Origin: an uncultured Clostridia bacterium
GTDB lineage: Bacteria; Bacillota; Clostridia; Christensenellales; Aristaeellaceae
DNA: 48,080 nt
NCBI GenBank assembly: GCA_945928315.1
Contig: CAMENN010000009.1
Span: 1 to 48,080 of the forward strand
Reading direction: 5' to 3'
Shown here: positions 1 to 48,080 of the stretch, piece after piece
Numbering within the stretch: position 1 is the first letter of the stretch
Layout of the letters: the number at the start of each line of letters is the position of its first letter
Program-made: the position numbers and the translations under genes
Notes under the pieces: model-generated
The model's input: the letters and a program-made list of their open reading frames with translations, nothing else
The model's database searches: none
Told to the model about the DNA's origin: nothing

Positions 1-835
1 AGCTGGTGGTCATGTGGCCGCCCTCGCGCGCGACCTCCTTGGCCTCCTGCGCCTCATAATAGGCCGTGGCGTCCGCGCCCAGGGCGACCTCCATCGCCCC
101 GGCAAAGCCCAGCTGCGTCAGCGCGACGATCATCTCGCCCACGCTCACGCCGCCAAACTGCCCCTCGATGGATGGGGCGAAGCAGGCGTAGACCTCCCTA
201 CCCTCGCGGATATCGTCGATTACGTCGCAAATCATCGACACGTCGGAGATGGCGCTGAACGGACAGGCAACCGTGCAGTTGCCGCAGGAGATGCACTTGC
301 TATAGTCGATGGACGCGCGGCGGTTCTTCTTGTCCACGGAGATGGCGTCCACCGGGCAGGAGCGCACGCAGGGACGGCGCGCGTCGGAGATGGCGTTATA
401 GGGGCAGGCCTGTGCGCACATGCCGCACTCGCGGCACTTCTCCGGGTCAATGACCGCACCCTGATGCGTCATGATGATCGCATCAAAGCGGCAGGCCTCC
501 ATGCAGCGCTGGGCCATGCAGTGCTGGCAGTTGCTGGTGACGGTGTAGCGCTGGAGCGGGCAGCCCTCGCAGGCGCTGTTGATGACGGCGACCGGCTCGT
601 CGGTGAAGTAGTAGTGCTGGCCGTCGTAGACGGAGGCGCGGCCGCAGGCCCAGTCCACACGGTTGCGCAGGATCTCGCGCTCGCGGTAGACGCAGCAGCG
701 GTAGGTCGCCTGGCTGCCGTGCGGAATGAGCTCCAGCGGAATGTAGTCCTTGTGCTTGTCGAGCGTGCCCTCGAAGCTATACTTGGCCACGGACACCAGG
801 GCGCTGTGCTTCATGTTGACGCGTTCTCTCTTCAT
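1..835 (-). CDS. Monomeric [FeFe]-hydrogenase, N-terminal part (runs off the window)
   Basis: The first 278 codons of a gene whose 3' end lies outside the window. It starts at ATG 835-833, 7 nt after a GGAAGGAG ribosome site. The protein has several cysteine clusters: an early CEGC/CQHC/CMEAC group, then CREC-x2-C-x3-CP, CVRSCP and CISC-x2-C-x3-CP ferredoxin-type motifs. The last visible residues, GGHMTTS, are where the H-cluster TSCCP motif of [FeFe]-hydrogenases would begin. Family knowledge: these cytoplasmic enzymes of fermentative Clostridia make or use H2 with reduced ferredoxin. The H-cluster cysteines themselves are not visible. The truncation is only the window edge. A link to the ferredoxin-type ETF at 35.6 kb is metabolic inference. 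Confidence 0.85.
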   Translation of the reverse strand, partial: MKRERVNMKHSALVSVAKYSFEGTLDKHKDYIPLELIPHGSQATYRCCVYREREILRNRVDWACGRASVYDGQHYYFTDEPVAVINSACEGCPLQRYTVTSNCQHCMAQRCMEACRFDAIIMTHQGAVIDPEKCRECGMCAQACPYNAISDARRPCVRSCPVDAISVDKKNRRASIDYSKCISCGNCTVACPFSAISDVSMICDVIDDIREGREVYACFAPSIEGQFGGVSVGEMIVALTQLGFAGAMEVALGADATAYYEAQEAKEVAREGGHMTTS

Positions 836-962
836 CAGTTGTCTCCTTCCGTTGAGGGGGCGGCTTACGGTATGTTCAAATCAGACCGGCATGACGCCGG
901 CTGCGTCACCGACAGGGACTGGCAAGCCCAGATGCTCCATGCTCTGGGCGATGGGGGGAACG

Positions 963-1053
963 TTAGGGCTACCGCCCTAAAACCCGTCTGGGGCGCCGCC
1001 CCAGACCCCGCAAGGGGCATTGCCCCTTGACCCTTCCTTGCTTCGCGCTTATA
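963..1053 (-). repeat. 3'-flanking modular hairpin repeat, copy 1
   Basis: Three hairpins in a row: TTAGGGC/GCCCTAA (963-980), GTCTGGGGC/GCCCCAGAC (986-1006) and CAAGGGGC/GCCCCTTG (1011-1029). They are followed by the conserved tail that reads TAAGCGCGAAGCAAGGAAGG on the minus strand (about 1032-1051). It begins about 26 nt after the stop codon of the aldo/keto reductase and has the same orientation. Related copies are listed at 8466, 11358, 13764, 21689, 37812, 44891 and 47973. Confidence 0.75.
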
Positions 1054-1078
1054 GACCGGTATTTGCAGAGAATCAGCC

Positions 1079-2086
1079 TTAAGCGCCAAACTCGGCCTTG
1101 CAGCGCCTCAGCATCTCCCGGATGGGCAGCTGATACGGACAGCGCGTCTCGCACACGCCGCAGCCCACGCAGTCCCCCGCCTTCTTCGCCATGGCGGCGT
1201 AGCGCTGCTTCGCCCAGTCGCCCAGGCCGTAGCGGTTCAGGTAGCCCTCCAGCACGAAGATGCCGCTCATGCTGATGCCCGCCGTGCAGGGCTGGCAGTA
1301 GTTGCAGCGGCGGCAGAACTGCGTGCCCAGCTCCTTGCGGATGGTCTCAATCTGCGCAAGCTCCGCCTGCGTCAGCGGGGCGGTGTTCTCGAAGGCGTCG
1401 ATGTTCTGGCGCACCTCGCGCACATCGCACATGCCCGGGATGACGACGCTCACATCCGGGTTCTGCGCGATGAAGCGCATGGCAAGCGCAGCGTCCTCCA
1501 GCGCGCCGCCGGCCAGCGGCTTCATGCAGATGAAGCCCACGCCCTGCTCGTGCGCGCGCTTCATCAGCGCCTCGCCCTGCGTCTCCACGATGTTGTAGGG
1601 GAACATGACCGTCTCCACCCACGGCAGCGTCAGCGCGCGCTCAAAGACGGCCGCCATGTGCGCCGTCACGCCGATGTGGCCGATCCTGCCCGCGGCCTTC
1701 GCCTCCAGCAGCGCCTCCAGCGCGCCGCCCGGCGCGCACACCTGCTCCAGCTCCTTGAGCGACGGGTTGTGCACCTGATACAGGTCGATGTGATCCGTGC
1801 GCAGGTTGGCAAGGCTCGTCTCGATGTCGCGGGCCATGGCCTCCTTCGTGCGGGCCATCGACTTGGTTGCCAGCACGAACCTGTCGCGCAGGCCGCAAAG
1901 CGCCTCGCCCAGGTACGCCTCGCTGACCGTATAGCCGCGGGCCGTGTCGATATAATTGACGCCGTGGGCGACAAGCTCCTCCATCAGGGCGCGCGTCACC
2001 TGCGCGTCCGTCTTCTGAATCGGGATGCCGCCGAAGCCCATGCGCGAAATGCGCAGCCCGGTTTTGCCCAGCATCGCATATTCCAT
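1079..2086 (-). CDS. Aldo/keto reductase with C-terminal 4Fe-4S domain
   Basis: 335 aa. The N-terminal TIM-barrel part has the aldo/keto reductase tetrad D47, Y52, K75 and H106 (motifs YIDTARGY, ATKS, YQVHN). The C-terminal part has a C-x2-C-x2-C-x2-C group (C258-C267) and a ferredoxin motif C306-x2-C-x2-C-x3-CP. This architecture is common in anaerobes as predicted aldo/keto oxidoreductases; the substrate is unknown. The start is supported by GGGGGAG about 8 nt upstream. The gene has its own consensus promoter and diverges from the TetR gene, so TetR control is possible but no operator was found here. Confidence 0.9.
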   Translation of the reverse strand: MEYAMLGKTGLRISRMGFGGIPIQKTDAQVTRALMEELVAHGVNYIDTARGYTVSEAYLGEALCGLRDRFVLATKSMARTKEAMARDIETSLANLRTDHIDLYQVHNPSLKELEQVCAPGGALEALLEAKAAGRIGHIGVTAHMAAVFERALTLPWVETVMFPYNIVETQGEALMKRAHEQGVGFICMKPLAGGALEDAALAMRFIAQNPDVSVVIPGMCDVREVRQNIDAFENTAPLTQAELAQIETIRKELGTQFCRRCNYCQPCTAGISMSGIFVLEGYLNRYGLGDWAKQRYAAMAKKAGDCVGCGVCETRCPYQLPIREMLRRCKAEFGA

Positions 2087-2130
2087 CGTGATCTCTCCCC
2101 CTGCGTGAAAAATTGGGTTGTCCGCCTCCT

Positions 2131-2159
2131 ATTATAACGGCTGGACGCACGCTTTTCAA
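2131..2159 (-). promoter_or_regulatory. Promoter of the aldo/keto reductase gene
   Basis: On the minus strand: -35 TTGAAA (2154-2159), 17-bp spacer, -10 TATAAT (2131-2136). The predicted leader to the ATG is about 38 nt. Confidence 0.8.
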
Positions 2160-2237
2160 GGCACTGCGGCCCCGAACGCTGACGAAATCCCGGCAGGCGG
2201 GCTGTGCAGTTTTCCGGATGCTTTTGCGCGTGCGCCG

Positions 2238-2246
2238 TGCTATAAT
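2238..2246 (+). promoter_or_regulatory. Extended -10 promoter of the TetR gene
   Basis: TGC-TATAAT, an extended -10 box, lies 31 nt before the TetR start. No good -35 hexamer is visible at the normal spacing, as is usual for extended -10 promoters. Confidence 0.6.
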
Positions 2247-2277
2247 GGACGGGACGACAGCAACGGGAGGCATCATC

Positions 2278-2856
2278 ATGAGCACGGACACACGCAGCAA
2301 CATCCTCGCAGCCGCGCGCCGCCTGTTCAACACGCAGGGCTACGACCGCGTCACCATGCGCCGGATCGCCAGCGAGGCGGGAATCGGCGTGGGCAATGTC
2401 ACCTATTACTTTCCGCGCAAGCAAGACATCGTCGCCTCGCTGATGGACGATTCCTTCGAGCAGACGCGCACCGGCGTCCCCGTCACCGGGCCGGCACAGC
2501 TGACACAGATGTTCTCCCGGATGCTTGACACGCTGGAGCGCAACAGTTTTTTCTTTCTGGACCCCGCCTTTGAAAACGACGAGCACCACACCACGCACCA
2601 CCGGCAGCTGCGCGGCGATCTGTCCGCGGCGATGACCGCGCTGACGGAGCGCGGCGTATTCCTGCCGGCCTTCACGCCGGACATCCGGGAGACGCTGCTC
2701 TCCGTGCTGCTGATGACACACGTCTCCTGGCTGCGCATGCATGTGCGCAGCACCCGGCCGGGGCCGGACAAGCAGGAGCTGCTGCGCATGCACTGGGTCG
2801 TGCTGAGCCCGTACCTCTCGCCCGAGGGGCGGTCCATGCTGGAACGGGGTGAATAG
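2278..2856 (+). CDS. TetR/AcrR-family transcriptional regulator
   Basis: 192 aa, normal for the family. The N-terminal helix-turn-helix (about residues 7-52) reads ILAAARRLFNTQGYDRVTMR followed by IASEAGIGVGNVTYYF and a PRKQDI turn, typical of TetR_N. The rest is the variable helical ligand/dimer domain. The start at 2278 is chosen for GGGAGG 7 nt upstream; the frame is open further upstream to 2113 but that extension crosses the promoter. The gene is divergent from the aldo/keto reductase and convergent with the exported FMN-binding-type protein, whose start site carries a palindrome typical in size for a TetR operator. The inducer is unknown. Confidence 0.9.
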   Translation: MSTDTRSNILAAARRLFNTQGYDRVTMRRIASEAGIGVGNVTYYFPRKQDIVASLMDDSFEQTRTGVPVTGPAQLTQMFSRMLDTLERNSFFFLDPAFENDEHHTTHHRQLRGDLSAAMTALTERGVFLPAFTPDIRETLLSVLLMTHVSWLRMHVRSTRPGPDKQELLRMHWVVLSPYLSPEGRSMLERGE

Positions 2857-2860
2857 ACAA

Positions 2861-2902
2861 ACAAGCGCCCGGACAGATGCCTTCATCCGCCCGGGCGCTT
2901 GT
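2861..2902. terminator. Bidirectional terminator between convergent genes
   Basis: Perfect 12-bp stem ACAAGCGCCCGG / CCGGGCGCTTGT with an 18-nt loop, between the TetR stop (2856) and the stop of the convergent gene (2915). The T tracts are weak on both sides. Confidence 0.65.
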
Positions 2903-2914
2903 CCGTTGATGTGC

Positions 2915-3655
2915 TTACTTCGCGTTCTCAAACGCCTGCATGGCGAGCAGCAGATAGTTCGGCGTGCCGGCCAGCGTCGCGCCGGTGGTCACGTCGGCGA
3001 CAGCCCACGCGCCGTCCTCACCCATCGCCACATCCTCCATCGCGTAGTCCACGCCGTTTTGGACGAGGAACGCGCAGATGCGCTCGATGTTGCCCGGGTA
3101 CTTGATCTCGCTCGGCCAGAACGCTACGCCGTGTTCGATGGACGCCTTGGTGCCGATTTCCGCCGTCGCGACGCTCGCGCCGGAGGCATCCAGCAGCTCG
3201 GCCTGCTCGCAGGCGAAGTACCACGCGCCGCCCTCGTCCGTGCAGATGTAGTCCATCAGCGCCACATCCGTGCCGTTCACGGTACCCGTGTACGCCGCGC
3301 CGTAGGCCTCATCCGTCGCGCCGGTAAACGTCACGCCGTCCAGCAGGAAGCTCGCCGGGTACTTCGTGCCGTTCACGTCGATGACCGCGTCGCCCAGCAG
3401 CGCCGCCGTCTCCTCGCTGAGCACCGCCCAGCCCGCTGCGCCGCCAACCGACGCCGGGATCAGCTTTTCATCGATTTGCGCCGCCGTCACCGCGCCATCC
3501 TCGCAGGTCAGCGTCAGGCGGATCAGGCTGTCCGCGTGCTCGCCCTCCATCGAGTAGATGCCGTAGGCCGTGCCGGTGGTGGTCTGCGCCAGCGCGCAGG
3601 CGCTCAGTGCGCACAGCAGCAGCGCCATGACCAGTACAAGGATTCTTCTGTTCAC
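2915..3655 (-). CDS. Exported protein with FMN-binding-type C-terminus, possible lipoprotein
   Basis: 246 aa. The start is GTG at 3655: AGGAG lies 8 nt upstream, while the in-frame GTG at 3664 abuts that ribosome site. The N-terminus is a signal peptide (MNRR then a hydrophobic stretch) with a possible lipobox LSAC (C20); signal peptidase I cleavage after ALA (23) is the alternative. The C-terminal DVTTGATLAGTPNYLLLA (221-238) matches the flavin-acceptor pattern of FMN_bind proteins, where ApbE links FMN to a threonine (here T227). Function is inferred from this motif only: an extracytoplasmic electron-transfer or flavin-carrier protein. It has a consensus promoter and a palindromic operator of its own. 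Confidence 0.65.
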   Translation of the reverse strand: MNRRILVLVMALLLCALSACALAQTTTGTAYGIYSMEGEHADSLIRLTLTCEDGAVTAAQIDEKLIPASVGGAAGWAVLSEETAALLGDAVIDVNGTKYPASFLLDGVTFTGATDEAYGAAYTGTVNGTDVALMDYICTDEGGAWYFACEQAELLDASGASVATAEIGTKASIEHGVAFWPSEIKYPGNIERICAFLVQNGVDYAMEDVAMGEDGAWAVADVTTGATLAGTPNYLLLAMQAFENAK

Positions 3656-3677
3656 AGGGATCACTCCTTCTCTCGAT

Positions 3678-3693
3678 TAGTACATTTGTACTA
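3678..3693. promoter_or_regulatory. Palindromic operator at a transcription start
   Basis: Perfect inverted repeat TAGTACA-TT-TGTACTA, covering about +1 to +16 of the promoter at 3700-3728. A repressor here would block initiation. The nearby TetR protein is the obvious candidate, but this is unproven. Confidence 0.7.
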
Positions 3694-3699
3694 AACCGG

Positions 3700-3728
3700 A
3701 TTATAGCACAGCCGGCGCGCATTTTCAA
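3700..3728 (-). promoter_or_regulatory. Promoter of the exported FMN-binding-type protein
   Basis: Minus strand -35 TTGAAA (3723-3728), 17-bp spacer, -10 TATAAT (3700-3705). Both hexamers and the spacing are the same as in the aldo/keto reductase promoter on the other side of tetR. Confidence 0.85.
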
Positions 3729-3813
3729 GGGAGGATCGCGCATATTTTCCGCGCCGCCGCGCACACTATGCGCTGAGCATACGCTCAAATCATCAGAAAT
3801 GGAGGAAACCATC

Positions 3814-3972
3814 ATGAACAATCAGACCATTCATTGCTCCGTGGAGTCCTGCCGCCATCACAGCGCGCAGAACAGATGCGAGCTGGAGAGCATCCGCGTG
3901 ACGCCAAACTGCAACTGCCATTCCGGCCGCTGCGACGAGAGCATGTGCGGCTCCTACGAAGGCAGCAAGTAA
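3814..3972 (+). CDS. DUF1540-type cysteine-rich mini-protein
   Basis: 52 aa, preceded by GGAGG 8 nt upstream. It starts MNNQTIHCSVESCRHH and has cysteines at CSVESC, RCELESI, NCNCHSGRC and MCGSY, the spacing of DUF1540 domain proteins of Firmicutes. These are small, probably metal-binding proteins of unknown function. It is followed by a hairpin at 3982-4008 and appears to be monocistronic. Confidence 0.85.
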   Translation: MNNQTIHCSVESCRHHSAQNRCELESIRVTPNCNCHSGRCDESMCGSYEGSK

Positions 3973-3981
3973 ACACAAAGC

Positions 3982-4008
3982 GCGGCGGCCAGGGCATCTG
4001 ACCGCCGC
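3982..4008 (+). terminator. Terminator of the DUF1540 gene
   Basis: GCGGCGG / CCGCCGC stem starting 9 nt after the stop codon, followed by ACCTCGTTTT. Confidence 0.65.
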
Positions 4009-4137
4009 ACCTCGTTTTGGAAAATCCATCACTTCTTCCACTCTTTTGCCCCCAAAAAAGCAGCTCCCGACAGGTTTTCCCCATCAGGAGCCGCCGTTTC
4101 AATCCACCAAGCACACCGTTCCCCATCCGCCACGCCG

Positions 4138-4495
4138 AGGATTCGAGAGCCCTCCGCCCGAAGAATCCGGGTTTGGGATGCAAAAGAGCGCCCGAATACC
4201 AAGTAGTATTCGAGCGCCCGTTGCGCGATGAATACGGGTTAGGTAGCCGCGAAGCGAACCGGGTGCGGGCACGGCCCGTAGCCCCACCCGCAAAGCTCAG
4301 GATTCGAGGGCCCTCCGCCCGAAGAATCCGGGTTTGGGATGCAAAAGGGCGCCCGAATACCAAGTAGTATTCGAGCGCCCGTTGCGCGATGAATACGGGT
4401 TAGGTAGCCGCGAAGCGAACCGGGTGCGGGCACGGCCCGTAGCCCCACCCGCAAAGCTCAGGATTCGAGGGCCCTCCGCCCGAAGAATCCGGGTC
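4138..4495. repeat. 161-bp tandem repeat, two full units and a partial third
   Basis: Units start at 4138, 4299 and 4460 (period exactly 161 bp); the third stops matching after about 36 bp. Only scattered differences separate the first two units. Each unit carries a hairpin GCGCCCGAATAC / GTATTCGAGCGC with one G-T pair, a second GC-rich hairpin (CGGGTG...CACCCG) and a CCGCGAAGCGAA segment like that in the 3'-flanking repeats. There is no convincing reading frame. The rest of the 3973-4604 gap holds a short unrelated stretch (4020-4137) and further hairpins, AGGCATCC/GGATGCCT (about 4527-4560) and a CGGGTG-type hairpin near 4580, which probably end the permease transcript coming from the right. 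Confidence 0.9.
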
Positions 4496-4604
4496 TGAGG
4501 CAGGAAGCATCTCAAACCGGCAACGCAGGCATCCGAGGCCCCTCCGGCCGATGGATGCCTTTAGCAGGCGCGAAGCGAGCCGGGTGTGGGCACAGCCCAC
4601 CCGC

Positions 4605-5480
4605 TTAGCCTTTGACCGCGCCAGCGATGACGCCTTCAATGATGTATTTCTGGCAGAACAGATACATGATGATGATCGGCAGAACCGTAATCATGATGCA
4701 CGCCATCATCGGTCCCATCTCCACCTTGCCGTAGCTGCCGCGGAAATACTGAATCGCCATCGGGATCGTCCGATATTTCTTGATGTCCAAAACCAGTGTC
4801 GGCAGCAGATAGTCGTTCCAGACCCACATCGTCTCCAGAATCGCCGTCGAGATCATCGTCGGCTTCAGGATCGGGAACACAATCCTGAAGAAGATCTGCA
4901 GCGCGTTGCAGCCGTCGATCATCGCAGCCTCTTCCACCGCGATCGGCACCGACTTCATGAAGCCCGTGAACATGAACACCGCCAGGCCCGCGCCGAAGCC
5001 CAGATAGATGATCGCAATGTTGAACGGCGTGTTCAGCCGCAGCGAGTCCGCTGTCTTCGACAGCGTGAACATCACCATCTGGAACGGCACCACCATCGAG
5101 AACACGCAGAGCAGATACATCGCCTGCGAGAAGATGCCCGGGACACGCGTGATGTACCAGCCGCACATCGAGCAGCACAGCAGAATCAGCACCACCGACG
5201 TGACCGTGATGATCAGCGAATAGCAGAACGAGCTCAGGAAGTTCAGCTTCGTGATGCCGTAAATGTAGTTGCCCAGACCCACAAACGACGCCGCCGTCGG
5301 CAGCTCAAAGACGGACGTCGTGGAGATCGCCGTCTCCGCCTTCAGCGAGTTGATCAGGATCAGGAACACCGGATAGATCCACACGATGCACAGCGCCGCG
5401 AGCAGCACCGTCATCACCGCATCCACCGCGCGGCGCGCACCGGAAACCGCACCGTCGTGATAAACCTTGGCCTTCGTCAT
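4605..5480 (-). CDS. Carbohydrate ABC transporter permease, MalG type
   Basis: 291 aa. It is an inner-membrane subunit with about six hydrophobic segments (the first around residues 21-43) and the cytoplasmic loop motif EEAAMIDG (183-190) that contacts the ATPase. The C-terminus, IIEGVIAGAVKG, is the usual end of this family. The start is ATG 5480, which overlaps the TAA of the upstream permease by one base, with GGAGGTG before it. It is the last gene of a binding protein-MalF-MalG operon. No ATPase gene is present; these importers commonly share an MsiK/UgpC-type ATPase encoded elsewhere. Confidence 0.93.
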   Translation of the reverse strand: MTKAKVYHDGAVSGARRAVDAVMTVLLAALCIVWIYPVFLILINSLKAETAISTTSVFELPTAASFVGLGNYIYGITKLNFLSSFCYSLIITVTSVVLILLCCSMCGWYITRVPGIFSQAMYLLCVFSMVVPFQMVMFTLSKTADSLRLNTPFNIAIIYLGFGAGLAVFMFTGFMKSVPIAVEEAAMIDGCNALQIFFRIVFPILKPTMISTAILETMWVWNDYLLPTLVLDIKKYRTIPMAIQYFRGSYGKVEMGPMMACIMITVLPIIIMYLFCQKYIIEGVIAGAVKG

Positions 5481-6331
5481 TACTGCTGCACCTCCTTGCG
5501 ACGGGTGAAGTAGAGCTGAACCAGCGCAATCGCCACAACCAGCAGGAAGAAGATCACGGCCTTCGCCTGGCCGATGCCCTTCCACTGCGCGCCCGAACGC
5601 GAGAAGATCGTGTCGTAGATGTTCAGCGCCAGCATCTGGCTCGCCTTGGCCGGTTCGCCGCCGGTCAAAGAGAGGTTCTGGTCGAAGAGCTTGAAGGAGT
5701 TGGTCAGCGTCAGGAACGTGCAGATCGTCACCGACGGCATGACCATCGGCAGCTTCACCTTGAAGAGCGTCTGCATGCTCGTGGCGCCGTCGATGGACGC
5801 CGCCTCGATCAGGTCGCCCGGCACGTTCTGCAGGCCCGCGATGTAGATGATCATCATGTAGCCGATCTGCTGCCAGCACATCAGGATGATCAGGCCCCAG
5901 AAGCCGTACTTCGCATCCAGCGCCAGCAGCGGCAGGCCCAGGTTGGTCAGGATGCCGTTGAGCAGGATCTGCCAGATGTAGCCCAGCACGATGCCGCCGA
6001 TCAGGTTCGGCAGGAAGAACACCGTGCGGAAGACGTTGGTGCCCTTGAGCCCGCGGGTGAGCATCAGCGCGAGGGCGAAGGCCAGGACGTTGATGAGGAT
6101 CGTGGAGACGATCGTGAACTTCGCCGTGAACCAGAACGCGCTCACAAACGTCGGATCGGAGAATACCGAGAAGTAGTTGTCAAGGCCCACAAACGTCGTC
6201 TTGCTGACGGTGACGAACTTGTGGAACGACAGGTAGATGCCCCACAGGAACGGCCAGATGAAGCCGATGACAAAGGCCGCAAACGTGGGCAGCAGGAAGA
6301 CAGGCCAGTATTTTTTGATTGCTTTTTCCAT
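5480..6331 (-). CDS. Carbohydrate ABC transporter permease, MalF type
   Basis: 283 aa from ATG 6331; GGGGAGG is 7 nt upstream. An ATG two codons earlier lies too close to the ribosome site. It has a first membrane segment at about residues 9-32 and the permease loop motif EAASIDG (176-182) in the binding-protein-dependent transport domain. It pairs with the MalG-type permease by translational coupling (1-nt overlap). It is separated from the binding protein gene by two hairpins (6358-6452), which fits lower permease than binding-protein expression. Confidence 0.93.
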   Translation of the reverse strand: MEKAIKKYWPVFLLPTFAAFVIGFIWPFLWGIYLSFHKFVTVSKTTFVGLDNYFSVFSDPTFVSAFWFTAKFTIVSTILINVLAFALALMLTRGLKGTNVFRTVFFLPNLIGGIVLGYIWQILLNGILTNLGLPLLALDAKYGFWGLIILMCWQQIGYMMIIYIAGLQNVPGDLIEAASIDGATSMQTLFKVKLPMVMPSVTICTFLTLTNSFKLFDQNLSLTGGEPAKASQMLALNIYDTIFSRSGAQWKGIGQAKAVIFFLLVVAIALVQLYFTRRKEVQQ

Positions 6332-6357
6332 ACTCATTCCTCCCCAGCCGCATATCG

Positions 6358-6408
6358 GGCAGCCTGCAAAAGCGTCGTAAAAGACGCCGTCCGCTTTTGC
6401 AGACTGCC
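6358..6408. repeat. Large intergenic hairpin between binding protein and permease genes
   Basis: 17-nt arms GGCAG-c-CTGCAAAAGCG / CGCTTTTGCAG-a-CTGCC with one mismatch and a 17-nt loop. It probably protects the 3' end of the binding protein mRNA. Confidence 0.6.
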
Positions 6409-6424
6409 AGAATCATCAAAAGAA

Positions 6425-6452
6425 GGGAGGACGGGCGAACGCCCGCCCTCCC
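6425..6452 (-). terminator. Partial terminator after the binding protein gene
   Basis: GGGAGG-CGGGCG / CGCCCG-CCTCCC stem with a 2-nt loop. On the minus strand it is followed by CTTCTTTT. It lies 10 nt after the binding-protein stop and upstream of the permeases, so it is probably an attenuating terminator. Confidence 0.7.
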
Positions 6453-6462
6453 AACGGAAGCC

Positions 6463-7728
6463 TTAGTGAGCCAGCTTGTACTCGGTCGCCCAGCCATCGA
6501 CGAAGGCGGAGACAACGCCGTCCCAGTCGCCGGTGCCCGCGGCATACGCGGTCAGCGCAGAGCCAACGCCGTTCTTCCACTCCTCGGACGGCATGGTGGT
6601 GAAGTTCCAGGACACCGGGGTCTTGCCCGCGGCGGTCATGGCCGTATCCACAGCAACCAGCGCGTTGGAGGAAGCGTACTCACCGGTGAAGGTGTCAAAC
6701 GGCACGACGAAGCCCATGTCCTGAGACATGCTCTTGCGGCCCTCGTCGGAGGTGATGACCCACTCGAGGAACGCGAGGGTCGCGTCGATGTCCTCCTGAT
6801 CGGCCAGGCCGTTCACGCACCAGAAGTTCTCGGTGCCGGTGCACAGGCCCTGGTTCTCCTCGCCCTCAGCGCCGATGTAGATCGGCAGCATGGTCAGGTT
6901 CTCAGCGCCCATGGAAGAGAGGTTGCCCCACTCCCAGGTGCCGTTCTGGAAGAACACGGCCTTGCCAGCCAGGAACTCGTTGCGGGCGTCATCGCCGGTC
7001 TTGGCAGCCAGCAGCGCCGGATCGCAGGTGGAATCGGTGATGTACAGATCCCAGATCGCCTTGTAGTTGTCCAGGTAGGTGCCCTTGATGGCCTCGGTGG
7101 AGCTGATGCCGTCCGCCTTGTACTCATAGTAGATGGGCATGTTGGCCAGATGGGTCTTGAAGCGCCAGTCGGAGGAGCCGTCCATGCCGGCGGACGTGAA
7201 CGCGCCGTCCACGCCGAGCTCGTCCTTGCGGGCCTGGATGTCGTCGGCGACTTCCTTCAGCTTGGCGAAGCTGTTGATGTCCTCAGCCTTGTAGCCGGCC
7301 TTCTCCAGCAGCGCCTTGTTGGTGATGATGCCGTAGGTCTCGATGACGTAGGCCAGACCCAGCACGCTGTCGCCGTCCTTGAGGGCGAAAGCATCGGAGG
7401 TCAGGTGCTTGTAGATCTCGGAATCCTTGAGATCATAGCAGTAGTCCTTCCAGTTGGCCAGGCCGACCGGGCCGTTGACCTGGAAGAGGGTCGGGCAGTC
7501 GCTCTTCTCCATCTCGGACATGAGCGTGGTCTCGTAGTTGCCGGAGGCCGCGGTCACGACATTGACGGTGACACCGGTCTTCTCGGTGTAGAGCTTGGCC
7601 AGCTCCTGCCACTGCGTGTCCTGCTCGGGCTTGAAGTTGAGGTAGTAGACGGAGCCCTCGGCGGACGCCGTCATGGCCAGCGCGAGGCACAGGGCCAGGG
7701 CCAGAACCAGAGCAACGATTTTCTTCAT
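6463..7728 (-). CDS. Extracellular solute-binding protein, family 1 (sugar ABC transporter)
   Basis: 421 aa. Start ATG 7728 after GGAGATCTACCC. The signal peptide MKKIVALVLALALC...TASA is followed by the mature start EGSVYYLNFKPEQDTQW. The family 1 fold is indicated by early GVTVNVVTAASGNYETTLMS and LFQVNGPVGLANW and by the FLAGKAVFFQNGTWEWGN segment. It is the ligand-capture subunit for the two permeases downstream; by resemblance to raffinose/multiple-sugar binders the ligand is probably an oligosaccharide. No lipobox cysteine is present (see findings). Expression is driven from the promoter at 7865-7893 and probably repressed through tandem LacI-type operators. Confidence 0.93.
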   Translation of the reverse strand: MKKIVALVLALALCLALAMTASAEGSVYYLNFKPEQDTQWQELAKLYTEKTGVTVNVVTAASGNYETTLMSEMEKSDCPTLFQVNGPVGLANWKDYCYDLKDSEIYKHLTSDAFALKDGDSVLGLAYVIETYGIITNKALLEKAGYKAEDINSFAKLKEVADDIQARKDELGVDGAFTSAGMDGSSDWRFKTHLANMPIYYEYKADGISSTEAIKGTYLDNYKAIWDLYITDSTCDPALLAAKTGDDARNEFLAGKAVFFQNGTWEWGNLSSMGAENLTMLPIYIGAEGEENQGLCTGTENFWCVNGLADQEDIDATLAFLEWVITSDEGRKSMSQDMGFVVPFDTFTGEYASSNALVAVDTAMTAAGKTPVSWNFTTMPSEEWKNGVGSALTAYAAGTGDWDGVVSAFVDGWATEYKLAH

Positions 7729-7825
7729 GGGTAGATCTCCTTCCAAAAGATGATTATTCTGTACGGGGGATGCGTTCGTCACCCCGCGGGCAGCGGATGG
7801 AAGATGCGGCGGTTCCACCGTGATC

Positions 7826-7849
7826 GGAAACGGTTCCGGAAACGGTTTC
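7826..7849. promoter_or_regulatory. Tandem LacI-type operators
   Basis: Two adjacent 12-mers, GGAAACGGTTCC (7826-7837) and GGAAACGGTTTC (7838-7849), each near-palindromic around a central CG as in LacI/GalR-family sites. They lie just downstream of the start site of the binding-protein promoter. No LacI-family gene is in the window. Confidence 0.75.
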
Positions 7850-7864
7850 ACTCACCACACGAAT

Positions 7865-7893
7865 ATTATAGAACGCTGGCGGCGCTTTGTCAA
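7865..7893 (-). promoter_or_regulatory. Consensus promoter of the 7.7-4.6 kb ABC operon
   Basis: Minus strand TTGACA (7888-7893), 17-bp spacer, TATAAT (7865-7870): a perfect vegetative consensus. Confidence 0.92.
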
Positions 7894-8146
7894 TACCTGA
7901 TACACAAACTTCTTTGAAGTCTCGCACAATGACGAAAACCTTTTTCCGGCGGGGTTCAGATGACGAAAATCCGCCGCGGGGATTGTGAACATCTGTATGC
8001 AGCCGGGCGTCATGGCTAGGATATGCGCAGGAGGCGGAAAGCATGCGCGGAAAAAGGGGATTGGCGGGTAGAAATGCGGGTTGTTGCGCGAACTGCGCCG
8101 CCTTGATCCGGAGCCGGTGCCCGCCGGAAAAAACTGCACAACAAAA

Positions 8147-8356
8147 GGGGCTGTCAGGCTAAGAATCCTGACAATCCAAGCAAAACTAAGAGGGTTTGCG
8201 CCCGAAGGTTTCCAAAGGGACCGGAGCCTGCCGATCGCTTCGCGGGATGAAGGCAGGCGGAGCGTGGGAACTGTCAAGGAGCAGCTTGCTGCGACGATTG
8301 CAATTCCCGGACCGATCGGAAAGCCCTTTGGCGGGGCGGAGATCGCGGAGCCCCGG
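8147..8356. mobile_element. MITE-like repeat, copy 1
   Basis: Starts GGGGCTGTCAGGCTAAGAATCC and shares AAGCAAAACTAAGAGGGTTT, GCGCCCGAAGGTTTCCAAAG and GATCGGAAAGCCCTTTGGCG with the copies at about 46527 and 47991. About 100 bp of unrelated sequence (8221-8313) sits between the shared blocks. No transposase is encoded. This element fills much of the 897-bp gap 7729-8625; the rest of the gap is the promoter region, a hairpin at 8386-8416 and a 3'-flanking repeat. No gene is supported there. Confidence 0.65.
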
Positions 8357-8385
8357 GCCGGTGCGGTTTGGTTTTTTTACAGAAA

Positions 8386-8416
8386 AGGACTGCCGGAGGG
8401 TCAATCCGGCAGTCCT
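8386..8416 (-). terminator. Strong hairpin terminator downstream of the ROK gene
   Basis: Perfect 12-bp stem AGGACTGCCGGA / TCCGGCAGTCCT with a 7-nt loop. On the minus strand it is followed by TTTTCTG. It is the likely end of the 19.5-8.6 kb transcript. Confidence 0.75.
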
Positions 8417-8465
8417 GCGAATGAAGCTGCTTGTGGGCCGGCAACGACAGCCCTGTCGCATCAGC

Positions 8466-8613
8466 CCCGTTTCAATCGTAGGCTGCTGCGCAGCCTGCTC
8501 TGAAACTGCTTTCTTTTGAAAGTTCTTGGGGCTGCCGCCCCAAACCCTGCCAAGGGGCTTTGCCCCTTGACCCCACCAGGGACCAGTCCCCAGACCCCTT
8601 CCTCGCTTCGCGC
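8466..8613 (-). repeat. 3'-flanking modular hairpin repeat, copy 2
   Basis: Contains CCCGTTTCAATCG...GCTGC (8466-8493, shared with the copy at 11358), hairpins TTGGGGC/GCCCCAA (8526-8543) and CAAGGGGC/GCCCCTTG (8551-8569), GGGACCAGTCCC and the tail CCTTCCTCGCTTCGCGC. It ends 12 nt from the ROK stop codon and has the gene's orientation. Confidence 0.75.
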
Positions 8614-8625
8614 GGTTTCAAGCGG

Positions 8626-9477
8626 CTATGAGATCATTTTCAGCAGCGCGTCGCCCTTCTGTGCGTAGGCCCAGGCCCCGCGCAGGGCCGCGTCGCCGAT
8701 ATGCGCCGCAGGGACGATCCCGATCCCGCATGTGCGCGCAAAGCCCGGCGCCATCAGCGCCCACGATCTGGCGATCTGCCCGCCGACGGCAATGCGCTCC
8801 ACACCCCGGCCGTCAAGATGCGCGCCCAGCATGCGGCCCATGTCCTCGCCCGCCTGCTCAAAGAGCATTTTGGCCTGCACGTCGCCTGCGTTCGCCAGTT
8901 GCGCGATCTCCCGGACGTCGAGCGCCTCGCGTCCCAGCTCCCGCCAGCGCCGCCGCAGCGCACGCCCGGAGACGGCCTCCTCGGCGATGCCGCCCTGATA
9001 CGGCGCGTTCCAGAGCGGGTGCGCGGGCGTCTTCGCCGGGCCGACGAGCACGCGGCCCGCCCGACACAGCGCAAAGCCCAGCCCCGTGCCGAGCATCACG
9101 CCCGCGGCGCAATGACAGCCCGCGAGCGCGCCGTCGGCCATTTCGCCCAGCGCGAACGCCACGCCGTCATGCACGAACACGATCTCCGTCCCCGGCAGGC
9201 GCTCGCCCAGCCAGTCGGCCAGGCTCACGCCGTAGATCGCCGCGAACTTGTGCTTCATGAGGCTCATGCCGCGGGGATAATCCATCGGTCCGGGGATGCT
9301 CACCGCCACGCGCGGCGCGGGGTGCGCCGTGAGAAACGCGAGGATCGGGCCGAGGATTTCCTCCGCCGTGCCGTTTTCCCGGATGGGAAACTGCCCGGTT
9401 TCGCCGATTGCTCCGTCAGTCACCACGCCGTACTTGACGAACGTGCCGCCGACATCCAGCACCACTGCCTGTGTCAT
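8626..9477 (-). CDS. ROK-family sugar kinase-like protein
   Basis: 283 aa. The N-terminal phosphate-binding motif DVGGTFVKYG (8-17), IPGP (61-64), catalytic D104 in FVHDGVAFALGE and GVMLGTGLGFAL (126-137) mark the ROK/glucokinase fold. The zinc motif usual in ROK kinases (GH...CxCGxxGC) is missing; that position reads AHPLWNAPYQGGIAEEAVSG. This is seen in a subset of ROK proteins and leaves substrate and activity open. The likely role is ATP-dependent phosphorylation of a hexose released by the cluster's hydrolases. It starts 4 nt after the phosphomannose-isomerase-like gene, with AAGGAAGG inside that gene's end. Confidence 0.85.
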   Translation of the reverse strand: MTQAVVLDVGGTFVKYGVVTDGAIGETGQFPIRENGTAEEILGPILAFLTAHPAPRVAVSIPGPMDYPRGMSLMKHKFAAIYGVSLADWLGERLPGTEIVFVHDGVAFALGEMADGALAGCHCAAGVMLGTGLGFALCRAGRVLVGPAKTPAHPLWNAPYQGGIAEEAVSGRALRRRWRELGREALDVREIAQLANAGDVQAKMLFEQAGEDMGRMLGAHLDGRGVERIAVGGQIARSWALMAPGFARTCGIGIVPAAHIGDAALRGAWAYAQKGDALLKMIS

Positions 9478-9481
9478 GGCG

Positions 9482-11287
9482 TCAGCCTTCCTTTTTCAGC
9501 AGCGTCTTGTGCACGGTGACGGTGCTCACGCCGAGGTTGGTCAGCGTGTAGCGGCCCAGCGTGGCGGGGATGACGATGATGTCCATGTTGTTCATGATGT
9601 AGCACTTGCTCGGGTCGTCCACCGAGGCGACCTTGACCTTCTCGCCGTCCACCAGCGCGAGGACGTGGAACAGCCCGTCGGTGTCGTCCTCCATGGTGGT
9701 GTTGAAGATGAGGTTGTGCAGGGAGAAGTAGAGCAGGTCGTGCTCGCCGACGATGATCTCCTTCCAGTCCGCGCCCTCGCGCACGAGGCCGCCGTGGTTG
9801 ACGAGGTTGTCGTAGACCCATTCCTTCGTGCGCTCGCCGTGGATGACGTCCGCGCCCATCTTGAGGTGGATCGGGCGGCGGATGCCGGTCTGCGGGTCGG
9901 TGCGCTGGTAGTCGTAGAGCTTGTAGGTGTAGGAGCCGACGGTCAGGCTGCCGATCTCCAGAATGACCTGGTTGCGGCCGGAGGCGTGCACGGTGCCCGC
10001 CGGGATCATGACCTGCGTGCCGGGCTTGCTGGGTACGGCGTTGATGTACTTCTCATAGTCGATCAGCTCGCCGGTCTTCTCGGCGCGGCGGGCCTCCTCG
10101 AAGAATTCCTTGCAGCTGTCCGCCTCGTTGAAGCCGAGGAACGTCCTGGCGCCCTGTCCGGTCACGCAGACGTAGTAGCTCTCGTCCTGACGGCCCAGCT
10201 CGTCGTGATTGCGCATCACATAGTCGGCGTCCGGATGGCACTGCACGGACATGTTGCCGGAGGAGTGATAGGTGTCGTCGTAGTTGAAGCGGATCGGGAA
10301 GTAGCCGCCGAACTGCGTGAACGCCTGATGGCCGAGCAGCTTCTCGCCCATCGCCTGCACGAACGTGAAGAACGGCGCCTCGAACTCATACTCCGGCGTC
10401 TTGGCGACGATGGAGACCTCGAGCGGGATCATGTCGAACACCCAGGCGCAGTTGCGCATCTCCTTGGGGAGGTGGCGCAGCCTGTGGATGTAGTAGCCGC
10501 CCCACACGCCCTCCAGATACACCGGGCGGCAGCGGAACGGGCGCGCGCACAGCTCGTCAAAGAGGGTCAGCAGCTCGTCGTAGGTGACCATCTGCATCGT
10601 CTCCGGGACGTCGGCGCTGACGTAGTAGTCGAGCTTACCCTCGCGGATGAGGCTCCAGCGCTGCTCCATGGCCGTCTCAAAGTCGACGTAGTAGTTGCGG
10701 CGCATGGTCAGGTTGTAGGGCAGGTCCTCGGTGGCACCGAGGTTGCGCGCGTGGCCGTTCTTGTAGGCGAGCACGGCGTTGCGCGGGGTGATGTCCATCC
10801 AGATGCGCACGTCGTAGCTGTCGCGCAGCGCGTCGGTGAGCGCGCCCTGGCCATAGACCAGCGCCGCGCCGCCCGCATCAAGCTGTGCCTTCAGCGCCTG
10901 CACCTTTTCCGCGCTCTGCAGGCCCGGATAGCCGTCCTTGTAGCGGCGGCCGTAGAGCAGCACGGGATCGACCTCGCGGTCCATCGGCAGATACGGCTCC
11001 AGCATGTCGGTGATCTCCTGCGCGGGCTTCAGCAGGTCGAGCGCGTTCACGAACGCGACGGCGGAGCCGCCGTCCTTGCCCGCGCACTGCTGGCGCAGCA
11101 CGTTGACCAGCGCCTCCACATCCGTGCCGGGGTAGACGTCGATGCCCACGCGCTTGCCCTCGCGCAGCAGGCCGGCGATGGTGCGGGCGACGTTATGCAG
11201 CCCGCGCACGGGCGATACGCCCATGCCGGTGACGGCGTTGACCGCCTCGGGATCGCTGTAGGGATAGGGATGGAACATGAAGCTCAT
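9482..11287 (-). CDS. Class I mannose-6-phosphate isomerase-like protein with extra N-terminal domain
   Basis: 601 aa from ATG 11287 (GGAGG 8 nt upstream). The C-terminal half has type I phosphomannose isomerase/cupin features: FGGYFPIRFNYDD, the zinc-site motif NMSVQCHPD, then IPAGTVHASGRNQVILEIGS. The N-terminal ~200 residues (RTIAGLLREGKRVGIDVYPG, YGQGALTDALRDSYDVRIWM) are not part of canonical ManA; their MDITPRN and KNGHARNLG segments resemble a kinase-like domain, without a clear P-loop. Classic ManA is about 320-400 aa. The role may be aldose-ketose isomerisation of a hexose or hexose phosphate, next to a ROK kinase. Activity on mannose-6-phosphate is inference. Confidence 0.75.
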   Translation of the reverse strand: MSFMFHPYPYSDPEAVNAVTGMGVSPVRGLHNVARTIAGLLREGKRVGIDVYPGTDVEALVNVLRQQCAGKDGGSAVAFVNALDLLKPAQEITDMLEPYLPMDREVDPVLLYGRRYKDGYPGLQSAEKVQALKAQLDAGGAALVYGQGALTDALRDSYDVRIWMDITPRNAVLAYKNGHARNLGATEDLPYNLTMRRNYYVDFETAMEQRWSLIREGKLDYYVSADVPETMQMVTYDELLTLFDELCARPFRCRPVYLEGVWGGYYIHRLRHLPKEMRNCAWVFDMIPLEVSIVAKTPEYEFEAPFFTFVQAMGEKLLGHQAFTQFGGYFPIRFNYDDTYHSSGNMSVQCHPDADYVMRNHDELGRQDESYYVCVTGQGARTFLGFNEADSCKEFFEEARRAEKTGELIDYEKYINAVPSKPGTQVMIPAGTVHASGRNQVILEIGSLTVGSYTYKLYDYQRTDPQTGIRRPIHLKMGADVIHGERTKEWVYDNLVNHGGLVREGADWKEIIVGEHDLLYFSLHNLIFNTTMEDDTDGLFHVLALVDGEKVKVASVDDPSKCYIMNNMDIIVIPATLGRYTLTNLGVSTVTVHKTLLKKEG

Positions 11288-11357
11288 AGGATGGCCTCCT
11301 TCTTCTCTTCCGATTGATGATACCGGTTGTCTCTGAATGCTTTCTCTGCCAATCGTA

Positions 11358-11590
11358 CCCGTTTCAATCGCAGGCTGCTGTGCAGTCCGATATGATCCTG
11401 CTTTCAGATTCAGCCGAACAGAGCGATAACCGGCCGTCAGGGCTCGCTTCGCTCCCTGACTGCGCTTTCTTGGATCGCTTCGCGATAGGGGGAGGGGGGT
11501 ACGCTGGGCCGCCGCCCAGACCTGCCTGGGGCTCTGCCCCAGACCCCGCAAGGGATTTCATCCCTTGACCCTTCCTCGCTTCGCGCTTAC
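11358..11590 (-). repeat. 3'-flanking modular hairpin repeat, copy 3 (long form)
   Basis: Includes CCCGTTTCAATCG...GCTGC (11358-11385), GTCAGGG...CCCTGAC flanking CTCGCTTCGCT (about 11435-11461), ATCGCTTCGCGAT, hairpins CTGGGC/GCCCAG (11504-11519), CTGGGGC/GCCCCAG (11526-11542), CAAGGGAT/ATCCCTTG (about 11549-11567) and the tail CTTCCTCGCTTCGCGCTTA. It fills most of the 328-bp gap between the isomerase-like gene and the DUF6259 gene. No promoter is seen in the gap. Confidence 0.75.
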
Positions 11591-11615
11591 AGATCGTTAC
11601 TGTCAGCAAATAACC

Positions 11616-13685
11616 TCAGGCCTCGACCAGCAGCAGCACGCCCTCCGGGGCGATGGTCTGCGGGATGCCCTCGCCGTCGCCCTCCGTGGAGGCGTACGCC
11701 GTGAGCGCCTGTCCCGCCAGCGCGACGCTGACCGGCTGGGCCTCGTCGGTGTCGTTCCACAGGGCAACGGCGCGCTTTCCGTCCTCGCGCGCGAACACCG
11801 CGGCCTTGACCGCCGGATTGCCGTTTTCAAGGCCCTCCTGTGCCATGTAGCGGCCCAGGATCAGGTAGTCCTCATGGCGGCGGCGCATCGCGGCGATCTT
11901 CGCGACGTACTCGCGCGCCTGCGCGTCCTCGTCCTGCTCGATGAAGGCGCGATCGGTGCGGTAGCGCAGCTCCATCTCGAGCTTGAAGCCGTAGAGCAGC
12001 GCGTAGTTCGCGTAGCGGCGGGAGACGGTCGGGTTGGGGTTGCGGATGGTGATCATCGTCTCCGGGAACGTGTAGCGGAACATCTCCGGCATCATCATCG
12101 GGCCCGCGCCCGCCGTGCTGCTGGTGAGCACGGAGTGGCAGCCGATGCCCGTGGTGGCCGCGCCGGAGCCCTTCGCGCCCGGATAGCTGCCGATGCCGTG
12201 CAGGCAGTCGAGGAACTGGGAGTGCACATCGGTGACGTGCTCGGTCATGTAGGCAAACTCACCGTGGCTGTCCACCTGCCTGCGGATGCGCTGATGCAGG
12301 CGGATGCGCCCCTGCGCGTGGGAAAGCGAGGGCCGGTTCTGCAGGTGGCCGTGGCTCTCATCGAAGCAGGGATAGGGCGGCATGCCGCCGATCTGGTCAT
12401 AGAGGATGCCGTCCGCGCCGAAGCCCGCGATCCAGTCGGCGCGCTGGGCCATCAGCTCATGCCACTCGCCGCAGCTGGGGCAGATCGTGGCAAACGGCTT
12501 CTTGGAGAAGAAGTGCAAGTAATCGCTCTGGCAGAACTTGTCGTAGAACTCGTAGTAGGGCGTGCCCCAGCGCGTCTTGCCCTCGAGCAGGTGGCCCTTT
12601 TCCTTGTAATACTTCGTGCCGACGTCCATCAGGTGGCCCTGATAGTAGAGCGTCACATGGCCGCCCTTCTCGTGCACCTTGTCGATGCCCGCGCGCAGGC
12701 CGTCCGCGCCGCCCATCGTCGGGCTGACCTCAAGGTCCGGATAGCGGTTGTCGTGGCCGGAGTGATACCAGCCGAACAGGCCCAGCGCGTCGAAGCCGTG
12801 CGCCTGCGCGTAATCGTAGAGCTTCGGGATCGTCTCGTAAGGCCAGACCTCATCGCCGTACTGCTGCTTGTTGATGACCAGGAAGTAGCCGTTCATCCGG
12901 CGGATCCATTCCTTCTGGCGGACGGGCTTGCGCCAGGTCGCCGCCCACGCGGCGTACTCGCGCGCGCCGCGCATCCAGCCGCCCTGATAGAGCCAGGCCA
13001 TGTACGGCGGGCAGGTCCAGGTCTCGCCCGGGCGCACGAACGCCAGCTTGTTCATCTCCATCGTGACGCCGCCGCCCTCGTCGCCGCGGGCGCGCAGCGC
13101 GCTGGTGTGGAAGAGCGTGTCCCGGCCGGTGAAGTACAGGCAGGTGTCGCCCTCGTCGAGCAGCATCCACTGCATCGACAGCGGGCCGGGATAGGAGGCC
13201 GTCACCTCGTGCAGCGCCTCGCGGCCGTTCAGCCCGGCGAGGTAGCCGCAGATGTTGACGATGCGCTCGCCCATGTGGCGCGGGTAGAGCAGGTCCGGGC
13301 GGCCGCCGTTCAGCGTGTCGATCGCGCCGAGGCAGGGATAGATCCAGTCGTCGAGCGTCGCCTCGCTGCGGTTGTCGATGGTCGATTCGAACACGACGTG
13401 CTCGCCGTCCAGGCGCAGCGTCAGCGTCACGCCGACGGGCAGCTCGCCGTCCGCCGTGCGCAGGCTGCCGGCGCGGATGACGACGGCGTCGCTCTCCTGC
13501 TCGACCGTGAGCGCCTGCTCGTCCGCGAAGGCGACCGCCTCCCAGTTGTCGCCGCTGTGAAGCACCGCGCGGAACAGGCCCACCGGCCGGGCGATCACGT
13601 TTTTTCCGCCCGCCATCGCGAGGGCGTCAATCTGGCCCCTTCCGTTCACGGAGAGGGAAACCCATTCGTTTTTTATGGAAGCCAT
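11616..13685 (-). CDS. DUF6259-type glycoside hydrolase-like protein
   Basis: 689 aa from ATG 13685, with AAAGGAG 11 nt upstream. No signal peptide, so probably cytoplasmic. An N-terminal beta-rich region (FRAVLHSGDNWEAV, VTLTLRLDGEHVVFESTIDN) is followed by a barrel-like part with FLVINKQQYGDEVWPY, LGLFGWYHSGHDNRYPDLEV, GGHVTLYYQGHLMD and GFGADGILYDQIGGMPPYPC, as in DUF6259 and GH36-like hydrolases. GILYDQ is a candidate nucleophile region. A C-terminal beta domain follows. By context it acts on oligosaccharides delivered by the LplBC transporter. The substrate is not identifiable from sequence. Confidence 0.75.
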   Translation of the reverse strand: MASIKNEWVSLSVNGRGQIDALAMAGGKNVIARPVGLFRAVLHSGDNWEAVAFADEQALTVEQESDAVVIRAGSLRTADGELPVGVTLTLRLDGEHVVFESTIDNRSEATLDDWIYPCLGAIDTLNGGRPDLLYPRHMGERIVNICGYLAGLNGREALHEVTASYPGPLSMQWMLLDEGDTCLYFTGRDTLFHTSALRARGDEGGGVTMEMNKLAFVRPGETWTCPPYMAWLYQGGWMRGAREYAAWAATWRKPVRQKEWIRRMNGYFLVINKQQYGDEVWPYETIPKLYDYAQAHGFDALGLFGWYHSGHDNRYPDLEVSPTMGGADGLRAGIDKVHEKGGHVTLYYQGHLMDVGTKYYKEKGHLLEGKTRWGTPYYEFYDKFCQSDYLHFFSKKPFATICPSCGEWHELMAQRADWIAGFGADGILYDQIGGMPPYPCFDESHGHLQNRPSLSHAQGRIRLHQRIRRQVDSHGEFAYMTEHVTDVHSQFLDCLHGIGSYPGAKGSGAATTGIGCHSVLTSSTAGAGPMMMPEMFRYTFPETMITIRNPNPTVSRRYANYALLYGFKLEMELRYRTDRAFIEQDEDAQAREYVAKIAAMRRRHEDYLILGRYMAQEGLENGNPAVKAAVFAREDGKRAVALWNDTDEAQPVSVALAGQALTAYASTEGDGEGIPQTIAPEGVLLLVEA

Positions 13686-13763
13686 AGGAAAATGATCTCC
13701 TTTCAGCATGAAAACGCTGTTTATTCGCTTCTCAAATCCATTCGAGCCGAGAGAAAACTCACC

Positions 13764-13893
13764 GTCAGGTTTTGCTTCGCTCCCTGACTGCTTTTTCTTT
13801 GATCGCTTCGCGATAGGAACGTTGGGGGATTTCATCCCCCAAACCCCTAGCCTGGGGACCAGTCCCCAGACCCCTTCTTCGCTTCGCGCTTAC
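13764..13893 (-). repeat. 3'-flanking modular hairpin repeat, copy 4 (long form)
   Basis: GTCAGG...CCCTGAC around a GCTTCGCT loop, GATCGCTTCGCGAT, hairpins TTGGGGGAT/ATCCCCCAA and CTGGGGAC/GTCCCCAG, then the tail CTTCTTCGCTTCGCGCTTA. It ends 26 nt from the stop of the agarase-like gene. Confidence 0.75.
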
Positions 13894-13918
13894 AGCTCGT
13901 TGCTACCTGAGAATCCGC

Positions 13919-15931
13919 TCACCAGTGCGGCTCGAGGTACTGAATCTCCGCGCTGTACGGGGCCTTCTCCCCGGTGAGCACCGCGTAGAGCTCGTCGCTG
14001 GCCGCGGCAATCGCCTTCTCCATCGGCGGATACGGCCGGTTGGTGCAGTCGATGAGGCCGTGGGCCATGTGCTCGCCGTCGAAGCGGCCGAGCAGGCTCT
14101 GGTCGTTGTACTCGAAGTAGTGCGCGCCGACGCACCACGGGCACGCCGCCGCCTCCTCGATGAACTTGCGGTAGGCCTTGCCGCGCTCCTCCTGCGTCAC
14201 GCAGCTTTGCAGCGCCGTGCGCAGCAGGCCGACCTCCTGCCCGCCGAAGTGCCATTCGCCGATGAGCACGGGCTTGTTCACCCGCCGCGTCATCTCCAGC
14301 ATCTCCTTCGGGGAGTGCTTGTAGCAGTTGAACGAGAACACGTCGAAGATCGCGCTGCCGTCGACCACCTTCTCCGTGAAGCCGCCGTGGCGCAGGCCCA
14401 GGCACAGATGGTGCGGGTCCACGCGGCGGCAGGCCTCCAGCGGAATCTGCCCGAAGGCGAGAATGAGCACCTGCTCGTATTCGAGCAGATCCTGCCGCGC
14501 CGTCTCGCTCAGCGGCAGGCCGCGCGGCATCGGCTCCAGCAGCCGCTCGAAGCTCTCCACCGTCACGCCCCACGCCTGACTCAGGCGCTCCGGCGTCTGG
14601 TAGCGCTCCCGCAGCCACTCCATCATCGGGCGGCGGCTCTGCAGCGGCTCCTCCTTGACCAGCAGCTCGTAGGCCACGCAGCAGTCGGCCTGGAACATCC
14701 ATTCCGGCTCGTTGTGCAGGAAGTAGCCGATGAGCAGCGGATCATTGGCCAGCGGGGCCAGCTCGTTTTGCGCGAAGCGCGCGCTGTTTTCCGCGTACTC
14801 CGGGGAGAACACATCCGGGAAGTCCCGGAAGATGAAGTGCTCCGTCTTGGGGAAGCGCTTGAGCGTCACCGCGTAGGGCAGGTGGGACAGGCGCAGGAAG
14901 TCCTCCACGCGCTCGTCCGTGAAGTTGACGATGCCCACACCGGTGGTGTTGAGGCCCCAGCGGGCGAAGCGGCTGACCGCCAGCTGACGCCACGCCTCCC
15001 ACCAGTCCTCCCCGAACGTGCGGATCATGTTCACGCGCGCGGGGTTGATCATCCACTCGTTCGAGCGCTTCGTCACGCCGTGGCGCTTGACGTACTCGGC
15101 GATACAGCCCGGGTGCGTGAACGCCGCTGCGTAGCGCGGGTCCTCCGGCGAGGGGGCATTCTGATAGAAGCCCTCCATGCCGCTGTACCAGCCGAACTCG
15201 CCCATGCGCGTGCCATAGCACACGCCATGCGAGAAGAACGCATAGCCGTCCGGATCGACCAGCCACCAGCGCTGTCCGTCGTGCTGGGTGCGGAACCAGC
15301 CCGTCGCCTCAAAGCGCTTTTGCAGATAGCCGCCGTACGCGGAGACCGGCCGGGGCGCCCCCGGCTCCTCCTTCGCGCGGCGCAGCTCCTCGCGTAGGCG
15401 GTTCTCCATCTCCTGCACGCTGTGCGTCTTCGTCGGCCACTCGTAGCCGATGAGCTGGCCCATCTCGTCCACCATCGGCGCATCCGCCGTGATGCCGGCC
15501 GGCTCCTCATCCGCCACATACACGCGGCCAAGCCGCGCGCCGGTGAAGTCCCGGCCCGGCTGCACGACGATCTCCACGCGCGTGACATGGCGCGGGTCGA
15601 GCGGGAAGCCGTTCACATGCCCCTTGTAGGAGCCGGGGAACACCGGCAGAAAGTGCCGGCGCGACCACAGCTCGTCAAGGCACACCCTGAAGGGCACCAC
15701 ACGCCCCGGCAGCAGCTGATACCGGATGACGACGGGCTTCTCCGGCTCCGGTGGGATAAAGCGCACCAGAACCGTCGCGTCCGAAAACTGATCGACCTGC
15801 ACGTCAAAGCAGAACCAGTAGCGCTCGTCCCAGGGGCAATCCGCCGGGCGGTCAAACGAGAGCGTCAGCGGCGCGCCGTCCTCCTGCGCCGGGAAGGGCC
15901 GTTTCCCCTCGAACCACGTATACGTCTTCAT
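13919..15931 (-). CDS. Putative clan GH-A glycoside hydrolase, beta-agarase (GH50)-like
   Basis: 670 aa. Start ATG 15931 is preferred because AAAGGA lies 7 nt upstream; an in-frame ATG at 15949 lacks a good site. An N-terminal carbohydrate-binding-like beta region (1-200) precedes a catalytic barrel: WWLVDPDGYAFFSHGVCYG (222-240), RFARWGLNTTG (321-331), HNEPEW (406-411, acid/base E408) and LIGEWHFGG (556-564, nucleophile E559). This pattern resembles GH50 agarases and relatives. No signal peptide, so an intracellular exo-enzyme on imported oligosaccharide is likely. Family membership is inferred from motifs; GH42-like beta-galactosidase is the alternative. Confidence 0.7.
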   Translation of the reverse strand: MKTYTWFEGKRPFPAQEDGAPLTLSFDRPADCPWDERYWFCFDVQVDQFSDATVLVRFIPPEPEKPVVIRYQLLPGRVVPFRVCLDELWSRRHFLPVFPGSYKGHVNGFPLDPRHVTRVEIVVQPGRDFTGARLGRVYVADEEPAGITADAPMVDEMGQLIGYEWPTKTHSVQEMENRLREELRRAKEEPGAPRPVSAYGGYLQKRFEATGWFRTQHDGQRWWLVDPDGYAFFSHGVCYGTRMGEFGWYSGMEGFYQNAPSPEDPRYAAAFTHPGCIAEYVKRHGVTKRSNEWMINPARVNMIRTFGEDWWEAWRQLAVSRFARWGLNTTGVGIVNFTDERVEDFLRLSHLPYAVTLKRFPKTEHFIFRDFPDVFSPEYAENSARFAQNELAPLANDPLLIGYFLHNEPEWMFQADCCVAYELLVKEEPLQSRRPMMEWLRERYQTPERLSQAWGVTVESFERLLEPMPRGLPLSETARQDLLEYEQVLILAFGQIPLEACRRVDPHHLCLGLRHGGFTEKVVDGSAIFDVFSFNCYKHSPKEMLEMTRRVNKPVLIGEWHFGGQEVGLLRTALQSCVTQEERGKAYRKFIEEAAACPWCVGAHYFEYNDQSLLGRFDGEHMAHGLIDCTNRPYPPMEKAIAAASDELYAVLTGEKAPYSAEIQYLEPHW

Positions 15932-16025
15932 GGTTATTCCTTTCGCCATTATCAGGCAAATCCTCTATTCTCTGTTGCCGGCTTTCCTGTTCCGGCGGCG
16001 ATTTCTGCCGGTTCCTCACACAAAA

Positions 16026-16057
16026 GGTGGAGGAATGCCGCCCGGCATCCCTCCACC
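16026..16057 (-). terminator. Attenuating hairpin after the binding protein gene
   Basis: GGTGGAGGAATGCCG / CGGCATCCCTCCACC, one mismatch, 2-nt loop, followed on the minus strand by TTTTGTG. It lies 12 nt after the binding-protein stop and before the hydrolase gene. Confidence 0.75.
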
Positions 16058-16069
16058 ACAATGTGGAAA

Positions 16070-17566
16070 TTACTTGGCAGCCTGTTCCTCCTGGTAAGCG
16101 GCGGTCGCCTCGGCTTCCACCTCAAGGCCGCCCTCCTCATCCCAGCGGGCCACGAATTCCTGATACTCCGCCTCGACGTCGCCGTTGGTGACGATCAGCT
16201 GGGCGAAGCACTCCTTGACGATGTCCTTGAGCGTCGCGCCGTACTCGACGTCGGCCTCAACCACCTGGGCGATGTAAGGCCATTCGGTCGCGCACGCCCA
16301 CTCGGCCGCCTGGGAGTCCTGCGTGGTCTTGTTCATCAGGCGGGTCTCGGCGTTCTCCTTGGTGTATCCGCCGGAGCTGTTGTAGGCGAAGGCGCCGTCC
16401 GCACGGTGCACGACGTCGTCCGTGTAGATGCCCAGGCGCTGGAACTTGCCGTTCTCCTTGTCGGTCCACTCGTAGTGAACGCCCTCAACGCCCATGTAGG
16501 TCAGGTCCTGGCCTTCCTCGGTGTAGTAGATGTAGTTGATCAGCTTGACCGCCAGCTCGGGCCACTTGCAGCTGGCCTTGATGACGGCGCTGGCCTTCTT
16601 GTAATCCGGATAGGCCTTCGGCGCGCCCGCGCCGTTGAGGTAGGCAAAGCCGAACAGCTCGCTCGGGTCAGCCGGCACTTCGAAGGTGTAGCGGCCCGGA
16701 TACCAGTTGTTGGTGGTGCCCACGGACTGGAAGCCCATGATGCCGGTCTGGCCCTGCCAGAGGCGCTCGAACATCTGCATGTTGGTCAGGGTGACGAAGT
16801 CCGGGTCCATGACGCCGTCCTTGTAGAGCTTGCGCAGGTACTCGATGGCCTCCAGGAAGCGCGGATGCTTGATGAAGGTGGTCACGGTGCCGTCCTCGAG
16901 CAGGACCTTGCCGTCCCAGTCGCGCACGCCGATGCCGAACGCGGCGAGGATGTGCTGGAAGCTGGAGGTGTCGGCCATGCTCGGCGCCAGGCCGATGGTG
17001 TCCTTCACGCCGTTGCCGTCCGGATCGTTGTAGGTGAACGCGTAGAGCACGTCATAGAAGCTGTCGAGGTCGGTCGGCATCTCCATGCCCACGTTCGCCA
17101 GCCAGTCCTTGCGGATGGTGAGATTCTTGAGGTAGGTGCCCGCCTCGGAGACGAGCGCGTAGACATGGCCGTCCTCGTTGGCCACCGGCATGTCGAGCTT
17201 GTCGCCGCAGTAGGCCAGGATGTCCGGGCCGTACTCCTCGAGCAGCGGCGCCATGTCGAGCAGGCGGCCCGCGTCGCGCAGCTCAAGCAGCGTGTTGGTG
17301 TCGAGCACGCCGTAGATGTCCGGCTCGGTGCCGGAGGCGATCATCGTGTTGAGCTTGGAGCTGTAGTCCGTCTTGGAGACCATCGTGACACGGATCTCGG
17401 CGCCGATGCGGTTGCCGAGCTCGGTGAGCACGCTGTTGACCTCGGAGGGGTTGTTGTCGCCCGAAATGAGCATCGTCAGCACGGGCTTTTCATCCGCCAT
17501 CGCCGGCAGAGCAAAGACCGCGAGCACCAGCACGAGGGCGAGCAGCAGGGACAGAGTCTTTTTCAT
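16070..17566 (-). CDS. Extracellular solute-binding protein, LplA/LipO type
   Basis: 498 aa. Start ATG 17566 behind AAGGAGG. Signal peptide MKKTLSLLLALVLVLAVFAL ending PAMA, then DEKPVLTMLISGDNN. A calcium-loop-like motif DPDGNGVKDTIG (181-192) and IRKDWLANVGMEMPTDLDSF are hallmarks of the LplA group that works with LplB/LplC permeases. It captures an oligosaccharide for import. Unusually the gene lies after its permeases rather than before. Like the other two binding proteins here it has no lipobox cysteine. Confidence 0.93.
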   Translation of the reverse strand: MKKTLSLLLALVLVLAVFALPAMADEKPVLTMLISGDNNPSEVNSVLTELGNRIGAEIRVTMVSKTDYSSKLNTMIASGTEPDIYGVLDTNTLLELRDAGRLLDMAPLLEEYGPDILAYCGDKLDMPVANEDGHVYALVSEAGTYLKNLTIRKDWLANVGMEMPTDLDSFYDVLYAFTYNDPDGNGVKDTIGLAPSMADTSSFQHILAAFGIGVRDWDGKVLLEDGTVTTFIKHPRFLEAIEYLRKLYKDGVMDPDFVTLTNMQMFERLWQGQTGIMGFQSVGTTNNWYPGRYTFEVPADPSELFGFAYLNGAGAPKAYPDYKKASAVIKASCKWPELAVKLINYIYYTEEGQDLTYMGVEGVHYEWTDKENGKFQRLGIYTDDVVHRADGAFAYNSSGGYTKENAETRLMNKTTQDSQAAEWACATEWPYIAQVVEADVEYGATLKDIVKECFAQLIVTNGDVEAEYQEFVARWDEEGGLEVEAEATAAYQEEQAAK

Positions 17567-17604
17567 GGTTGTGCCTCCTTTTCGATTGGGATGGTCGGTC
17601 TATG

Positions 17605-18519
17605 TTATCCCTTCACAGCGCCCACCGTGATGCCCTTGGTGTAGAAGCGCTGCAAATAGGGATACACCAGAATGATGGGGATGACCGAGACGGCGACGAC
17701 CGTCATCTTGACCGTCTCCTCGGTCAGCACGCTCGCGGCCTCGCCCAGAGAGGACAGGTCCGAGGACGCGGAGAGCGCATTCGCCGCCGCGCTGTTGAGC
17801 ACCGTGCGCAGGTACAGCGGGAGCACCTGCAGTCCTGTGGAGTTGGTGTAGAGCAGGCAGTTCATGTAGTTGTTCCAGTAGTGGACGCCGTAGAACATGG
17901 CGATGGCCGCCAGGGACGGCGTGCACAGCGGCAGGATGATGCGCACGAGGATGATGAAGTCGTTCGCGCCGTCGATACGCGCGCTCTCCTCCAGCGAATC
18001 CGGAACGCCCTGCATGAAGTTGCGCAGGATGAACATGTTGTAGGCGCTCATGCAGGTGGGCAGGATCATCGACCAGAACGTATCCAGCAGCCCCAGCCGG
18101 GCGACCTGCAGGTAGAGCGGGATCATGCCGCCGGAAAAGAGCATCGTGAAGAAGACGACCATGCTCAGGAAATTGCGCCCGTGCAGACGCTTGCGCGAGA
18201 GCGGATAGGCGGTGATGGCGGAGAGCCCCACGCTCATGACGGTGCCCACAAACGTGACCAGGATGGAGTTGCGGTAGGCGATCCAGATCTGCGAGGTCTG
18301 GAAGACCATCTTGTAGCTCTTGAGGCTGAAGCCGCGCGGCCAGAAGAAGAAGCCGCCGGACATGGAGAGCTTGGAATCGGAGATGGAGTACATGACCACG
18401 TGCCAGACGGGGTAGATCGTGGAGAAGGCAAACAGCCCCAGCACGAGCATGATGATGGCGTAGCCGATCTGCTCGCCGCGCGTCCGGGCGATGTGGCCGG
18501 ACTTTTTCCTTTTCTTCAT
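17605..18519 (-). CDS. Sugar ABC transporter permease, LplC/YtcP type
   Basis: 304 aa. An N-terminal basic stretch MKKRKKSG precedes the first membrane segment (about 18-40). LSMSGGFFFWPRGFSLKSY, SRKRLHGRNF, LFSGGMIPLYL and the loop LEESARIDGAND identify the LplC group; it ends FYTKGITVGAVKG. It forms the membrane channel with the LplB-type subunit, encoded 16 nt upstream. The binding protein follows 38 nt downstream. Confidence 0.93.
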   Translation of the reverse strand: MKKRKKSGHIARTRGEQIGYAIIMLVLGLFAFSTIYPVWHVVMYSISDSKLSMSGGFFFWPRGFSLKSYKMVFQTSQIWIAYRNSILVTFVGTVMSVGLSAITAYPLSRKRLHGRNFLSMVVFFTMLFSGGMIPLYLQVARLGLLDTFWSMILPTCMSAYNMFILRNFMQGVPDSLEESARIDGANDFIILVRIILPLCTPSLAAIAMFYGVHYWNNYMNCLLYTNSTGLQVLPLYLRTVLNSAAANALSASSDLSSLGEAASVLTEETVKMTVVAVSVIPIILVYPYLQRFYTKGITVGAVKG

Positions 18520-18535
18520 GCTGCTTCCTCCCCTC

Positions 18536-19483
18536 TCACATGATGCCGCTGTCGGGATCGACCTTCTTGGCCAGGTAGTTGGTGGTCAGCACCAGCACCA
18601 GACCGATGGCGGACTTGAACAGGCCCGCGGCCGTCGCCTCGGAGAACTTCGCCTGCTCGATGCCGATCTTGAAGACGTAGGTGTCGATGATGTCAATCTT
18701 GGAGACGACCAGCGAGTTGGACAGCGCGTAGATCTGGTCGAAGCCCGCGTTCATGACGCTGCCCACGCGGAAGATGAACAGCACGATGATGGTCGGCAGC
18801 AGCGTGGGGAGCGTGATGTGCACCATCTGCTGCCACTTGCCCGCGCCGTCGATCATCGCGGCCTCGTAGAGCTGCTGGTCGATGCCGGTGATGGCCGCCA
18901 GATAGACGATGGTGCCCATGCCGCTGGCCTGCCACACATAGGAGCCGATGACCACGGTGCGGATGCAGTCCTTGTCCTGCAGGACGTTGGTGATCACGGC
19001 GTTGGGATTGAGCGCGCGGATGAGGCCCGGAATCGCGCCGGAGGTCACGGAGAACATGGCGAAGAGCAGGCCGCTGATGATAAACCAGGAGATGAAGTTC
19101 GGCAGGATGATCGCCGTCTGGATGAACTTCTTGACCCTCGGGCGGCGGATCTCGTTGATCATCAGCGAGAGGATGATGGGCACCGGGAAGCCGCACAGCA
19201 GCTTGAACAGTGAAATGATGATGTTGTTCCTGAACGCCCGCTGGAACGCCACGCGGGAAAAGAGCTTTTCAAAGATCTCCAGGCCGCGCCACGCGCCGGG
19301 GCCGGTCACCGCGCTGTAATCGCGGAAGGCGTTGGCCACGCCCAGCATCGGGATGTAGTGGAAGAGCACGACGTACACCATGCCGGGAACGAGCAGCAGA
19401 TAGAGAATCCAGTCCGCGCGTATATCCCGCCACATCCGCCGGTATCGTTTGAGTCTGTTCGGGGCTATCTTGGTTTGGGTCAT
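18536..19483 (-). CDS. Sugar ABC transporter permease, LplB type
   Basis: 315 aa, first gene of the glycan-use cluster. A cytoplasmic N-terminus (MTQTKIAPNRLKRYRRMWRD) is followed by a first membrane segment (LYLLLVPGMVYVVLFHYIPM), then GVANAFRDYSAVTGPGAWRG and the loop motif YEAAMIDGAGKWQQ. The ribosome site AAAGGA is 12 nt upstream, rather far. A consensus promoter lies at 19568-19596. The head of the truncated permease at 46407 is of the same type. Confidence 0.92.
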   Translation of the reverse strand: MTQTKIAPNRLKRYRRMWRDIRADWILYLLLVPGMVYVVLFHYIPMLGVANAFRDYSAVTGPGAWRGLEIFEKLFSRVAFQRAFRNNIIISLFKLLCGFPVPIILSLMINEIRRPRVKKFIQTAIILPNFISWFIISGLLFAMFSVTSGAIPGLIRALNPNAVITNVLQDKDCIRTVVIGSYVWQASGMGTIVYLAAITGIDQQLYEAAMIDGAGKWQQMVHITLPTLLPTIIVLFIFRVGSVMNAGFDQIYALSNSLVVSKIDIIDTYVFKIGIEQAKFSEATAAGLFKSAIGLVLVLTTNYLAKKVDPDSGIM

Positions 19484-19567
19484 GGCAGGTCACATTCCTT
19501 TCTCAACCTGTGCTGCAGATGGGAGCCTTTTGCCGGCCGTTTCCGTGACCGGTCTTTGATAAGCATT

Positions 19568-19596
19568 AGTATAAGGCCGGAGATAAAACTTGTCAA
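19568..19596 (-). promoter_or_regulatory. Promoter of the 19.5-8.6 kb glycan cluster
   Basis: Minus strand TTGACA (19591-19596), 17-bp spacer, TATACT (19568-19573). It lies in the 382-bp divergent gap 19484-19865, which also holds the RpiR promoter and an AT-rich stretch between them with short TTCA/TGAA inverted repeats (19701-19714) as a weak candidate RpiR site. Confidence 0.85.
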
Positions 19597-19799
19597 TACT
19601 TTTGCGTCAGATTAAAAAATAATTGTCTTGAAGAAAATCGGCGTTTTAATTTTTGTGCAGTATGTCCTTTCCCGTTTTTCGCCACACCGCTGCGGCAGAT
19701 TTCAATAAAATGAAGAAATATATGGATTTTTCTCGTGGCCGTATGCGCCGGACGGCCGGTTTTCGCGCCCGGATCGCGCCCTTTTGCGCAAAAATCGCG

Positions 19800-19827
19800 T
19801 TGACAACTTTTTTTCATATGCTATAAT
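19800..19827 (+). promoter_or_regulatory. Promoter of the rpiR-epimerase operon
   Basis: TTGACA (19800-19805), 16-bp spacer, TATAAT (19822-19827) with an extended -10 TGC in front. Confidence 0.85.
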
Positions 19828-19865
19828 GGCATCGGAAGGTTTTGAGAAGAAAGGCAGGGAGGACC

Positions 19866-20741
19866 ATGAATGAAAACGGCGGCTGTCTGCTTCGCATCCG
19901 CGAGGCCCTGCACGCACTGACGCCCAAGGAGCAGCACCTGGCAAACTTCCTCCTGCTCCAGCCAGAGCGCGCCGTGGACATGTCCATCGACGACCTGGCA
20001 GCCACCTGCGGCGTGAGCATCTCCACCGTCATCCGCCTGTGCAAGTCGCTGGGCTATACGGGCTACAAGGAGCTCTGCCGCAACCTGTACAGCGACCTGA
20101 CCGCGCCCGCCCAGGCGGAGAGCAGCTTTGAGGACATCCACCCCGGCGACAGCCCGGAGATCGTCATGCGCAACATCTTCATGAGCAGCATCAAGGCGAT
20201 CGAGAACACGTTCTCCATCATGGACGTCTCCGCGCTGGAGGCCGCCGTGGACAGGCTCTGCGCGGCCCGGCGCATCGACTTCTACGGTCTGGGCACGTCC
20301 GGCTTCGTCGCGCTGGACGCCTGCAACAAGTTCCAGCGCTGCAACAAGCTGGCCATCGCCCATATGGACACGCACAGCCAGCTTCTCTCCGCGCTCACGC
20401 TCACGCCGGAGGATGTCGCCGTGCTCATCTCCTATTCCGGCGACACCACGGACATGCTGAGCCTCGCCCGGCAGATCCGCGGGCAGGGCACGCCGATCAT
20501 CTCGCTGACGCGCTACGGCAAGAACCCGCTCTCCGAGATGGCCGACATCCGCCTCTACAGCTCCTCCACCGAGACGCTGCTGCGCAGCGGTGCGATGAGC
20601 TCGCGCATCGCCCAGCTCGCCGTCATCGACACGCTCTACGCGGCCATGTGCAGCCGGGCCTTTGACGAGATCAAGCCCCATCTGGAAAAGTCGCGCATGG
20701 TCACCATGCGCCTGCATCAAAGCGGGGAGAAGGAAAAATGA
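19866..20741 (+). CDS. RpiR-family transcriptional regulator (HTH + SIS)
   Basis: 291 aa. Start ATG 19866 after AGGGAGG; the frame is open from a TTG at 19842 but that lacks a ribosome site. The N-terminal HTH_6 domain (about 1-77) contains LTPKEQHLANFLL and IDDLAATCGVSISTVIRLCK. The C-terminal SIS domain has IDFYGLGTSGFVALDACNK and VLISYSGDTTDML, which bind a phosphosugar. It is divergent from the LplBC cluster and overlaps the epimerase gene, so it probably senses a sugar phosphate of this glycan pathway. Confidence 0.92.
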   Translation: MNENGGCLLRIREALHALTPKEQHLANFLLLQPERAVDMSIDDLAATCGVSISTVIRLCKSLGYTGYKELCRNLYSDLTAPAQAESSFEDIHPGDSPEIVMRNIFMSSIKAIENTFSIMDVSALEAAVDRLCAARRIDFYGLGTSGFVALDACNKFQRCNKLAIAHMDTHSQLLSALTLTPEDVAVLISYSGDTTDMLSLARQIRGQGTPIISLTRYGKNPLSEMADIRLYSSSTETLLRSGAMSSRIAQLAVIDTLYAAMCSRAFDEIKPHLEKSRMVTMRLHQSGEKEK

Positions 20742-21676
20742 ACATCCAACGCGAAGCCTGGCAGGGCGAGCCCGCCCTGCTGCTCACCGGCGGCGGCTAC
20801 AGCGCGCGCATCCTGCCGCGCTTCGGCGCGAACTGCGTCAGCCTGCGCCATGAATCCGGCGCCGTGCTGCTGCGCGAGCCGAAGAACCCCCAAACGCTCG
20901 CCGCCGCGCCCAACGTCTACGGCCTGCCGCTGCTCTTTCCGCCCAACCGCATCCGCGACGGGCACTTCTCCTTCGGCGGCCGCAGCTATGACTTCCCGAT
21001 CAACGAGCCGTCGCGTCATCACCACCTCCACGGCCTGCTGAGCACGACGCCATTCGTTCACGGAGGCGGCGCCGCGTTCATCTTCCGTGCCGACGCGCAG
21101 CATCCGTACCTGACCTTTCCGCACGCATTCACCGTGACGCGCGCGTTCACGCTGGACGAGGGCGGCCTCGTGCAGACGCTGACCGTGCGCAACGACAGCG
21201 CGCTGCCGATGCCGCTGGGCACGGGCTTCCACGCCGCGTGGAGCGTCCCGCTCTTTCCCGGGCAGAGCCCGCTCGACTGCCGCCTGCACATCCCCGTGCG
21301 CCGCCACTGGCTGCACGACCCGCAGACGATCATCCCCACCGGCGAGACCGTGACGGACTCCCCGCTGCTGCGCGCGCTGCGCGAGGGCACGCTCGTGCCG
21401 GAGCGCGAGGCGCTCTCCTGCCTGCTGGAGCTTGACGACGGCCCCGTCCGCCTGATCACCCCGCGCGGCGACCTCGTCTGTACGCGGGAGGCGGGCTATC
21501 CGTTCCTGATGCTCTGGAACGGCGGCGGCGGACAGGGCTTCGTCTGCCCGGAGCCGCAGAGCTGGCTGGTGGACGCCCCCAACCTGCCCCTGCCACAGGA
21601 GATCAGCGGCTTCACCGCGCTCGCCCCCGGACAGAGCGCGACCACGAGACTGCGCTACGCGCTGGAGCTGAAGTAA
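20738..21676 (+). CDS. Aldose 1-epimerase (galactose mutarotase-like)
   Basis: 312 aa, overlapping rpiR by 4 nt (ATGA). Family features are GLPLLFPPNRIRDGHFSFGG, HHHLHGLL (histidine of the active site), GTGFHAAWSVPL and the C-terminal glutamate in CPEPQSWLVDAPN. It interconverts alpha and beta anomers of a cytoplasmic aldose. Coupling with the RpiR gene suggests it serves the sugar released by the divergent hydrolase cluster. Confidence 0.88.
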   Translation: MNIQREAWQGEPALLLTGGGYSARILPRFGANCVSLRHESGAVLLREPKNPQTLAAAPNVYGLPLLFPPNRIRDGHFSFGGRSYDFPINEPSRHHHLHGLLSTTPFVHGGGAAFIFRADAQHPYLTFPHAFTVTRAFTLDEGGLVQTLTVRNDSALPMPLGTGFHAAWSVPLFPGQSPLDCRLHIPVRRHWLHDPQTIIPTGETVTDSPLLRALREGTLVPEREALSCLLELDDGPVRLITPRGDLVCTREAGYPFLMLWNGGGGQGFVCPEPQSWLVDAPNLPLPQEISGFTALAPGQSATTRLRYALELK

Positions 21677-21688
21677 AATCCCTTAAAA

Positions 21689-21814
21689 CCGCGCGAAGCG
21701 AAGAAGGGAGTCTGAGGGACAATGTCCCTCAGGCAGGTCTGGGCGGCAGCCCCGCGTCCCCATCGCGAAGCGATCCAGGAAAAAAGCAGTCAGGGAGCGA
21801 AGCGATCCCTGACG
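21689..21814 (+). repeat. 3'-flanking modular hairpin repeat, copy 5 (plus orientation)
   Basis: CGCGCGAAGCGAAGAAGGG, CTGAGGGACAATGTCCCTCAG, CGCCCAGACC complement, ATCGCGAAGCGAT and GTCAGGGA...TCCCTGAC. It begins 13 nt after the epimerase stop and is inverted relative to copies 1-4, matching the plus-strand gene. The rest of the 408-bp gap (21815-22084) is AT-richer and holds the response-regulator promoter; no gene is seen. Confidence 0.75.
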
Positions 21815-21988
21815 TTGAATCTCCTGTTAGCCCGTTCCGATCCGGGAATCCGCTTCGGACAGCCCTGCTTTATGCCCGCCCCACCCGGGGCGGGCTTTTC
21901 CTGTATCCCCGCCATTTTTCAGATACCCTGCATGCAAATAAGAAGAATTTCATGGATAAAATGCGAAATTTCAGATATACAAACCCTG

Positions 21989-22017
21989 TTGGCAGCGCGC
22001 GCCAAATTTGATATAAT
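21989..22017 (+). promoter_or_regulatory. Promoter of the response regulator gene
   Basis: TTGGCA (21989-21994), 17-bp spacer, TATAAT (22012-22017). The predicted leader is about 60 nt. Confidence 0.8.
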
Positions 22018-22084
22018 GGACAAAGGATTTATCAGGGTGATTTGTGCCCTTTTTCGCCCGCCGGACAGGAAAGGAATGAGCTGC

Positions 22085-23626
22085 ATGCAGGCCAAGGTGG
22101 TCATCATCGACGACAACCCCATCACCGTGCGTTCCCTCACGCAGACGATCGACTGGGCCTCCCGCGGCTGCACAATCGCGGGCACCGCCCTCGATGGGGA
22201 GAGCGGCAAGGCGCTCGTGCTGCGCGTGCGCCCGGACATCCTGCTGCTGGACATCCGCATGCCCCAGCTGGACGGTCTTCAAATGCTCGAGGACGTGCGC
22301 GCCGCCGTGCCCGACTGCAAGGTCATCATCATCACCGGCTACGATCAGTTCCAGTACGCCAGCCGGGCCATCAAGCTCTCCGTGTTCGACTACATCCTCA
22401 AGCCCATCCGCAACGCCGAGGTCGAGGAGGTCGTCGACCGCGCGCTGGAGGCCACCAAGAACCGCCGCGAGCAGGACATCGCCGTGCACCGCGCTCAGCA
22501 GCTCGCCGCGCAGGCACAGCTGCTCTCGCTGATGATGAACGAGTCGCGCTCCGGGCAGAACGTCCACCAGATGCTCCACGACTCCGGGCTGTATTCGGAG
22601 AGCTACGCCATGCTCTGCGTCGCCCCGTCCGGCGACGCGCAGCTGCCGCCCGCCGCGCTCACGGAGCTGGATACCGCGCTGGAGGCTGCGGGCCTGTGCG
22701 CCGTGACGGCGCTGCTCTACGACGCGCTGCTCATCTATATCATGTTCGGCGACGGCGAGCCGGACTGGCAGGGCGTCGTGCGGCAGGTGGAGACGGTGCT
22801 GCGCAGCACGGCGGGCGTGCCGCTGCGCCTGGGCGTCAGCGAGCGCATGTTCTCCCACCACAGCATCCGCCAGGCGTATCACCAGGCGCGGCAGGTGCTC
22901 TGGGAGCAGACGCTCTCCGGTGAGGAGACGGCTGCGTTCTATCAGGACGGGGACGGCGGACAGCGCGACGGCGCGTTCGTGCAGCTGCACCGGAGCGTCG
23001 AGGCGCTGGCCGAGCACGCCGACCTGAACGACGCCTCCATCGACGAGGCCGCCGCGACGCTGTGCGGGCTGGCCGGCCGGCAGTACAGCAACCTGCGCGC
23101 GCTGCTCTCGCTCTACGCGATCATGCTGTGCAAGAAGTTCCCCAGCAGCAACACGCACGAGATCGACCGCGAGATCGGCTCCGGCCTGTTCGCCAGCAGC
23201 GAGGAGGAGGTCCGCGCCTGCCTGCGCCGCCTGTGCGACGCCATCCGCCGCGGGCGGCAGGAGAAGCCCGATTCCTCCGGCAGCCTGATGACCCGCAGCG
23301 TGCTCGAGTACATCCGCCTGCACGCCGCCGAGCCGCTGCGCCTGAGCGACGTCGCCGCGCTGTTCCACATCAACACCAACTACCTCTCCCTGCTCATCAA
23401 GCGGGAGACGGGCATCACCTTCCATGAGCATGTGCTGCGCGCGAAGATGGACATCGCGCACACGCTGCTGGCCGACCCGCGCGTGCGCGTCTCCGAGGTC
23501 GCCAGCGCCGTGGGCTACAGCAACTACATTTCCTTTTACAATACGTTCAAGCGGCTGGAGCACATGACCCCCACGGAGTACCGCAACAGCGTCGTTCCCG
23601 GCGCCGCCCAGAGCGAGCCGCTCTGA
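22085..23626 (+). CDS. YesN-type response regulator (REC + AraC HTH)
   Basis: 513 aa. Start ATG 22085 has AAAGGA 9 nt upstream; the ATG at 22076 is too close to that site. Receiver domain: DD at 9-10, phosphoacceptor D56 (ILLLDIRMPQLDG), lysine in DYILKPI. A variable middle region follows. The C-terminal AraC domain (about 404-500) contains LSDVAALFHINTNYLSLLIK and VSEVASAVGYSNYISFYNTF. Family members activate the neighbouring sugar ABC operon when phosphorylated by the YesM-type kinase; that kinase is encoded at 27127. The target is probably the binding-protein promoter region at 23677-23734. Confidence 0.93.
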   Translation: MQAKVVIIDDNPITVRSLTQTIDWASRGCTIAGTALDGESGKALVLRVRPDILLLDIRMPQLDGLQMLEDVRAAVPDCKVIIITGYDQFQYASRAIKLSVFDYILKPIRNAEVEEVVDRALEATKNRREQDIAVHRAQQLAAQAQLLSLMMNESRSGQNVHQMLHDSGLYSESYAMLCVAPSGDAQLPPAALTELDTALEAAGLCAVTALLYDALLIYIMFGDGEPDWQGVVRQVETVLRSTAGVPLRLGVSERMFSHHSIRQAYHQARQVLWEQTLSGEETAAFYQDGDGGQRDGAFVQLHRSVEALAEHADLNDASIDEAAATLCGLAGRQYSNLRALLSLYAIMLCKKFPSSNTHEIDREIGSGLFASSEEEVRACLRRLCDAIRRGRQEKPDSSGSLMTRSVLEYIRLHAAEPLRLSDVAALFHINTNYLSLLIKRETGITFHEHVLRAKMDIAHTLLADPRVRVSEVASAVGYSNYISFYNTFKRLEHMTPTEYRNSVVPGAAQSEPL

Positions 23627-23676
23627 CGCACACATTCTCCTCCCCGAACCGGACAGGAAAGAAAAAAGAAAGAGAA

Positions 23677-23694
23677 TTGGAATATAATTTCCAA
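23677..23694. promoter_or_regulatory. Inverted repeat, candidate response-regulator site
   Basis: TTGGAA-TATAAT-TTCCAA, perfect 6-6-6 inverted repeat, 35 nt upstream of a weak extended -10 box. This is a fitting position for an activator site. Confidence 0.55.
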
Positions 23695-23725
23695 ATTTCA
23701 GTATATTTTCTTTTGACAGGTTGCA

Positions 23726-23734
23726 TGGCATAAT
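23726..23734 (+). promoter_or_regulatory. Weak extended -10 promoter of the ABC operon
   Basis: TGG-CATAAT without a -35 hexamer at normal spacing (a TTGACA at 23713 is only 10 nt away). This is consistent with an activator-dependent promoter but uncertain. Confidence 0.4.
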
Positions 23735-23849
23735 GAGTCTGTGATTGGAAGATATGCTAAAGAACGCATATACAATTCTGATCGCCCTGCACATCCGGTT
23801 CCAAGGCGGAGAGATAACCGCCTGAGTATAGAACAAGGAGGAAAATATC

Positions 23850-25154
23850 ATGAAGAAACTGCTTTCTCTGGTCCTGGCGCTGGCGCTCGTGCTGAGCTTC
23901 ACCGCCTTCGCGGCGGCTGACGAGCCCGCGAAGATCACCGTGTTCCACTACATGGTCGAGGGCAACAAGCAGGCCGGCCTCGAGGCGGTCGAGGAGGCCT
24001 TCAAGGCCGCCAACCCGGACCTGAACGTCGAGTTCGAGAACATCGCCTATTCCCAGGGCACCGACTACTGGCCGCAGCTGGAGACCGCGATCGCTGCGGG
24101 CGACAACCCCGAAATCATCATGGGCAACCCGGGCCTGTACTCCTCGCTGATCGAGGAAGGCTTCATCAAGGACCTGTCCGACAATGAGGTCATCAAGGCG
24201 CTGGGCCTGACCTCCGGCGACATGGGCGACGTGTCCTACCAGGGCAAGTGGTACGCCTACCCGGTGGACTTCAAGTCCTGGGGCGTGTTCTACAACACGA
24301 AGATCTTCGCCGAGCAGGGCATCGAGCTGCCGAAGACCCACACCGAGCTGCTGGCCGTCTGCCAGAAGCTGCAGGATGCCGGCATCGCCCCCTGGGCGCA
24401 GTGGTATGCGGACGGCGCGTCCGTGGACATCGAGATGCGCCCGATCGTCTGGACCAAGGCGCTGCAAAACGGCGACAACGACATGTTTGAAAAGCTCATG
24501 AGCGGCGAGAAGAAGGTCACGGATTATCCGTACTTCGAGGAAGGCCTGCGCGTGTGGGGCGAGCGCATGACCGGCTGGGCCCGCTCTGACGCCACCTCCA
24601 ACAAGCAGACCGACGCCAACGAGGTGTTCATCTCCGGCCAGGCCGCGATGCTCTATCAGGGCACCTGGGACATCGGCTCCATCGAGAACGCCATCGCCGG
24701 CAGCGACTTCGAGTATGGCTTCTTCCTCTGCCCGACCGACGACTCCGGCAGCAATCCGGTGCTGAACGTCCAGGTCGACCAGGCGTTCATGGTCAACCAG
24801 AAGGCCGAGCAGGCCGAGCTGGCCAGCAAGTTCATGGAGTTCTGGCTCACCGACTGCATGGGCCTGTGGTCCGACAAGACCAACCAGCCCTGCATCACCG
24901 GCGCGACGACCGAGAACACCCCGGCCCTGCTGCTGAGCCTGCTTGAGACGAAGGCCTCCGGCAACACCGCCTGCTACGGCGACTTCACCGCGCCGTTCTC
25001 CTCCGCCTTCACCAGCGCGTACCGCAAGGCGCTGACCGCCTGGGCCGTGTACTGCTGCACCGGTACCGAGGCCTCCGGCGTGAGCTCCGTGGAGACCTGC
25101 CTGTCCTACATGCAGGAGCTCTTCGACGAGGAAATCGCTCAGGCCGCGCTCTAA
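23850..25154 (+). CDS. Extracellular solute-binding protein, family 1 (two-component-linked)
   Basis: 434 aa. AAGGAGG is 8 nt before the ATG. Signal peptide MKKLLSLVLALALVLSFTAF then AAADEPAKITVFHY. Family 1 features are FKAANPDLNVEFENIAYSQG, AIAAGDNPEIIMGNPGLYSS, WYAYPVDFKSWGVFYNTKIF and FISGQAAMLYQGTWDIGSIE. It binds an oligosaccharide for the permeases at 25259 and 26143. A hairpin separates it from them. No lipobox cysteine. Confidence 0.93.
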   Translation: MKKLLSLVLALALVLSFTAFAAADEPAKITVFHYMVEGNKQAGLEAVEEAFKAANPDLNVEFENIAYSQGTDYWPQLETAIAAGDNPEIIMGNPGLYSSLIEEGFIKDLSDNEVIKALGLTSGDMGDVSYQGKWYAYPVDFKSWGVFYNTKIFAEQGIELPKTHTELLAVCQKLQDAGIAPWAQWYADGASVDIEMRPIVWTKALQNGDNDMFEKLMSGEKKVTDYPYFEEGLRVWGERMTGWARSDATSNKQTDANEVFISGQAAMLYQGTWDIGSIENAIAGSDFEYGFFLCPTDDSGSNPVLNVQVDQAFMVNQKAEQAELASKFMEFWLTDCMGLWSDKTNQPCITGATTENTPALLLSLLETKASGNTACYGDFTAPFSSAFTSAYRKALTAWAVYCCTGTEASGVSSVETCLSYMQELFDEEIAQAAL

Positions 25155-25188
25155 GGCGAGCGTTCCCCGCACACACAGCTGAATCACC

Positions 25189-25226
25189 GGCACGGCTGGC
25201 TGTCCGCAGCGGCAGTCAGCCGTGCC
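25189..25226 (+). terminator. Attenuating hairpin between binding protein and permease genes
   Basis: GGCACGGCTGGCTG / CAGTCAGCCGTGCC, 14-nt arms with one G-T mismatch, followed by TTTATCC. It is the third case in the window of a hairpin directly after a binding-protein gene. Confidence 0.7.
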
Positions 25227-25258
25227 TTTATCCTCCGGCATGATTGGAGTGTCAAGCC

Positions 25259-26143
25259 ATGACAAACACCCTTCCCTCCCGGAAACTGAAGGCCGGTCTC
25301 GGCGCCAAAACGCACCTGGGCAACCTGTGCTTTCTGCTGCCCACCATCCTGCTGTTTTCCATCGTCGTGCTGATCCCCGTCATTCAGGGCATCCCCTATT
25401 CCTTCACGAGCTGGAAGAGCATCGTCAGCACGAACCACCCCTACAACGGCCTGGCCAACTACAAATACCTGCTTGGCAACAAGTACTTCCGCATGTCCCT
25501 GAAGGTCACCTTCTCCTTCACGCTGCAGTACATGTTCCTCTCGATGCTCTTCGGCTTCGGCCTGGCGCTGCTCATCCACAAGGCGTCGAGCTTCAACAAC
25601 GTGTGCCGCACGATCTTCTTCCTGCCGTTCACCACGTCGGTAACCGCCGGCGCGATCATCTGGAGCTACGTTTACACCGACATCTACGGCACGCTGACCG
25701 GGCTGGTCAGCCCGCTGGGTCTGCCGAACCAGATCGTCCCCGCGATGGCCCTGATGGCCTCCTGGCGCGACATGGGCTATGCGATGCTCATCTTCATCGC
25801 GGCCTTGCAGACCGTTCCCAAGGACTATTACGAGGCCGCCACCGTCGAGGGCGCGAACGTCTGGCAGCAGTTCATCTATATCACGATTCCCAACATCGTG
25901 CCCGCCTTCACCACCAACGTGACGCTGCTGCTGGCCTGGGGCCTGCGCACGTTCGATCTGCCCTCCGTCGTCGCGCAGAACATGCAGGAGGGCCAGACGA
26001 CCGCCATGTACATCTACCAGTCGATCTTCGCCAACAACAAGGCGAGCCTCGGCCAGGCGGCCGCCATCATCCTGACGATCATTTTGATCGTGCTCACGCA
26101 GATCGTCACGCGCGCGCTGCGCAGACTGGAGGTTGAGGCGTAA
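25259..26143 (+). CDS. Carbohydrate ABC transporter permease, MalF type
   Basis: 294 aa from ATG 25259; TGGAG lies 9 nt upstream. An in-frame TTG at 25244 is not favoured. First membrane segment FLLPTILLFSIVVLIPVIQG; permease loop YEAATVEGANVWQQF, with E-G in place of the usual D-G. Transmembrane partner of the following gene, with which it shares one base (TAATG). Confidence 0.92.
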   Translation: MTNTLPSRKLKAGLGAKTHLGNLCFLLPTILLFSIVVLIPVIQGIPYSFTSWKSIVSTNHPYNGLANYKYLLGNKYFRMSLKVTFSFTLQYMFLSMLFGFGLALLIHKASSFNNVCRTIFFLPFTTSVTAGAIIWSYVYTDIYGTLTGLVSPLGLPNQIVPAMALMASWRDMGYAMLIFIAALQTVPKDYYEAATVEGANVWQQFIYITIPNIVPAFTTNVTLLLAWGLRTFDLPSVVAQNMQEGQTTAMYIYQSIFANNKASLGQAAAIILTIILIVLTQIVTRALRRLEVEA

Positions 26144-27018
26144 TGGAAGAGAAGCTGCATGTCTACAACCCCAACACGAAGACCCACCGGCGCAAGGTGC
26201 GCAACGAGCGCATCCGCAAGCTGTTCGTCTGCCTGTGCGTGGTCGTTGTGCTGGCGCCGTTCTACGTCGCCATCCTCTACGCGTTCAAGCCCGCCACGGA
26301 GATCACGTCCAACCGTCTGGCGTTCACCAAAAACCCGACGCTTGAGAACTTCCGGCGCGTGATCTTCGAGAACCCGCTCTTTGGCATCGGCCTGCGCAAC
26401 AGCCTAATCAACACGATTCCCTGCGTGCTGATCCTGATGGCCTGCACGTCGATGGCGGCGTGGGTGCTCGCGCGCTTTGACCACCTGCGCGCCTACAAGA
26501 TTCTCTACGCCGTGCTGACGCTGGGCCTGCTGGTGCCGTTCCAGTGCTTCGTGCTGCCGCTGTACCTCAACTGGTACAACGCCGGCCTGGTGAGCACGAA
26601 CATCGGCTTCATCATCGCCCGCGCGGGACTTCAAATTTCCATCAGCCTGACGGCGATCACGGGCTTTGTCAAGACGGTTCCGCGCGAGCTGGAGCAGGCT
26701 GCCTCCATCGACGGCTGCAACCGCTTCCAGCTGTTCTGGAAGATCGTCTTCCCGCTGATGACGCCGATCAACACGACGCAGCTGGTGCTCAACACGCTCT
26801 TCATCTGGAACGACTATTCCACCGCGATCATCCTGCTGCGCGAGAAGGAGTCGAAGACGCTGACGCTCGCGCAGATCCAGTACTTCAACGGCAAAACCAC
26901 GGAGCTGAACGAGGCATTTGCGTTCTTCATCCTGGCGATGATCCCGATTCTGGCGCTCTACCTGAGCTGCCAGCGCTACATCATCAGCGGCATCACCGCG
27001 GGCGCCGTGAAGGGCTGA
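26143..27018 (+). CDS. Carbohydrate ABC transporter permease, MalG type
   Basis: 291 aa. A charged cytoplasmic N-terminus (KTHRRKVRNERIRK) precedes the first membrane segment at about 27-47. Loop motif LEQAASIDGCNRF and terminal IISGITAGAVKG are typical. It is translationally coupled to the upstream permease and followed by a strong terminator before the kinase gene. No ATPase is encoded in this operon. Confidence 0.93.
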   Translation: MEEKLHVYNPNTKTHRRKVRNERIRKLFVCLCVVVVLAPFYVAILYAFKPATEITSNRLAFTKNPTLENFRRVIFENPLFGIGLRNSLINTIPCVLILMACTSMAAWVLARFDHLRAYKILYAVLTLGLLVPFQCFVLPLYLNWYNAGLVSTNIGFIIARAGLQISISLTAITGFVKTVPRELEQAASIDGCNRFQLFWKIVFPLMTPINTTQLVLNTLFIWNDYSTAIILLREKESKTLTLAQIQYFNGKTTELNEAFAFFILAMIPILALYLSCQRYIISGITAGAVKG

Positions 27019-27029
27019 TTCCCGCACCG

Positions 27030-27056
27030 CCGCCGCGCGCACGCGCGGCGGTTTTT
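27030..27056 (+). terminator. Rho-independent terminator of the ABC operon
   Basis: CCGCCGCGCG / CGCGCGGCGG stem followed immediately by TTTTT. Confidence 0.9.
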
Positions 27057-27126
27057 GCTTTCCCCAAAGGAACTCCCCGCCCTCCCGTCGAAATCCTCCC
27101 CATCAAGCAGTCAGGCGGTGACAGCC

Positions 27127-28938
27127 ATGAAGGCATTCGTCCGGAAGTTCTTCGACCTCCCCTATCGCATCAAGCTGCTCATCACGCACCTGGGCATCGT
27201 GCTGCTCGTCGTCGTCGCCATCACCGCGATGATCACCGCGACGGCCTCGCGCCAGGTGCTGGGGACGAGCACGGCCAGCCTCGTGCAGCTGACCGAGCAG
27301 GTGCTCATCAACTTCACCAACGCCGTACAGAGCGCCGAAAGCCACCTCTATTCCATGAGCGTCAGCTCCGGCTCCGCCCGGCAGATGGGCCGCATGAGCG
27401 GCGAGAGCGCGCTCAACGAGCAGGACCGCATCAACCTCGTCTACTGCCTGAGCAAGATGATCGACCTGCACGCGACGTACGACCACGTCGCCGTGCGGCT
27501 GGACAGCGGCATCATCGTCAGCAGCGATTCCCTCTCCTCGAGCGCGTCCGCGCAGAGCAGCGCGCTGCTCTCCGATCCGGCGTATCAGGAGAACCGCTAC
27601 GGACAGACGCAGTGGGTGCGCACGGAGAGCGGCGACGTCTGGCTGCTGCGCGACGTGTACGACACCTCGCCGCTGCGCCGCGTCGGCAAGATGTGCGCGC
27701 GCATGAAGCAGGGCGAGCTGGTCAGCATGGGCAGCTACAACGGCCAGCTGGGCTGCTCCGTGCTCTTCTTCAGCGAGGACGGACACATGATCGTCGGCGG
27801 CGGGGAGAACGTCCCGCTGCTGGCCGGGGCCGCGCAGGCGCTGCTCACCGGCGATCAGCGCACCGCGCAGGTGGGCGACACGGCCTACGCCGTCTGCCGC
27901 CTCAAAAAGCAGGGCTTCACGGCCGTCGGCTTCCTGCCGATGAAGAGCGTGGAGGCGCTGCAGGCCTCCATCCTGCGCAGCGGCGTGGTCGCGGCGCTGC
28001 TGGGCGTGCTCTTCGGGCTGATCATCTCCATCGCCGTCAGCGGGCAGATGACCGGGCAGATCCGCCGCCTGGTGGACTCCATGCGCCGGGTCGAGGCGGG
28101 CGAGCTGGACGTGAGCACCCCGGTGCAGAGCCGCGACGAGATCGGCGTGCTGACGGGGCAGTTCAACCGCATGACCGCCAAGACGCGCGAGCTGGTGCAG
28201 AAGCTGGTCGAGGAGGAAAACAGCAAGCGGCTCGCGCAGGTTCAGAATCTCGCCTACGAATACCGCTTCCTGCACTGGCAGGTCAACCCGCACTTCATCT
28301 ACAACGCGCTGGAGACGCTCAACGCGCTGGCGAAGATCGACGGCAACGACGAGATGAGCGACATGATCGTGATGCTCTCCGCGTACTTCCGCCAGAATGC
28401 GGAGGCCATGCGCAAGAAGTTCGTCACGGTGGAGGAGGAGTTCTCCAGCCTGCAGCAGTACGCGGACATCTACCGCTGCATCTACGGCAGCTCCCTGCAC
28501 GCCGACTTTGAGATCGCGCGCGCGGCGCAGGGCGCCTACCTGCCGACGATGATGATCCAGCCGCTGCTGGAGAACGCGCTGGTGCACGGCGGCGGGCTTT
28601 CGGGCGCGCACATTGCGATCCGCGCGCAGGCGGAGGACGGCTCGCTGCGCGTGACGATCGAGGACAACGGCCGCGGCATGACGCAGGAGATGATCGACCG
28701 GGTGCTGGGGCGCGTGGCCTCGCCGCCGGAGGGGGACACCCGCACGTCGCTGGGCGTGCGCAACGTGCTCGACCGGATGCACCTCATCTATGGCGACGCG
28801 GCGTCCATGGACGTGCAGAGCGCGCCGGGGCAGGGCACCCGCGTGACGATCCGGCTGCCGCTGAGCTTTTCGGAGGCGGACATCCCCGTGCGCTGGGAGT
28901 GGAAGGCCGGCGCACAGGCGGAGAAGCTGCCGGGATGA
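27127..28938 (+). CDS. YesM-type sensor histidine kinase
   Basis: 603 aa. Two membrane segments (about 17-38 and 284-304) enclose an extracellular sensor region of about 245 residues. A HAMP domain (about 305-357) and a His_kinase domain follow, with H389 in HWQVNPHFIYNALETL. ATP-binding boxes are QPLLENALVHGG and IEDNGRGM, and a late G box is SLGVRNVLDRM. It would autophosphorylate and signal to the AraC-type regulator at 22085. The start at 27127 has only a weak site (GGCGGTGA). It lies 71 nt after a strong terminator and no promoter is visible, so expression may depend on read-through. Confidence 0.92.
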   Translation: MKAFVRKFFDLPYRIKLLITHLGIVLLVVVAITAMITATASRQVLGTSTASLVQLTEQVLINFTNAVQSAESHLYSMSVSSGSARQMGRMSGESALNEQDRINLVYCLSKMIDLHATYDHVAVRLDSGIIVSSDSLSSSASAQSSALLSDPAYQENRYGQTQWVRTESGDVWLLRDVYDTSPLRRVGKMCARMKQGELVSMGSYNGQLGCSVLFFSEDGHMIVGGGENVPLLAGAAQALLTGDQRTAQVGDTAYAVCRLKKQGFTAVGFLPMKSVEALQASILRSGVVAALLGVLFGLIISIAVSGQMTGQIRRLVDSMRRVEAGELDVSTPVQSRDEIGVLTGQFNRMTAKTRELVQKLVEEENSKRLAQVQNLAYEYRFLHWQVNPHFIYNALETLNALAKIDGNDEMSDMIVMLSAYFRQNAEAMRKKFVTVEEEFSSLQQYADIYRCIYGSSLHADFEIARAAQGAYLPTMMIQPLLENALVHGGGLSGAHIAIRAQAEDGSLRVTIEDNGRGMTQEMIDRVLGRVASPPEGDTRTSLGVRNVLDRMHLIYGDAASMDVQSAPGQGTRVTIRLPLSFSEADIPVRWEWKAGAQAEKLPG

Positions 28939-28942
28939 CAGA

Positions 28943-28981
28943 AAAACAGGCCATGGGTGCTTCACGCCGATGGCCTGTTTT
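28943..28981. terminator. Bidirectional terminator between convergent operons
   Basis: Perfect 12-bp stem AAAACAGGCCAT / ATGGCCTGTTTT with A and T tracts on either side, between the kinase stop (28938) and the iolB-like stop (28994). Confidence 0.9.
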
Positions 28982-28993
28982 CTGTTGATAGGT

Positions 28994-29809
28994 TTACAGC
29001 TTCTTCACCATGTTCTCGACCGCGGCGACCCAGGCGTGCTGCGGGTCGTTCACCCGGCAGAAGCCCTGATGCTGGCCCGCCATCAGCCACAGAAAGTAGG
29101 TGTTGTAGCCCGGCGCGCCGACCGTCGTGTGGTAGCCGTACGGGAACTCGACCAGCTCGTCGTTCTTCACGCGGTAGGCCTCGTCGATCTCGCCGTCCGC
29201 GGTGTAGAGGCACTGCACGCCGAAGCCCTGCTGCGGATCGAACAGGAAATAGTAGATCTCCTCGGCGACGCACTCGGAGGGCATGTTGTCCGTGTCGTGC
29301 TTGTGCGGCGGGAAGCCCGCCCAGTTGCCCGGCGTGATGTACGCCTCGCCGATGGTCAGCTTCTTCGCGTTCGTCGTGCCGTCCACGATGAAGCTCGTGT
29401 CGCGCTCCCAGGGCTTGACGCCCAGGCGCGTCACGCGCACGTCGGCCTGACGGATCGCCTGCGGCTCGGTGTCCACGTCGATGGGCGTCGCGCAGACGGC
29501 GATCTTGCAGTGGTGCACGCTGGCGATCTCCACCTTCGCGCCGCGCCCGGCGTAGAAGCACTCCGCCTTCGGGCTGGCAAACACGTTCGCGCGCACGCCG
29601 AGACGGCCGTAGTCCTTGCCGTTCGCCGTGAAGCCCGCGGTGCCCCAGAGCATGACGAACGCCGTCTCGCGGTCCTTCGTGTCATAGGTGAGCGTCTGGC
29701 CGGGGCGCAGCTCGATGATGCCGAACTCGAGGTCCTTGAGCGAGCACTCGCCGATTTTGCACAGCGGCGTATAGCCGTTGGCGGGGGTATACGTCTTTTT
29801 GAAGTTCAT
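28994..29809 (-). CDS. iolB: 5-deoxy-glucuronate isomerase-like protein (IolB family)
   Basis: 271 aa, the usual IolB length. The two-cupin family motifs are clear: WGTAGFTANGKDYG, ITPGNWAGFPPHKHD (metal-site H169 and H171), ECVAEEIYYFLFDPQQGFG (E184) and VEFPYGYH (H227). Known IolB converts 5-deoxy-D-glucuronate to 2-deoxy-5-keto-D-gluconate in inositol breakdown. The upstream inositol genes (iolG, iolE, iolD) are not in the window, although a PfkB kinase and class II aldolase, the types used by the next two inositol steps, lie at 40.6-42.3 kb. It is the last gene of operon B, 15 nt after the second etfA, with AGGAGG before the ATG. A related sugar-acid substrate is possible. Confidence 0.85.
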   Translation of the reverse strand: MNFKKTYTPANGYTPLCKIGECSLKDLEFGIIELRPGQTLTYDTKDRETAFVMLWGTAGFTANGKDYGRLGVRANVFASPKAECFYAGRGAKVEIASVHHCKIAVCATPIDVDTEPQAIRQADVRVTRLGVKPWERDTSFIVDGTTNAKKLTIGEAYITPGNWAGFPPHKHDTDNMPSECVAEEIYYFLFDPQQGFGVQCLYTADGEIDEAYRVKNDELVEFPYGYHTTVGAPGYNTYFLWLMAGQHQGFCRVNDPQHAWVAAVENMVKKL

Positions 29810-29824
29810 ACCGGTTTTCCTCCT

Positions 29825-30754
29825 TTATGCCTGTTCACTCAGCTCCGAAATCATGACGTCGATCGTCTCCTCCCAGTCCGCCGCCACACCGTAGTCCGCG
29901 CTGCGGAAGATGGGGGCAAGCCGGTCGCGATTGACGGCGATGACGGTCTTCGCGGCGCTCATGCCGACGGTGTGCTGAATCGCGCCGGACGCGCCGAAGA
30001 CGATGTAGAGCCTCGGGCGCACGGTGACGCCCGTCTGGCCGATCTGATGCGCATAGCCGATGTAGCCCGCGTCCACGGCGCTTCGCGTCGCGCCGACGGC
30101 GCCGCCCAGCAGCGCCGCGAGGCGGAACAGCTTGTCAAAGCCCTTGCGGCTGCCCACGCCCTTGCCGCCCGCGACGATGACCTGCGCGTCCTGCAGCGAG
30201 ACGGCGTTCTGTGCCGGGGTGAAGCCCTCGCGGGTCAGGTAATCGCGCAGCGGGCGCACGTCGAGCTTCTCTATGGGCGCCGCGGGCACGTTTCCTTCCG
30301 TCTCCGGCATCGGGAAGACGCCCGGGCGGACGCTGGCCATCTGCGGCCTGCGCTCGCGGCAGAGGATGTTGGCGGTCAGGTTGCCGCCGAACGCCGGGCG
30401 GCTTTGCAGCAGCAGGCCGTCCGGCGTCACGCCGAGCGCGGTGCAGTCGGCGGTCAGGCCCGTTTGGAGCCGCGCCGCGGCCCAACCGGAGAGAAACCGC
30501 CCCCGCACCGTCGCCGGAAAGAGCACACTGTCCGGGGCCAGCCTTGACAGCGCCGCCGCGACGGCGTCGCCCTGCGCGCAGTCGTCCGGGGCGAGCGGCA
30601 GCAGCGCCGCCCTGTCCGCGCCCGCCGCCAGGCACGCGCCGCACGCGGCCTCGTCCTCGCAAAGCGCGATGACCTCGGAGGAGAGCGTCCGCGCCTTCGC
30701 GATCAGCTCGAGCGCATGGCGGTGCCCCGCCTCGCAGTACACGACGGTGGTCAC
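29825..30754 (-). CDS. etfA: Electron transfer flavoprotein alpha subunit, second copy (no ferredoxin domain)
   Basis: 309 aa from GTG 30754, overlapping the etfB stop (GTGA) with GGGAGG just upstream. N-terminal adenine-nucleotide-fold region; SRPAFGGNLTANILC (118-132); FAD domain with GQTGVTVRPRLYIVFGASGAIQH (239-261) and AVNRD. ETF alpha/beta accept electrons from FAD dehydrogenases. Unlike the other EtfA (35649) it has no N-terminal iron-sulphur domain, so the two ETFs may differ in partner or in ability to bifurcate. Confidence 0.93.
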   Translation of the reverse strand: MTTVVYCEAGHRHALELIAKARTLSSEVIALCEDEAACGACLAAGADRAALLPLAPDDCAQGDAVAAALSRLAPDSVLFPATVRGRFLSGWAAARLQTGLTADCTALGVTPDGLLLQSRPAFGGNLTANILCRERRPQMASVRPGVFPMPETEGNVPAAPIEKLDVRPLRDYLTREGFTPAQNAVSLQDAQVIVAGGKGVGSRKGFDKLFRLAALLGGAVGATRSAVDAGYIGYAHQIGQTGVTVRPRLYIVFGASGAIQHTVGMSAAKTVIAVNRDRLAPIFRSADYGVAADWEETIDVMISELSEQA

Positions 30755-31524
30755 GGCTTCACCTCCCCCAGCAGCTGCGCGGCCGTCTCGGCCGCCTCCT
30801 GCGCGCTGAGCCACACGGTGTGGCGCACGCCGGCCGGCCGGGCGCTCACATGCGTGACGCGCGTGGGCGAGCCGCGAAGCCCGCAGTCCTCCCGCGAAAG
30901 CGCGATGTCCTCGTGCGTCAGATGCGTGACCGGCGCGTTTTTGGCCCTGCGCAGCCCGGAGAGCGTCGGCAGGCGCAGCGGATAGCTCCACTCGCACAGC
31001 GTCAGCGCCGCGGGCAGCTTCGCCCGCCAGCGGACCGTGCCCGCCTCCGTGAGCTGCGACGCCGTCAGCACGTCCCCCTCGATTTCGGCATCCGTCGCGT
31101 GGACGACGCACGGGATGCCCAGCAGCGCCGCAGTCATCGCGCCGACCTGGCCGGTCTCGCCGTCAGCCGCGCGCCGCCCGAAGAGCAGCAGATCAAACGG
31201 TCCCAACGCCTTTGCCGCGGCGCTGAGCGCGCGGGCGGTCGCCAGCGTGTCGGAGCCGGCACAGGCGGGGTCGCACAGCAGCGCCGCATGATCGACGCCG
31301 CGGGCGATCAGCTCGCGCAGCGTGCCCTCGGCGCGCGCCGGGCCCATGCTCAGCGCCGTCACCTCGCCGCCGTGCGCATCGCACAGGCGCAGCGCCAGCT
31401 CGACGGCGGACTCGTCCGCGGGATTGAGCACCTGCGCTACGAACTCGCGTTCGAGCGTCAGGTCGCTGCCCATGCGCACCTCGAGGGAGTCGGGCACCTG
31501 CTTGACCAGACACAGTGTCCTCAT
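30751..31524 (-). CDS. etfB: Electron transfer flavoprotein beta subunit, second copy
   Basis: 257 aa, the normal length. It starts MRTLCLVKQVPDSLEVRMG and has NPADESAVELALRL, ALSMGPARAEGTLRELIARG and LLLFGRRAADGETGQVGAMTA, the nucleotide-binding pattern of EtfB/FixA. It overlaps the FGGY kinase stop by 4 nt and the second etfA by 4 nt. No clear ribosome site is seen, so translation is probably coupled. It is about half diverged from the first EtfB, so this is not a recent duplication. Confidence 0.92.
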   Translation of the reverse strand: MRTLCLVKQVPDSLEVRMGSDLTLEREFVAQVLNPADESAVELALRLCDAHGGEVTALSMGPARAEGTLRELIARGVDHAALLCDPACAGSDTLATARALSAAAKALGPFDLLLFGRRAADGETGQVGAMTAALLGIPCVVHATDAEIEGDVLTASQLTEAGTVRWRAKLPAALTLCEWSYPLRLPTLSGLRRAKNAPVTHLTHEDIALSREDCGLRGSPTRVTHVSARPAGVRHTVWLSAQEAAETAAQLLGEVKP

Positions 31525-32987
31525 AGCTGATGATAGATGGGCGCGAGCGCCGCCTGAATCTGGCGGTAGAGCCCGAAGCCCCGTTCATAGTACGCCACGC
31601 CCTCCGGATCGGGCGCGATCTCGTCCTGAATGCGCACGCAGCGCGCCGCCGCATCCCGATGGTCCGCGAACACCCCGGCGGCTACGCCGGCAAGCATCGC
31701 GCTGCCCAGCGAGGAATCCACGTCAGAGACGGTGCGCAGCGGAATGCCGAGCATGTCGGCCATGATCTGCCGCCAGAGCGGGGCCTTCGCGCCGCCGCCG
31801 ATGAGCACGGCCTCGCGCGGGGCGATGCTCAGCCGCTTAAGCTCCTGGTAGCAGTCCTTCATCGAATAGGCGATGCCCTCCAGCACGGCGCGGTTGAAGT
31901 GCGCTTTCGTGTGGTGCCCCGTCGCGCCGACGAACGAGGCGCGCAGCCTGTCATCACGATACGGCGTGATCTCGCCTTGCAGATATGGGTGAAAGAACAA
32001 TCCGTCGCTGCCCCGCGCGACGCTCGCCGCGGCGCCGCTCATCTGCGCGTAGTCACCGCCGAACGTGTCACGGTACCAGCGGTTGCTCGCCGCGCAGGAC
32101 TTGGTCGCCGTGCCGGGATACCACAGCCCGTCGATGACGTGGCGGTAGGTCACCAGACACGGATCGACGACCGCGCGCTCGGTCACGGCGCAGATGCGCC
32201 CGGCCGTCGCCAGCTTGACGGTCGCCTGCCCCGGCGCAATCGCTCCGGCGGCGTAAACCTCCATGACCGTGTCGGTCGTGCCCGCGATGACGAGGGTGTC
32301 CCGGCGAAGGCCCGTCTCCCGCGCCGCCTCCTCGCGGAGGACAGAGAGGCGCTGCGTCGGCCGCACGAGCGGCGGCAGCCTGTCCGCCGCCACGCCCGCC
32401 AGCGCGCACAGCTCGTCGCTCCAGACGTTGCGGTTCGCATCGAGCAGCATGAAGCCCATGGCCTCGATGTCGTCGGTCACAAAGTCGCCGGTCAGGCGGT
32501 AGCGGATGTAGTCCTTGACCGCCATGATCTTTTTCGTGCGCGCGAGGGTTTCCGGCTCATGGCGGGAGAGCCAGAGCAGCTGCGGCAGCGTCCACAGGCT
32601 CGATACGCTGTTGAACGACAGCCGCGTGATCTCCTCCCCGCAGCGCGCGCGCAGCTCGTCGGCCTCGGCGCTGGCGCGGGTGTCCGTCCAGTAGATCGCG
32701 TTGCGCACGGGACGGTCCTGCGCGTCGAGCAGCACGGCCGTGTGCGTCGCCGCATCGAGCGCGACGGCAGCGATGTTCTCCGGCGCGGCGCCGCTTTTCT
32801 CAAGCAGCTCGCGCACATTGGAGACAAACGCGTTCCAGCTGTCCTCGGGATTCTGCTCCGCCCAGCCGCTCTGCGGGTAATAGGTCGGGTATTCGCACGT
32901 CGCCGTCGCGGCGACGCGGCCGTCCTCGCCCAGCAGCGTCGCTTTGGACGAGCTGCCGCCGAAGTCCACGCCCAGCAGGTACCTCAC
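31521..32987 (-). CDS. FGGY-family carbohydrate kinase (xylulokinase-like)
   Basis: 488 aa from GTG 32987 (GGGGGTGAT before it, overlapping the LarA-like stop). First FGGY motif YLLGVDFGGSSSKATLL; TYYPQSGWAEQNPEDSW is typical of xylulo/glucono/fuculokinases; catalytic aspartate in IYWTDTRA; VIAGTTDTVMEVYAAGA; ATP site VLIGGGAKAPLWRQIMADML. It phosphorylates a ketose, polyol or sugar acid. Position between the racemase-like gene and an ETF pair is unusual for this family. Substrate not predictable; fuculokinase- or gluconokinase-like roles are both plausible. Confidence 0.88.
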   Translation of the reverse strand: MRYLLGVDFGGSSSKATLLGEDGRVAATATCEYPTYYPQSGWAEQNPEDSWNAFVSNVRELLEKSGAAPENIAAVALDAATHTAVLLDAQDRPVRNAIYWTDTRASAEADELRARCGEEITRLSFNSVSSLWTLPQLLWLSRHEPETLARTKKIMAVKDYIRYRLTGDFVTDDIEAMGFMLLDANRNVWSDELCALAGVAADRLPPLVRPTQRLSVLREEAARETGLRRDTLVIAGTTDTVMEVYAAGAIAPGQATVKLATAGRICAVTERAVVDPCLVTYRHVIDGLWYPGTATKSCAASNRWYRDTFGGDYAQMSGAAASVARGSDGLFFHPYLQGEITPYRDDRLRASFVGATGHHTKAHFNRAVLEGIAYSMKDCYQELKRLSIAPREAVLIGGGAKAPLWRQIMADMLGIPLRTVSDVDSSLGSAMLAGVAAGVFADHRDAAARCVRIQDEIAPDPEGVAYYERGFGLYRQIQAALAPIYHQL

Positions 32988-34252
32988 ACGATCACCCCCA
33001 CGCCGTCCGGAATCACCGTCACCGTCGAAGCCTCGCCCAGCAGCGCCGTGGCCTGCGCGAGCGCGCTGTCCACATCCGCCGCCCAGCGAAAATGCATGCT
33101 CTCCACGAGCGCCCGGTTTTCCTCGCCCGTGACCATGAAGCAGGTCGCCCTGCCCATCACGCGGGCCAGAATCTGCGCCTCCCACTGGTCCATGTGCGTG
33201 CGCTCCGGGGGCACGCTCTCGATGTCGCGCGCGACGGACGCCGCGTCCGGACGATCGGCGAACCAGCGGTAGAACGCCTCGCCGCCGTGCCCGTCGCCCA
33301 GCGCCGCACACATGATGATCGCGCCGCCCTCGCGCACGCAGGCCTCCGCCGCCGTCATGCCCTTCACGGACTGATAGACGTTCTGATCGAGCGGATAGCC
33401 GCCGTTGGAGGTGATCGCGATGTCGGAGACGACCGGCGTCACGCGGGTCATCTCCGCGCTCAGGCGGCAGCCCTCGCGGTGCGCCAGCTCGCGATCGCCC
33501 GCCACCGCGGCGACCACGCGCTTGTCCCCGTCGAGAATCACGTTGAGGATGAACGCCAGCTTCGCCTGCTGCGCCGCGTAGAGCATGTCCTGGTGAATCG
33601 GGTTGTCCGTCAATTCGCCCTGACGCGCATGCGGGTCGGCGATGAAGCGCGCGTTGTGGTTGTAGAGCACGGTTTTGCGCGAAGCCACGCCCGGCAGAAT
33701 GCTCTTGCGCCCGCCGGAAAAGCCCGCAAAGAAGTGCGGCTCGATGAAGCCCTCGGAGAGCACCAGGTCGCTCTCCTTCACCAGACGGTTGAGCCAGAGC
33801 TCGCCGCCGGAGGGCAGCGTGCCGAAGAAGGCCATGTCCTCGTCCGCCTGCGCGCGGTGCACGACGATGCGCTCATGGGCGACGATCTCCCCGCCGAAGC
33901 GGTCGAGCAGCTCCGCCTGCGTCGTCGGCCGGTGCATGCCCGTGGCGATGAGGATGGTGATCTCGGCCTGCGGGTTGCCCGCGCGCACCTGCGCAAGCAA
34001 CTGCGGCATCGTGATGCGGCTGGGCACGGGGCGCGTGTGGTCGCTGGTGATGATCAGCACGCGCCGCTTCCCCTTCGCCAGCTCACAAAGCGCCGGCGAG
34101 CCGATGGGCGATGCCAGCGCGCAGCGGACGATCTCCTCCTGCGCCTCCCCGGAGGGGGCGGTGTGGCGCGGCGCAAGCACCGCGTTCAGCCGCCCCTGCG
34201 GGATATGCGCAATCTGCTTTCCCCGGCCAAAGGGAATCTCGATCGCGTGCAT
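32984..34252 (-). CDS. LarA-family nickel-dependent 2-hydroxyacid racemase/epimerase
   Basis: 422 aa, the length of LarA. The catalytic and nickel-pincer residues known in Lactiplantibacillus LarA (R75, H108, H174, K184, H200) are all present at a constant offset of one: R74 (SDHTRPVPS), H107 (TGMHRPTT), H173 and K183 (EPHFFAGFSGGRKSI), H199 (LYNHN). Family members racemise lactate; others act on malate, aromatic hydroxyacids or epimerise gluconate. In Acetobacterium a LarA homologue (lctF) lies in the lactate-oxidation operon. Here it follows the FAD dehydrogenase by 2 nt, suggesting it supplies the correct stereoisomer. The pincer cofactor genes larB, larC and larE are not in the window. 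Confidence 0.92.
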   Translation of the reverse strand: MHAIEIPFGRGKQIAHIPQGRLNAVLAPRHTAPSGEAQEEIVRCALASPIGSPALCELAKGKRRVLIITSDHTRPVPSRITMPQLLAQVRAGNPQAEITILIATGMHRPTTQAELLDRFGGEIVAHERIVVHRAQADEDMAFFGTLPSGGELWLNRLVKESDLVLSEGFIEPHFFAGFSGGRKSILPGVASRKTVLYNHNARFIADPHARQGELTDNPIHQDMLYAAQQAKLAFILNVILDGDKRVVAAVAGDRELAHREGCRLSAEMTRVTPVVSDIAITSNGGYPLDQNVYQSVKGMTAAEACVREGGAIIMCAALGDGHGGEAFYRWFADRPDAASVARDIESVPPERTHMDQWEAQILARVMGRATCFMVTGEENRALVESMHFRWAADVDSALAQATALLGEASTVTVIPDGVGVIV

Positions 34253-34254
34253 GT

Positions 34255-35652
34255 TTACACCACCTTGCCCGGGTTGAGGATGCCGTTGGGGTCAAACGCC
34301 GCCTTGATGCCGCGCATGAGCTCCACCTGCGTCTCGCCCACGCTCTCCTGAAGGAACGCGCGCTTGGCGTGGCCGATGCCGTGCTCGCCGCTGACCTCGC
34401 CGTCCATCCGGCGGGCCGCCGCGTAGAGCTCGTCCATGACCTGATGGACGCCGCGCTTCCAGTCCGCCTCGGACAGCTCGTCGCGGCAGGCGTAGATGTG
34501 CAGGTTGCCGTCGCCTGCATGGCCGAACGAACACACGCGCACGCCGGCGCGCTTGCCGATTTCGACGCTCTCGCGCACGAACGCCGCGATGTGATCGCGC
34601 GGCACGACGACGTCGCACTCGTCCATCGTGGGCGTGCTGCCCTTGATGGCCTCCAGGAACGCGCCGCGCGCATTCCAGATGCTCTCCTTGCGCTCGTCCG
34701 TATCGGCCAGCAGCACGTCCTTGGCGCCGATGGACAGCGCCAGGTCGGTCAGCGTGTTCATCGCGGGGGTGAGCGCCTCGCGGCTGGGGCCGTCCAGGCG
34801 CACGAGCAGATAGGCGTCCGCGCTGGTATCCGGGAACTGCTTGCCCAGGTACTTCTCCGCGCAGGCGATGACCTCGCGCTCCATGAACTCCACGGCCGTG
34901 GGCTCGCAGCCGCAGGCCAGCACCTGCGGCACCGCCTCGATGCAGGCCTGCAAGTCGTCAAACGGCATGAGCAGCGAGAGGTTGACCTTCGGCTCCGGCA
35001 CGAGCTTGACGGTGAGCTTGGTCAGGAAGCCCAGCGTGCCCTCGGAGCCGATCATCAGGTCGATGAGGCTGTAGCCGCTCGAGGTCTTGACGGTCTTGCC
35101 GCCCAGCGTGATGAGCCGGCCGTCGGCCAGCGCGACCTCCATGCCCAGCACATAGTCGCGCGTGACGCCGTAGCGCACGGCGCGCATGCCGCCGGCGTTG
35201 GTCATGGCGTTGCCGCCCATCGTCGCGGTCTTCTCGCCCGGGTCAGGCGGGTAGAACAGCCCCGTGCCCTCCAGCGACTTGGGAAACTCCATCAGCAGCA
35301 CGCCCGGCTCCACGGTCGCGGTCATGTTGCGGGTATCCACCTCCAGCACGCGCTTCATGCGCTCGGTGGAGAGCACCACGCCGCCGTGAATGGCGACGCA
35401 GCCGCCGCAAAGGCCGGTGCCCGCGCCGCGCGGGGTGACGGCGATCTTCTTCTCGTTGCAGTAGCGCAGCACGTCGCAGATCTCCTGCGCGCTCTGCGCC
35501 TGCACGACGGCCTCGGGCATGAAGTGCCCGTATTCGGTCATCTCGTCATGGTCATAGTCGGCGGAAATGTCCGCGCCGGAGAACACGCGGCCCGGTGCGA
35601 CGCCCTCCAGGAACGCCAGGTCCGCCGCGTCCACATGCTTGTATGCGCTCAT
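34255..35652 (-). CDS. FAD-binding 2-hydroxyacid dehydrogenase (GlcD/LctD type)
   Basis: 465 aa. FAD_binding_4 region with VTPRGAGTGLCGGCVAIHGG (72-91), then TATMGGNAMTNAGGMRAVRY and IGSEGTLGFLTKLTVKL. The C-terminal oxidase domain ends GEVSGEHGIGHAKR and FDPNGILNPGKV. It oxidises a 2-hydroxyacid (D-lactate or glycolate in known members) to the 2-oxoacid. It overlaps the ferredoxin-EtfA stop by 4 nt. Order EtfB, EtfA, dehydrogenase, LarA matches the lctBCD...F cluster of Acetobacterium, where ETF and dehydrogenase form an electron-confurcating lactate dehydrogenase. Confidence 0.92.
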   Translation of the reverse strand: MSAYKHVDAADLAFLEGVAPGRVFSGADISADYDHDEMTEYGHFMPEAVVQAQSAQEICDVLRYCNEKKIAVTPRGAGTGLCGGCVAIHGGVVLSTERMKRVLEVDTRNMTATVEPGVLLMEFPKSLEGTGLFYPPDPGEKTATMGGNAMTNAGGMRAVRYGVTRDYVLGMEVALADGRLITLGGKTVKTSSGYSLIDLMIGSEGTLGFLTKLTVKLVPEPKVNLSLLMPFDDLQACIEAVPQVLACGCEPTAVEFMEREVIACAEKYLGKQFPDTSADAYLLVRLDGPSREALTPAMNTLTDLALSIGAKDVLLADTDERKESIWNARGAFLEAIKGSTPTMDECDVVVPRDHIAAFVRESVEIGKRAGVRVCSFGHAGDGNLHIYACRDELSEADWKRGVHQVMDELYAAARRMDGEVSGEHGIGHAKRAFLQESVGETQVELMRGIKAAFDPNGILNPGKVV

Positions 35653-36839
35653 GTCCTCGCCTCCTTCAGCTGCGCGATCAGCTCCGGCACCACGCGGTAG
35701 AGATCGTCCACGATGGCGATGTGCGCCGTGCCGAAGATGGGCGCGTCCGGATCGTTGTTGATTGAAACGATGTGGTCGCTGCCGTTCATGCAGCTGGTGA
35801 ACTGGATGGCGCCGCTGACACCGCAGGTGATGATCAGCTTCGGGCGCACCGTGCGGCCGGAGAGGCCGATCTGACGCTCATTGGTCGCCCAGCCTTTCTC
35901 CACCAGCGGACGGGTGACGGCCCAGTCGCCGCCCAGCAGACCCGCCAGCTCGCGGATCATGTCCATATCGCTCTCGCGCTGCAGACCGCGTCCGCCGACG
36001 ACCAGCACCTCCGCGTCGGAGATGCTCGCCTTGGGCGGCACCGGCTGCACGCTCACGCAGCTGGCCTTGGAGGCCGCCACGCCCTTGGGGATCGCGCGCA
36101 CGACGATCTTGCCGCTTTCCTGCTCGCTGCGCACGGGCGTATCCATCACCTTGTAGCGCACGGTCGCAAACTGCGGACGCGTGTGCGTGGTGACGATCTG
36201 CGCCATGATGTTGCCGCCGAACGCCGGGCGGATCTGCACCAGGTCGCTGCTCTCGCGCAGCTCCAGCCTCGTGCAGTCCGCGGTGAGGCCCGTGTGGAAG
36301 CGCGTCGCCAGCCGCGGGGCGAGGCTGCGCCCCAGCGAGGTCGCGCCCACGAGCACCACGCTCGGATGCGCGAAGCGGATGTAGTCCTCCACGCAGGCGG
36401 CATAGGCGTCCGCGCGGAAGTAGGAGAGCGCCGGGTCGTCATAGACCGCGGCCTCGCTCACGCCGTAATGCAGCAGCTCGTCCGCGTAGGCGCGCACGCC
36501 TTCGCCGACCAGCACGGCCTTGACCGTATAGCCGGGCACGGCCTTTGCCAGCTCCTGCGCCTTGCCGATGAGCTCCAGCCCGACCGGATGCAGCCGGCCG
36601 CCGCTGACCTCCGCGAAGACGAGGATGTCCTTCCACTTCGACTTGTCCACGCTGGTGACCTTCGTCTCCAGCTTGAGGATGGCCTTCTGCGGGCAGTTCT
36701 TCACGCAGATGCCGCAGACCTTGCAGCCCGCGGTCAGCTCCGGCTTGCCATCCTTCATCTCGATGCCCCCGAAGGGACAGTTCGCAACGCAAAGGCCGCA
36801 GCCCGTGCACTTGCGCTCAAGGATTGCTATCTGTGCCAT
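35649..36839 (-). CDS. etfA: Electron transfer flavoprotein alpha subunit with N-terminal ferredoxin domain
   Basis: 396 aa from ATG 36839 (GGAGG 8 nt upstream). Residues 1-60 hold two 4Fe-4S motifs: C11-x2-C14-x2-C17-x3-C21-P and C39-x2-C42-x2-C45-x3-C49-P. The EtfA domain follows, with RPAFGGNIMAQIV and the FAD motif IGLSGRTVRPKLIITCGVSG plus AIQF. Such ferredoxin-EtfA fusions occur in LctC and CarE, subunits of bifurcating complexes that link NADH, ferredoxin and an organic substrate. It lies between etfB (13 nt) and the dehydrogenase (overlap). Confidence 0.94.
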   Translation of the reverse strand: MAQIAILERKCTGCGLCVANCPFGGIEMKDGKPELTAGCKVCGICVKNCPQKAILKLETKVTSVDKSKWKDILVFAEVSGGRLHPVGLELIGKAQELAKAVPGYTVKAVLVGEGVRAYADELLHYGVSEAAVYDDPALSYFRADAYAACVEDYIRFAHPSVVLVGATSLGRSLAPRLATRFHTGLTADCTRLELRESSDLVQIRPAFGGNIMAQIVTTHTRPQFATVRYKVMDTPVRSEQESGKIVVRAIPKGVAASKASCVSVQPVPPKASISDAEVLVVGGRGLQRESDMDMIRELAGLLGGDWAVTRPLVEKGWATNERQIGLSGRTVRPKLIITCGVSGAIQFTSCMNGSDHIVSINNDPDAPIFGTAHIAIVDDLYRVVPELIAQLKEART

Positions 36840-36852
36840 GGGTCCGCCTCCT

Positions 36853-37632
36853 TTACACGAATTTCCACTTCTTGAGCTGATCGCACAGCTTCGCGGCGCA
36901 GCCCTCGCCGCTCCACTGCTCATGCACCGTGTCGCTGACCGGCGGGAAGATGCGCTCCACCTGCGTGGCGCTGCCCGTCAGGCCGTAGTGCGTCTCATCG
37001 GTGTCGAGGAAGCTGTCCAGCCCCTGGATGTGAATCGGCTTGTCGCCGATCTCCTTCGCCGTCTTGAGCGAGGGCAGGCGCGGCATGCAGATGTCCTGCT
37101 CCACCGTCACCAGGCAGGGGAAGGGCATGTGCACCGTCTCGATGACGTCCTGCAGCTGCTGCTCCGCGTCCACGCCGTCCCCGGAGACGGTCAGTTTGCT
37201 CACCCACGCCGCGTGCGGGATGCCCAGATACTCGGCAATCGCCGGGCCGACCTGCGCGGTATCGCCGTCGGTGGTCTGCTTGCCGCAGAGGATCAGGTCA
37301 AAGTCGCCCACGCTCTGGATGGCCTGGGAGAGGGTATAGCTGGTCGCCAGCACGTCCGCGCCGCCCAGCCGCCTGTCCGAGAAGACATAGCCCTCGTCCG
37401 CGCCCATCATGTAGGCCTCGCGCACCACCGCCTGTGCCTGCGGCGGGCCCATCGTGCCCACCGTCACCTTGCCGCCATGCGCCTCGCGCAGCCGCAGCGC
37501 GGTCTCCAGGGCGTACAGGTCATAGGGATTCATCTTGCTGACCACGCCGTCCCGCTTGAGGACGCCGGTCGCTTCATCCACCTGCACCTTGTTCGTCCCG
37601 GGCACCTGCTTGATGCACACGAAGATGTTCAT
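36853..37632 (-). CDS. etfB: Electron transfer flavoprotein beta subunit, first copy
   Basis: 259 aa, first gene of operon B, with AAAGGAG before the ATG. It starts MNIFVCIKQVPGTNKVQVDE; has NPYDLYALETALRLRE, GTMGPPQAQAVVREAYMMGA and LILCGKQTTDGDTAQVGPAI for nucleotide binding, and a C-terminal segment IFPPVSDTVHEQWSGE. Probable partner of ferredoxin-EtfA and the GlcD-type dehydrogenase. No convincing promoter was recognised in the 352-bp gap upstream, which carries a 3'-flanking repeat. Confidence 0.94.
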   Translation of the reverse strand: MNIFVCIKQVPGTNKVQVDEATGVLKRDGVVSKMNPYDLYALETALRLREAHGGKVTVGTMGPPQAQAVVREAYMMGADEGYVFSDRRLGGADVLATSYTLSQAIQSVGDFDLILCGKQTTDGDTAQVGPAIAEYLGIPHAAWVSKLTVSGDGVDAEQQLQDVIETVHMPFPCLVTVEQDICMPRLPSLKTAKEIGDKPIHIQGLDSFLDTDETHYGLTGSATQVERIFPPVSDTVHEQWSGEGCAAKLCDQLKKWKFV

Positions 37633-37811
37633 TCACGGCTCACTCCTTTCGTTGTTCACATGGTTTTCCGTTGCCATTTCGCCAGCTGTGGCGTTATTTG
37701 TATGTTTTCGCGCTGAAAAAGAGTTTTCCTGCGCCGGGCGAAAGGATGACAAGAAATGTGCCGTTTTTGTCATTTCCGATCCGGTTCAGCCCGGGCGCAG
37801 AGGAAATTCCC

Positions 37812-37912
37812 CGTCAGGTGACGCTTCGCGATTGGGGGGACGTTGGGGGATTTCATCCTCCAAACCCCTAGACTGGGGGCTGGCCCCCAGACCCCTTCCT
37901 CGCTTCGCGCTG
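37812..37912 (-). repeat. 3'-flanking modular hairpin repeat, copy 6
   Basis: GTCAGGTGACGCTTCGCG, TTGGGGGATTTCATCCTCCAA hairpin, CTGGGGGCTGGCCCCCAG hairpin and the tail CCTTCCTCGCTTCGCGC. It lies about 70 nt after the Fe-S protein stop. The remaining part of the gap 37633-37984 is AT-rich near 37680-37775 with an ATGACAA/TTGTCAT inverted repeat (37746-37773) of unknown role. Confidence 0.7.
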
Positions 37913-37984
37913 ATGGCCCGCTGTTTTCCGGGTAGGCCGCGTGAGCAAAACGGCGGCGCAGAAGCCCGCGCCGCCGTCCATGGT

Positions 37985-39109
37985 TTACAGTCTTTCGCTC
38001 AGCATCACGAACAGATCGCGGGTCTCACAGCCTTCCGGCACGCTCAGGCGCAGCGCCTCGGCCGCCTGCGGGTCCGCGGAGACGAGGATGCGCGAGTCGG
38101 TGCGCAGCAGGTCGGTATAGCGGTTTTCGCACAGGCCCTTCGCCAGATCGGGGCGCATCTGCCCCATGATCGAGGAGCCGCACTCCCGCGCGCGCACGAA
38201 CGAGCCGCACGCCTTGTTGGCGGGGTTCTTGTTGTCCTTCTCGTTGAGGTAGAGCTCGTGCAGCTGCGCACCCATCGCGGCGAGGATCGCGCGCGGAGCG
38301 TCCGTCTCGCCCAGATCGCGGGCCAGGCGCGCCGCGTCGTGATAGCTGACGACCTCATCGACCTTGCGCGGCACGATGCGGCCGCTGTCGATCAGCTCCG
38401 CGACGAACGCCGTCGCCGTCACGACCTCCGGCAACTCGATGCCCCAGTCCTTGCACTCATGCAGGAAGAACGCGCAGTCGTGGCTGTCCAGCACGACGAC
38501 CTTCTTCGCGCCCGCAGCGGCGATGGCCTGCGCGGCCCGCTTGGCCTGCGCGCGCACGTCCTCGACGTGGCCGATCATGTCGCCCAGCTCGCAGCCGGAG
38601 GCCGGTTCATCCGGGAGCACGGCGAAGGCCACGCCCGCCTTTTTGAGGATGGAAAGCAGCGCCTGCGCCACGTCCGGCACGGCGTAACGGGCGGCGTTGC
38701 CCAGCCAGACGAGCGTCTCGCCCGCCTGCGGCACGCCGGTCAGATCGACCTTCGCCTGCGTCGCGCCGTAGGGGTTGCCCGTGGCCTCCAGGCGGTCGAT
38801 GACCTTCTTGGCGAAGTCCGGCACGAGGTCCTCGAGCACGGCCTGCGTGCGGCCCTCGCGGATGAACACGAGCGGGTCAAAGCCCGTCACGCAGTCCGCG
38901 GTGCACGCGCCGCACAGCAGGCATTCGTACATCGTCACGGCGCAGCCCCTGTCCATCTTCATGCCGCGCTCGAGCATGGACACCTGCAATCCCTTGGCGC
39001 GGGGGGTGTTGTTCTCCTTGCCGGTCACCAGCTCCACCGGGCACAGGTGACGGCACATGTAGCAGAAGCGGCACGCGTCCGCGTTCTTTTTGGCTTTTTC
39101 GCTGAACAT
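37985..39109 (-). CDS. 4Fe-4S electron-transfer protein (GlcF/GlpC/HdrD-like)
   Basis: 374 aa. Two N-terminal ferredoxin motifs: C13-x2-C16-x2-C19-x3-C23-P and C63-x2-C66-x2-C69-x3-C73. The rest resembles the two cysteine-rich (CCG) domains of GlpC/HdrD proteins, but both are degenerate: VLDSHDCAFFLHECKDWG and ACGSFVRARECGSSIMGQM replace the normal CCG-x-GG. It probably relays electrons from the FAD dehydrogenase encoded 16 nt upstream. The missing CCG cysteines argue against a heterodisulfide-type cluster. Confidence 0.82.
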   Translation of the reverse strand: MFSEKAKKNADACRFCYMCRHLCPVELVTGKENNTPRAKGLQVSMLERGMKMDRGCAVTMYECLLCGACTADCVTGFDPLVFIREGRTQAVLEDLVPDFAKKVIDRLEATGNPYGATQAKVDLTGVPQAGETLVWLGNAARYAVPDVAQALLSILKKAGVAFAVLPDEPASGCELGDMIGHVEDVRAQAKRAAQAIAAAGAKKVVVLDSHDCAFFLHECKDWGIELPEVVTATAFVAELIDSGRIVPRKVDEVVSYHDAARLARDLGETDAPRAILAAMGAQLHELYLNEKDNKNPANKACGSFVRARECGSSIMGQMRPDLAKGLCENRYTDLLRTDSRILVSADPQAAEALRLSVPEGCETRDLFVMLSERL

Positions 39110-39125
39110 GATGGTTGCCTCCTCG

Positions 39126-40559
39126 TCACAGTCCCAGCTTGTAGGGGTTCATGATGCCGTTGGGATCGAGCTGCTTCTTGAGCGCCTCCATCACCTGCAT
39201 CGCGGGGCCGTACTGCTCCTTCATCAGGCGGGAGAGCTTGAGGCCGATACCGTGGTGATCGTTGATGACGCCGCCGTTCTCCATCGCGGCGCGCACGCCC
39301 ACGTTCCAGATGCGGTTGTGCAGGCGGCGGGCCTCCTCCGGGTCCTGCGGCACGTCCTTGGGCTCGACGATGAAGCGCGTGTAATTCATGCAGCCCCACT
39401 CATACCAGTGACTGGAATGGGAGATGTAGCGCACAAACGGGAACTCCTCCTTGACGGCCTTCTTCATCGCCAGGTAGATCTTCTCGATGTTGGCGTAGGT
39501 GGCCACGGTGTCCATCGTGCCGAACATCTGCGGGATATCCATGATGTGACCCGGATAGAAGAAGGTGATGCGGTTCTCGAACCACTTCTCGCCATAATCG
39601 CTGCCCAGATCCTGGCCGCCCCACTTTTTGACGCACTCGAGGATGATCTCCATCTCGATATCGACGATCTTTTTGAAGCCCTCCACGGCGAGGTTCATGA
39701 AGCAGCCGGGCTGCTCGAAGCCGAGGATCTTCTTGATGATCGAGCTGCTCTCCGCCTCGTCGTAGAAGCGCAGGATGGAGGGCTTGACCTTCTGCATGAT
39801 GTCGCGCCCGGCCATGTAGCCCGAGTGCATATCCGGGAAGAGGAACGCGCGGAACTGGCGGTCCTCAGGCTGCTCATAGAGCTTGAAGGTCGCCTTGGTG
39901 ATGACGCCCAGCGTGCCCTCGGAGCCGATGAAGATCTGGTTGAGATCCGGGCCAGCCGCGTGCTTGGGCACGGGCAGCGTATTGATGATGTCGCCGTTGG
40001 GCAGCACGACCTCCATGGAGATGCACTGATCGTCGATCTTGCCGTACTTGGTGGACATGATGCCGATGCCCCGGTGCCCGAGCGCGCCGCCGATGGTGCC
40101 GCAGGTCAGGCAGGAGGGGATGTGCTGGCAGGAGTAGCCCTTCTCGTTGGCATACCACTCGAGCTGCTGGAAGATCATGCCAGCCTCGGCGGTGATGGTG
40201 CGGCTGACCTCGTCGATCTCGATGAGGTGGTTCATGCGCTTCATGTCCATCAGGATGCCGCCGGTCATGGGCAGCGCGCCACCCTGCGAGCCGGAGCCGC
40301 CGCCCCAGATGTGGACGGGAATCTTGTAGTAGTTGGCGATTTTGAGGACCTTCGAAACCTCCTGCGCGCTGCCGGGGCGGACGATCCAGTCCGGCATCGG
40401 CGGCACCTGGCCGCGGTCCTCCCACATGCGACCGACCCAGAAGTAATCGACGCCATAGGTGGCGCGGTCGCTGTTTTCGATGGAGACGTTGTCATATCCG
40501 CCAACGGCATCCGCGAGCTCGTCGAGGATCATGCCGGGCATAAAGGCTTTGAGTTCCAT
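39126..40559 (-). CDS. FAD-binding oxidoreductase (GlcD-like, VAO family)
   Basis: 477 aa. PDWIVRPGSAQEVSKVLKIA and IPVHIWGGGSGSQGGALPMT form the FAD_binding_4 pyrophosphate site; GTIGGALGHRGIGIMSTKYG and IGSEGTLGVITKATFKL follow; the C-terminal oxidase domain ends NDHHGIGLKLSRLM and LDPNGIMNPYKLGL. It is not a close copy of the dehydrogenase at 34255 and looks nearer to alkyl-DHAP-synthase/vanillyl-oxidase-like members. The substrate is probably a hydroxyacid or sugar acid from operon A. Pairing with an Fe-S protein resembles GlcDF. Confidence 0.85.
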   Translation of the reverse strand: MELKAFMPGMILDELADAVGGYDNVSIENSDRATYGVDYFWVGRMWEDRGQVPPMPDWIVRPGSAQEVSKVLKIANYYKIPVHIWGGGSGSQGGALPMTGGILMDMKRMNHLIEIDEVSRTITAEAGMIFQQLEWYANEKGYSCQHIPSCLTCGTIGGALGHRGIGIMSTKYGKIDDQCISMEVVLPNGDIINTLPVPKHAAGPDLNQIFIGSEGTLGVITKATFKLYEQPEDRQFRAFLFPDMHSGYMAGRDIMQKVKPSILRFYDEAESSSIIKKILGFEQPGCFMNLAVEGFKKIVDIEMEIILECVKKWGGQDLGSDYGEKWFENRITFFYPGHIMDIPQMFGTMDTVATYANIEKIYLAMKKAVKEEFPFVRYISHSSHWYEWGCMNYTRFIVEPKDVPQDPEEARRLHNRIWNVGVRAAMENGGVINDHHGIGLKLSRLMKEQYGPAMQVMEALKKQLDPNGIMNPYKLGL

Positions 40560-40588
40560 ACTATCGCTCCTTCATCATTGTCCCTTGG

Positions 40589-41506
40589 TCACAGCGTTTC
40601 GCCCCGCGCGGCGAGGAACGCACGGCACTCCGCGTCGTCCGGCATCGCCCGGCGCGCGCCCAGCCGCATGCACTTGATGGCGGCGGCGGCGCTGGCATAG
40701 CGGCAGGCGCTGTCCACGTCCATCCCCTTGAGCATGCCGGCGACAAACGCCCCATGGAACGTGTCGCCGCAGCCGTTGGAGTCGGCGACCTCCACCCTGT
40801 AGCAGCCGTAGCCGCGCAGGCCCTGCGCGTCGAGGATGATGCCGCCGCGGCTGCCCTGCGTCACGACGATCAGCTCCGGGTGATACGCCGCCATCAGCGC
40901 GCGCGCCGCGGAGGGCGCGTCGGCCTCGCCCGTGATCTTGAGGGCGAACTCCTCGGAGGGAATCAGCCAGCTGACGTGCGGCAGCAGGCGCTCGATGTTC
41001 GGATAGACACCGCCCGCGTCGTGGCAGACCGGCACGCCCGCCGCCCGGCACAGCTTCGCGGCGTGCACCGCCGCATCGAGCATGTGCCCGTCCAGATGCA
41101 GGGCGCGCGCGTGCGTCAGCGTTTCCACGTCCAGCTCCTCCGGGCGGGGCGGCTGCACCGTGCCGGGGTTCCAGATACAGGTGCGGCTGCCGCTTTGCTG
41201 GTTGAGCAGCACGGTCGAGTGGAAGGACACTGCGTCCTCCTCCACGCGCACATGCGACGTGTCCACGCCGAAGCGGGCGAAGTCCTCGAGCATGTAGCGG
41301 CCGAAGCCGTCCCCGCCGATGGTGCCCATGTACGCGGCGGACAGGCCCAGCCTTGCCGCGGCGACCAGCGCCGTCGCGCAGGGACCGCCGCCCTGAATGC
41401 GCGTCTCGATGCCGCGCTGCTTGGTGTCCTCCTGCGGGAAATGATCGACGACCATCAGCGTGTCATAGACCGTGGAGCCGATGCCCACGACGTCAAACTC
41501 AGGCAT
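40589..41506 (-). CDS. PfkB/ribokinase-family sugar kinase (YihV-like)
   Basis: 305 aa from ATG 41506 with GGAGGGGAG upstream. The N-terminal PfkB signature region reads ETRIQGGGPCATALVAAARLG (34-54); the C-terminal catalytic motif is DSNGCGDTFHGAF (242-254) with base D248, a cysteine replacing the usual alanine of GAGD. The C-terminus ASAAAAIKCMRLGARRAMPD resembles YihV, the sulfofructose kinase, and other ketose kinases. It overlaps the aldolase gene by 8 nt, so kinase and aldolase probably act in succession, as in tagatose, inositol or sulfosugar pathways. Confidence 0.88.
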   Translation of the reverse strand: MPEFDVVGIGSTVYDTLMVVDHFPQEDTKQRGIETRIQGGGPCATALVAAARLGLSAAYMGTIGGDGFGRYMLEDFARFGVDTSHVRVEEDAVSFHSTVLLNQQSGSRTCIWNPGTVQPPRPEELDVETLTHARALHLDGHMLDAAVHAAKLCRAAGVPVCHDAGGVYPNIERLLPHVSWLIPSEEFALKITGEADAPSAARALMAAYHPELIVVTQGSRGGIILDAQGLRGYGCYRVEVADSNGCGDTFHGAFVAGMLKGMDVDSACRYASAAAAIKCMRLGARRAMPDDAECRAFLAARGETL

Positions 41507-42332
41507 GATTGCTCCCCTCCGCGCCCAGCAGCGCGATCTTCTCGAGCGCAAAGCGCTTGACCGCCTGCACCGGCTCCTTCATGTAGGTATCCACGCCGAT
41601 GATCGAGGGATCGACCTTGCGCACCGCGTCCAGGAACGACACGCACACATCGGTGCCGAAGTTCACCTTGCGGATGCCCGCCGCGACGGCCGCGCGGATC
41701 TGATCGTCCGGCACGCCGCTGCCGCCGTGGAGCACCAGCGCCGCGGGGATGGCCGCATGCAGCTCGCGGATACGGTCGATGGCGAGCACGGGGGCCTGCT
41801 TGTAGTGACCGTGCGCGGTGCCGACGGCGACCGCCAGCGCATCGACGCCGGTCTTTTCGCAGAAGCGCAGCGCCTCATCGACCTGCGTGTAATCGGTCGG
41901 CACGCCGTCCTTGGCGAAGCCGATGTGGCCCAGCTCGCCCTCCACGCTGATGCCCAGGTCGTGTGCGAAGTGCACGACGCGCTCGAGCACCGCGGCGTTC
42001 TCCTCGAACGGGAACGCGCTGGCGTCGCGCATGACGCTCGTGCAGCCCCAGCGGATGGCGCGGGCGACAGCCTCGTCGCAGCTGCCGTGATCGAGGTGGA
42101 AGCAGATCTTCGCCTTCGAGCGGTGCGCCGCATCGACGATGGACGGGGCGATGAACTCCGCCTCCTCGCTCATGAACAGGCGGCTGTACATCTGCACGAT
42201 GATGCAGGCGTCGGCCTCCTCGGCGGCCTTGAAGATGGCGAGGGCCGTCTCGCCGTTGTAGACGTTGAACGCGGGAATGGCACAGCCCCTGCGTTCGGCC
42301 ACGGCCAGCAGTTCCTTCATGTTGACGAGCAT
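41499..42332 (-). CDS. Class II (zinc) fructose-bisphosphate-type aldolase (GatY/KbaY/IolJ-like)
   Basis: 277 aa. AAAGGAG precedes the ATG. Catalytic and zinc residues are visible: D81 and H82 (FHLDHGS), E133 (VEGELG), H174 (VGTAHGHYK), H202 (LHGGSGVPD) and the phosphate-loop NFGTD. It splits a ketose phosphate into DHAP and an aldehyde. Members with this look act on tagatose-bisphosphate, fructose-bisphosphate or 5-keto-2-deoxygluconate-6-phosphate; the second product is not predictable here. It lies between the isomerase and PfkB kinase genes. Confidence 0.9.
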   Translation of the reverse strand: MLVNMKELLAVAERRGCAIPAFNVYNGETALAIFKAAEEADACIIVQMYSRLFMSEEAEFIAPSIVDAAHRSKAKICFHLDHGSCDEAVARAIRWGCTSVMRDASAFPFEENAAVLERVVHFAHDLGISVEGELGHIGFAKDGVPTDYTQVDEALRFCEKTGVDALAVAVGTAHGHYKQAPVLAIDRIRELHAAIPAALVLHGGSGVPDDQIRAAVAAGIRKVNFGTDVCVSFLDAVRKVDPSIIGVDTYMKEPVQAVKRFALEKIALLGAEGSNHA

Positions 42333-42393
42333 GGGATGGTTCTCCTTTCAGTGTGACGGGCGTTTCATTGCCGGTCCCCGTTGTTTTGCGGGA

Positions 42394-43785
42394 TTACTCC
42401 ACCGTATCGGACGTGAGCTCCGGCACGTACTTGATGAACTCGCGCAGCGTGGCCGTCACGTCGCCCTCGACCTCGGCCATGTGGTGAATGTACGGGCCCT
42501 CGACGAGCTTGCGCTCCCAGGCGTCGAGGTGGTTGAACTTCGCCCACAGATATGTGCCGAAGGTGTACGGGCCGTCCATCGTCTCGCAGACGCCGTTGAG
42601 CAGTGAATACCTGCCGCCGTCCTGATCAAAGCGCGCGACCGTGTAGGTGCCGTCCTTGACCTGGAACCACTGGCGCATGTTCACGTTCTTGCAGGGCACG
42701 CCCTCCTTCTTGAGGCTGTAGGCGAACGGGCCGCAGTGCCAGAGCAGCTGGCCGTTCGGGTCGTCCGGATGGCGGACGGTGAACTCGCCGAAGAACGGCA
42801 CCTTCTTGCCCATCGTCGCGCAGGAGAGCAGCGCCATGGTGATCGCGCCGTGCAGGTCGCTCTCGCAGGAGATGACGTAGCCCATGTCCGCCAGCACGCT
42901 GTAGGCCGTGCAGGGCATCGCGCCCACGCCCAGCTGCATGGCCGTCCAGCACTCCGCAGAGACCGCCTGCACGTTGTACGTCTCAAACACCCACTGGTAG
43001 AGCAGCACGAAGGCATAGACCTTCTTGAGCAGCGGCGGGGTGAGGTCGTCCATCTCATAGCGGGAGAGCAGCAGCTTCGCGCCTTCGGTAAGCTCCGCGT
43101 CGCGCTCCGCCAGAATTTTGTTGTACTTGTCGATGATCACCGCGAGGTTGACCGGCACGATCTGCAGGCCGAACTTCTCCATCAGCTCGCCCTCGTTGAA
43201 GATGACCGAGCAGAAGGGCTTCGGCCGCATGCCGACCTGCGCGATGCGCATGCCGCGGAAGTTCTTGACCATGCAGGCCACGGCGGCGAAGCGCTCAAAG
43301 CCCTCGGCGAACGCCGCGTCCTCCACGCGGCAGGTCTTGATGAACGTGAACGGGATGTGGAAGCGCTGCATCTGGCGGCTCACGCCGAAGATGCCGCACT
43401 GGCTGTCGGTGTAGCGCATGCCGTCCGGCTCGAACACGTCGTCGAGCGGCGCCCAGATGCACACCGGCTTGCCCAGCGCGCGGGCGACCTGCGCCGCGAT
43501 CTCCTCGTTGCCGAAGTTGCAGTTGATGATGAGCACCGCGTCGACCTTCTCCGCCGAGAAGCGCTCGATGACCTTCTCCGCGTCCGCGTCGCAGTACATG
43601 ACGTCCACGGGGTTGATCCCCTCAAGGTCCACGAAGGAGACGTTCTCGGAGGCGAAATGCTCCTTGATGTAGGCGACGATGCGGTGGCCGCGCTCCTCCG
43701 CCTTCTCCCAGTTGAAGATGCCCGGGCGCGGCGTGACGTCGCGGCGCATGGGCGCCAGACCGATTTTGACATGGTAGTTCAGCAT
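42394..43785 (-). CDS. L-fucose/L-arabinose isomerase-family protein
   Basis: 463 aa from ATG 43785 with AAAGGAG upstream; the frame is open further but crosses the promoter. The two-lobed FucI/AraA fold is suggested by VDAVLIINCNFGNEEIAAQV, GKPVCIWAPLDD, VKNFRGMRIAQVGMRPKPF and the C-terminal motif AVSAECWTAMQLG...CTAYSVLADMGYVISCESDL. Known members interconvert aldoses and ketoses with Mn2+; this divergent one may use another sugar. It is the first gene of operon A, driven by a consensus promoter and facing the RpiR regulator. Confidence 0.85.
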   Translation of the reverse strand: MLNYHVKIGLAPMRRDVTPRPGIFNWEKAEERGHRIVAYIKEHFASENVSFVDLEGINPVDVMYCDADAEKVIERFSAEKVDAVLIINCNFGNEEIAAQVARALGKPVCIWAPLDDVFEPDGMRYTDSQCGIFGVSRQMQRFHIPFTFIKTCRVEDAAFAEGFERFAAVACMVKNFRGMRIAQVGMRPKPFCSVIFNEGELMEKFGLQIVPVNLAVIIDKYNKILAERDAELTEGAKLLLSRYEMDDLTPPLLKKVYAFVLLYQWVFETYNVQAVSAECWTAMQLGVGAMPCTAYSVLADMGYVISCESDLHGAITMALLSCATMGKKVPFFGEFTVRHPDDPNGQLLWHCGPFAYSLKKEGVPCKNVNMRQWFQVKDGTYTVARFDQDGGRYSLLNGVCETMDGPYTFGTYLWAKFNHLDAWERKLVEGPYIHHMAEVEGDVTATLREFIKYVPELTSDTVE

Positions 43786-43854
43786 ACAGGCACACTCCTT
43801 TGGTTGCTCTTTGATGACTTTTGATGACTTTTTCGGAAACAGTTGAACGCTCAT

Positions 43855-43871
43855 TTGAAGACTTTTTTCAA
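43855..43871. promoter_or_regulatory. Candidate RpiR operator, operon A side
   Basis: TTGAA-N7-TTCAA, about 5-21 nt downstream of the predicted operon A start site. The same 5-7-5 pattern recurs at 43952-43968. Confidence 0.6.
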
Positions 43872-43882
43872 TTTGCAAGTAC

Positions 43883-43911
43883 ATTATATAAAGATCTTTT
43901 TCACCTGTCAA
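43883..43911 (-). promoter_or_regulatory. Consensus promoter of operon A
   Basis: Minus strand TTGACA (43906-43911), 17-bp spacer, TATAAT (43883-43888). Confidence 0.92.
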
Positions 43912-43929
43912 CGCCTTCCGGGCGTTTTC

Positions 43930-43944
43930 TGAAAAAATTTTTCA
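43930..43944. promoter_or_regulatory. Palindrome between divergent promoters
   Basis: TGAAAAA-A-TTTTTCA, a perfect 15-nt palindrome between the two divergent promoters. It is a possible further regulator site. Confidence 0.45.
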
Positions 43945-43951
43945 TGGCAAA

Positions 43952-43980
43952 TTGAAATTTTCCTTCAAATATGGTATGCT
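43952..43980 (+). promoter_or_regulatory. rpiR promoter with embedded candidate operator
   Basis: TTGAAA (43952-43957), 17-bp spacer, TATGCT (43975-43980). The TTGAA-N7-TTCAA repeat at 43952-43968 overlaps the -35 box and spacer, which suggests autoregulation. Confidence 0.75.
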
Positions 43981-44012
43981 TTCCGTATCAAGCCCCGCAA
44001 GGAGGGAAAGCC

Positions 44013-44870
44013 ATGTCCGCAACCACATCCCCGCTGATGATGAAGATCGAGGCGTGTCTGCCGAACATGAGCCACGCGGAGACGCTTGTGGCCCGTTACA
44101 TCCTCGAGCACCCGACGGAGATCATCGGCCTGTCCATCACGGCGCTGGCCGCGCAGAGCGGCGCGAGCGAGGCGACGGTGGTGCGCTTTTGCCGGCGGCT
44201 GGGCATGCAGGGCTATCAGGAGCTCAAGGTCACGCTGGCGCAGGACGTCGTCTCCCCGATCGAGACGATCCACGAGGAGGTCACCGAGGCCGACTCGGAC
44301 ATGGACGTGCTCAGCAAGGTCTTCGCCAGCACGATCCACTCGCTCGAGTACACGCTGCACATCCTGCGCAAGCCGGAATTTGAGCGGGCGATCTCCCTGC
44401 TCAACGGCGCGCGGCTGATCAACATCTACGGCTGCGGCAACTCGGCGTCCGTGGCACAGGACATGCAGCACAAGCTGATGCGTCTGGGCCTGCGCGCCAG
44501 CGCGTACAGCGACAGCCACATGCAGTGCATCGCCTCCACGATGCTCGCCGAGGGGGACGTCTGCGTGGCGATCAGCCACTCCGGCTCGTCGAAGGACGTG
44601 GTGGACGCCACGCGCCTGGCGAAGTCCCGCGGCGCGTCGGTGATCGCGATGAGCAACATCGGCCGCTCGCCGCTGGGCGACATCGCGGACGTGCGGCTGG
44701 ACACCGCATCGAAGGAGACATCCTACCACATCGTGGCGCTGTCCTCGCGCATAGCGCAGTACACGATCATCGACAGCCTGTACTCGGCCCTCGCCGTGCG
44801 CCGCCACCACACCGGGCAGGATCAGGCGCTCAGCCTCATCGAAAAGGCGCTGTCCACGAAGAAATACTGA
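44013..44870 (+). CDS. RpiR-family transcriptional regulator of the ETF/LarA region
   Basis: 285 aa from ATG 44013 (AAGGAGG upstream). HTH_6 domain (about 1-77) with MSHAETLVARYILEHPTEI and ITALAAQSGASEATVVRFCR. SIS domain with LINIYGCGNSASVAQDMQHK and VCVAISHSGSSKDVVDATRL, for a phosphosugar effector. It is divergent from operon A and is likely both its regulator and its own. The effector is probably a phosphorylated intermediate made by the PfkB or FGGY kinase. Confidence 0.93.
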   Translation: MSATTSPLMMKIEACLPNMSHAETLVARYILEHPTEIIGLSITALAAQSGASEATVVRFCRRLGMQGYQELKVTLAQDVVSPIETIHEEVTEADSDMDVLSKVFASTIHSLEYTLHILRKPEFERAISLLNGARLINIYGCGNSASVAQDMQHKLMRLGLRASAYSDSHMQCIASTMLAEGDVCVAISHSGSSKDVVDATRLAKSRGASVIAMSNIGRSPLGDIADVRLDTASKETSYHIVALSSRIAQYTIIDSLYSALAVRRHHTGQDQALSLIEKALSTKKY

Positions 44871-44890
44871 TGCCGAATAAAAACGGGCCA

Positions 44891-44954
44891 TAAGCGCGAA
44901 GCGAGGAAGGGGTCCGGGAACCAGTTCCCGGACCCCTTCCTCGCTTCGCGCTTA
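44891..44954. terminator. Perfect 31-bp inverted repeat, bidirectional terminator (repeat copy 7)
   Basis: Arms 44891-44921 and 44924-44954 are exact reverse complements with a 2-nt loop. They start TAAGCGCGAAGCGAGGAAGG, continue GGTCCGGGAAC and end in the mirror sequence. It is made of two head-to-head tails of the 3'-flanking repeat and separates the rpiR stop (44870) from the convergent hydrolase stop (44969). Confidence 0.9.
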
Positions 44955-44968
44955 CAGCCCGATTCTTC

Positions 44969-46336
44969 CTAAATCATCTCCAGCATGCTCCGGTCGCACA
45001 GCACCAGTGGGTACTCCGCGATAGGCAGCCCCTGCGCGCGCAGGCAGCCGTCCTGCATCGCGATGCCGGCCGAGAACACCTCACCGGTGAACAGATCGGC
45101 GAGCACCGGCTCCGCCATCGGCGCGACCCCCGCGTCCAGCGGATACACGCGCAGCGAGAAGCCCTCCCGCATGCCGCACTCGTCCTGAATGTCCGTGGGC
45201 AGGTAGTAGGCAAAGAGCATCTGATCGCCGCGGCGCAGCGCGAAGGTCTGGATGCTGACCTCCTCGCAGCGCGTCGCGTCCGTCAGGCTGCACTCCGCAT
45301 ACGCCCGCAACGGCGCGACGTCCCCGCTGAGCAGGTTGGCCAGCCGCCCCAGCGTATCGTAAGCGCGCTTGGGCGTGTAGGTGATGCCGTTCAGCACGCC
45401 CTGCGCCGCCGGACGCGAGAGCACCTCGCTCGCCTTCTGATAGGGCTTTTGCCACATGTCCACCATCTGGAAGAACGAGCTGCGCTCAAGCCCCAGCGCC
45501 GCATCCTGGAAATAGCGCCGCAGCTGATAGACGGCCTGCTGGCGCTCGCTGCCGGGGTTGTCCGGGCGCGGGTGCATCCAGTGCCCCTTCGGGAACCAGG
45601 AGGGATAGCCGCCCTCGCCCATCCAGTAGCTCAGGCGGTGGCCATGGCGCTCAAAGACCGCGCGCGTCGCCTCCACGCGCCCCGCCCAGCCCTTCTCCGG
45701 GAAGACCGTGTAGCGGTGCAGGCAGAAGAAGTCGAGCTCGCCCGGGTGAAGCCCCGCCGCCAGCCTGTCGAGGTACGCGAAGTCCGTCTCCTCCGCGGAG
45801 GAGGTGCACGCGCCGATGCGCGCATCCGGCTGGGCCCGGCGGATCTGCGCGCCGGTCAGGGCAATCAGCTCCGCATAGCGCGCGCCGTCCGGCTCGCCGG
45901 GCACCCAGAAGTGCGCGATATCCGACTCGTTCCAGATCTCGTACTCCGTGATGCGGTCCCTGTAGTGCTCTGCCAGTGCACAGGCGAAGCGCGCCCACGC
46001 GGCGACGGCCTCCTCGCCGTAGTAGAGCGGCACGCAGCCCACGCCCGTGGGGTTGGGCAGATTCTCCATGTAGAGCGGATTGCCGAAGCCCACGTTGAAC
46101 CAGGGCTGAACGCCCCGCGCGAGCAGACTGTCCACAATCCCGTCCAGCCAGCCGAAGTCATAGACGCCCTTTTCCTTCTCGCACTTCGACCAGCCGGTCT
46201 GCACGCGCGCGTGCTTCACGCCGCTTGCCCCCAGCAGGTCATAGCAGCGGGCGGGGTCGAACAGCTCCCTGTCCAGGCACTCAAAGCCGATGGAAACCAT
46301 CGAGCTTTTGACGTCCTTCGACGACAGGGTTTTCAT
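44969..46336 (-). CDS. GH39-like glycoside hydrolase (beta-xylosidase type)
   Basis: 455 aa from ATG 46336. The clan GH-A barrel is indicated by HARVQTGWSKCEKEKGVYDF, ITEYEIWNESD (acid/base E137), LDFFCLHRYT and SYWMGEGGYPSW (nucleophile E241). The C-terminal beta domain includes FALRRGDQMLFAYYLP. GH39 includes beta-xylosidases and iduronidases. No signal peptide. The start is uncertain: upstream only CGGAACG is seen, and in-frame ATGs exist at 46354 and 46375. It is divergent from the truncated permease with about 70 bp between. Confidence 0.78.
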   Translation of the reverse strand: MKTLSSKDVKSSMVSIGFECLDRELFDPARCYDLLGASGVKHARVQTGWSKCEKEKGVYDFGWLDGIVDSLLARGVQPWFNVGFGNPLYMENLPNPTGVGCVPLYYGEEAVAAWARFACALAEHYRDRITEYEIWNESDIAHFWVPGEPDGARYAELIALTGAQIRRAQPDARIGACTSSAEETDFAYLDRLAAGLHPGELDFFCLHRYTVFPEKGWAGRVEATRAVFERHGHRLSYWMGEGGYPSWFPKGHWMHPRPDNPGSERQQAVYQLRRYFQDAALGLERSSFFQMVDMWQKPYQKASEVLSRPAAQGVLNGITYTPKRAYDTLGRLANLLSGDVAPLRAYAECSLTDATRCEEVSIQTFALRRGDQMLFAYYLPTDIQDECGMREGFSLRVYPLDAGVAPMAEPVLADLFTGEVFSAGIAMQDGCLRAQGLPIAEYPLVLCDRSMLEMI

Positions 46337-46406
46337 CGTTCCGATGCGGTGCATGACAAAAGCGCGCCGCCTCATCAACACATCATCACGGAGAGGAGCA
46401 TGCCTC

Positions 46407-46676
46407 ATGACCAAACCCGCCCCTCAGGCCGAGGGAAAGAAACGAACGCCCCGGGAGCGCATCGCCCGGGAATGGAAGGAACACTATGCCCTGTACATCC
46501 TGATGATTCTGCCGATGGCGGTGCTCATCAGGTCAATTCAGGCATTCCAGGCAAAAACCAAGAAGGTTTCCAAAGAGCGATCGGAAAGCCCTTTGGCGGA
46601 GCGGAGGTCGCAGAGCCCCAATCTCCAGCAAGCCAACAACTCTTGGAAAGATGCCTCATGGAGTGTTCAGGATTAG
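46407..46676 (+). pseudogene. Truncated LplB-type ABC permease fused to repeat sequence
   Basis: The frame starts at ATG 46407 with a good site (GAGAGGAG) and reads MTKPAPQAEGKKRTPRERIA, then REWKEHYALYILMILPMAVLI: the cytoplasmic head and first membrane segment of an LplB-type permease (compare 18536). After about codon 41 (near 46527) the DNA matches the MITE-like repeat and the frame continues as nonsense to a stop at 46674-46676. The remaining ~270 codons of permease are absent from the window, so this is deletion or replacement, not simple insertion. Confidence 0.8.
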
Positions 46677-46688
46677 CCTGACAGCTCC
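46527..46688. mobile_element. MITE-like repeat, copy 2, at the permease breakpoint
   Basis: The left end is a diverged version of the repeat start (ATCAGGTCAATTCAGG...CCAGGCAAAAACCAAG). The core GGTTTCCAAAGAGCGATCGG followed by AAAGCCCTTTGGCGG matches copies 1 and 3. The right end GGATTAGCCTGACAGCTCC (46670-46688) is the inverse of the GGGGCTGTCAGGCTAA left end, giving terminal inverted repeats. About 160 bp, no transposase. Confidence 0.65.
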
Positions 46689-46713
46689 TTTTCACACGGA
46701 AAGGAGCACATCC

Positions 46714-47946
46714 ATGACGATTGACGCGAGGGACTTCGGTGCCGCCGGAGACGGCCGCACGATGGACACGGAGGCCCTTCAGCGCGCCATCGACGCCTGC
46801 GCGCGCACGGGCGGGCGGGTGATCCTGCAGGACGGCGTGTTTCTCACCGGCACGCTGCGCCTGCGCAGCCATGTGGAGCTGCACATCGAGGCCGGGGCGA
46901 CGCTGCTGGCCTCTCCCCGCTGCGGGGACTATCCGCCTATCGCGCTCGCGCGCGTGAACGCAGCGATGCTCCCGCGCGGCCGCGCAAGCTACCTGCTGCT
47001 GGCCGAGGACTGCGAGAACGTGGCGCTGACCGGGCGCGGCACCATCGATTGCAGCGGAAGCAGCTTCGTGACGCCGGTGCCGCCGGAGGACTACCTGCGC
47101 TACCGGCGCATCGACGCGCCGACCCCGCCGCGCGTGGTCTTCCTGTGCGGCTGCCGCCAGGCGCTCGTGCAGGACGTCTCCGTGGTCAACGCCCCGGCGG
47201 GCTGGGCGTTCTTTGTGCATGCCTGCGACACGGTGAGCCTTGACCGGGTGAAGGTCTCCGGCGACATGGACTACCCCAACAACGACGGCATCCACATCAA
47301 CTGCTCACGCAACGTCGGCGTGACGGACTGCACGCTCGACTGCAGCGACGACACGATCATCGTGCGCGCCAACAGCGCCTCGCTGCCGGAGAATACCCCG
47401 TGCGAAAACGTGACCGTCACGGGCTGTCACCTGCACAGCCACGCGGCAGGCATCCGCGTGGGCTGGCTGGGCGACGGCGTCATCCGCAGCTGCGCGTTCA
47501 CCAACCTGACGATGACGGACTGCACGGCGGGCATCTCCTTCTCCCTGCCGGCCAACACGGGCGACGCGCGCTGGCCGGACCAGGGCCGCGAGGCCACGCG
47601 CATCGAGAACCTGCTCTTCTCAAACATCGTCTTTGCGCGCGGATACGACAGCCCGGTCTACATGAACATCGCGGACCACCCGAGCGTGCAGTGCGCGGGC
47701 ATCCGCGACGTGACGTTCAGCCACATGCAGGGCGGGAGCGCGCGCCTGCCGCGGCTGTTCGGGCGGGCGGACTGTCCGCTCGAGCGCATCACGTTCACGG
47801 ACTGCGCGTTCCGTCAGCTCCCGCTCGACGCCGTGGAGGACGGCCGCACGCACGGCTCGCTGATCCACAAGGACCGCGAATGCCACGGTCTGGAGCTGCG
47901 TCACGCGGACGTCCGCTTTGTGAACACCAGCTTTTCGGTCATCTGA
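46714..47946 (+). CDS. GH28-like right-handed beta-helix glycoside hydrolase
   Basis: 410 aa from ATG 46714 (AAAGGAG upstream, just outside the repeat). The N-terminus MTIDARDFGAAGDGRTMDTE plus LQRAIDAC is the pectate-lyase-like start of polygalacturonases. Catalytic-site motifs are degenerate but aligned: YPNNDGIHINCS (187-198), DCSDDTIIVRAN (209-220) and HSHAAGIRVGW (241-251). No signal peptide, so it would act in the cytoplasm on imported oligogalacturonides or similar oligosaccharides. It was probably once in an operon with the truncated permease upstream. Confidence 0.8.
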   Translation: MTIDARDFGAAGDGRTMDTEALQRAIDACARTGGRVILQDGVFLTGTLRLRSHVELHIEAGATLLASPRCGDYPPIALARVNAAMLPRGRASYLLLAEDCENVALTGRGTIDCSGSSFVTPVPPEDYLRYRRIDAPTPPRVVFLCGCRQALVQDVSVVNAPAGWAFFVHACDTVSLDRVKVSGDMDYPNNDGIHINCSRNVGVTDCTLDCSDDTIIVRANSASLPENTPCENVTVTGCHLHSHAAGIRVGWLGDGVIRSCAFTNLTMTDCTAGISFSLPANTGDARWPDQGREATRIENLLFSNIVFARGYDSPVYMNIADHPSVQCAGIRDVTFSHMQGGSARLPRLFGRADCPLERITFTDCAFRQLPLDAVEDGRTHGSLIHKDRECHGLELRHADVRFVNTSFSVI

Positions 47947-47972
47947 TCGTAAGCTCAGATAAAAACGGGTGA

Positions 47973-47994
47973 TAAGCGCAAGTTAAAGAAGGGG
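47973..47994 (+). repeat. 3'-flanking repeat tail, degenerate copy 8
   Basis: TAAGCGCAAGTTAAAGAAGG, a decayed form of the TAAGCGCGAAGCGAGGAAGG tail, 26 nt after the GH28-like stop. It runs directly into the MITE-like copy 3. Confidence 0.5.
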
Positions 47995-48080
47995 CTGTCA
48001 GGCTAAGAATCCAAACTTTCCAAGCAAAACTAAGAGGGTTTGCGCCCGAAGGTTTCCAAAGGGCGATCGGAAAGCCCTTT
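47991..48080. mobile_element. MITE-like repeat, copy 3 (cut by window end)
   Basis: Begins GGGGCTGTCAGGCTAAGAAT and carries AAGCAAAACTAAGAGGGTTT, GCGCCCGAAGGTTTCCAAAG and GGCGATCGGAAAGCCCTTT. It is nearly identical to copy 1 over this part. CCAAAGGGC/GCCCTTTgg would form an internal hairpin. Confidence 0.7.

Follow-up and report, generated by a model that had tools for sequence, protein, structure and literature searches.

The lactate operon of Acetobacterium woodii runs in the order EtfB, ferredoxin-EtfA, LctD and lactate racemase, and the operons for L-fucose and L-rhamnose use FucA and RhaD aldolases, not aldolases of the class II FBA type. Sulfoquinovose, which is blocked at C6, is handled by EMP, transketolase and transaldolase routes, as described in PMC9594981. 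Here we analyse 48,080 nucleotides from an uncultured Clostridia bacterium (contig CAMENN010000009.1; hereafter the window), in which about nine genes, grouped alike in many gut bacteria, seem to serve the breakdown of a sugar. Our tentative reading, to which we give somewhat less than an even chance, is that the region encodes an undescribed EMP-type pathway for a C6-blocked hexose, in which a 6-deoxyhexose would yield lactaldehyde and the C3 product would undergo ETF-linked oxidation. No account of the cassette was found in the literature searched, in line with an earlier sequence-only reading that did not recognise the combination. The evidence covers which families the genes belong to, how their grouping is conserved and how they are associated across genomes, and from this we infer the reactions, the phosphorylation at C1, the substrate and the electron flow.

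Gene content of the two units

Every gene named in the sequence-only reading was found on the minus strand, with its reading frame uninterrupted by stops; together they make up two units separated by a 352-bp gap. Unit A encodes a 463-aa isomerase of a FucI/AraA-superfamily-like clade (42394..43785), a class II ketose-(bis)phosphate aldolase (41499..42332; Pfam F_bP_aldolase, 276 bits), a PfkB-family ketose kinase (40589..41506; Pfam PfkB), a VAO-type FAD enzyme with AGPS-like motifs, FADdh2 (39126..40559; Pfam FAD_binding_4), and a GlpC/GlcF-like 4Fe-4S protein (37985..39109; Fer4 domains). Unit B opens with EtfB1 (36853..37632), assigned from Pfam ETF and its neighbours to an Lct-type lactate dehydrogenase complex, and the ferredoxin-EtfA EtfA1 (35649..36839), which has two N-terminal 4Fe-4S CxxCxxCxxxCP motifs. 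These are followed by an LctD-type D-lactate dehydrogenase (NAD+, ferredoxin; 34255..35652), a LarA lactate racemase homologue (32984..34252), a xylulokinase-like FGGY carbohydrate kinase (31521..32987), the cassette members EtfB2 (30751..31524; Pfam ETF) and EtfA2 (29825..30754; Pfam ETF_alpha), the latter without a CxxCxxCxxxC motif and hence without a ferredoxin domain, and an IolB/KduI-family isomerase (28994..29809).

The neighbouring genes lie on the plus strand. An RpiR-family regulator (43971..44870), divergent from the isomerase gene, was recognised by its likeness to the window's RpiR at 19842-20741 (35% identity over 270 aa). An ABC sugar importer (23850..27018; Pfam SBP_bac_1, BPD_transp_1) comprises a binding protein (23850-25154), provisional permease frames (25222-26143) and a permease (26143-27018). 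Homologues of rpiR and of the importer binding protein occur in 20 and 10, respectively, of 80 isomerase loci, the best 80 of 478 isomerase relatives. The window also encodes a response regulator with an AraC-type domain (21722..23626; Pfam Response_reg, HTH_18), a sensor histidine kinase (27055..28938; Pfam His_kinase, HATPase_c, HAMP) and an aldose 1-epimerase (20738..21676; Pfam Aldose_epim, 100 bits). An AraC-type response regulator and histidine kinase are linked to cassettes in some kin, and several cassettes contain a different aldose epimerase inside them.

A conserved cassette with an optional lactate module

We define the cassette as isomerase, class II aldolase, PfkB kinase, FAD enzyme, Fe-S protein, IolB-like protein, FGGY kinase and EtfBA. 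Among the genome contigs carrying the best 80 of the 478 isomerase relatives, 47 loci extend at least 9.5 kb downstream, and 31 of these hold all eight other cassette genes; the FAD enzyme is absent from 10 of the 47, five of which lack all eight partners. A genome of the same genus (G020) has a single operon, iso-aldII-pfkB-FADdh2-FeS-FGGY-EtfB2-EtfA2-iolB-larA. A search from the FAD-enzyme side, for which 20 of 29 matching genomes were retrieved, included 17 near-kin loci: Fe-S, IolB and FGGY genes are present in all 17, with the Fe-S gene beside FADdh2 each time, and aldolase and kinase in 16, the remaining genome carrying isomerase, aldolase and kinase as a separate operon. Across 391 sampled genomes of the same class, 47 carry the isomerase, 27 (about 7%) the FAD enzyme and 22 both, against 3.2 expected (Fisher p 1.6e-18, uncorrected for kinship and with the window's genome counted). 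An isomerase ortholog is missing from five of the 27 FAD-enzyme genomes, one of them 99% complete. Because the grouping recurs in many relatives and the isomerase and FAD-enzyme genes co-occur across the class, the pairing of A and B is not a chance one, and the conserved neighbourhoods bear out the proposal that they form one catabolic unit. Its core is unit A together with FGGY, EtfBA2 and IolB.

The dehydrogenase of unit B scores 553 bits against A. woodii LctD (7qh2_C; next best 267), and LarA scores 584 bits against the curated model NF033504 (cut-off 460) and 458 bits against PDB 2yjg LarA; the LctD score and the LarA match over its cut-off point to lactate. The lactate module proposed earlier is thus present, but as an add-on in the window's near kin and not as the core: of the 138 loci scanned, four carry glcD1 and five larA. 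The Pfam model for LarC (PF01969) had no match in the draft genome G000 (93% completeness; control 6/14), and TIGR00268, which we take to be LarE, was over cut-off in none of five draft genomes, with weaker matches of up to 48 bits; LarA may lack its cofactor. Although unit B opens with the lct triple and LarA, as a plain lactate operon adjoining unrelated sugar genes by chance would, unit A, FGGY, EtfBA2 and IolB are kept without lct genes in most relatives with long loci. Such an accident, put forward earlier as the refuting case, is contradicted by the conserved neighbourhoods, and we consider it very improbable.

Isomerase, kinase and aldolase suggest a C6-blocked hexose

The best named family for the isomerase is NCBIfam SftI (sulfoquinovose isomerase), at 122 bits, far under its cut-off of 700. 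Its description as FucI-like holds as a faint superfamily likeness to FucI and AraA, but is weak by sequence: the match to Pfam Fucose_iso_C (PF02952; E 0.068, 13.3 bits) is under the cut-off of 29.3, and a PDB sequence search gave nothing beyond a chance-level match. Residues E308, H350 and H435, invariant in 34 sequences, are collinear with E306, H350 and H450 of AraA, presumably its ligand positions, in a weak profile alignment (E 0.0086, probability 4.7%); the profile comparison with FucI is weaker still. The isomerase clade is also paired with transketolase at loci L077 and L079 and, at L135, with a fructose-6-phosphate-aldolase-like partner of the transaldolase type (236 bits against a cut-off of 246). 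These pairings, as in sulfoglycolysis, suggest a hexose blocked at C6; however, transketolase pairing is common too in wider, 30-40% identical isomerases (L139, L140, L147, L149, L155, L160), so the C6 block is only something we infer. By analogy, the sugar is probably a hexose unable to take phosphate at C6.

The kinase has sulfofructose kinase 7ag6 as its best PDB match (124.5 bits), followed by ribokinase (103). We take K27, N109 and R138 of YihV to be the sulfonate-contact residues of sulfofructose kinase. At the N109 and R138 columns the window kinase has W and H, and seven sampled relatives have W/F and H/N. Among 72 cassette kinases K27 is kept in 71, the N109 column holds F in 45, W in 22 and others in 5, and the R138 column holds N in 52, H in 19 and V in one, changes that would fit a small neutral C6 group. 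The best PDB matches of the aldolase are 8q58 (181 bits) and 8q57 (173), presumably class II SFP aldolases, followed by YdjI (171) and AgaY (157). The earlier logic of isomerase, kinase and DHAP-forming aldolase fits these assignments.

The same best matches, and the EMP, transketolase and transaldolase trio around the isomerase clade, would also suit a sulfo-EMP variant acting on sulfoquinovose with sulfolactaldehyde as C3 product. DUF4867, found in 25 of the 80 isomerase loci (best 80 of 478 relatives), is known from sulfoglycolysis clusters (PMC9594981), but PMC11968277 places it mostly in non-sulfo aldose/ketose clusters. The isomerase falls far short of the SftI cut-off, and no sulfolactaldehyde reductase was found among the window genes scanned. 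In 27 genomes the best YihQ match reached 165 bits and 31% identity (short fragments reaching 36%), in a search without a clostridial positive control. Since the kinase differs at the presumed sulfonate contacts and the 27 genomes yielded no close relative of YihQ, sulfoquinovose is disfavoured, and we rate it as unlikely.

IolB, FGGY kinase and rival substrates

The IolB-like protein narrowly exceeds the TIGR04378 cut-off (207.9 bits against 205; 215 for the L083 homologue), and its relatives fall into two types, at 60-83% and 35-42% identity, with one at 52%. The FGGY kinase just misses the XylB cut-off (375.6 bits against 380.25), which its L083 homologue passes with 393. IolB, kinase and aldolase could be taken for IolB, IolC and IolJ of late myo-inositol breakdown with early enzymes encoded elsewhere, as the earlier inositol proposal would have it, but that side fails: iolD was over cut-off in none of the 21 cassette genomes (sub-threshold matches of at most 242 bits in 14; control 3/14), and IolC is a poorer match for the kinase than ribokinase or YihV. 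We therefore reject myo-inositol catabolism as scarcely credible.

A hexuronate pathway via ketose-1-phosphate cleavage would draw on the membership of IolB in the 5-deoxyglucuronate isomerase family and on two genes near cassettes L115 and L123, one for a kinase that looks KdgK-like by eye and one resembling KDPG aldolase. Against it, UxaC is matched in 19 of the 21 cassette genomes, so the cassette does not replace a missing UxaC (Ashwell pathway), and the window aldolase has a YdjI-like Arg (MRDAS) that is not family-wide, occurring in 13 of 87 aldolase matches, with 15 unplaceable by pattern; we regard this pathway as distinctly unlikely. RhaA is present in 17 of the 21 genomes, and the frequency of RhaA and UxaC implies that these genomes mostly handle the common 6-deoxy and uronic sugars by other routes. 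G000 and G020 lack RhaA, and the UxaC match in G000 is a fragment, 37 positions long, where a contig breaks off.

NagA/NagB-like genes occur in 10 cassette-clade loci, among them the cassettes of G213 and G237, two genomes that yielded no isomerase ortholog; they would fit a sugar of the same kind with a 2-acetamido group. The gene rhaM is present in three loci. In a variant operon (L053, L133 and kin), ALDH, glycerate-kinase-like and enolase-like proteins stand in place of the FAD module, which points to a glycerate-type C3 acid over a lactate-type one. The glycerate-kinase-like and enolase-like genes, and the FGGY homologue that neighbours the transaldolase-type gene of L135, would suit an unsubstituted hexose of unusual stereochemistry (e.g. 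an L-hexose) cleaved to DHAP and glyceraldehyde, the latter being converted to DHAP by IolB and FGGY. Yet in the enolase-like protein SHRSGET is replaced by SDSRGEG and further positions differ, such that it may not act on 2-phosphoglycerate, and LctBCD and LarA are left unexplained; this reading is unlikely, if still appreciable.

The flavoenzyme and the proposed pathway

With motifs WYEWGC and DHHGIG, against HAGDGNLH and SGEHGIG in the LctD-type enzyme of unit B, the unit A FAD enzyme is by sequence not GlcD-like in its active site. In the PDB it matches alkyl-DHAP synthase best (158 bits), and HHG is, we assume, the AGPS motif. Among distant carriers no other cassette protein is as well conserved as this enzyme (mean column identity 81%), which has 178 invariant columns across 23 cassette sequences. 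The Fe-S protein (42 bits against a GlpC-like model with a cut-off of 278) is its presumed electron partner.

In the C6-blocked hexose pathway that we favour, the FucI/AraA-like isomerase would convert aldose to ketose, the PfkB kinase would phosphorylate it at C1, and the class II aldolase would split the ketose phosphate into DHAP and a C3 aldehyde, a 6-deoxyhexose giving lactaldehyde being the likeliest single choice. The flavoprotein/Fe-S pair would oxidise the C3 half and pass electrons to EtfBA2; no obvious lactaldehyde dehydrogenase was seen among the cassette genes, and a 2-hydroxyacid is a plausible, putative C3 unit. In the window's genus, LarA could equilibrate the resulting lactate, which the LctBCD-type dehydrogenase would oxidise to pyruvate with ferredoxin/NAD electron confurcation. 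In addition, IolB and FGGY may pair up as a further isomerase and kinase, acting on the sugar itself, on its C3 product or on a companion sugar.

Alternatively, though we think it rather unlikely, a C6 substituent Y (O-methyl, sulfate or sulfonate) might be removed after aldol cleavage. IolB would turn Y-CH2-CHOH-CHO into a ketone, FGGY would phosphorylate this to Y-CH2-CO-CH2-OP, an alkyl-DHAP analogue, and the AGPS-like flavoenzyme with Fe-S protein and ETF would strip Y; in the variant operon, oxidation, 2-phosphorylation and enolase-like elimination would give PEP and Y. If true, this would be a new ether- or ester-removing type of sugar pathway in gut anaerobes.

Discussion

Named isomerase relatives, among the matches listed, come largely from ruminant and other animal gut genomes. 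If the C6-blocked reading is right, the principle of sulfoglycolysis, with its EMP, transketolase and transaldolase routes, would extend to another sugar, and AGPS-like flavoproteins and IolB-like isomerases would gain new catabolic roles. The enzymes belong to soluble families and are not many, which puts the question within direct experimental reach.

The cassette resembles several known systems in part. It shares with iolB-iolC-iolJ an IolB-family protein, a PfkB kinase and a class II aldolase, but its 21 genomes lack iolD over cut-off and its kinase is not nearest IolC. The window matches the A. woodii operon in EtfB, ferredoxin-EtfA, LctD and the lactate racemase homologue, whereas its lct genes are embedded in a sugar cassette, recur in few close relatives, and LarC and LarE were not found in the drafts searched. 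The FAD enzyme is like the AGPS family in its FAD domain, HHG motif and best PDB score, and unlike it in belonging to a sugar operon that also encodes an Fe-S protein and ETF. With L-fucose and L-rhamnose operons the cassette shares the logic of isomerase and FGGY kinase and a possible lactaldehyde product, but its aldolase is of the class II FBA type, its isomerase matches FucI weakly, and it has an extra PfkB kinase and ETF. It is like sulfo-EMP2 and sulfo-EMP (SqvD/SqiK/SqiA; YihS/YihV/YihT) in its SftI-nearest isomerase, ketose kinase and class II aldolase, expected to yield DHAP and a C3 aldehyde, in the frequent presence of DUF4867 and in the existence of transketolase and transaldolase variants. 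It differs in its PfkB-type kinase, where SqiK is PfkA-type, in the changed presumed sulfonate contacts and the want of a close YihQ in the genomes searched, and in adding FAD/Fe-S/ETF, IolB and FGGY to the sulfoglycolytic plan.

Two gene groups recur as one conserved system

The window is one entire contig (G000:C9) of a draft genome of 2.94 Mb that is 93% complete. Its minus strand carries two gene groups, of which unit A (43785-37985) encodes, in order of transcription, an isomerase, a class II aldolase, a PfkB kinase, an FAD enzyme and an Fe-S protein, and unit B (37632-28994) encodes EtfB1, ferredoxin-EtfA1, an LctD-type dehydrogenase (gene glcD1), LarA, an FGGY kinase, EtfB2, EtfA2 and IolB. 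The units are separated by a 352-bp gap, and between several of their adjacent genes there is an overlap of a few bases. An RpiR regulator gene runs divergently from the isomerase gene; a minus-strand ORF at 43968-44891 was discarded as false because the regulator gene occupies the opposite strand there, and our Pfam scans took in some such wrong-strand ORFs. Downstream on the plus strand lie an ABC importer and a two-component system, with a homologue of the importer binding protein present in 10 of 80 isomerase loci from relatives.

Other features of the contig include a 55-nt dispersed element with the core GCTTCGCGC, found in six copies, at 1013, 8578, 11551, 13854, 37875 (within the gap between the units) and 44916 (just past the RpiR gene). 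A 161-nt tandem repeat at 4121-4497 consists of two complete copies and the beginning of a third. The minus strand of 5483-19483 holds further ABC importer genes and genes for a DUF6259 protein, a ROK protein and a GH42-like protein, the last scoring slightly below its cut-off.

The sequence-only reading had placed both units in one catabolic system, and this is borne out by their neighbourhoods in relatives. In G020, a genome of the same genus, a single operon runs from the isomerase through the aldolase, PfkB kinase, FAD enzyme, Fe-S protein, FGGY kinase, EtfB2, EtfA2 and IolB (together, the cassette) to larA, and the lct triple is absent. Scanning one genome per species for the isomerase gave 478 relatives; among the best 80 of these, 47 loci have at least 9.5 kb of downstream sequence, and all eight other cassette genes are present in 31 of the 47, the FAD enzyme and Fe-S protein in 37, the aldolase and kinase in 41, and none of the eight in five. 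Because simple ORF calling had overlooked genes in loci of high GC content, these tallies were made by tblastn, using window proteins and neighbour proteins as queries. A gene counts as present wherever in the locus it lies, and the set includes near-copies and contigs represented twice (L034/L023 and L091/L114, for example).

The same grouping emerges when the FAD enzyme is the query. A search of 391 evenly drawn genomes of the class gave 29 matches; identity is at least 56% in 27 of these, the two at 32-35% (G301, G422) being set apart. Of 20 matching loci fetched, 17 are near kin, once L126, on a 5.4 kb contig, and the distant L127 and L128 are excluded. The Fe-S protein, IolB and FGGY kinase occur in all 17, the aldolase and kinase in 16, and EtfBA in 14, the remaining three loci being cut at that end. 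The isomerase lies within reach in 11; for the other six, it is encoded elsewhere in G083, G155, G226 and G401, and a genome search at 550 bits or more found no ortholog in G213 or G237. By this threshold 21 of 26 FAD-enzyme genomes have the ortholog (22 of 27 with G000). G155 shows a clean split, with the FAD enzyme, Fe-S protein, IolB, DUF4867, FGGY kinase and Etf genes in one group and the isomerase, aldolase and PfkB kinase in another.

Across the 391 genomes, the window's own included, the isomerase (E at most 1e-120) occurs in 47 and the FAD enzyme in 27, and both occur together in 22 where 3.2 are expected (Fisher p 1.6e-18, uncorrected for kinship); by match coordinates, they lie at most 5 kb apart in 15 of the 22. 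What the data show is which genes are present, that their grouping is conserved and that they are associated across genomes. Units A and B are one system, and the alternative that these genes are chance neighbours of a lactate operon was rejected on the conserved neighbourhoods. Among the literature searched, we recognised no publication describing the cassette.

The lactate genes are an addition to the cassette

A lactate-type module embedded in a sugar pathway had been proposed for the window, and the identity of its enzymes holds: the dehydrogenase scores 553 bits with A. woodii LctD (next best 267), EtfA1 contains two 4Fe-4S motifs and LarA passes a curated model. The module is not integral to the system; it is an addition to the cassette. 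Among 138 loci scanned with window proteins, glcD1 is found in four (L036, L037, L046, L047); a fifth (L045) has just etfB1, at its edge. Five loci have larA (L044, L046, L047, L049, L050). In every locus with glcD1, etfB1 or larA, the isomerase shares at least 73% identity with that of the window. The position of larA varies among its loci, so LarA would have been recruited more than once, or moved.

LarA (32984-34252) is a nickel-pincer enzyme lacking recognisable cofactor synthesis in the genomes searched: LarC was not found in the 93% complete draft of G000, and the LarE model exceeded its cut-off in none of five same-genus draft genomes. Within the cassette loci, IolB falls into two types whose identity to the window protein is 60-83% and 35-42%, with one at 52%, perhaps reflecting gene replacement within an otherwise constant operon.

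The FAD enzyme resembles alkyl-DHAP synthase

The FAD enzyme is the most conserved cassette protein, with a mean column identity of 81% and 178 invariant columns over 23 sequences. Against PDB entries it scores higher with alkyl-DHAP synthase (158 bits) than with lactate dehydrogenases (118-128 bits), and its motifs agree with this assignment, judged by what we take to be the AGPS motifs. The distant homologues (32-35%) in L127 and L128 adjoin glycerol-kinase-like and flavoprotein genes, named by eye. On a bold reading, these scores, motifs and neighbours suggest that the FAD enzyme may strip from a DHAP-like intermediate a substituent that derives from C6.

The neighbourhoods of these AGPS-like homologues span L127:2527-12691 and L128:5138-12617, and L127 also has corrinoid/UroD-type genes (by eye). 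Both loci possibly serve glycerol-ether metabolism.

Downstream modules are exchanged within the isomerase clade

The isomerase falls in a clade of 98 rows (SH-aLRT 95; quick tree, midpoint root, without bootstrap) within which the downstream module differs, most members having the FAD cassette. Two nests instead have an operon with Ldh2, KDPG aldolase, AKR, glycerate-kinase-like, enolase-like and ALDH genes, together with another PfkB kinase, isomerase and aldolase, and in some an SDR. L077 and L079 carry a transketolase, and the protein encoded in L135 resembles fructose-6-phosphate aldolase (236 bits, cut-off 246).

The enolase-like protein of the variant operon (L053:6243-7541, L133:5151-6449, L070:16906-18213) scores 299.6 bits in L053 against a cut-off of 300. 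It has SDSRGEG where SHRSGET is expected, and other positions are changed too; with this motif lost, its substrate is perhaps other than 2-phosphoglycerate, and it may be a member of the enolase family that acts on a new substrate.

Next to the transketolase variant (L077:5306-8886, L079:1533-5104) lie rhaM and genes for a glycyl radical enzyme that resembles diol dehydratase and for its activase. This enzyme was considered as a candidate C-S lyase; its best PDB match is diol dehydratase at 213 bits, ahead of isethionate lyase at 163, and the NCBIfam model of HpsG (sulfopropanediol dehydratase) gives 231 against a cut-off of 1000. In eight loci (L040, L043, L045, L049, L050, L068, L070, L074), ThuA-like and Gfo/Idh-type genes adjoin the isomerase, as in 3-keto-glycoside systems.

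Candidate substrates

Genome checks for iolD, UxaC and RhaA covered 21 cassette genomes (for iolD, these were 21 of the 28 available). The late inositol breakdown suggested from the sequence does not stand, since iolD exceeded its cut-off in none of the 21, and inositol was rejected. UxaC is present in 19 and RhaA in 17, so these genomes usually have other routes for common uronates and for L-rhamnose; L-rhamnose was rejected, though RhaA was not found in G000, G020, G087 or G255. A uronate, read from the arginine of the aldolase MRDAS motif, was promising in comparison with YdjI, but this arginine is not conserved across the family.

Sulfoquinovose was an early leading idea, later weakened. 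The nearest solved relative of the PfkB kinase is sulfofructose kinase, those of the aldolase are 8q58/8q57 and then YdjI, and DUF4867 occurs in 25 of 80 isomerase loci (the best 80 of 478 relatives). The isomerase scores 122 bits against SftI, where the cut-off is 700. At the columns of YihV N109 and R138, which we take to be sulfonate-contact positions, F/W and N/H predominate in the 72 cassette kinases, and the best YihQ match in 27 genomes reaches 165 bits at 31% identity (short fragments to 36%; no positive control). These residues and the weak YihQ match make sulfoquinovose itself an unlikely substrate. DUF4867 had no match in G000, its control likewise matching in no genome, and the family is not diagnostic for sulfoquinovose, since PMC11968277 places its majority in non-sulfo aldose/ketose clusters.

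Ten cassette-clade loci encode NagA-like and NagB-like proteins. One NagA-like representative is over cut-off, and the NagB-like matches are weak (70 bits where the cut-off is 237). Among the ten are the cassettes of G213 and G237, in which no isomerase ortholog was found. This would fit a second entry point fed by a 2-acetamido analogue.

For the cassette itself, the order of the reactions, the identity of the sugar, the blocked C6 and the route of the electrons are our inferences. Counting against a C6 block is a transketolase beside six wider isomerases, 30-40% identical. The argument for a block, combined with LctBCD and LarA, favours a 6-deoxyhexose that would give lactaldehyde, but the variant operon, with its genes resembling glycerate kinase and enolase, speaks for a glycerate-type C3 acid. 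The argument for a block draws on a parallel with a known system: the isomerase clade contains EMP, TK and TAL variants, suggesting a C6-blocked hexose, just as sulfoquinovose, with its sulfonate at C6, is handled by EMP-, TK- and TAL-type cleavage (PMC9594981).
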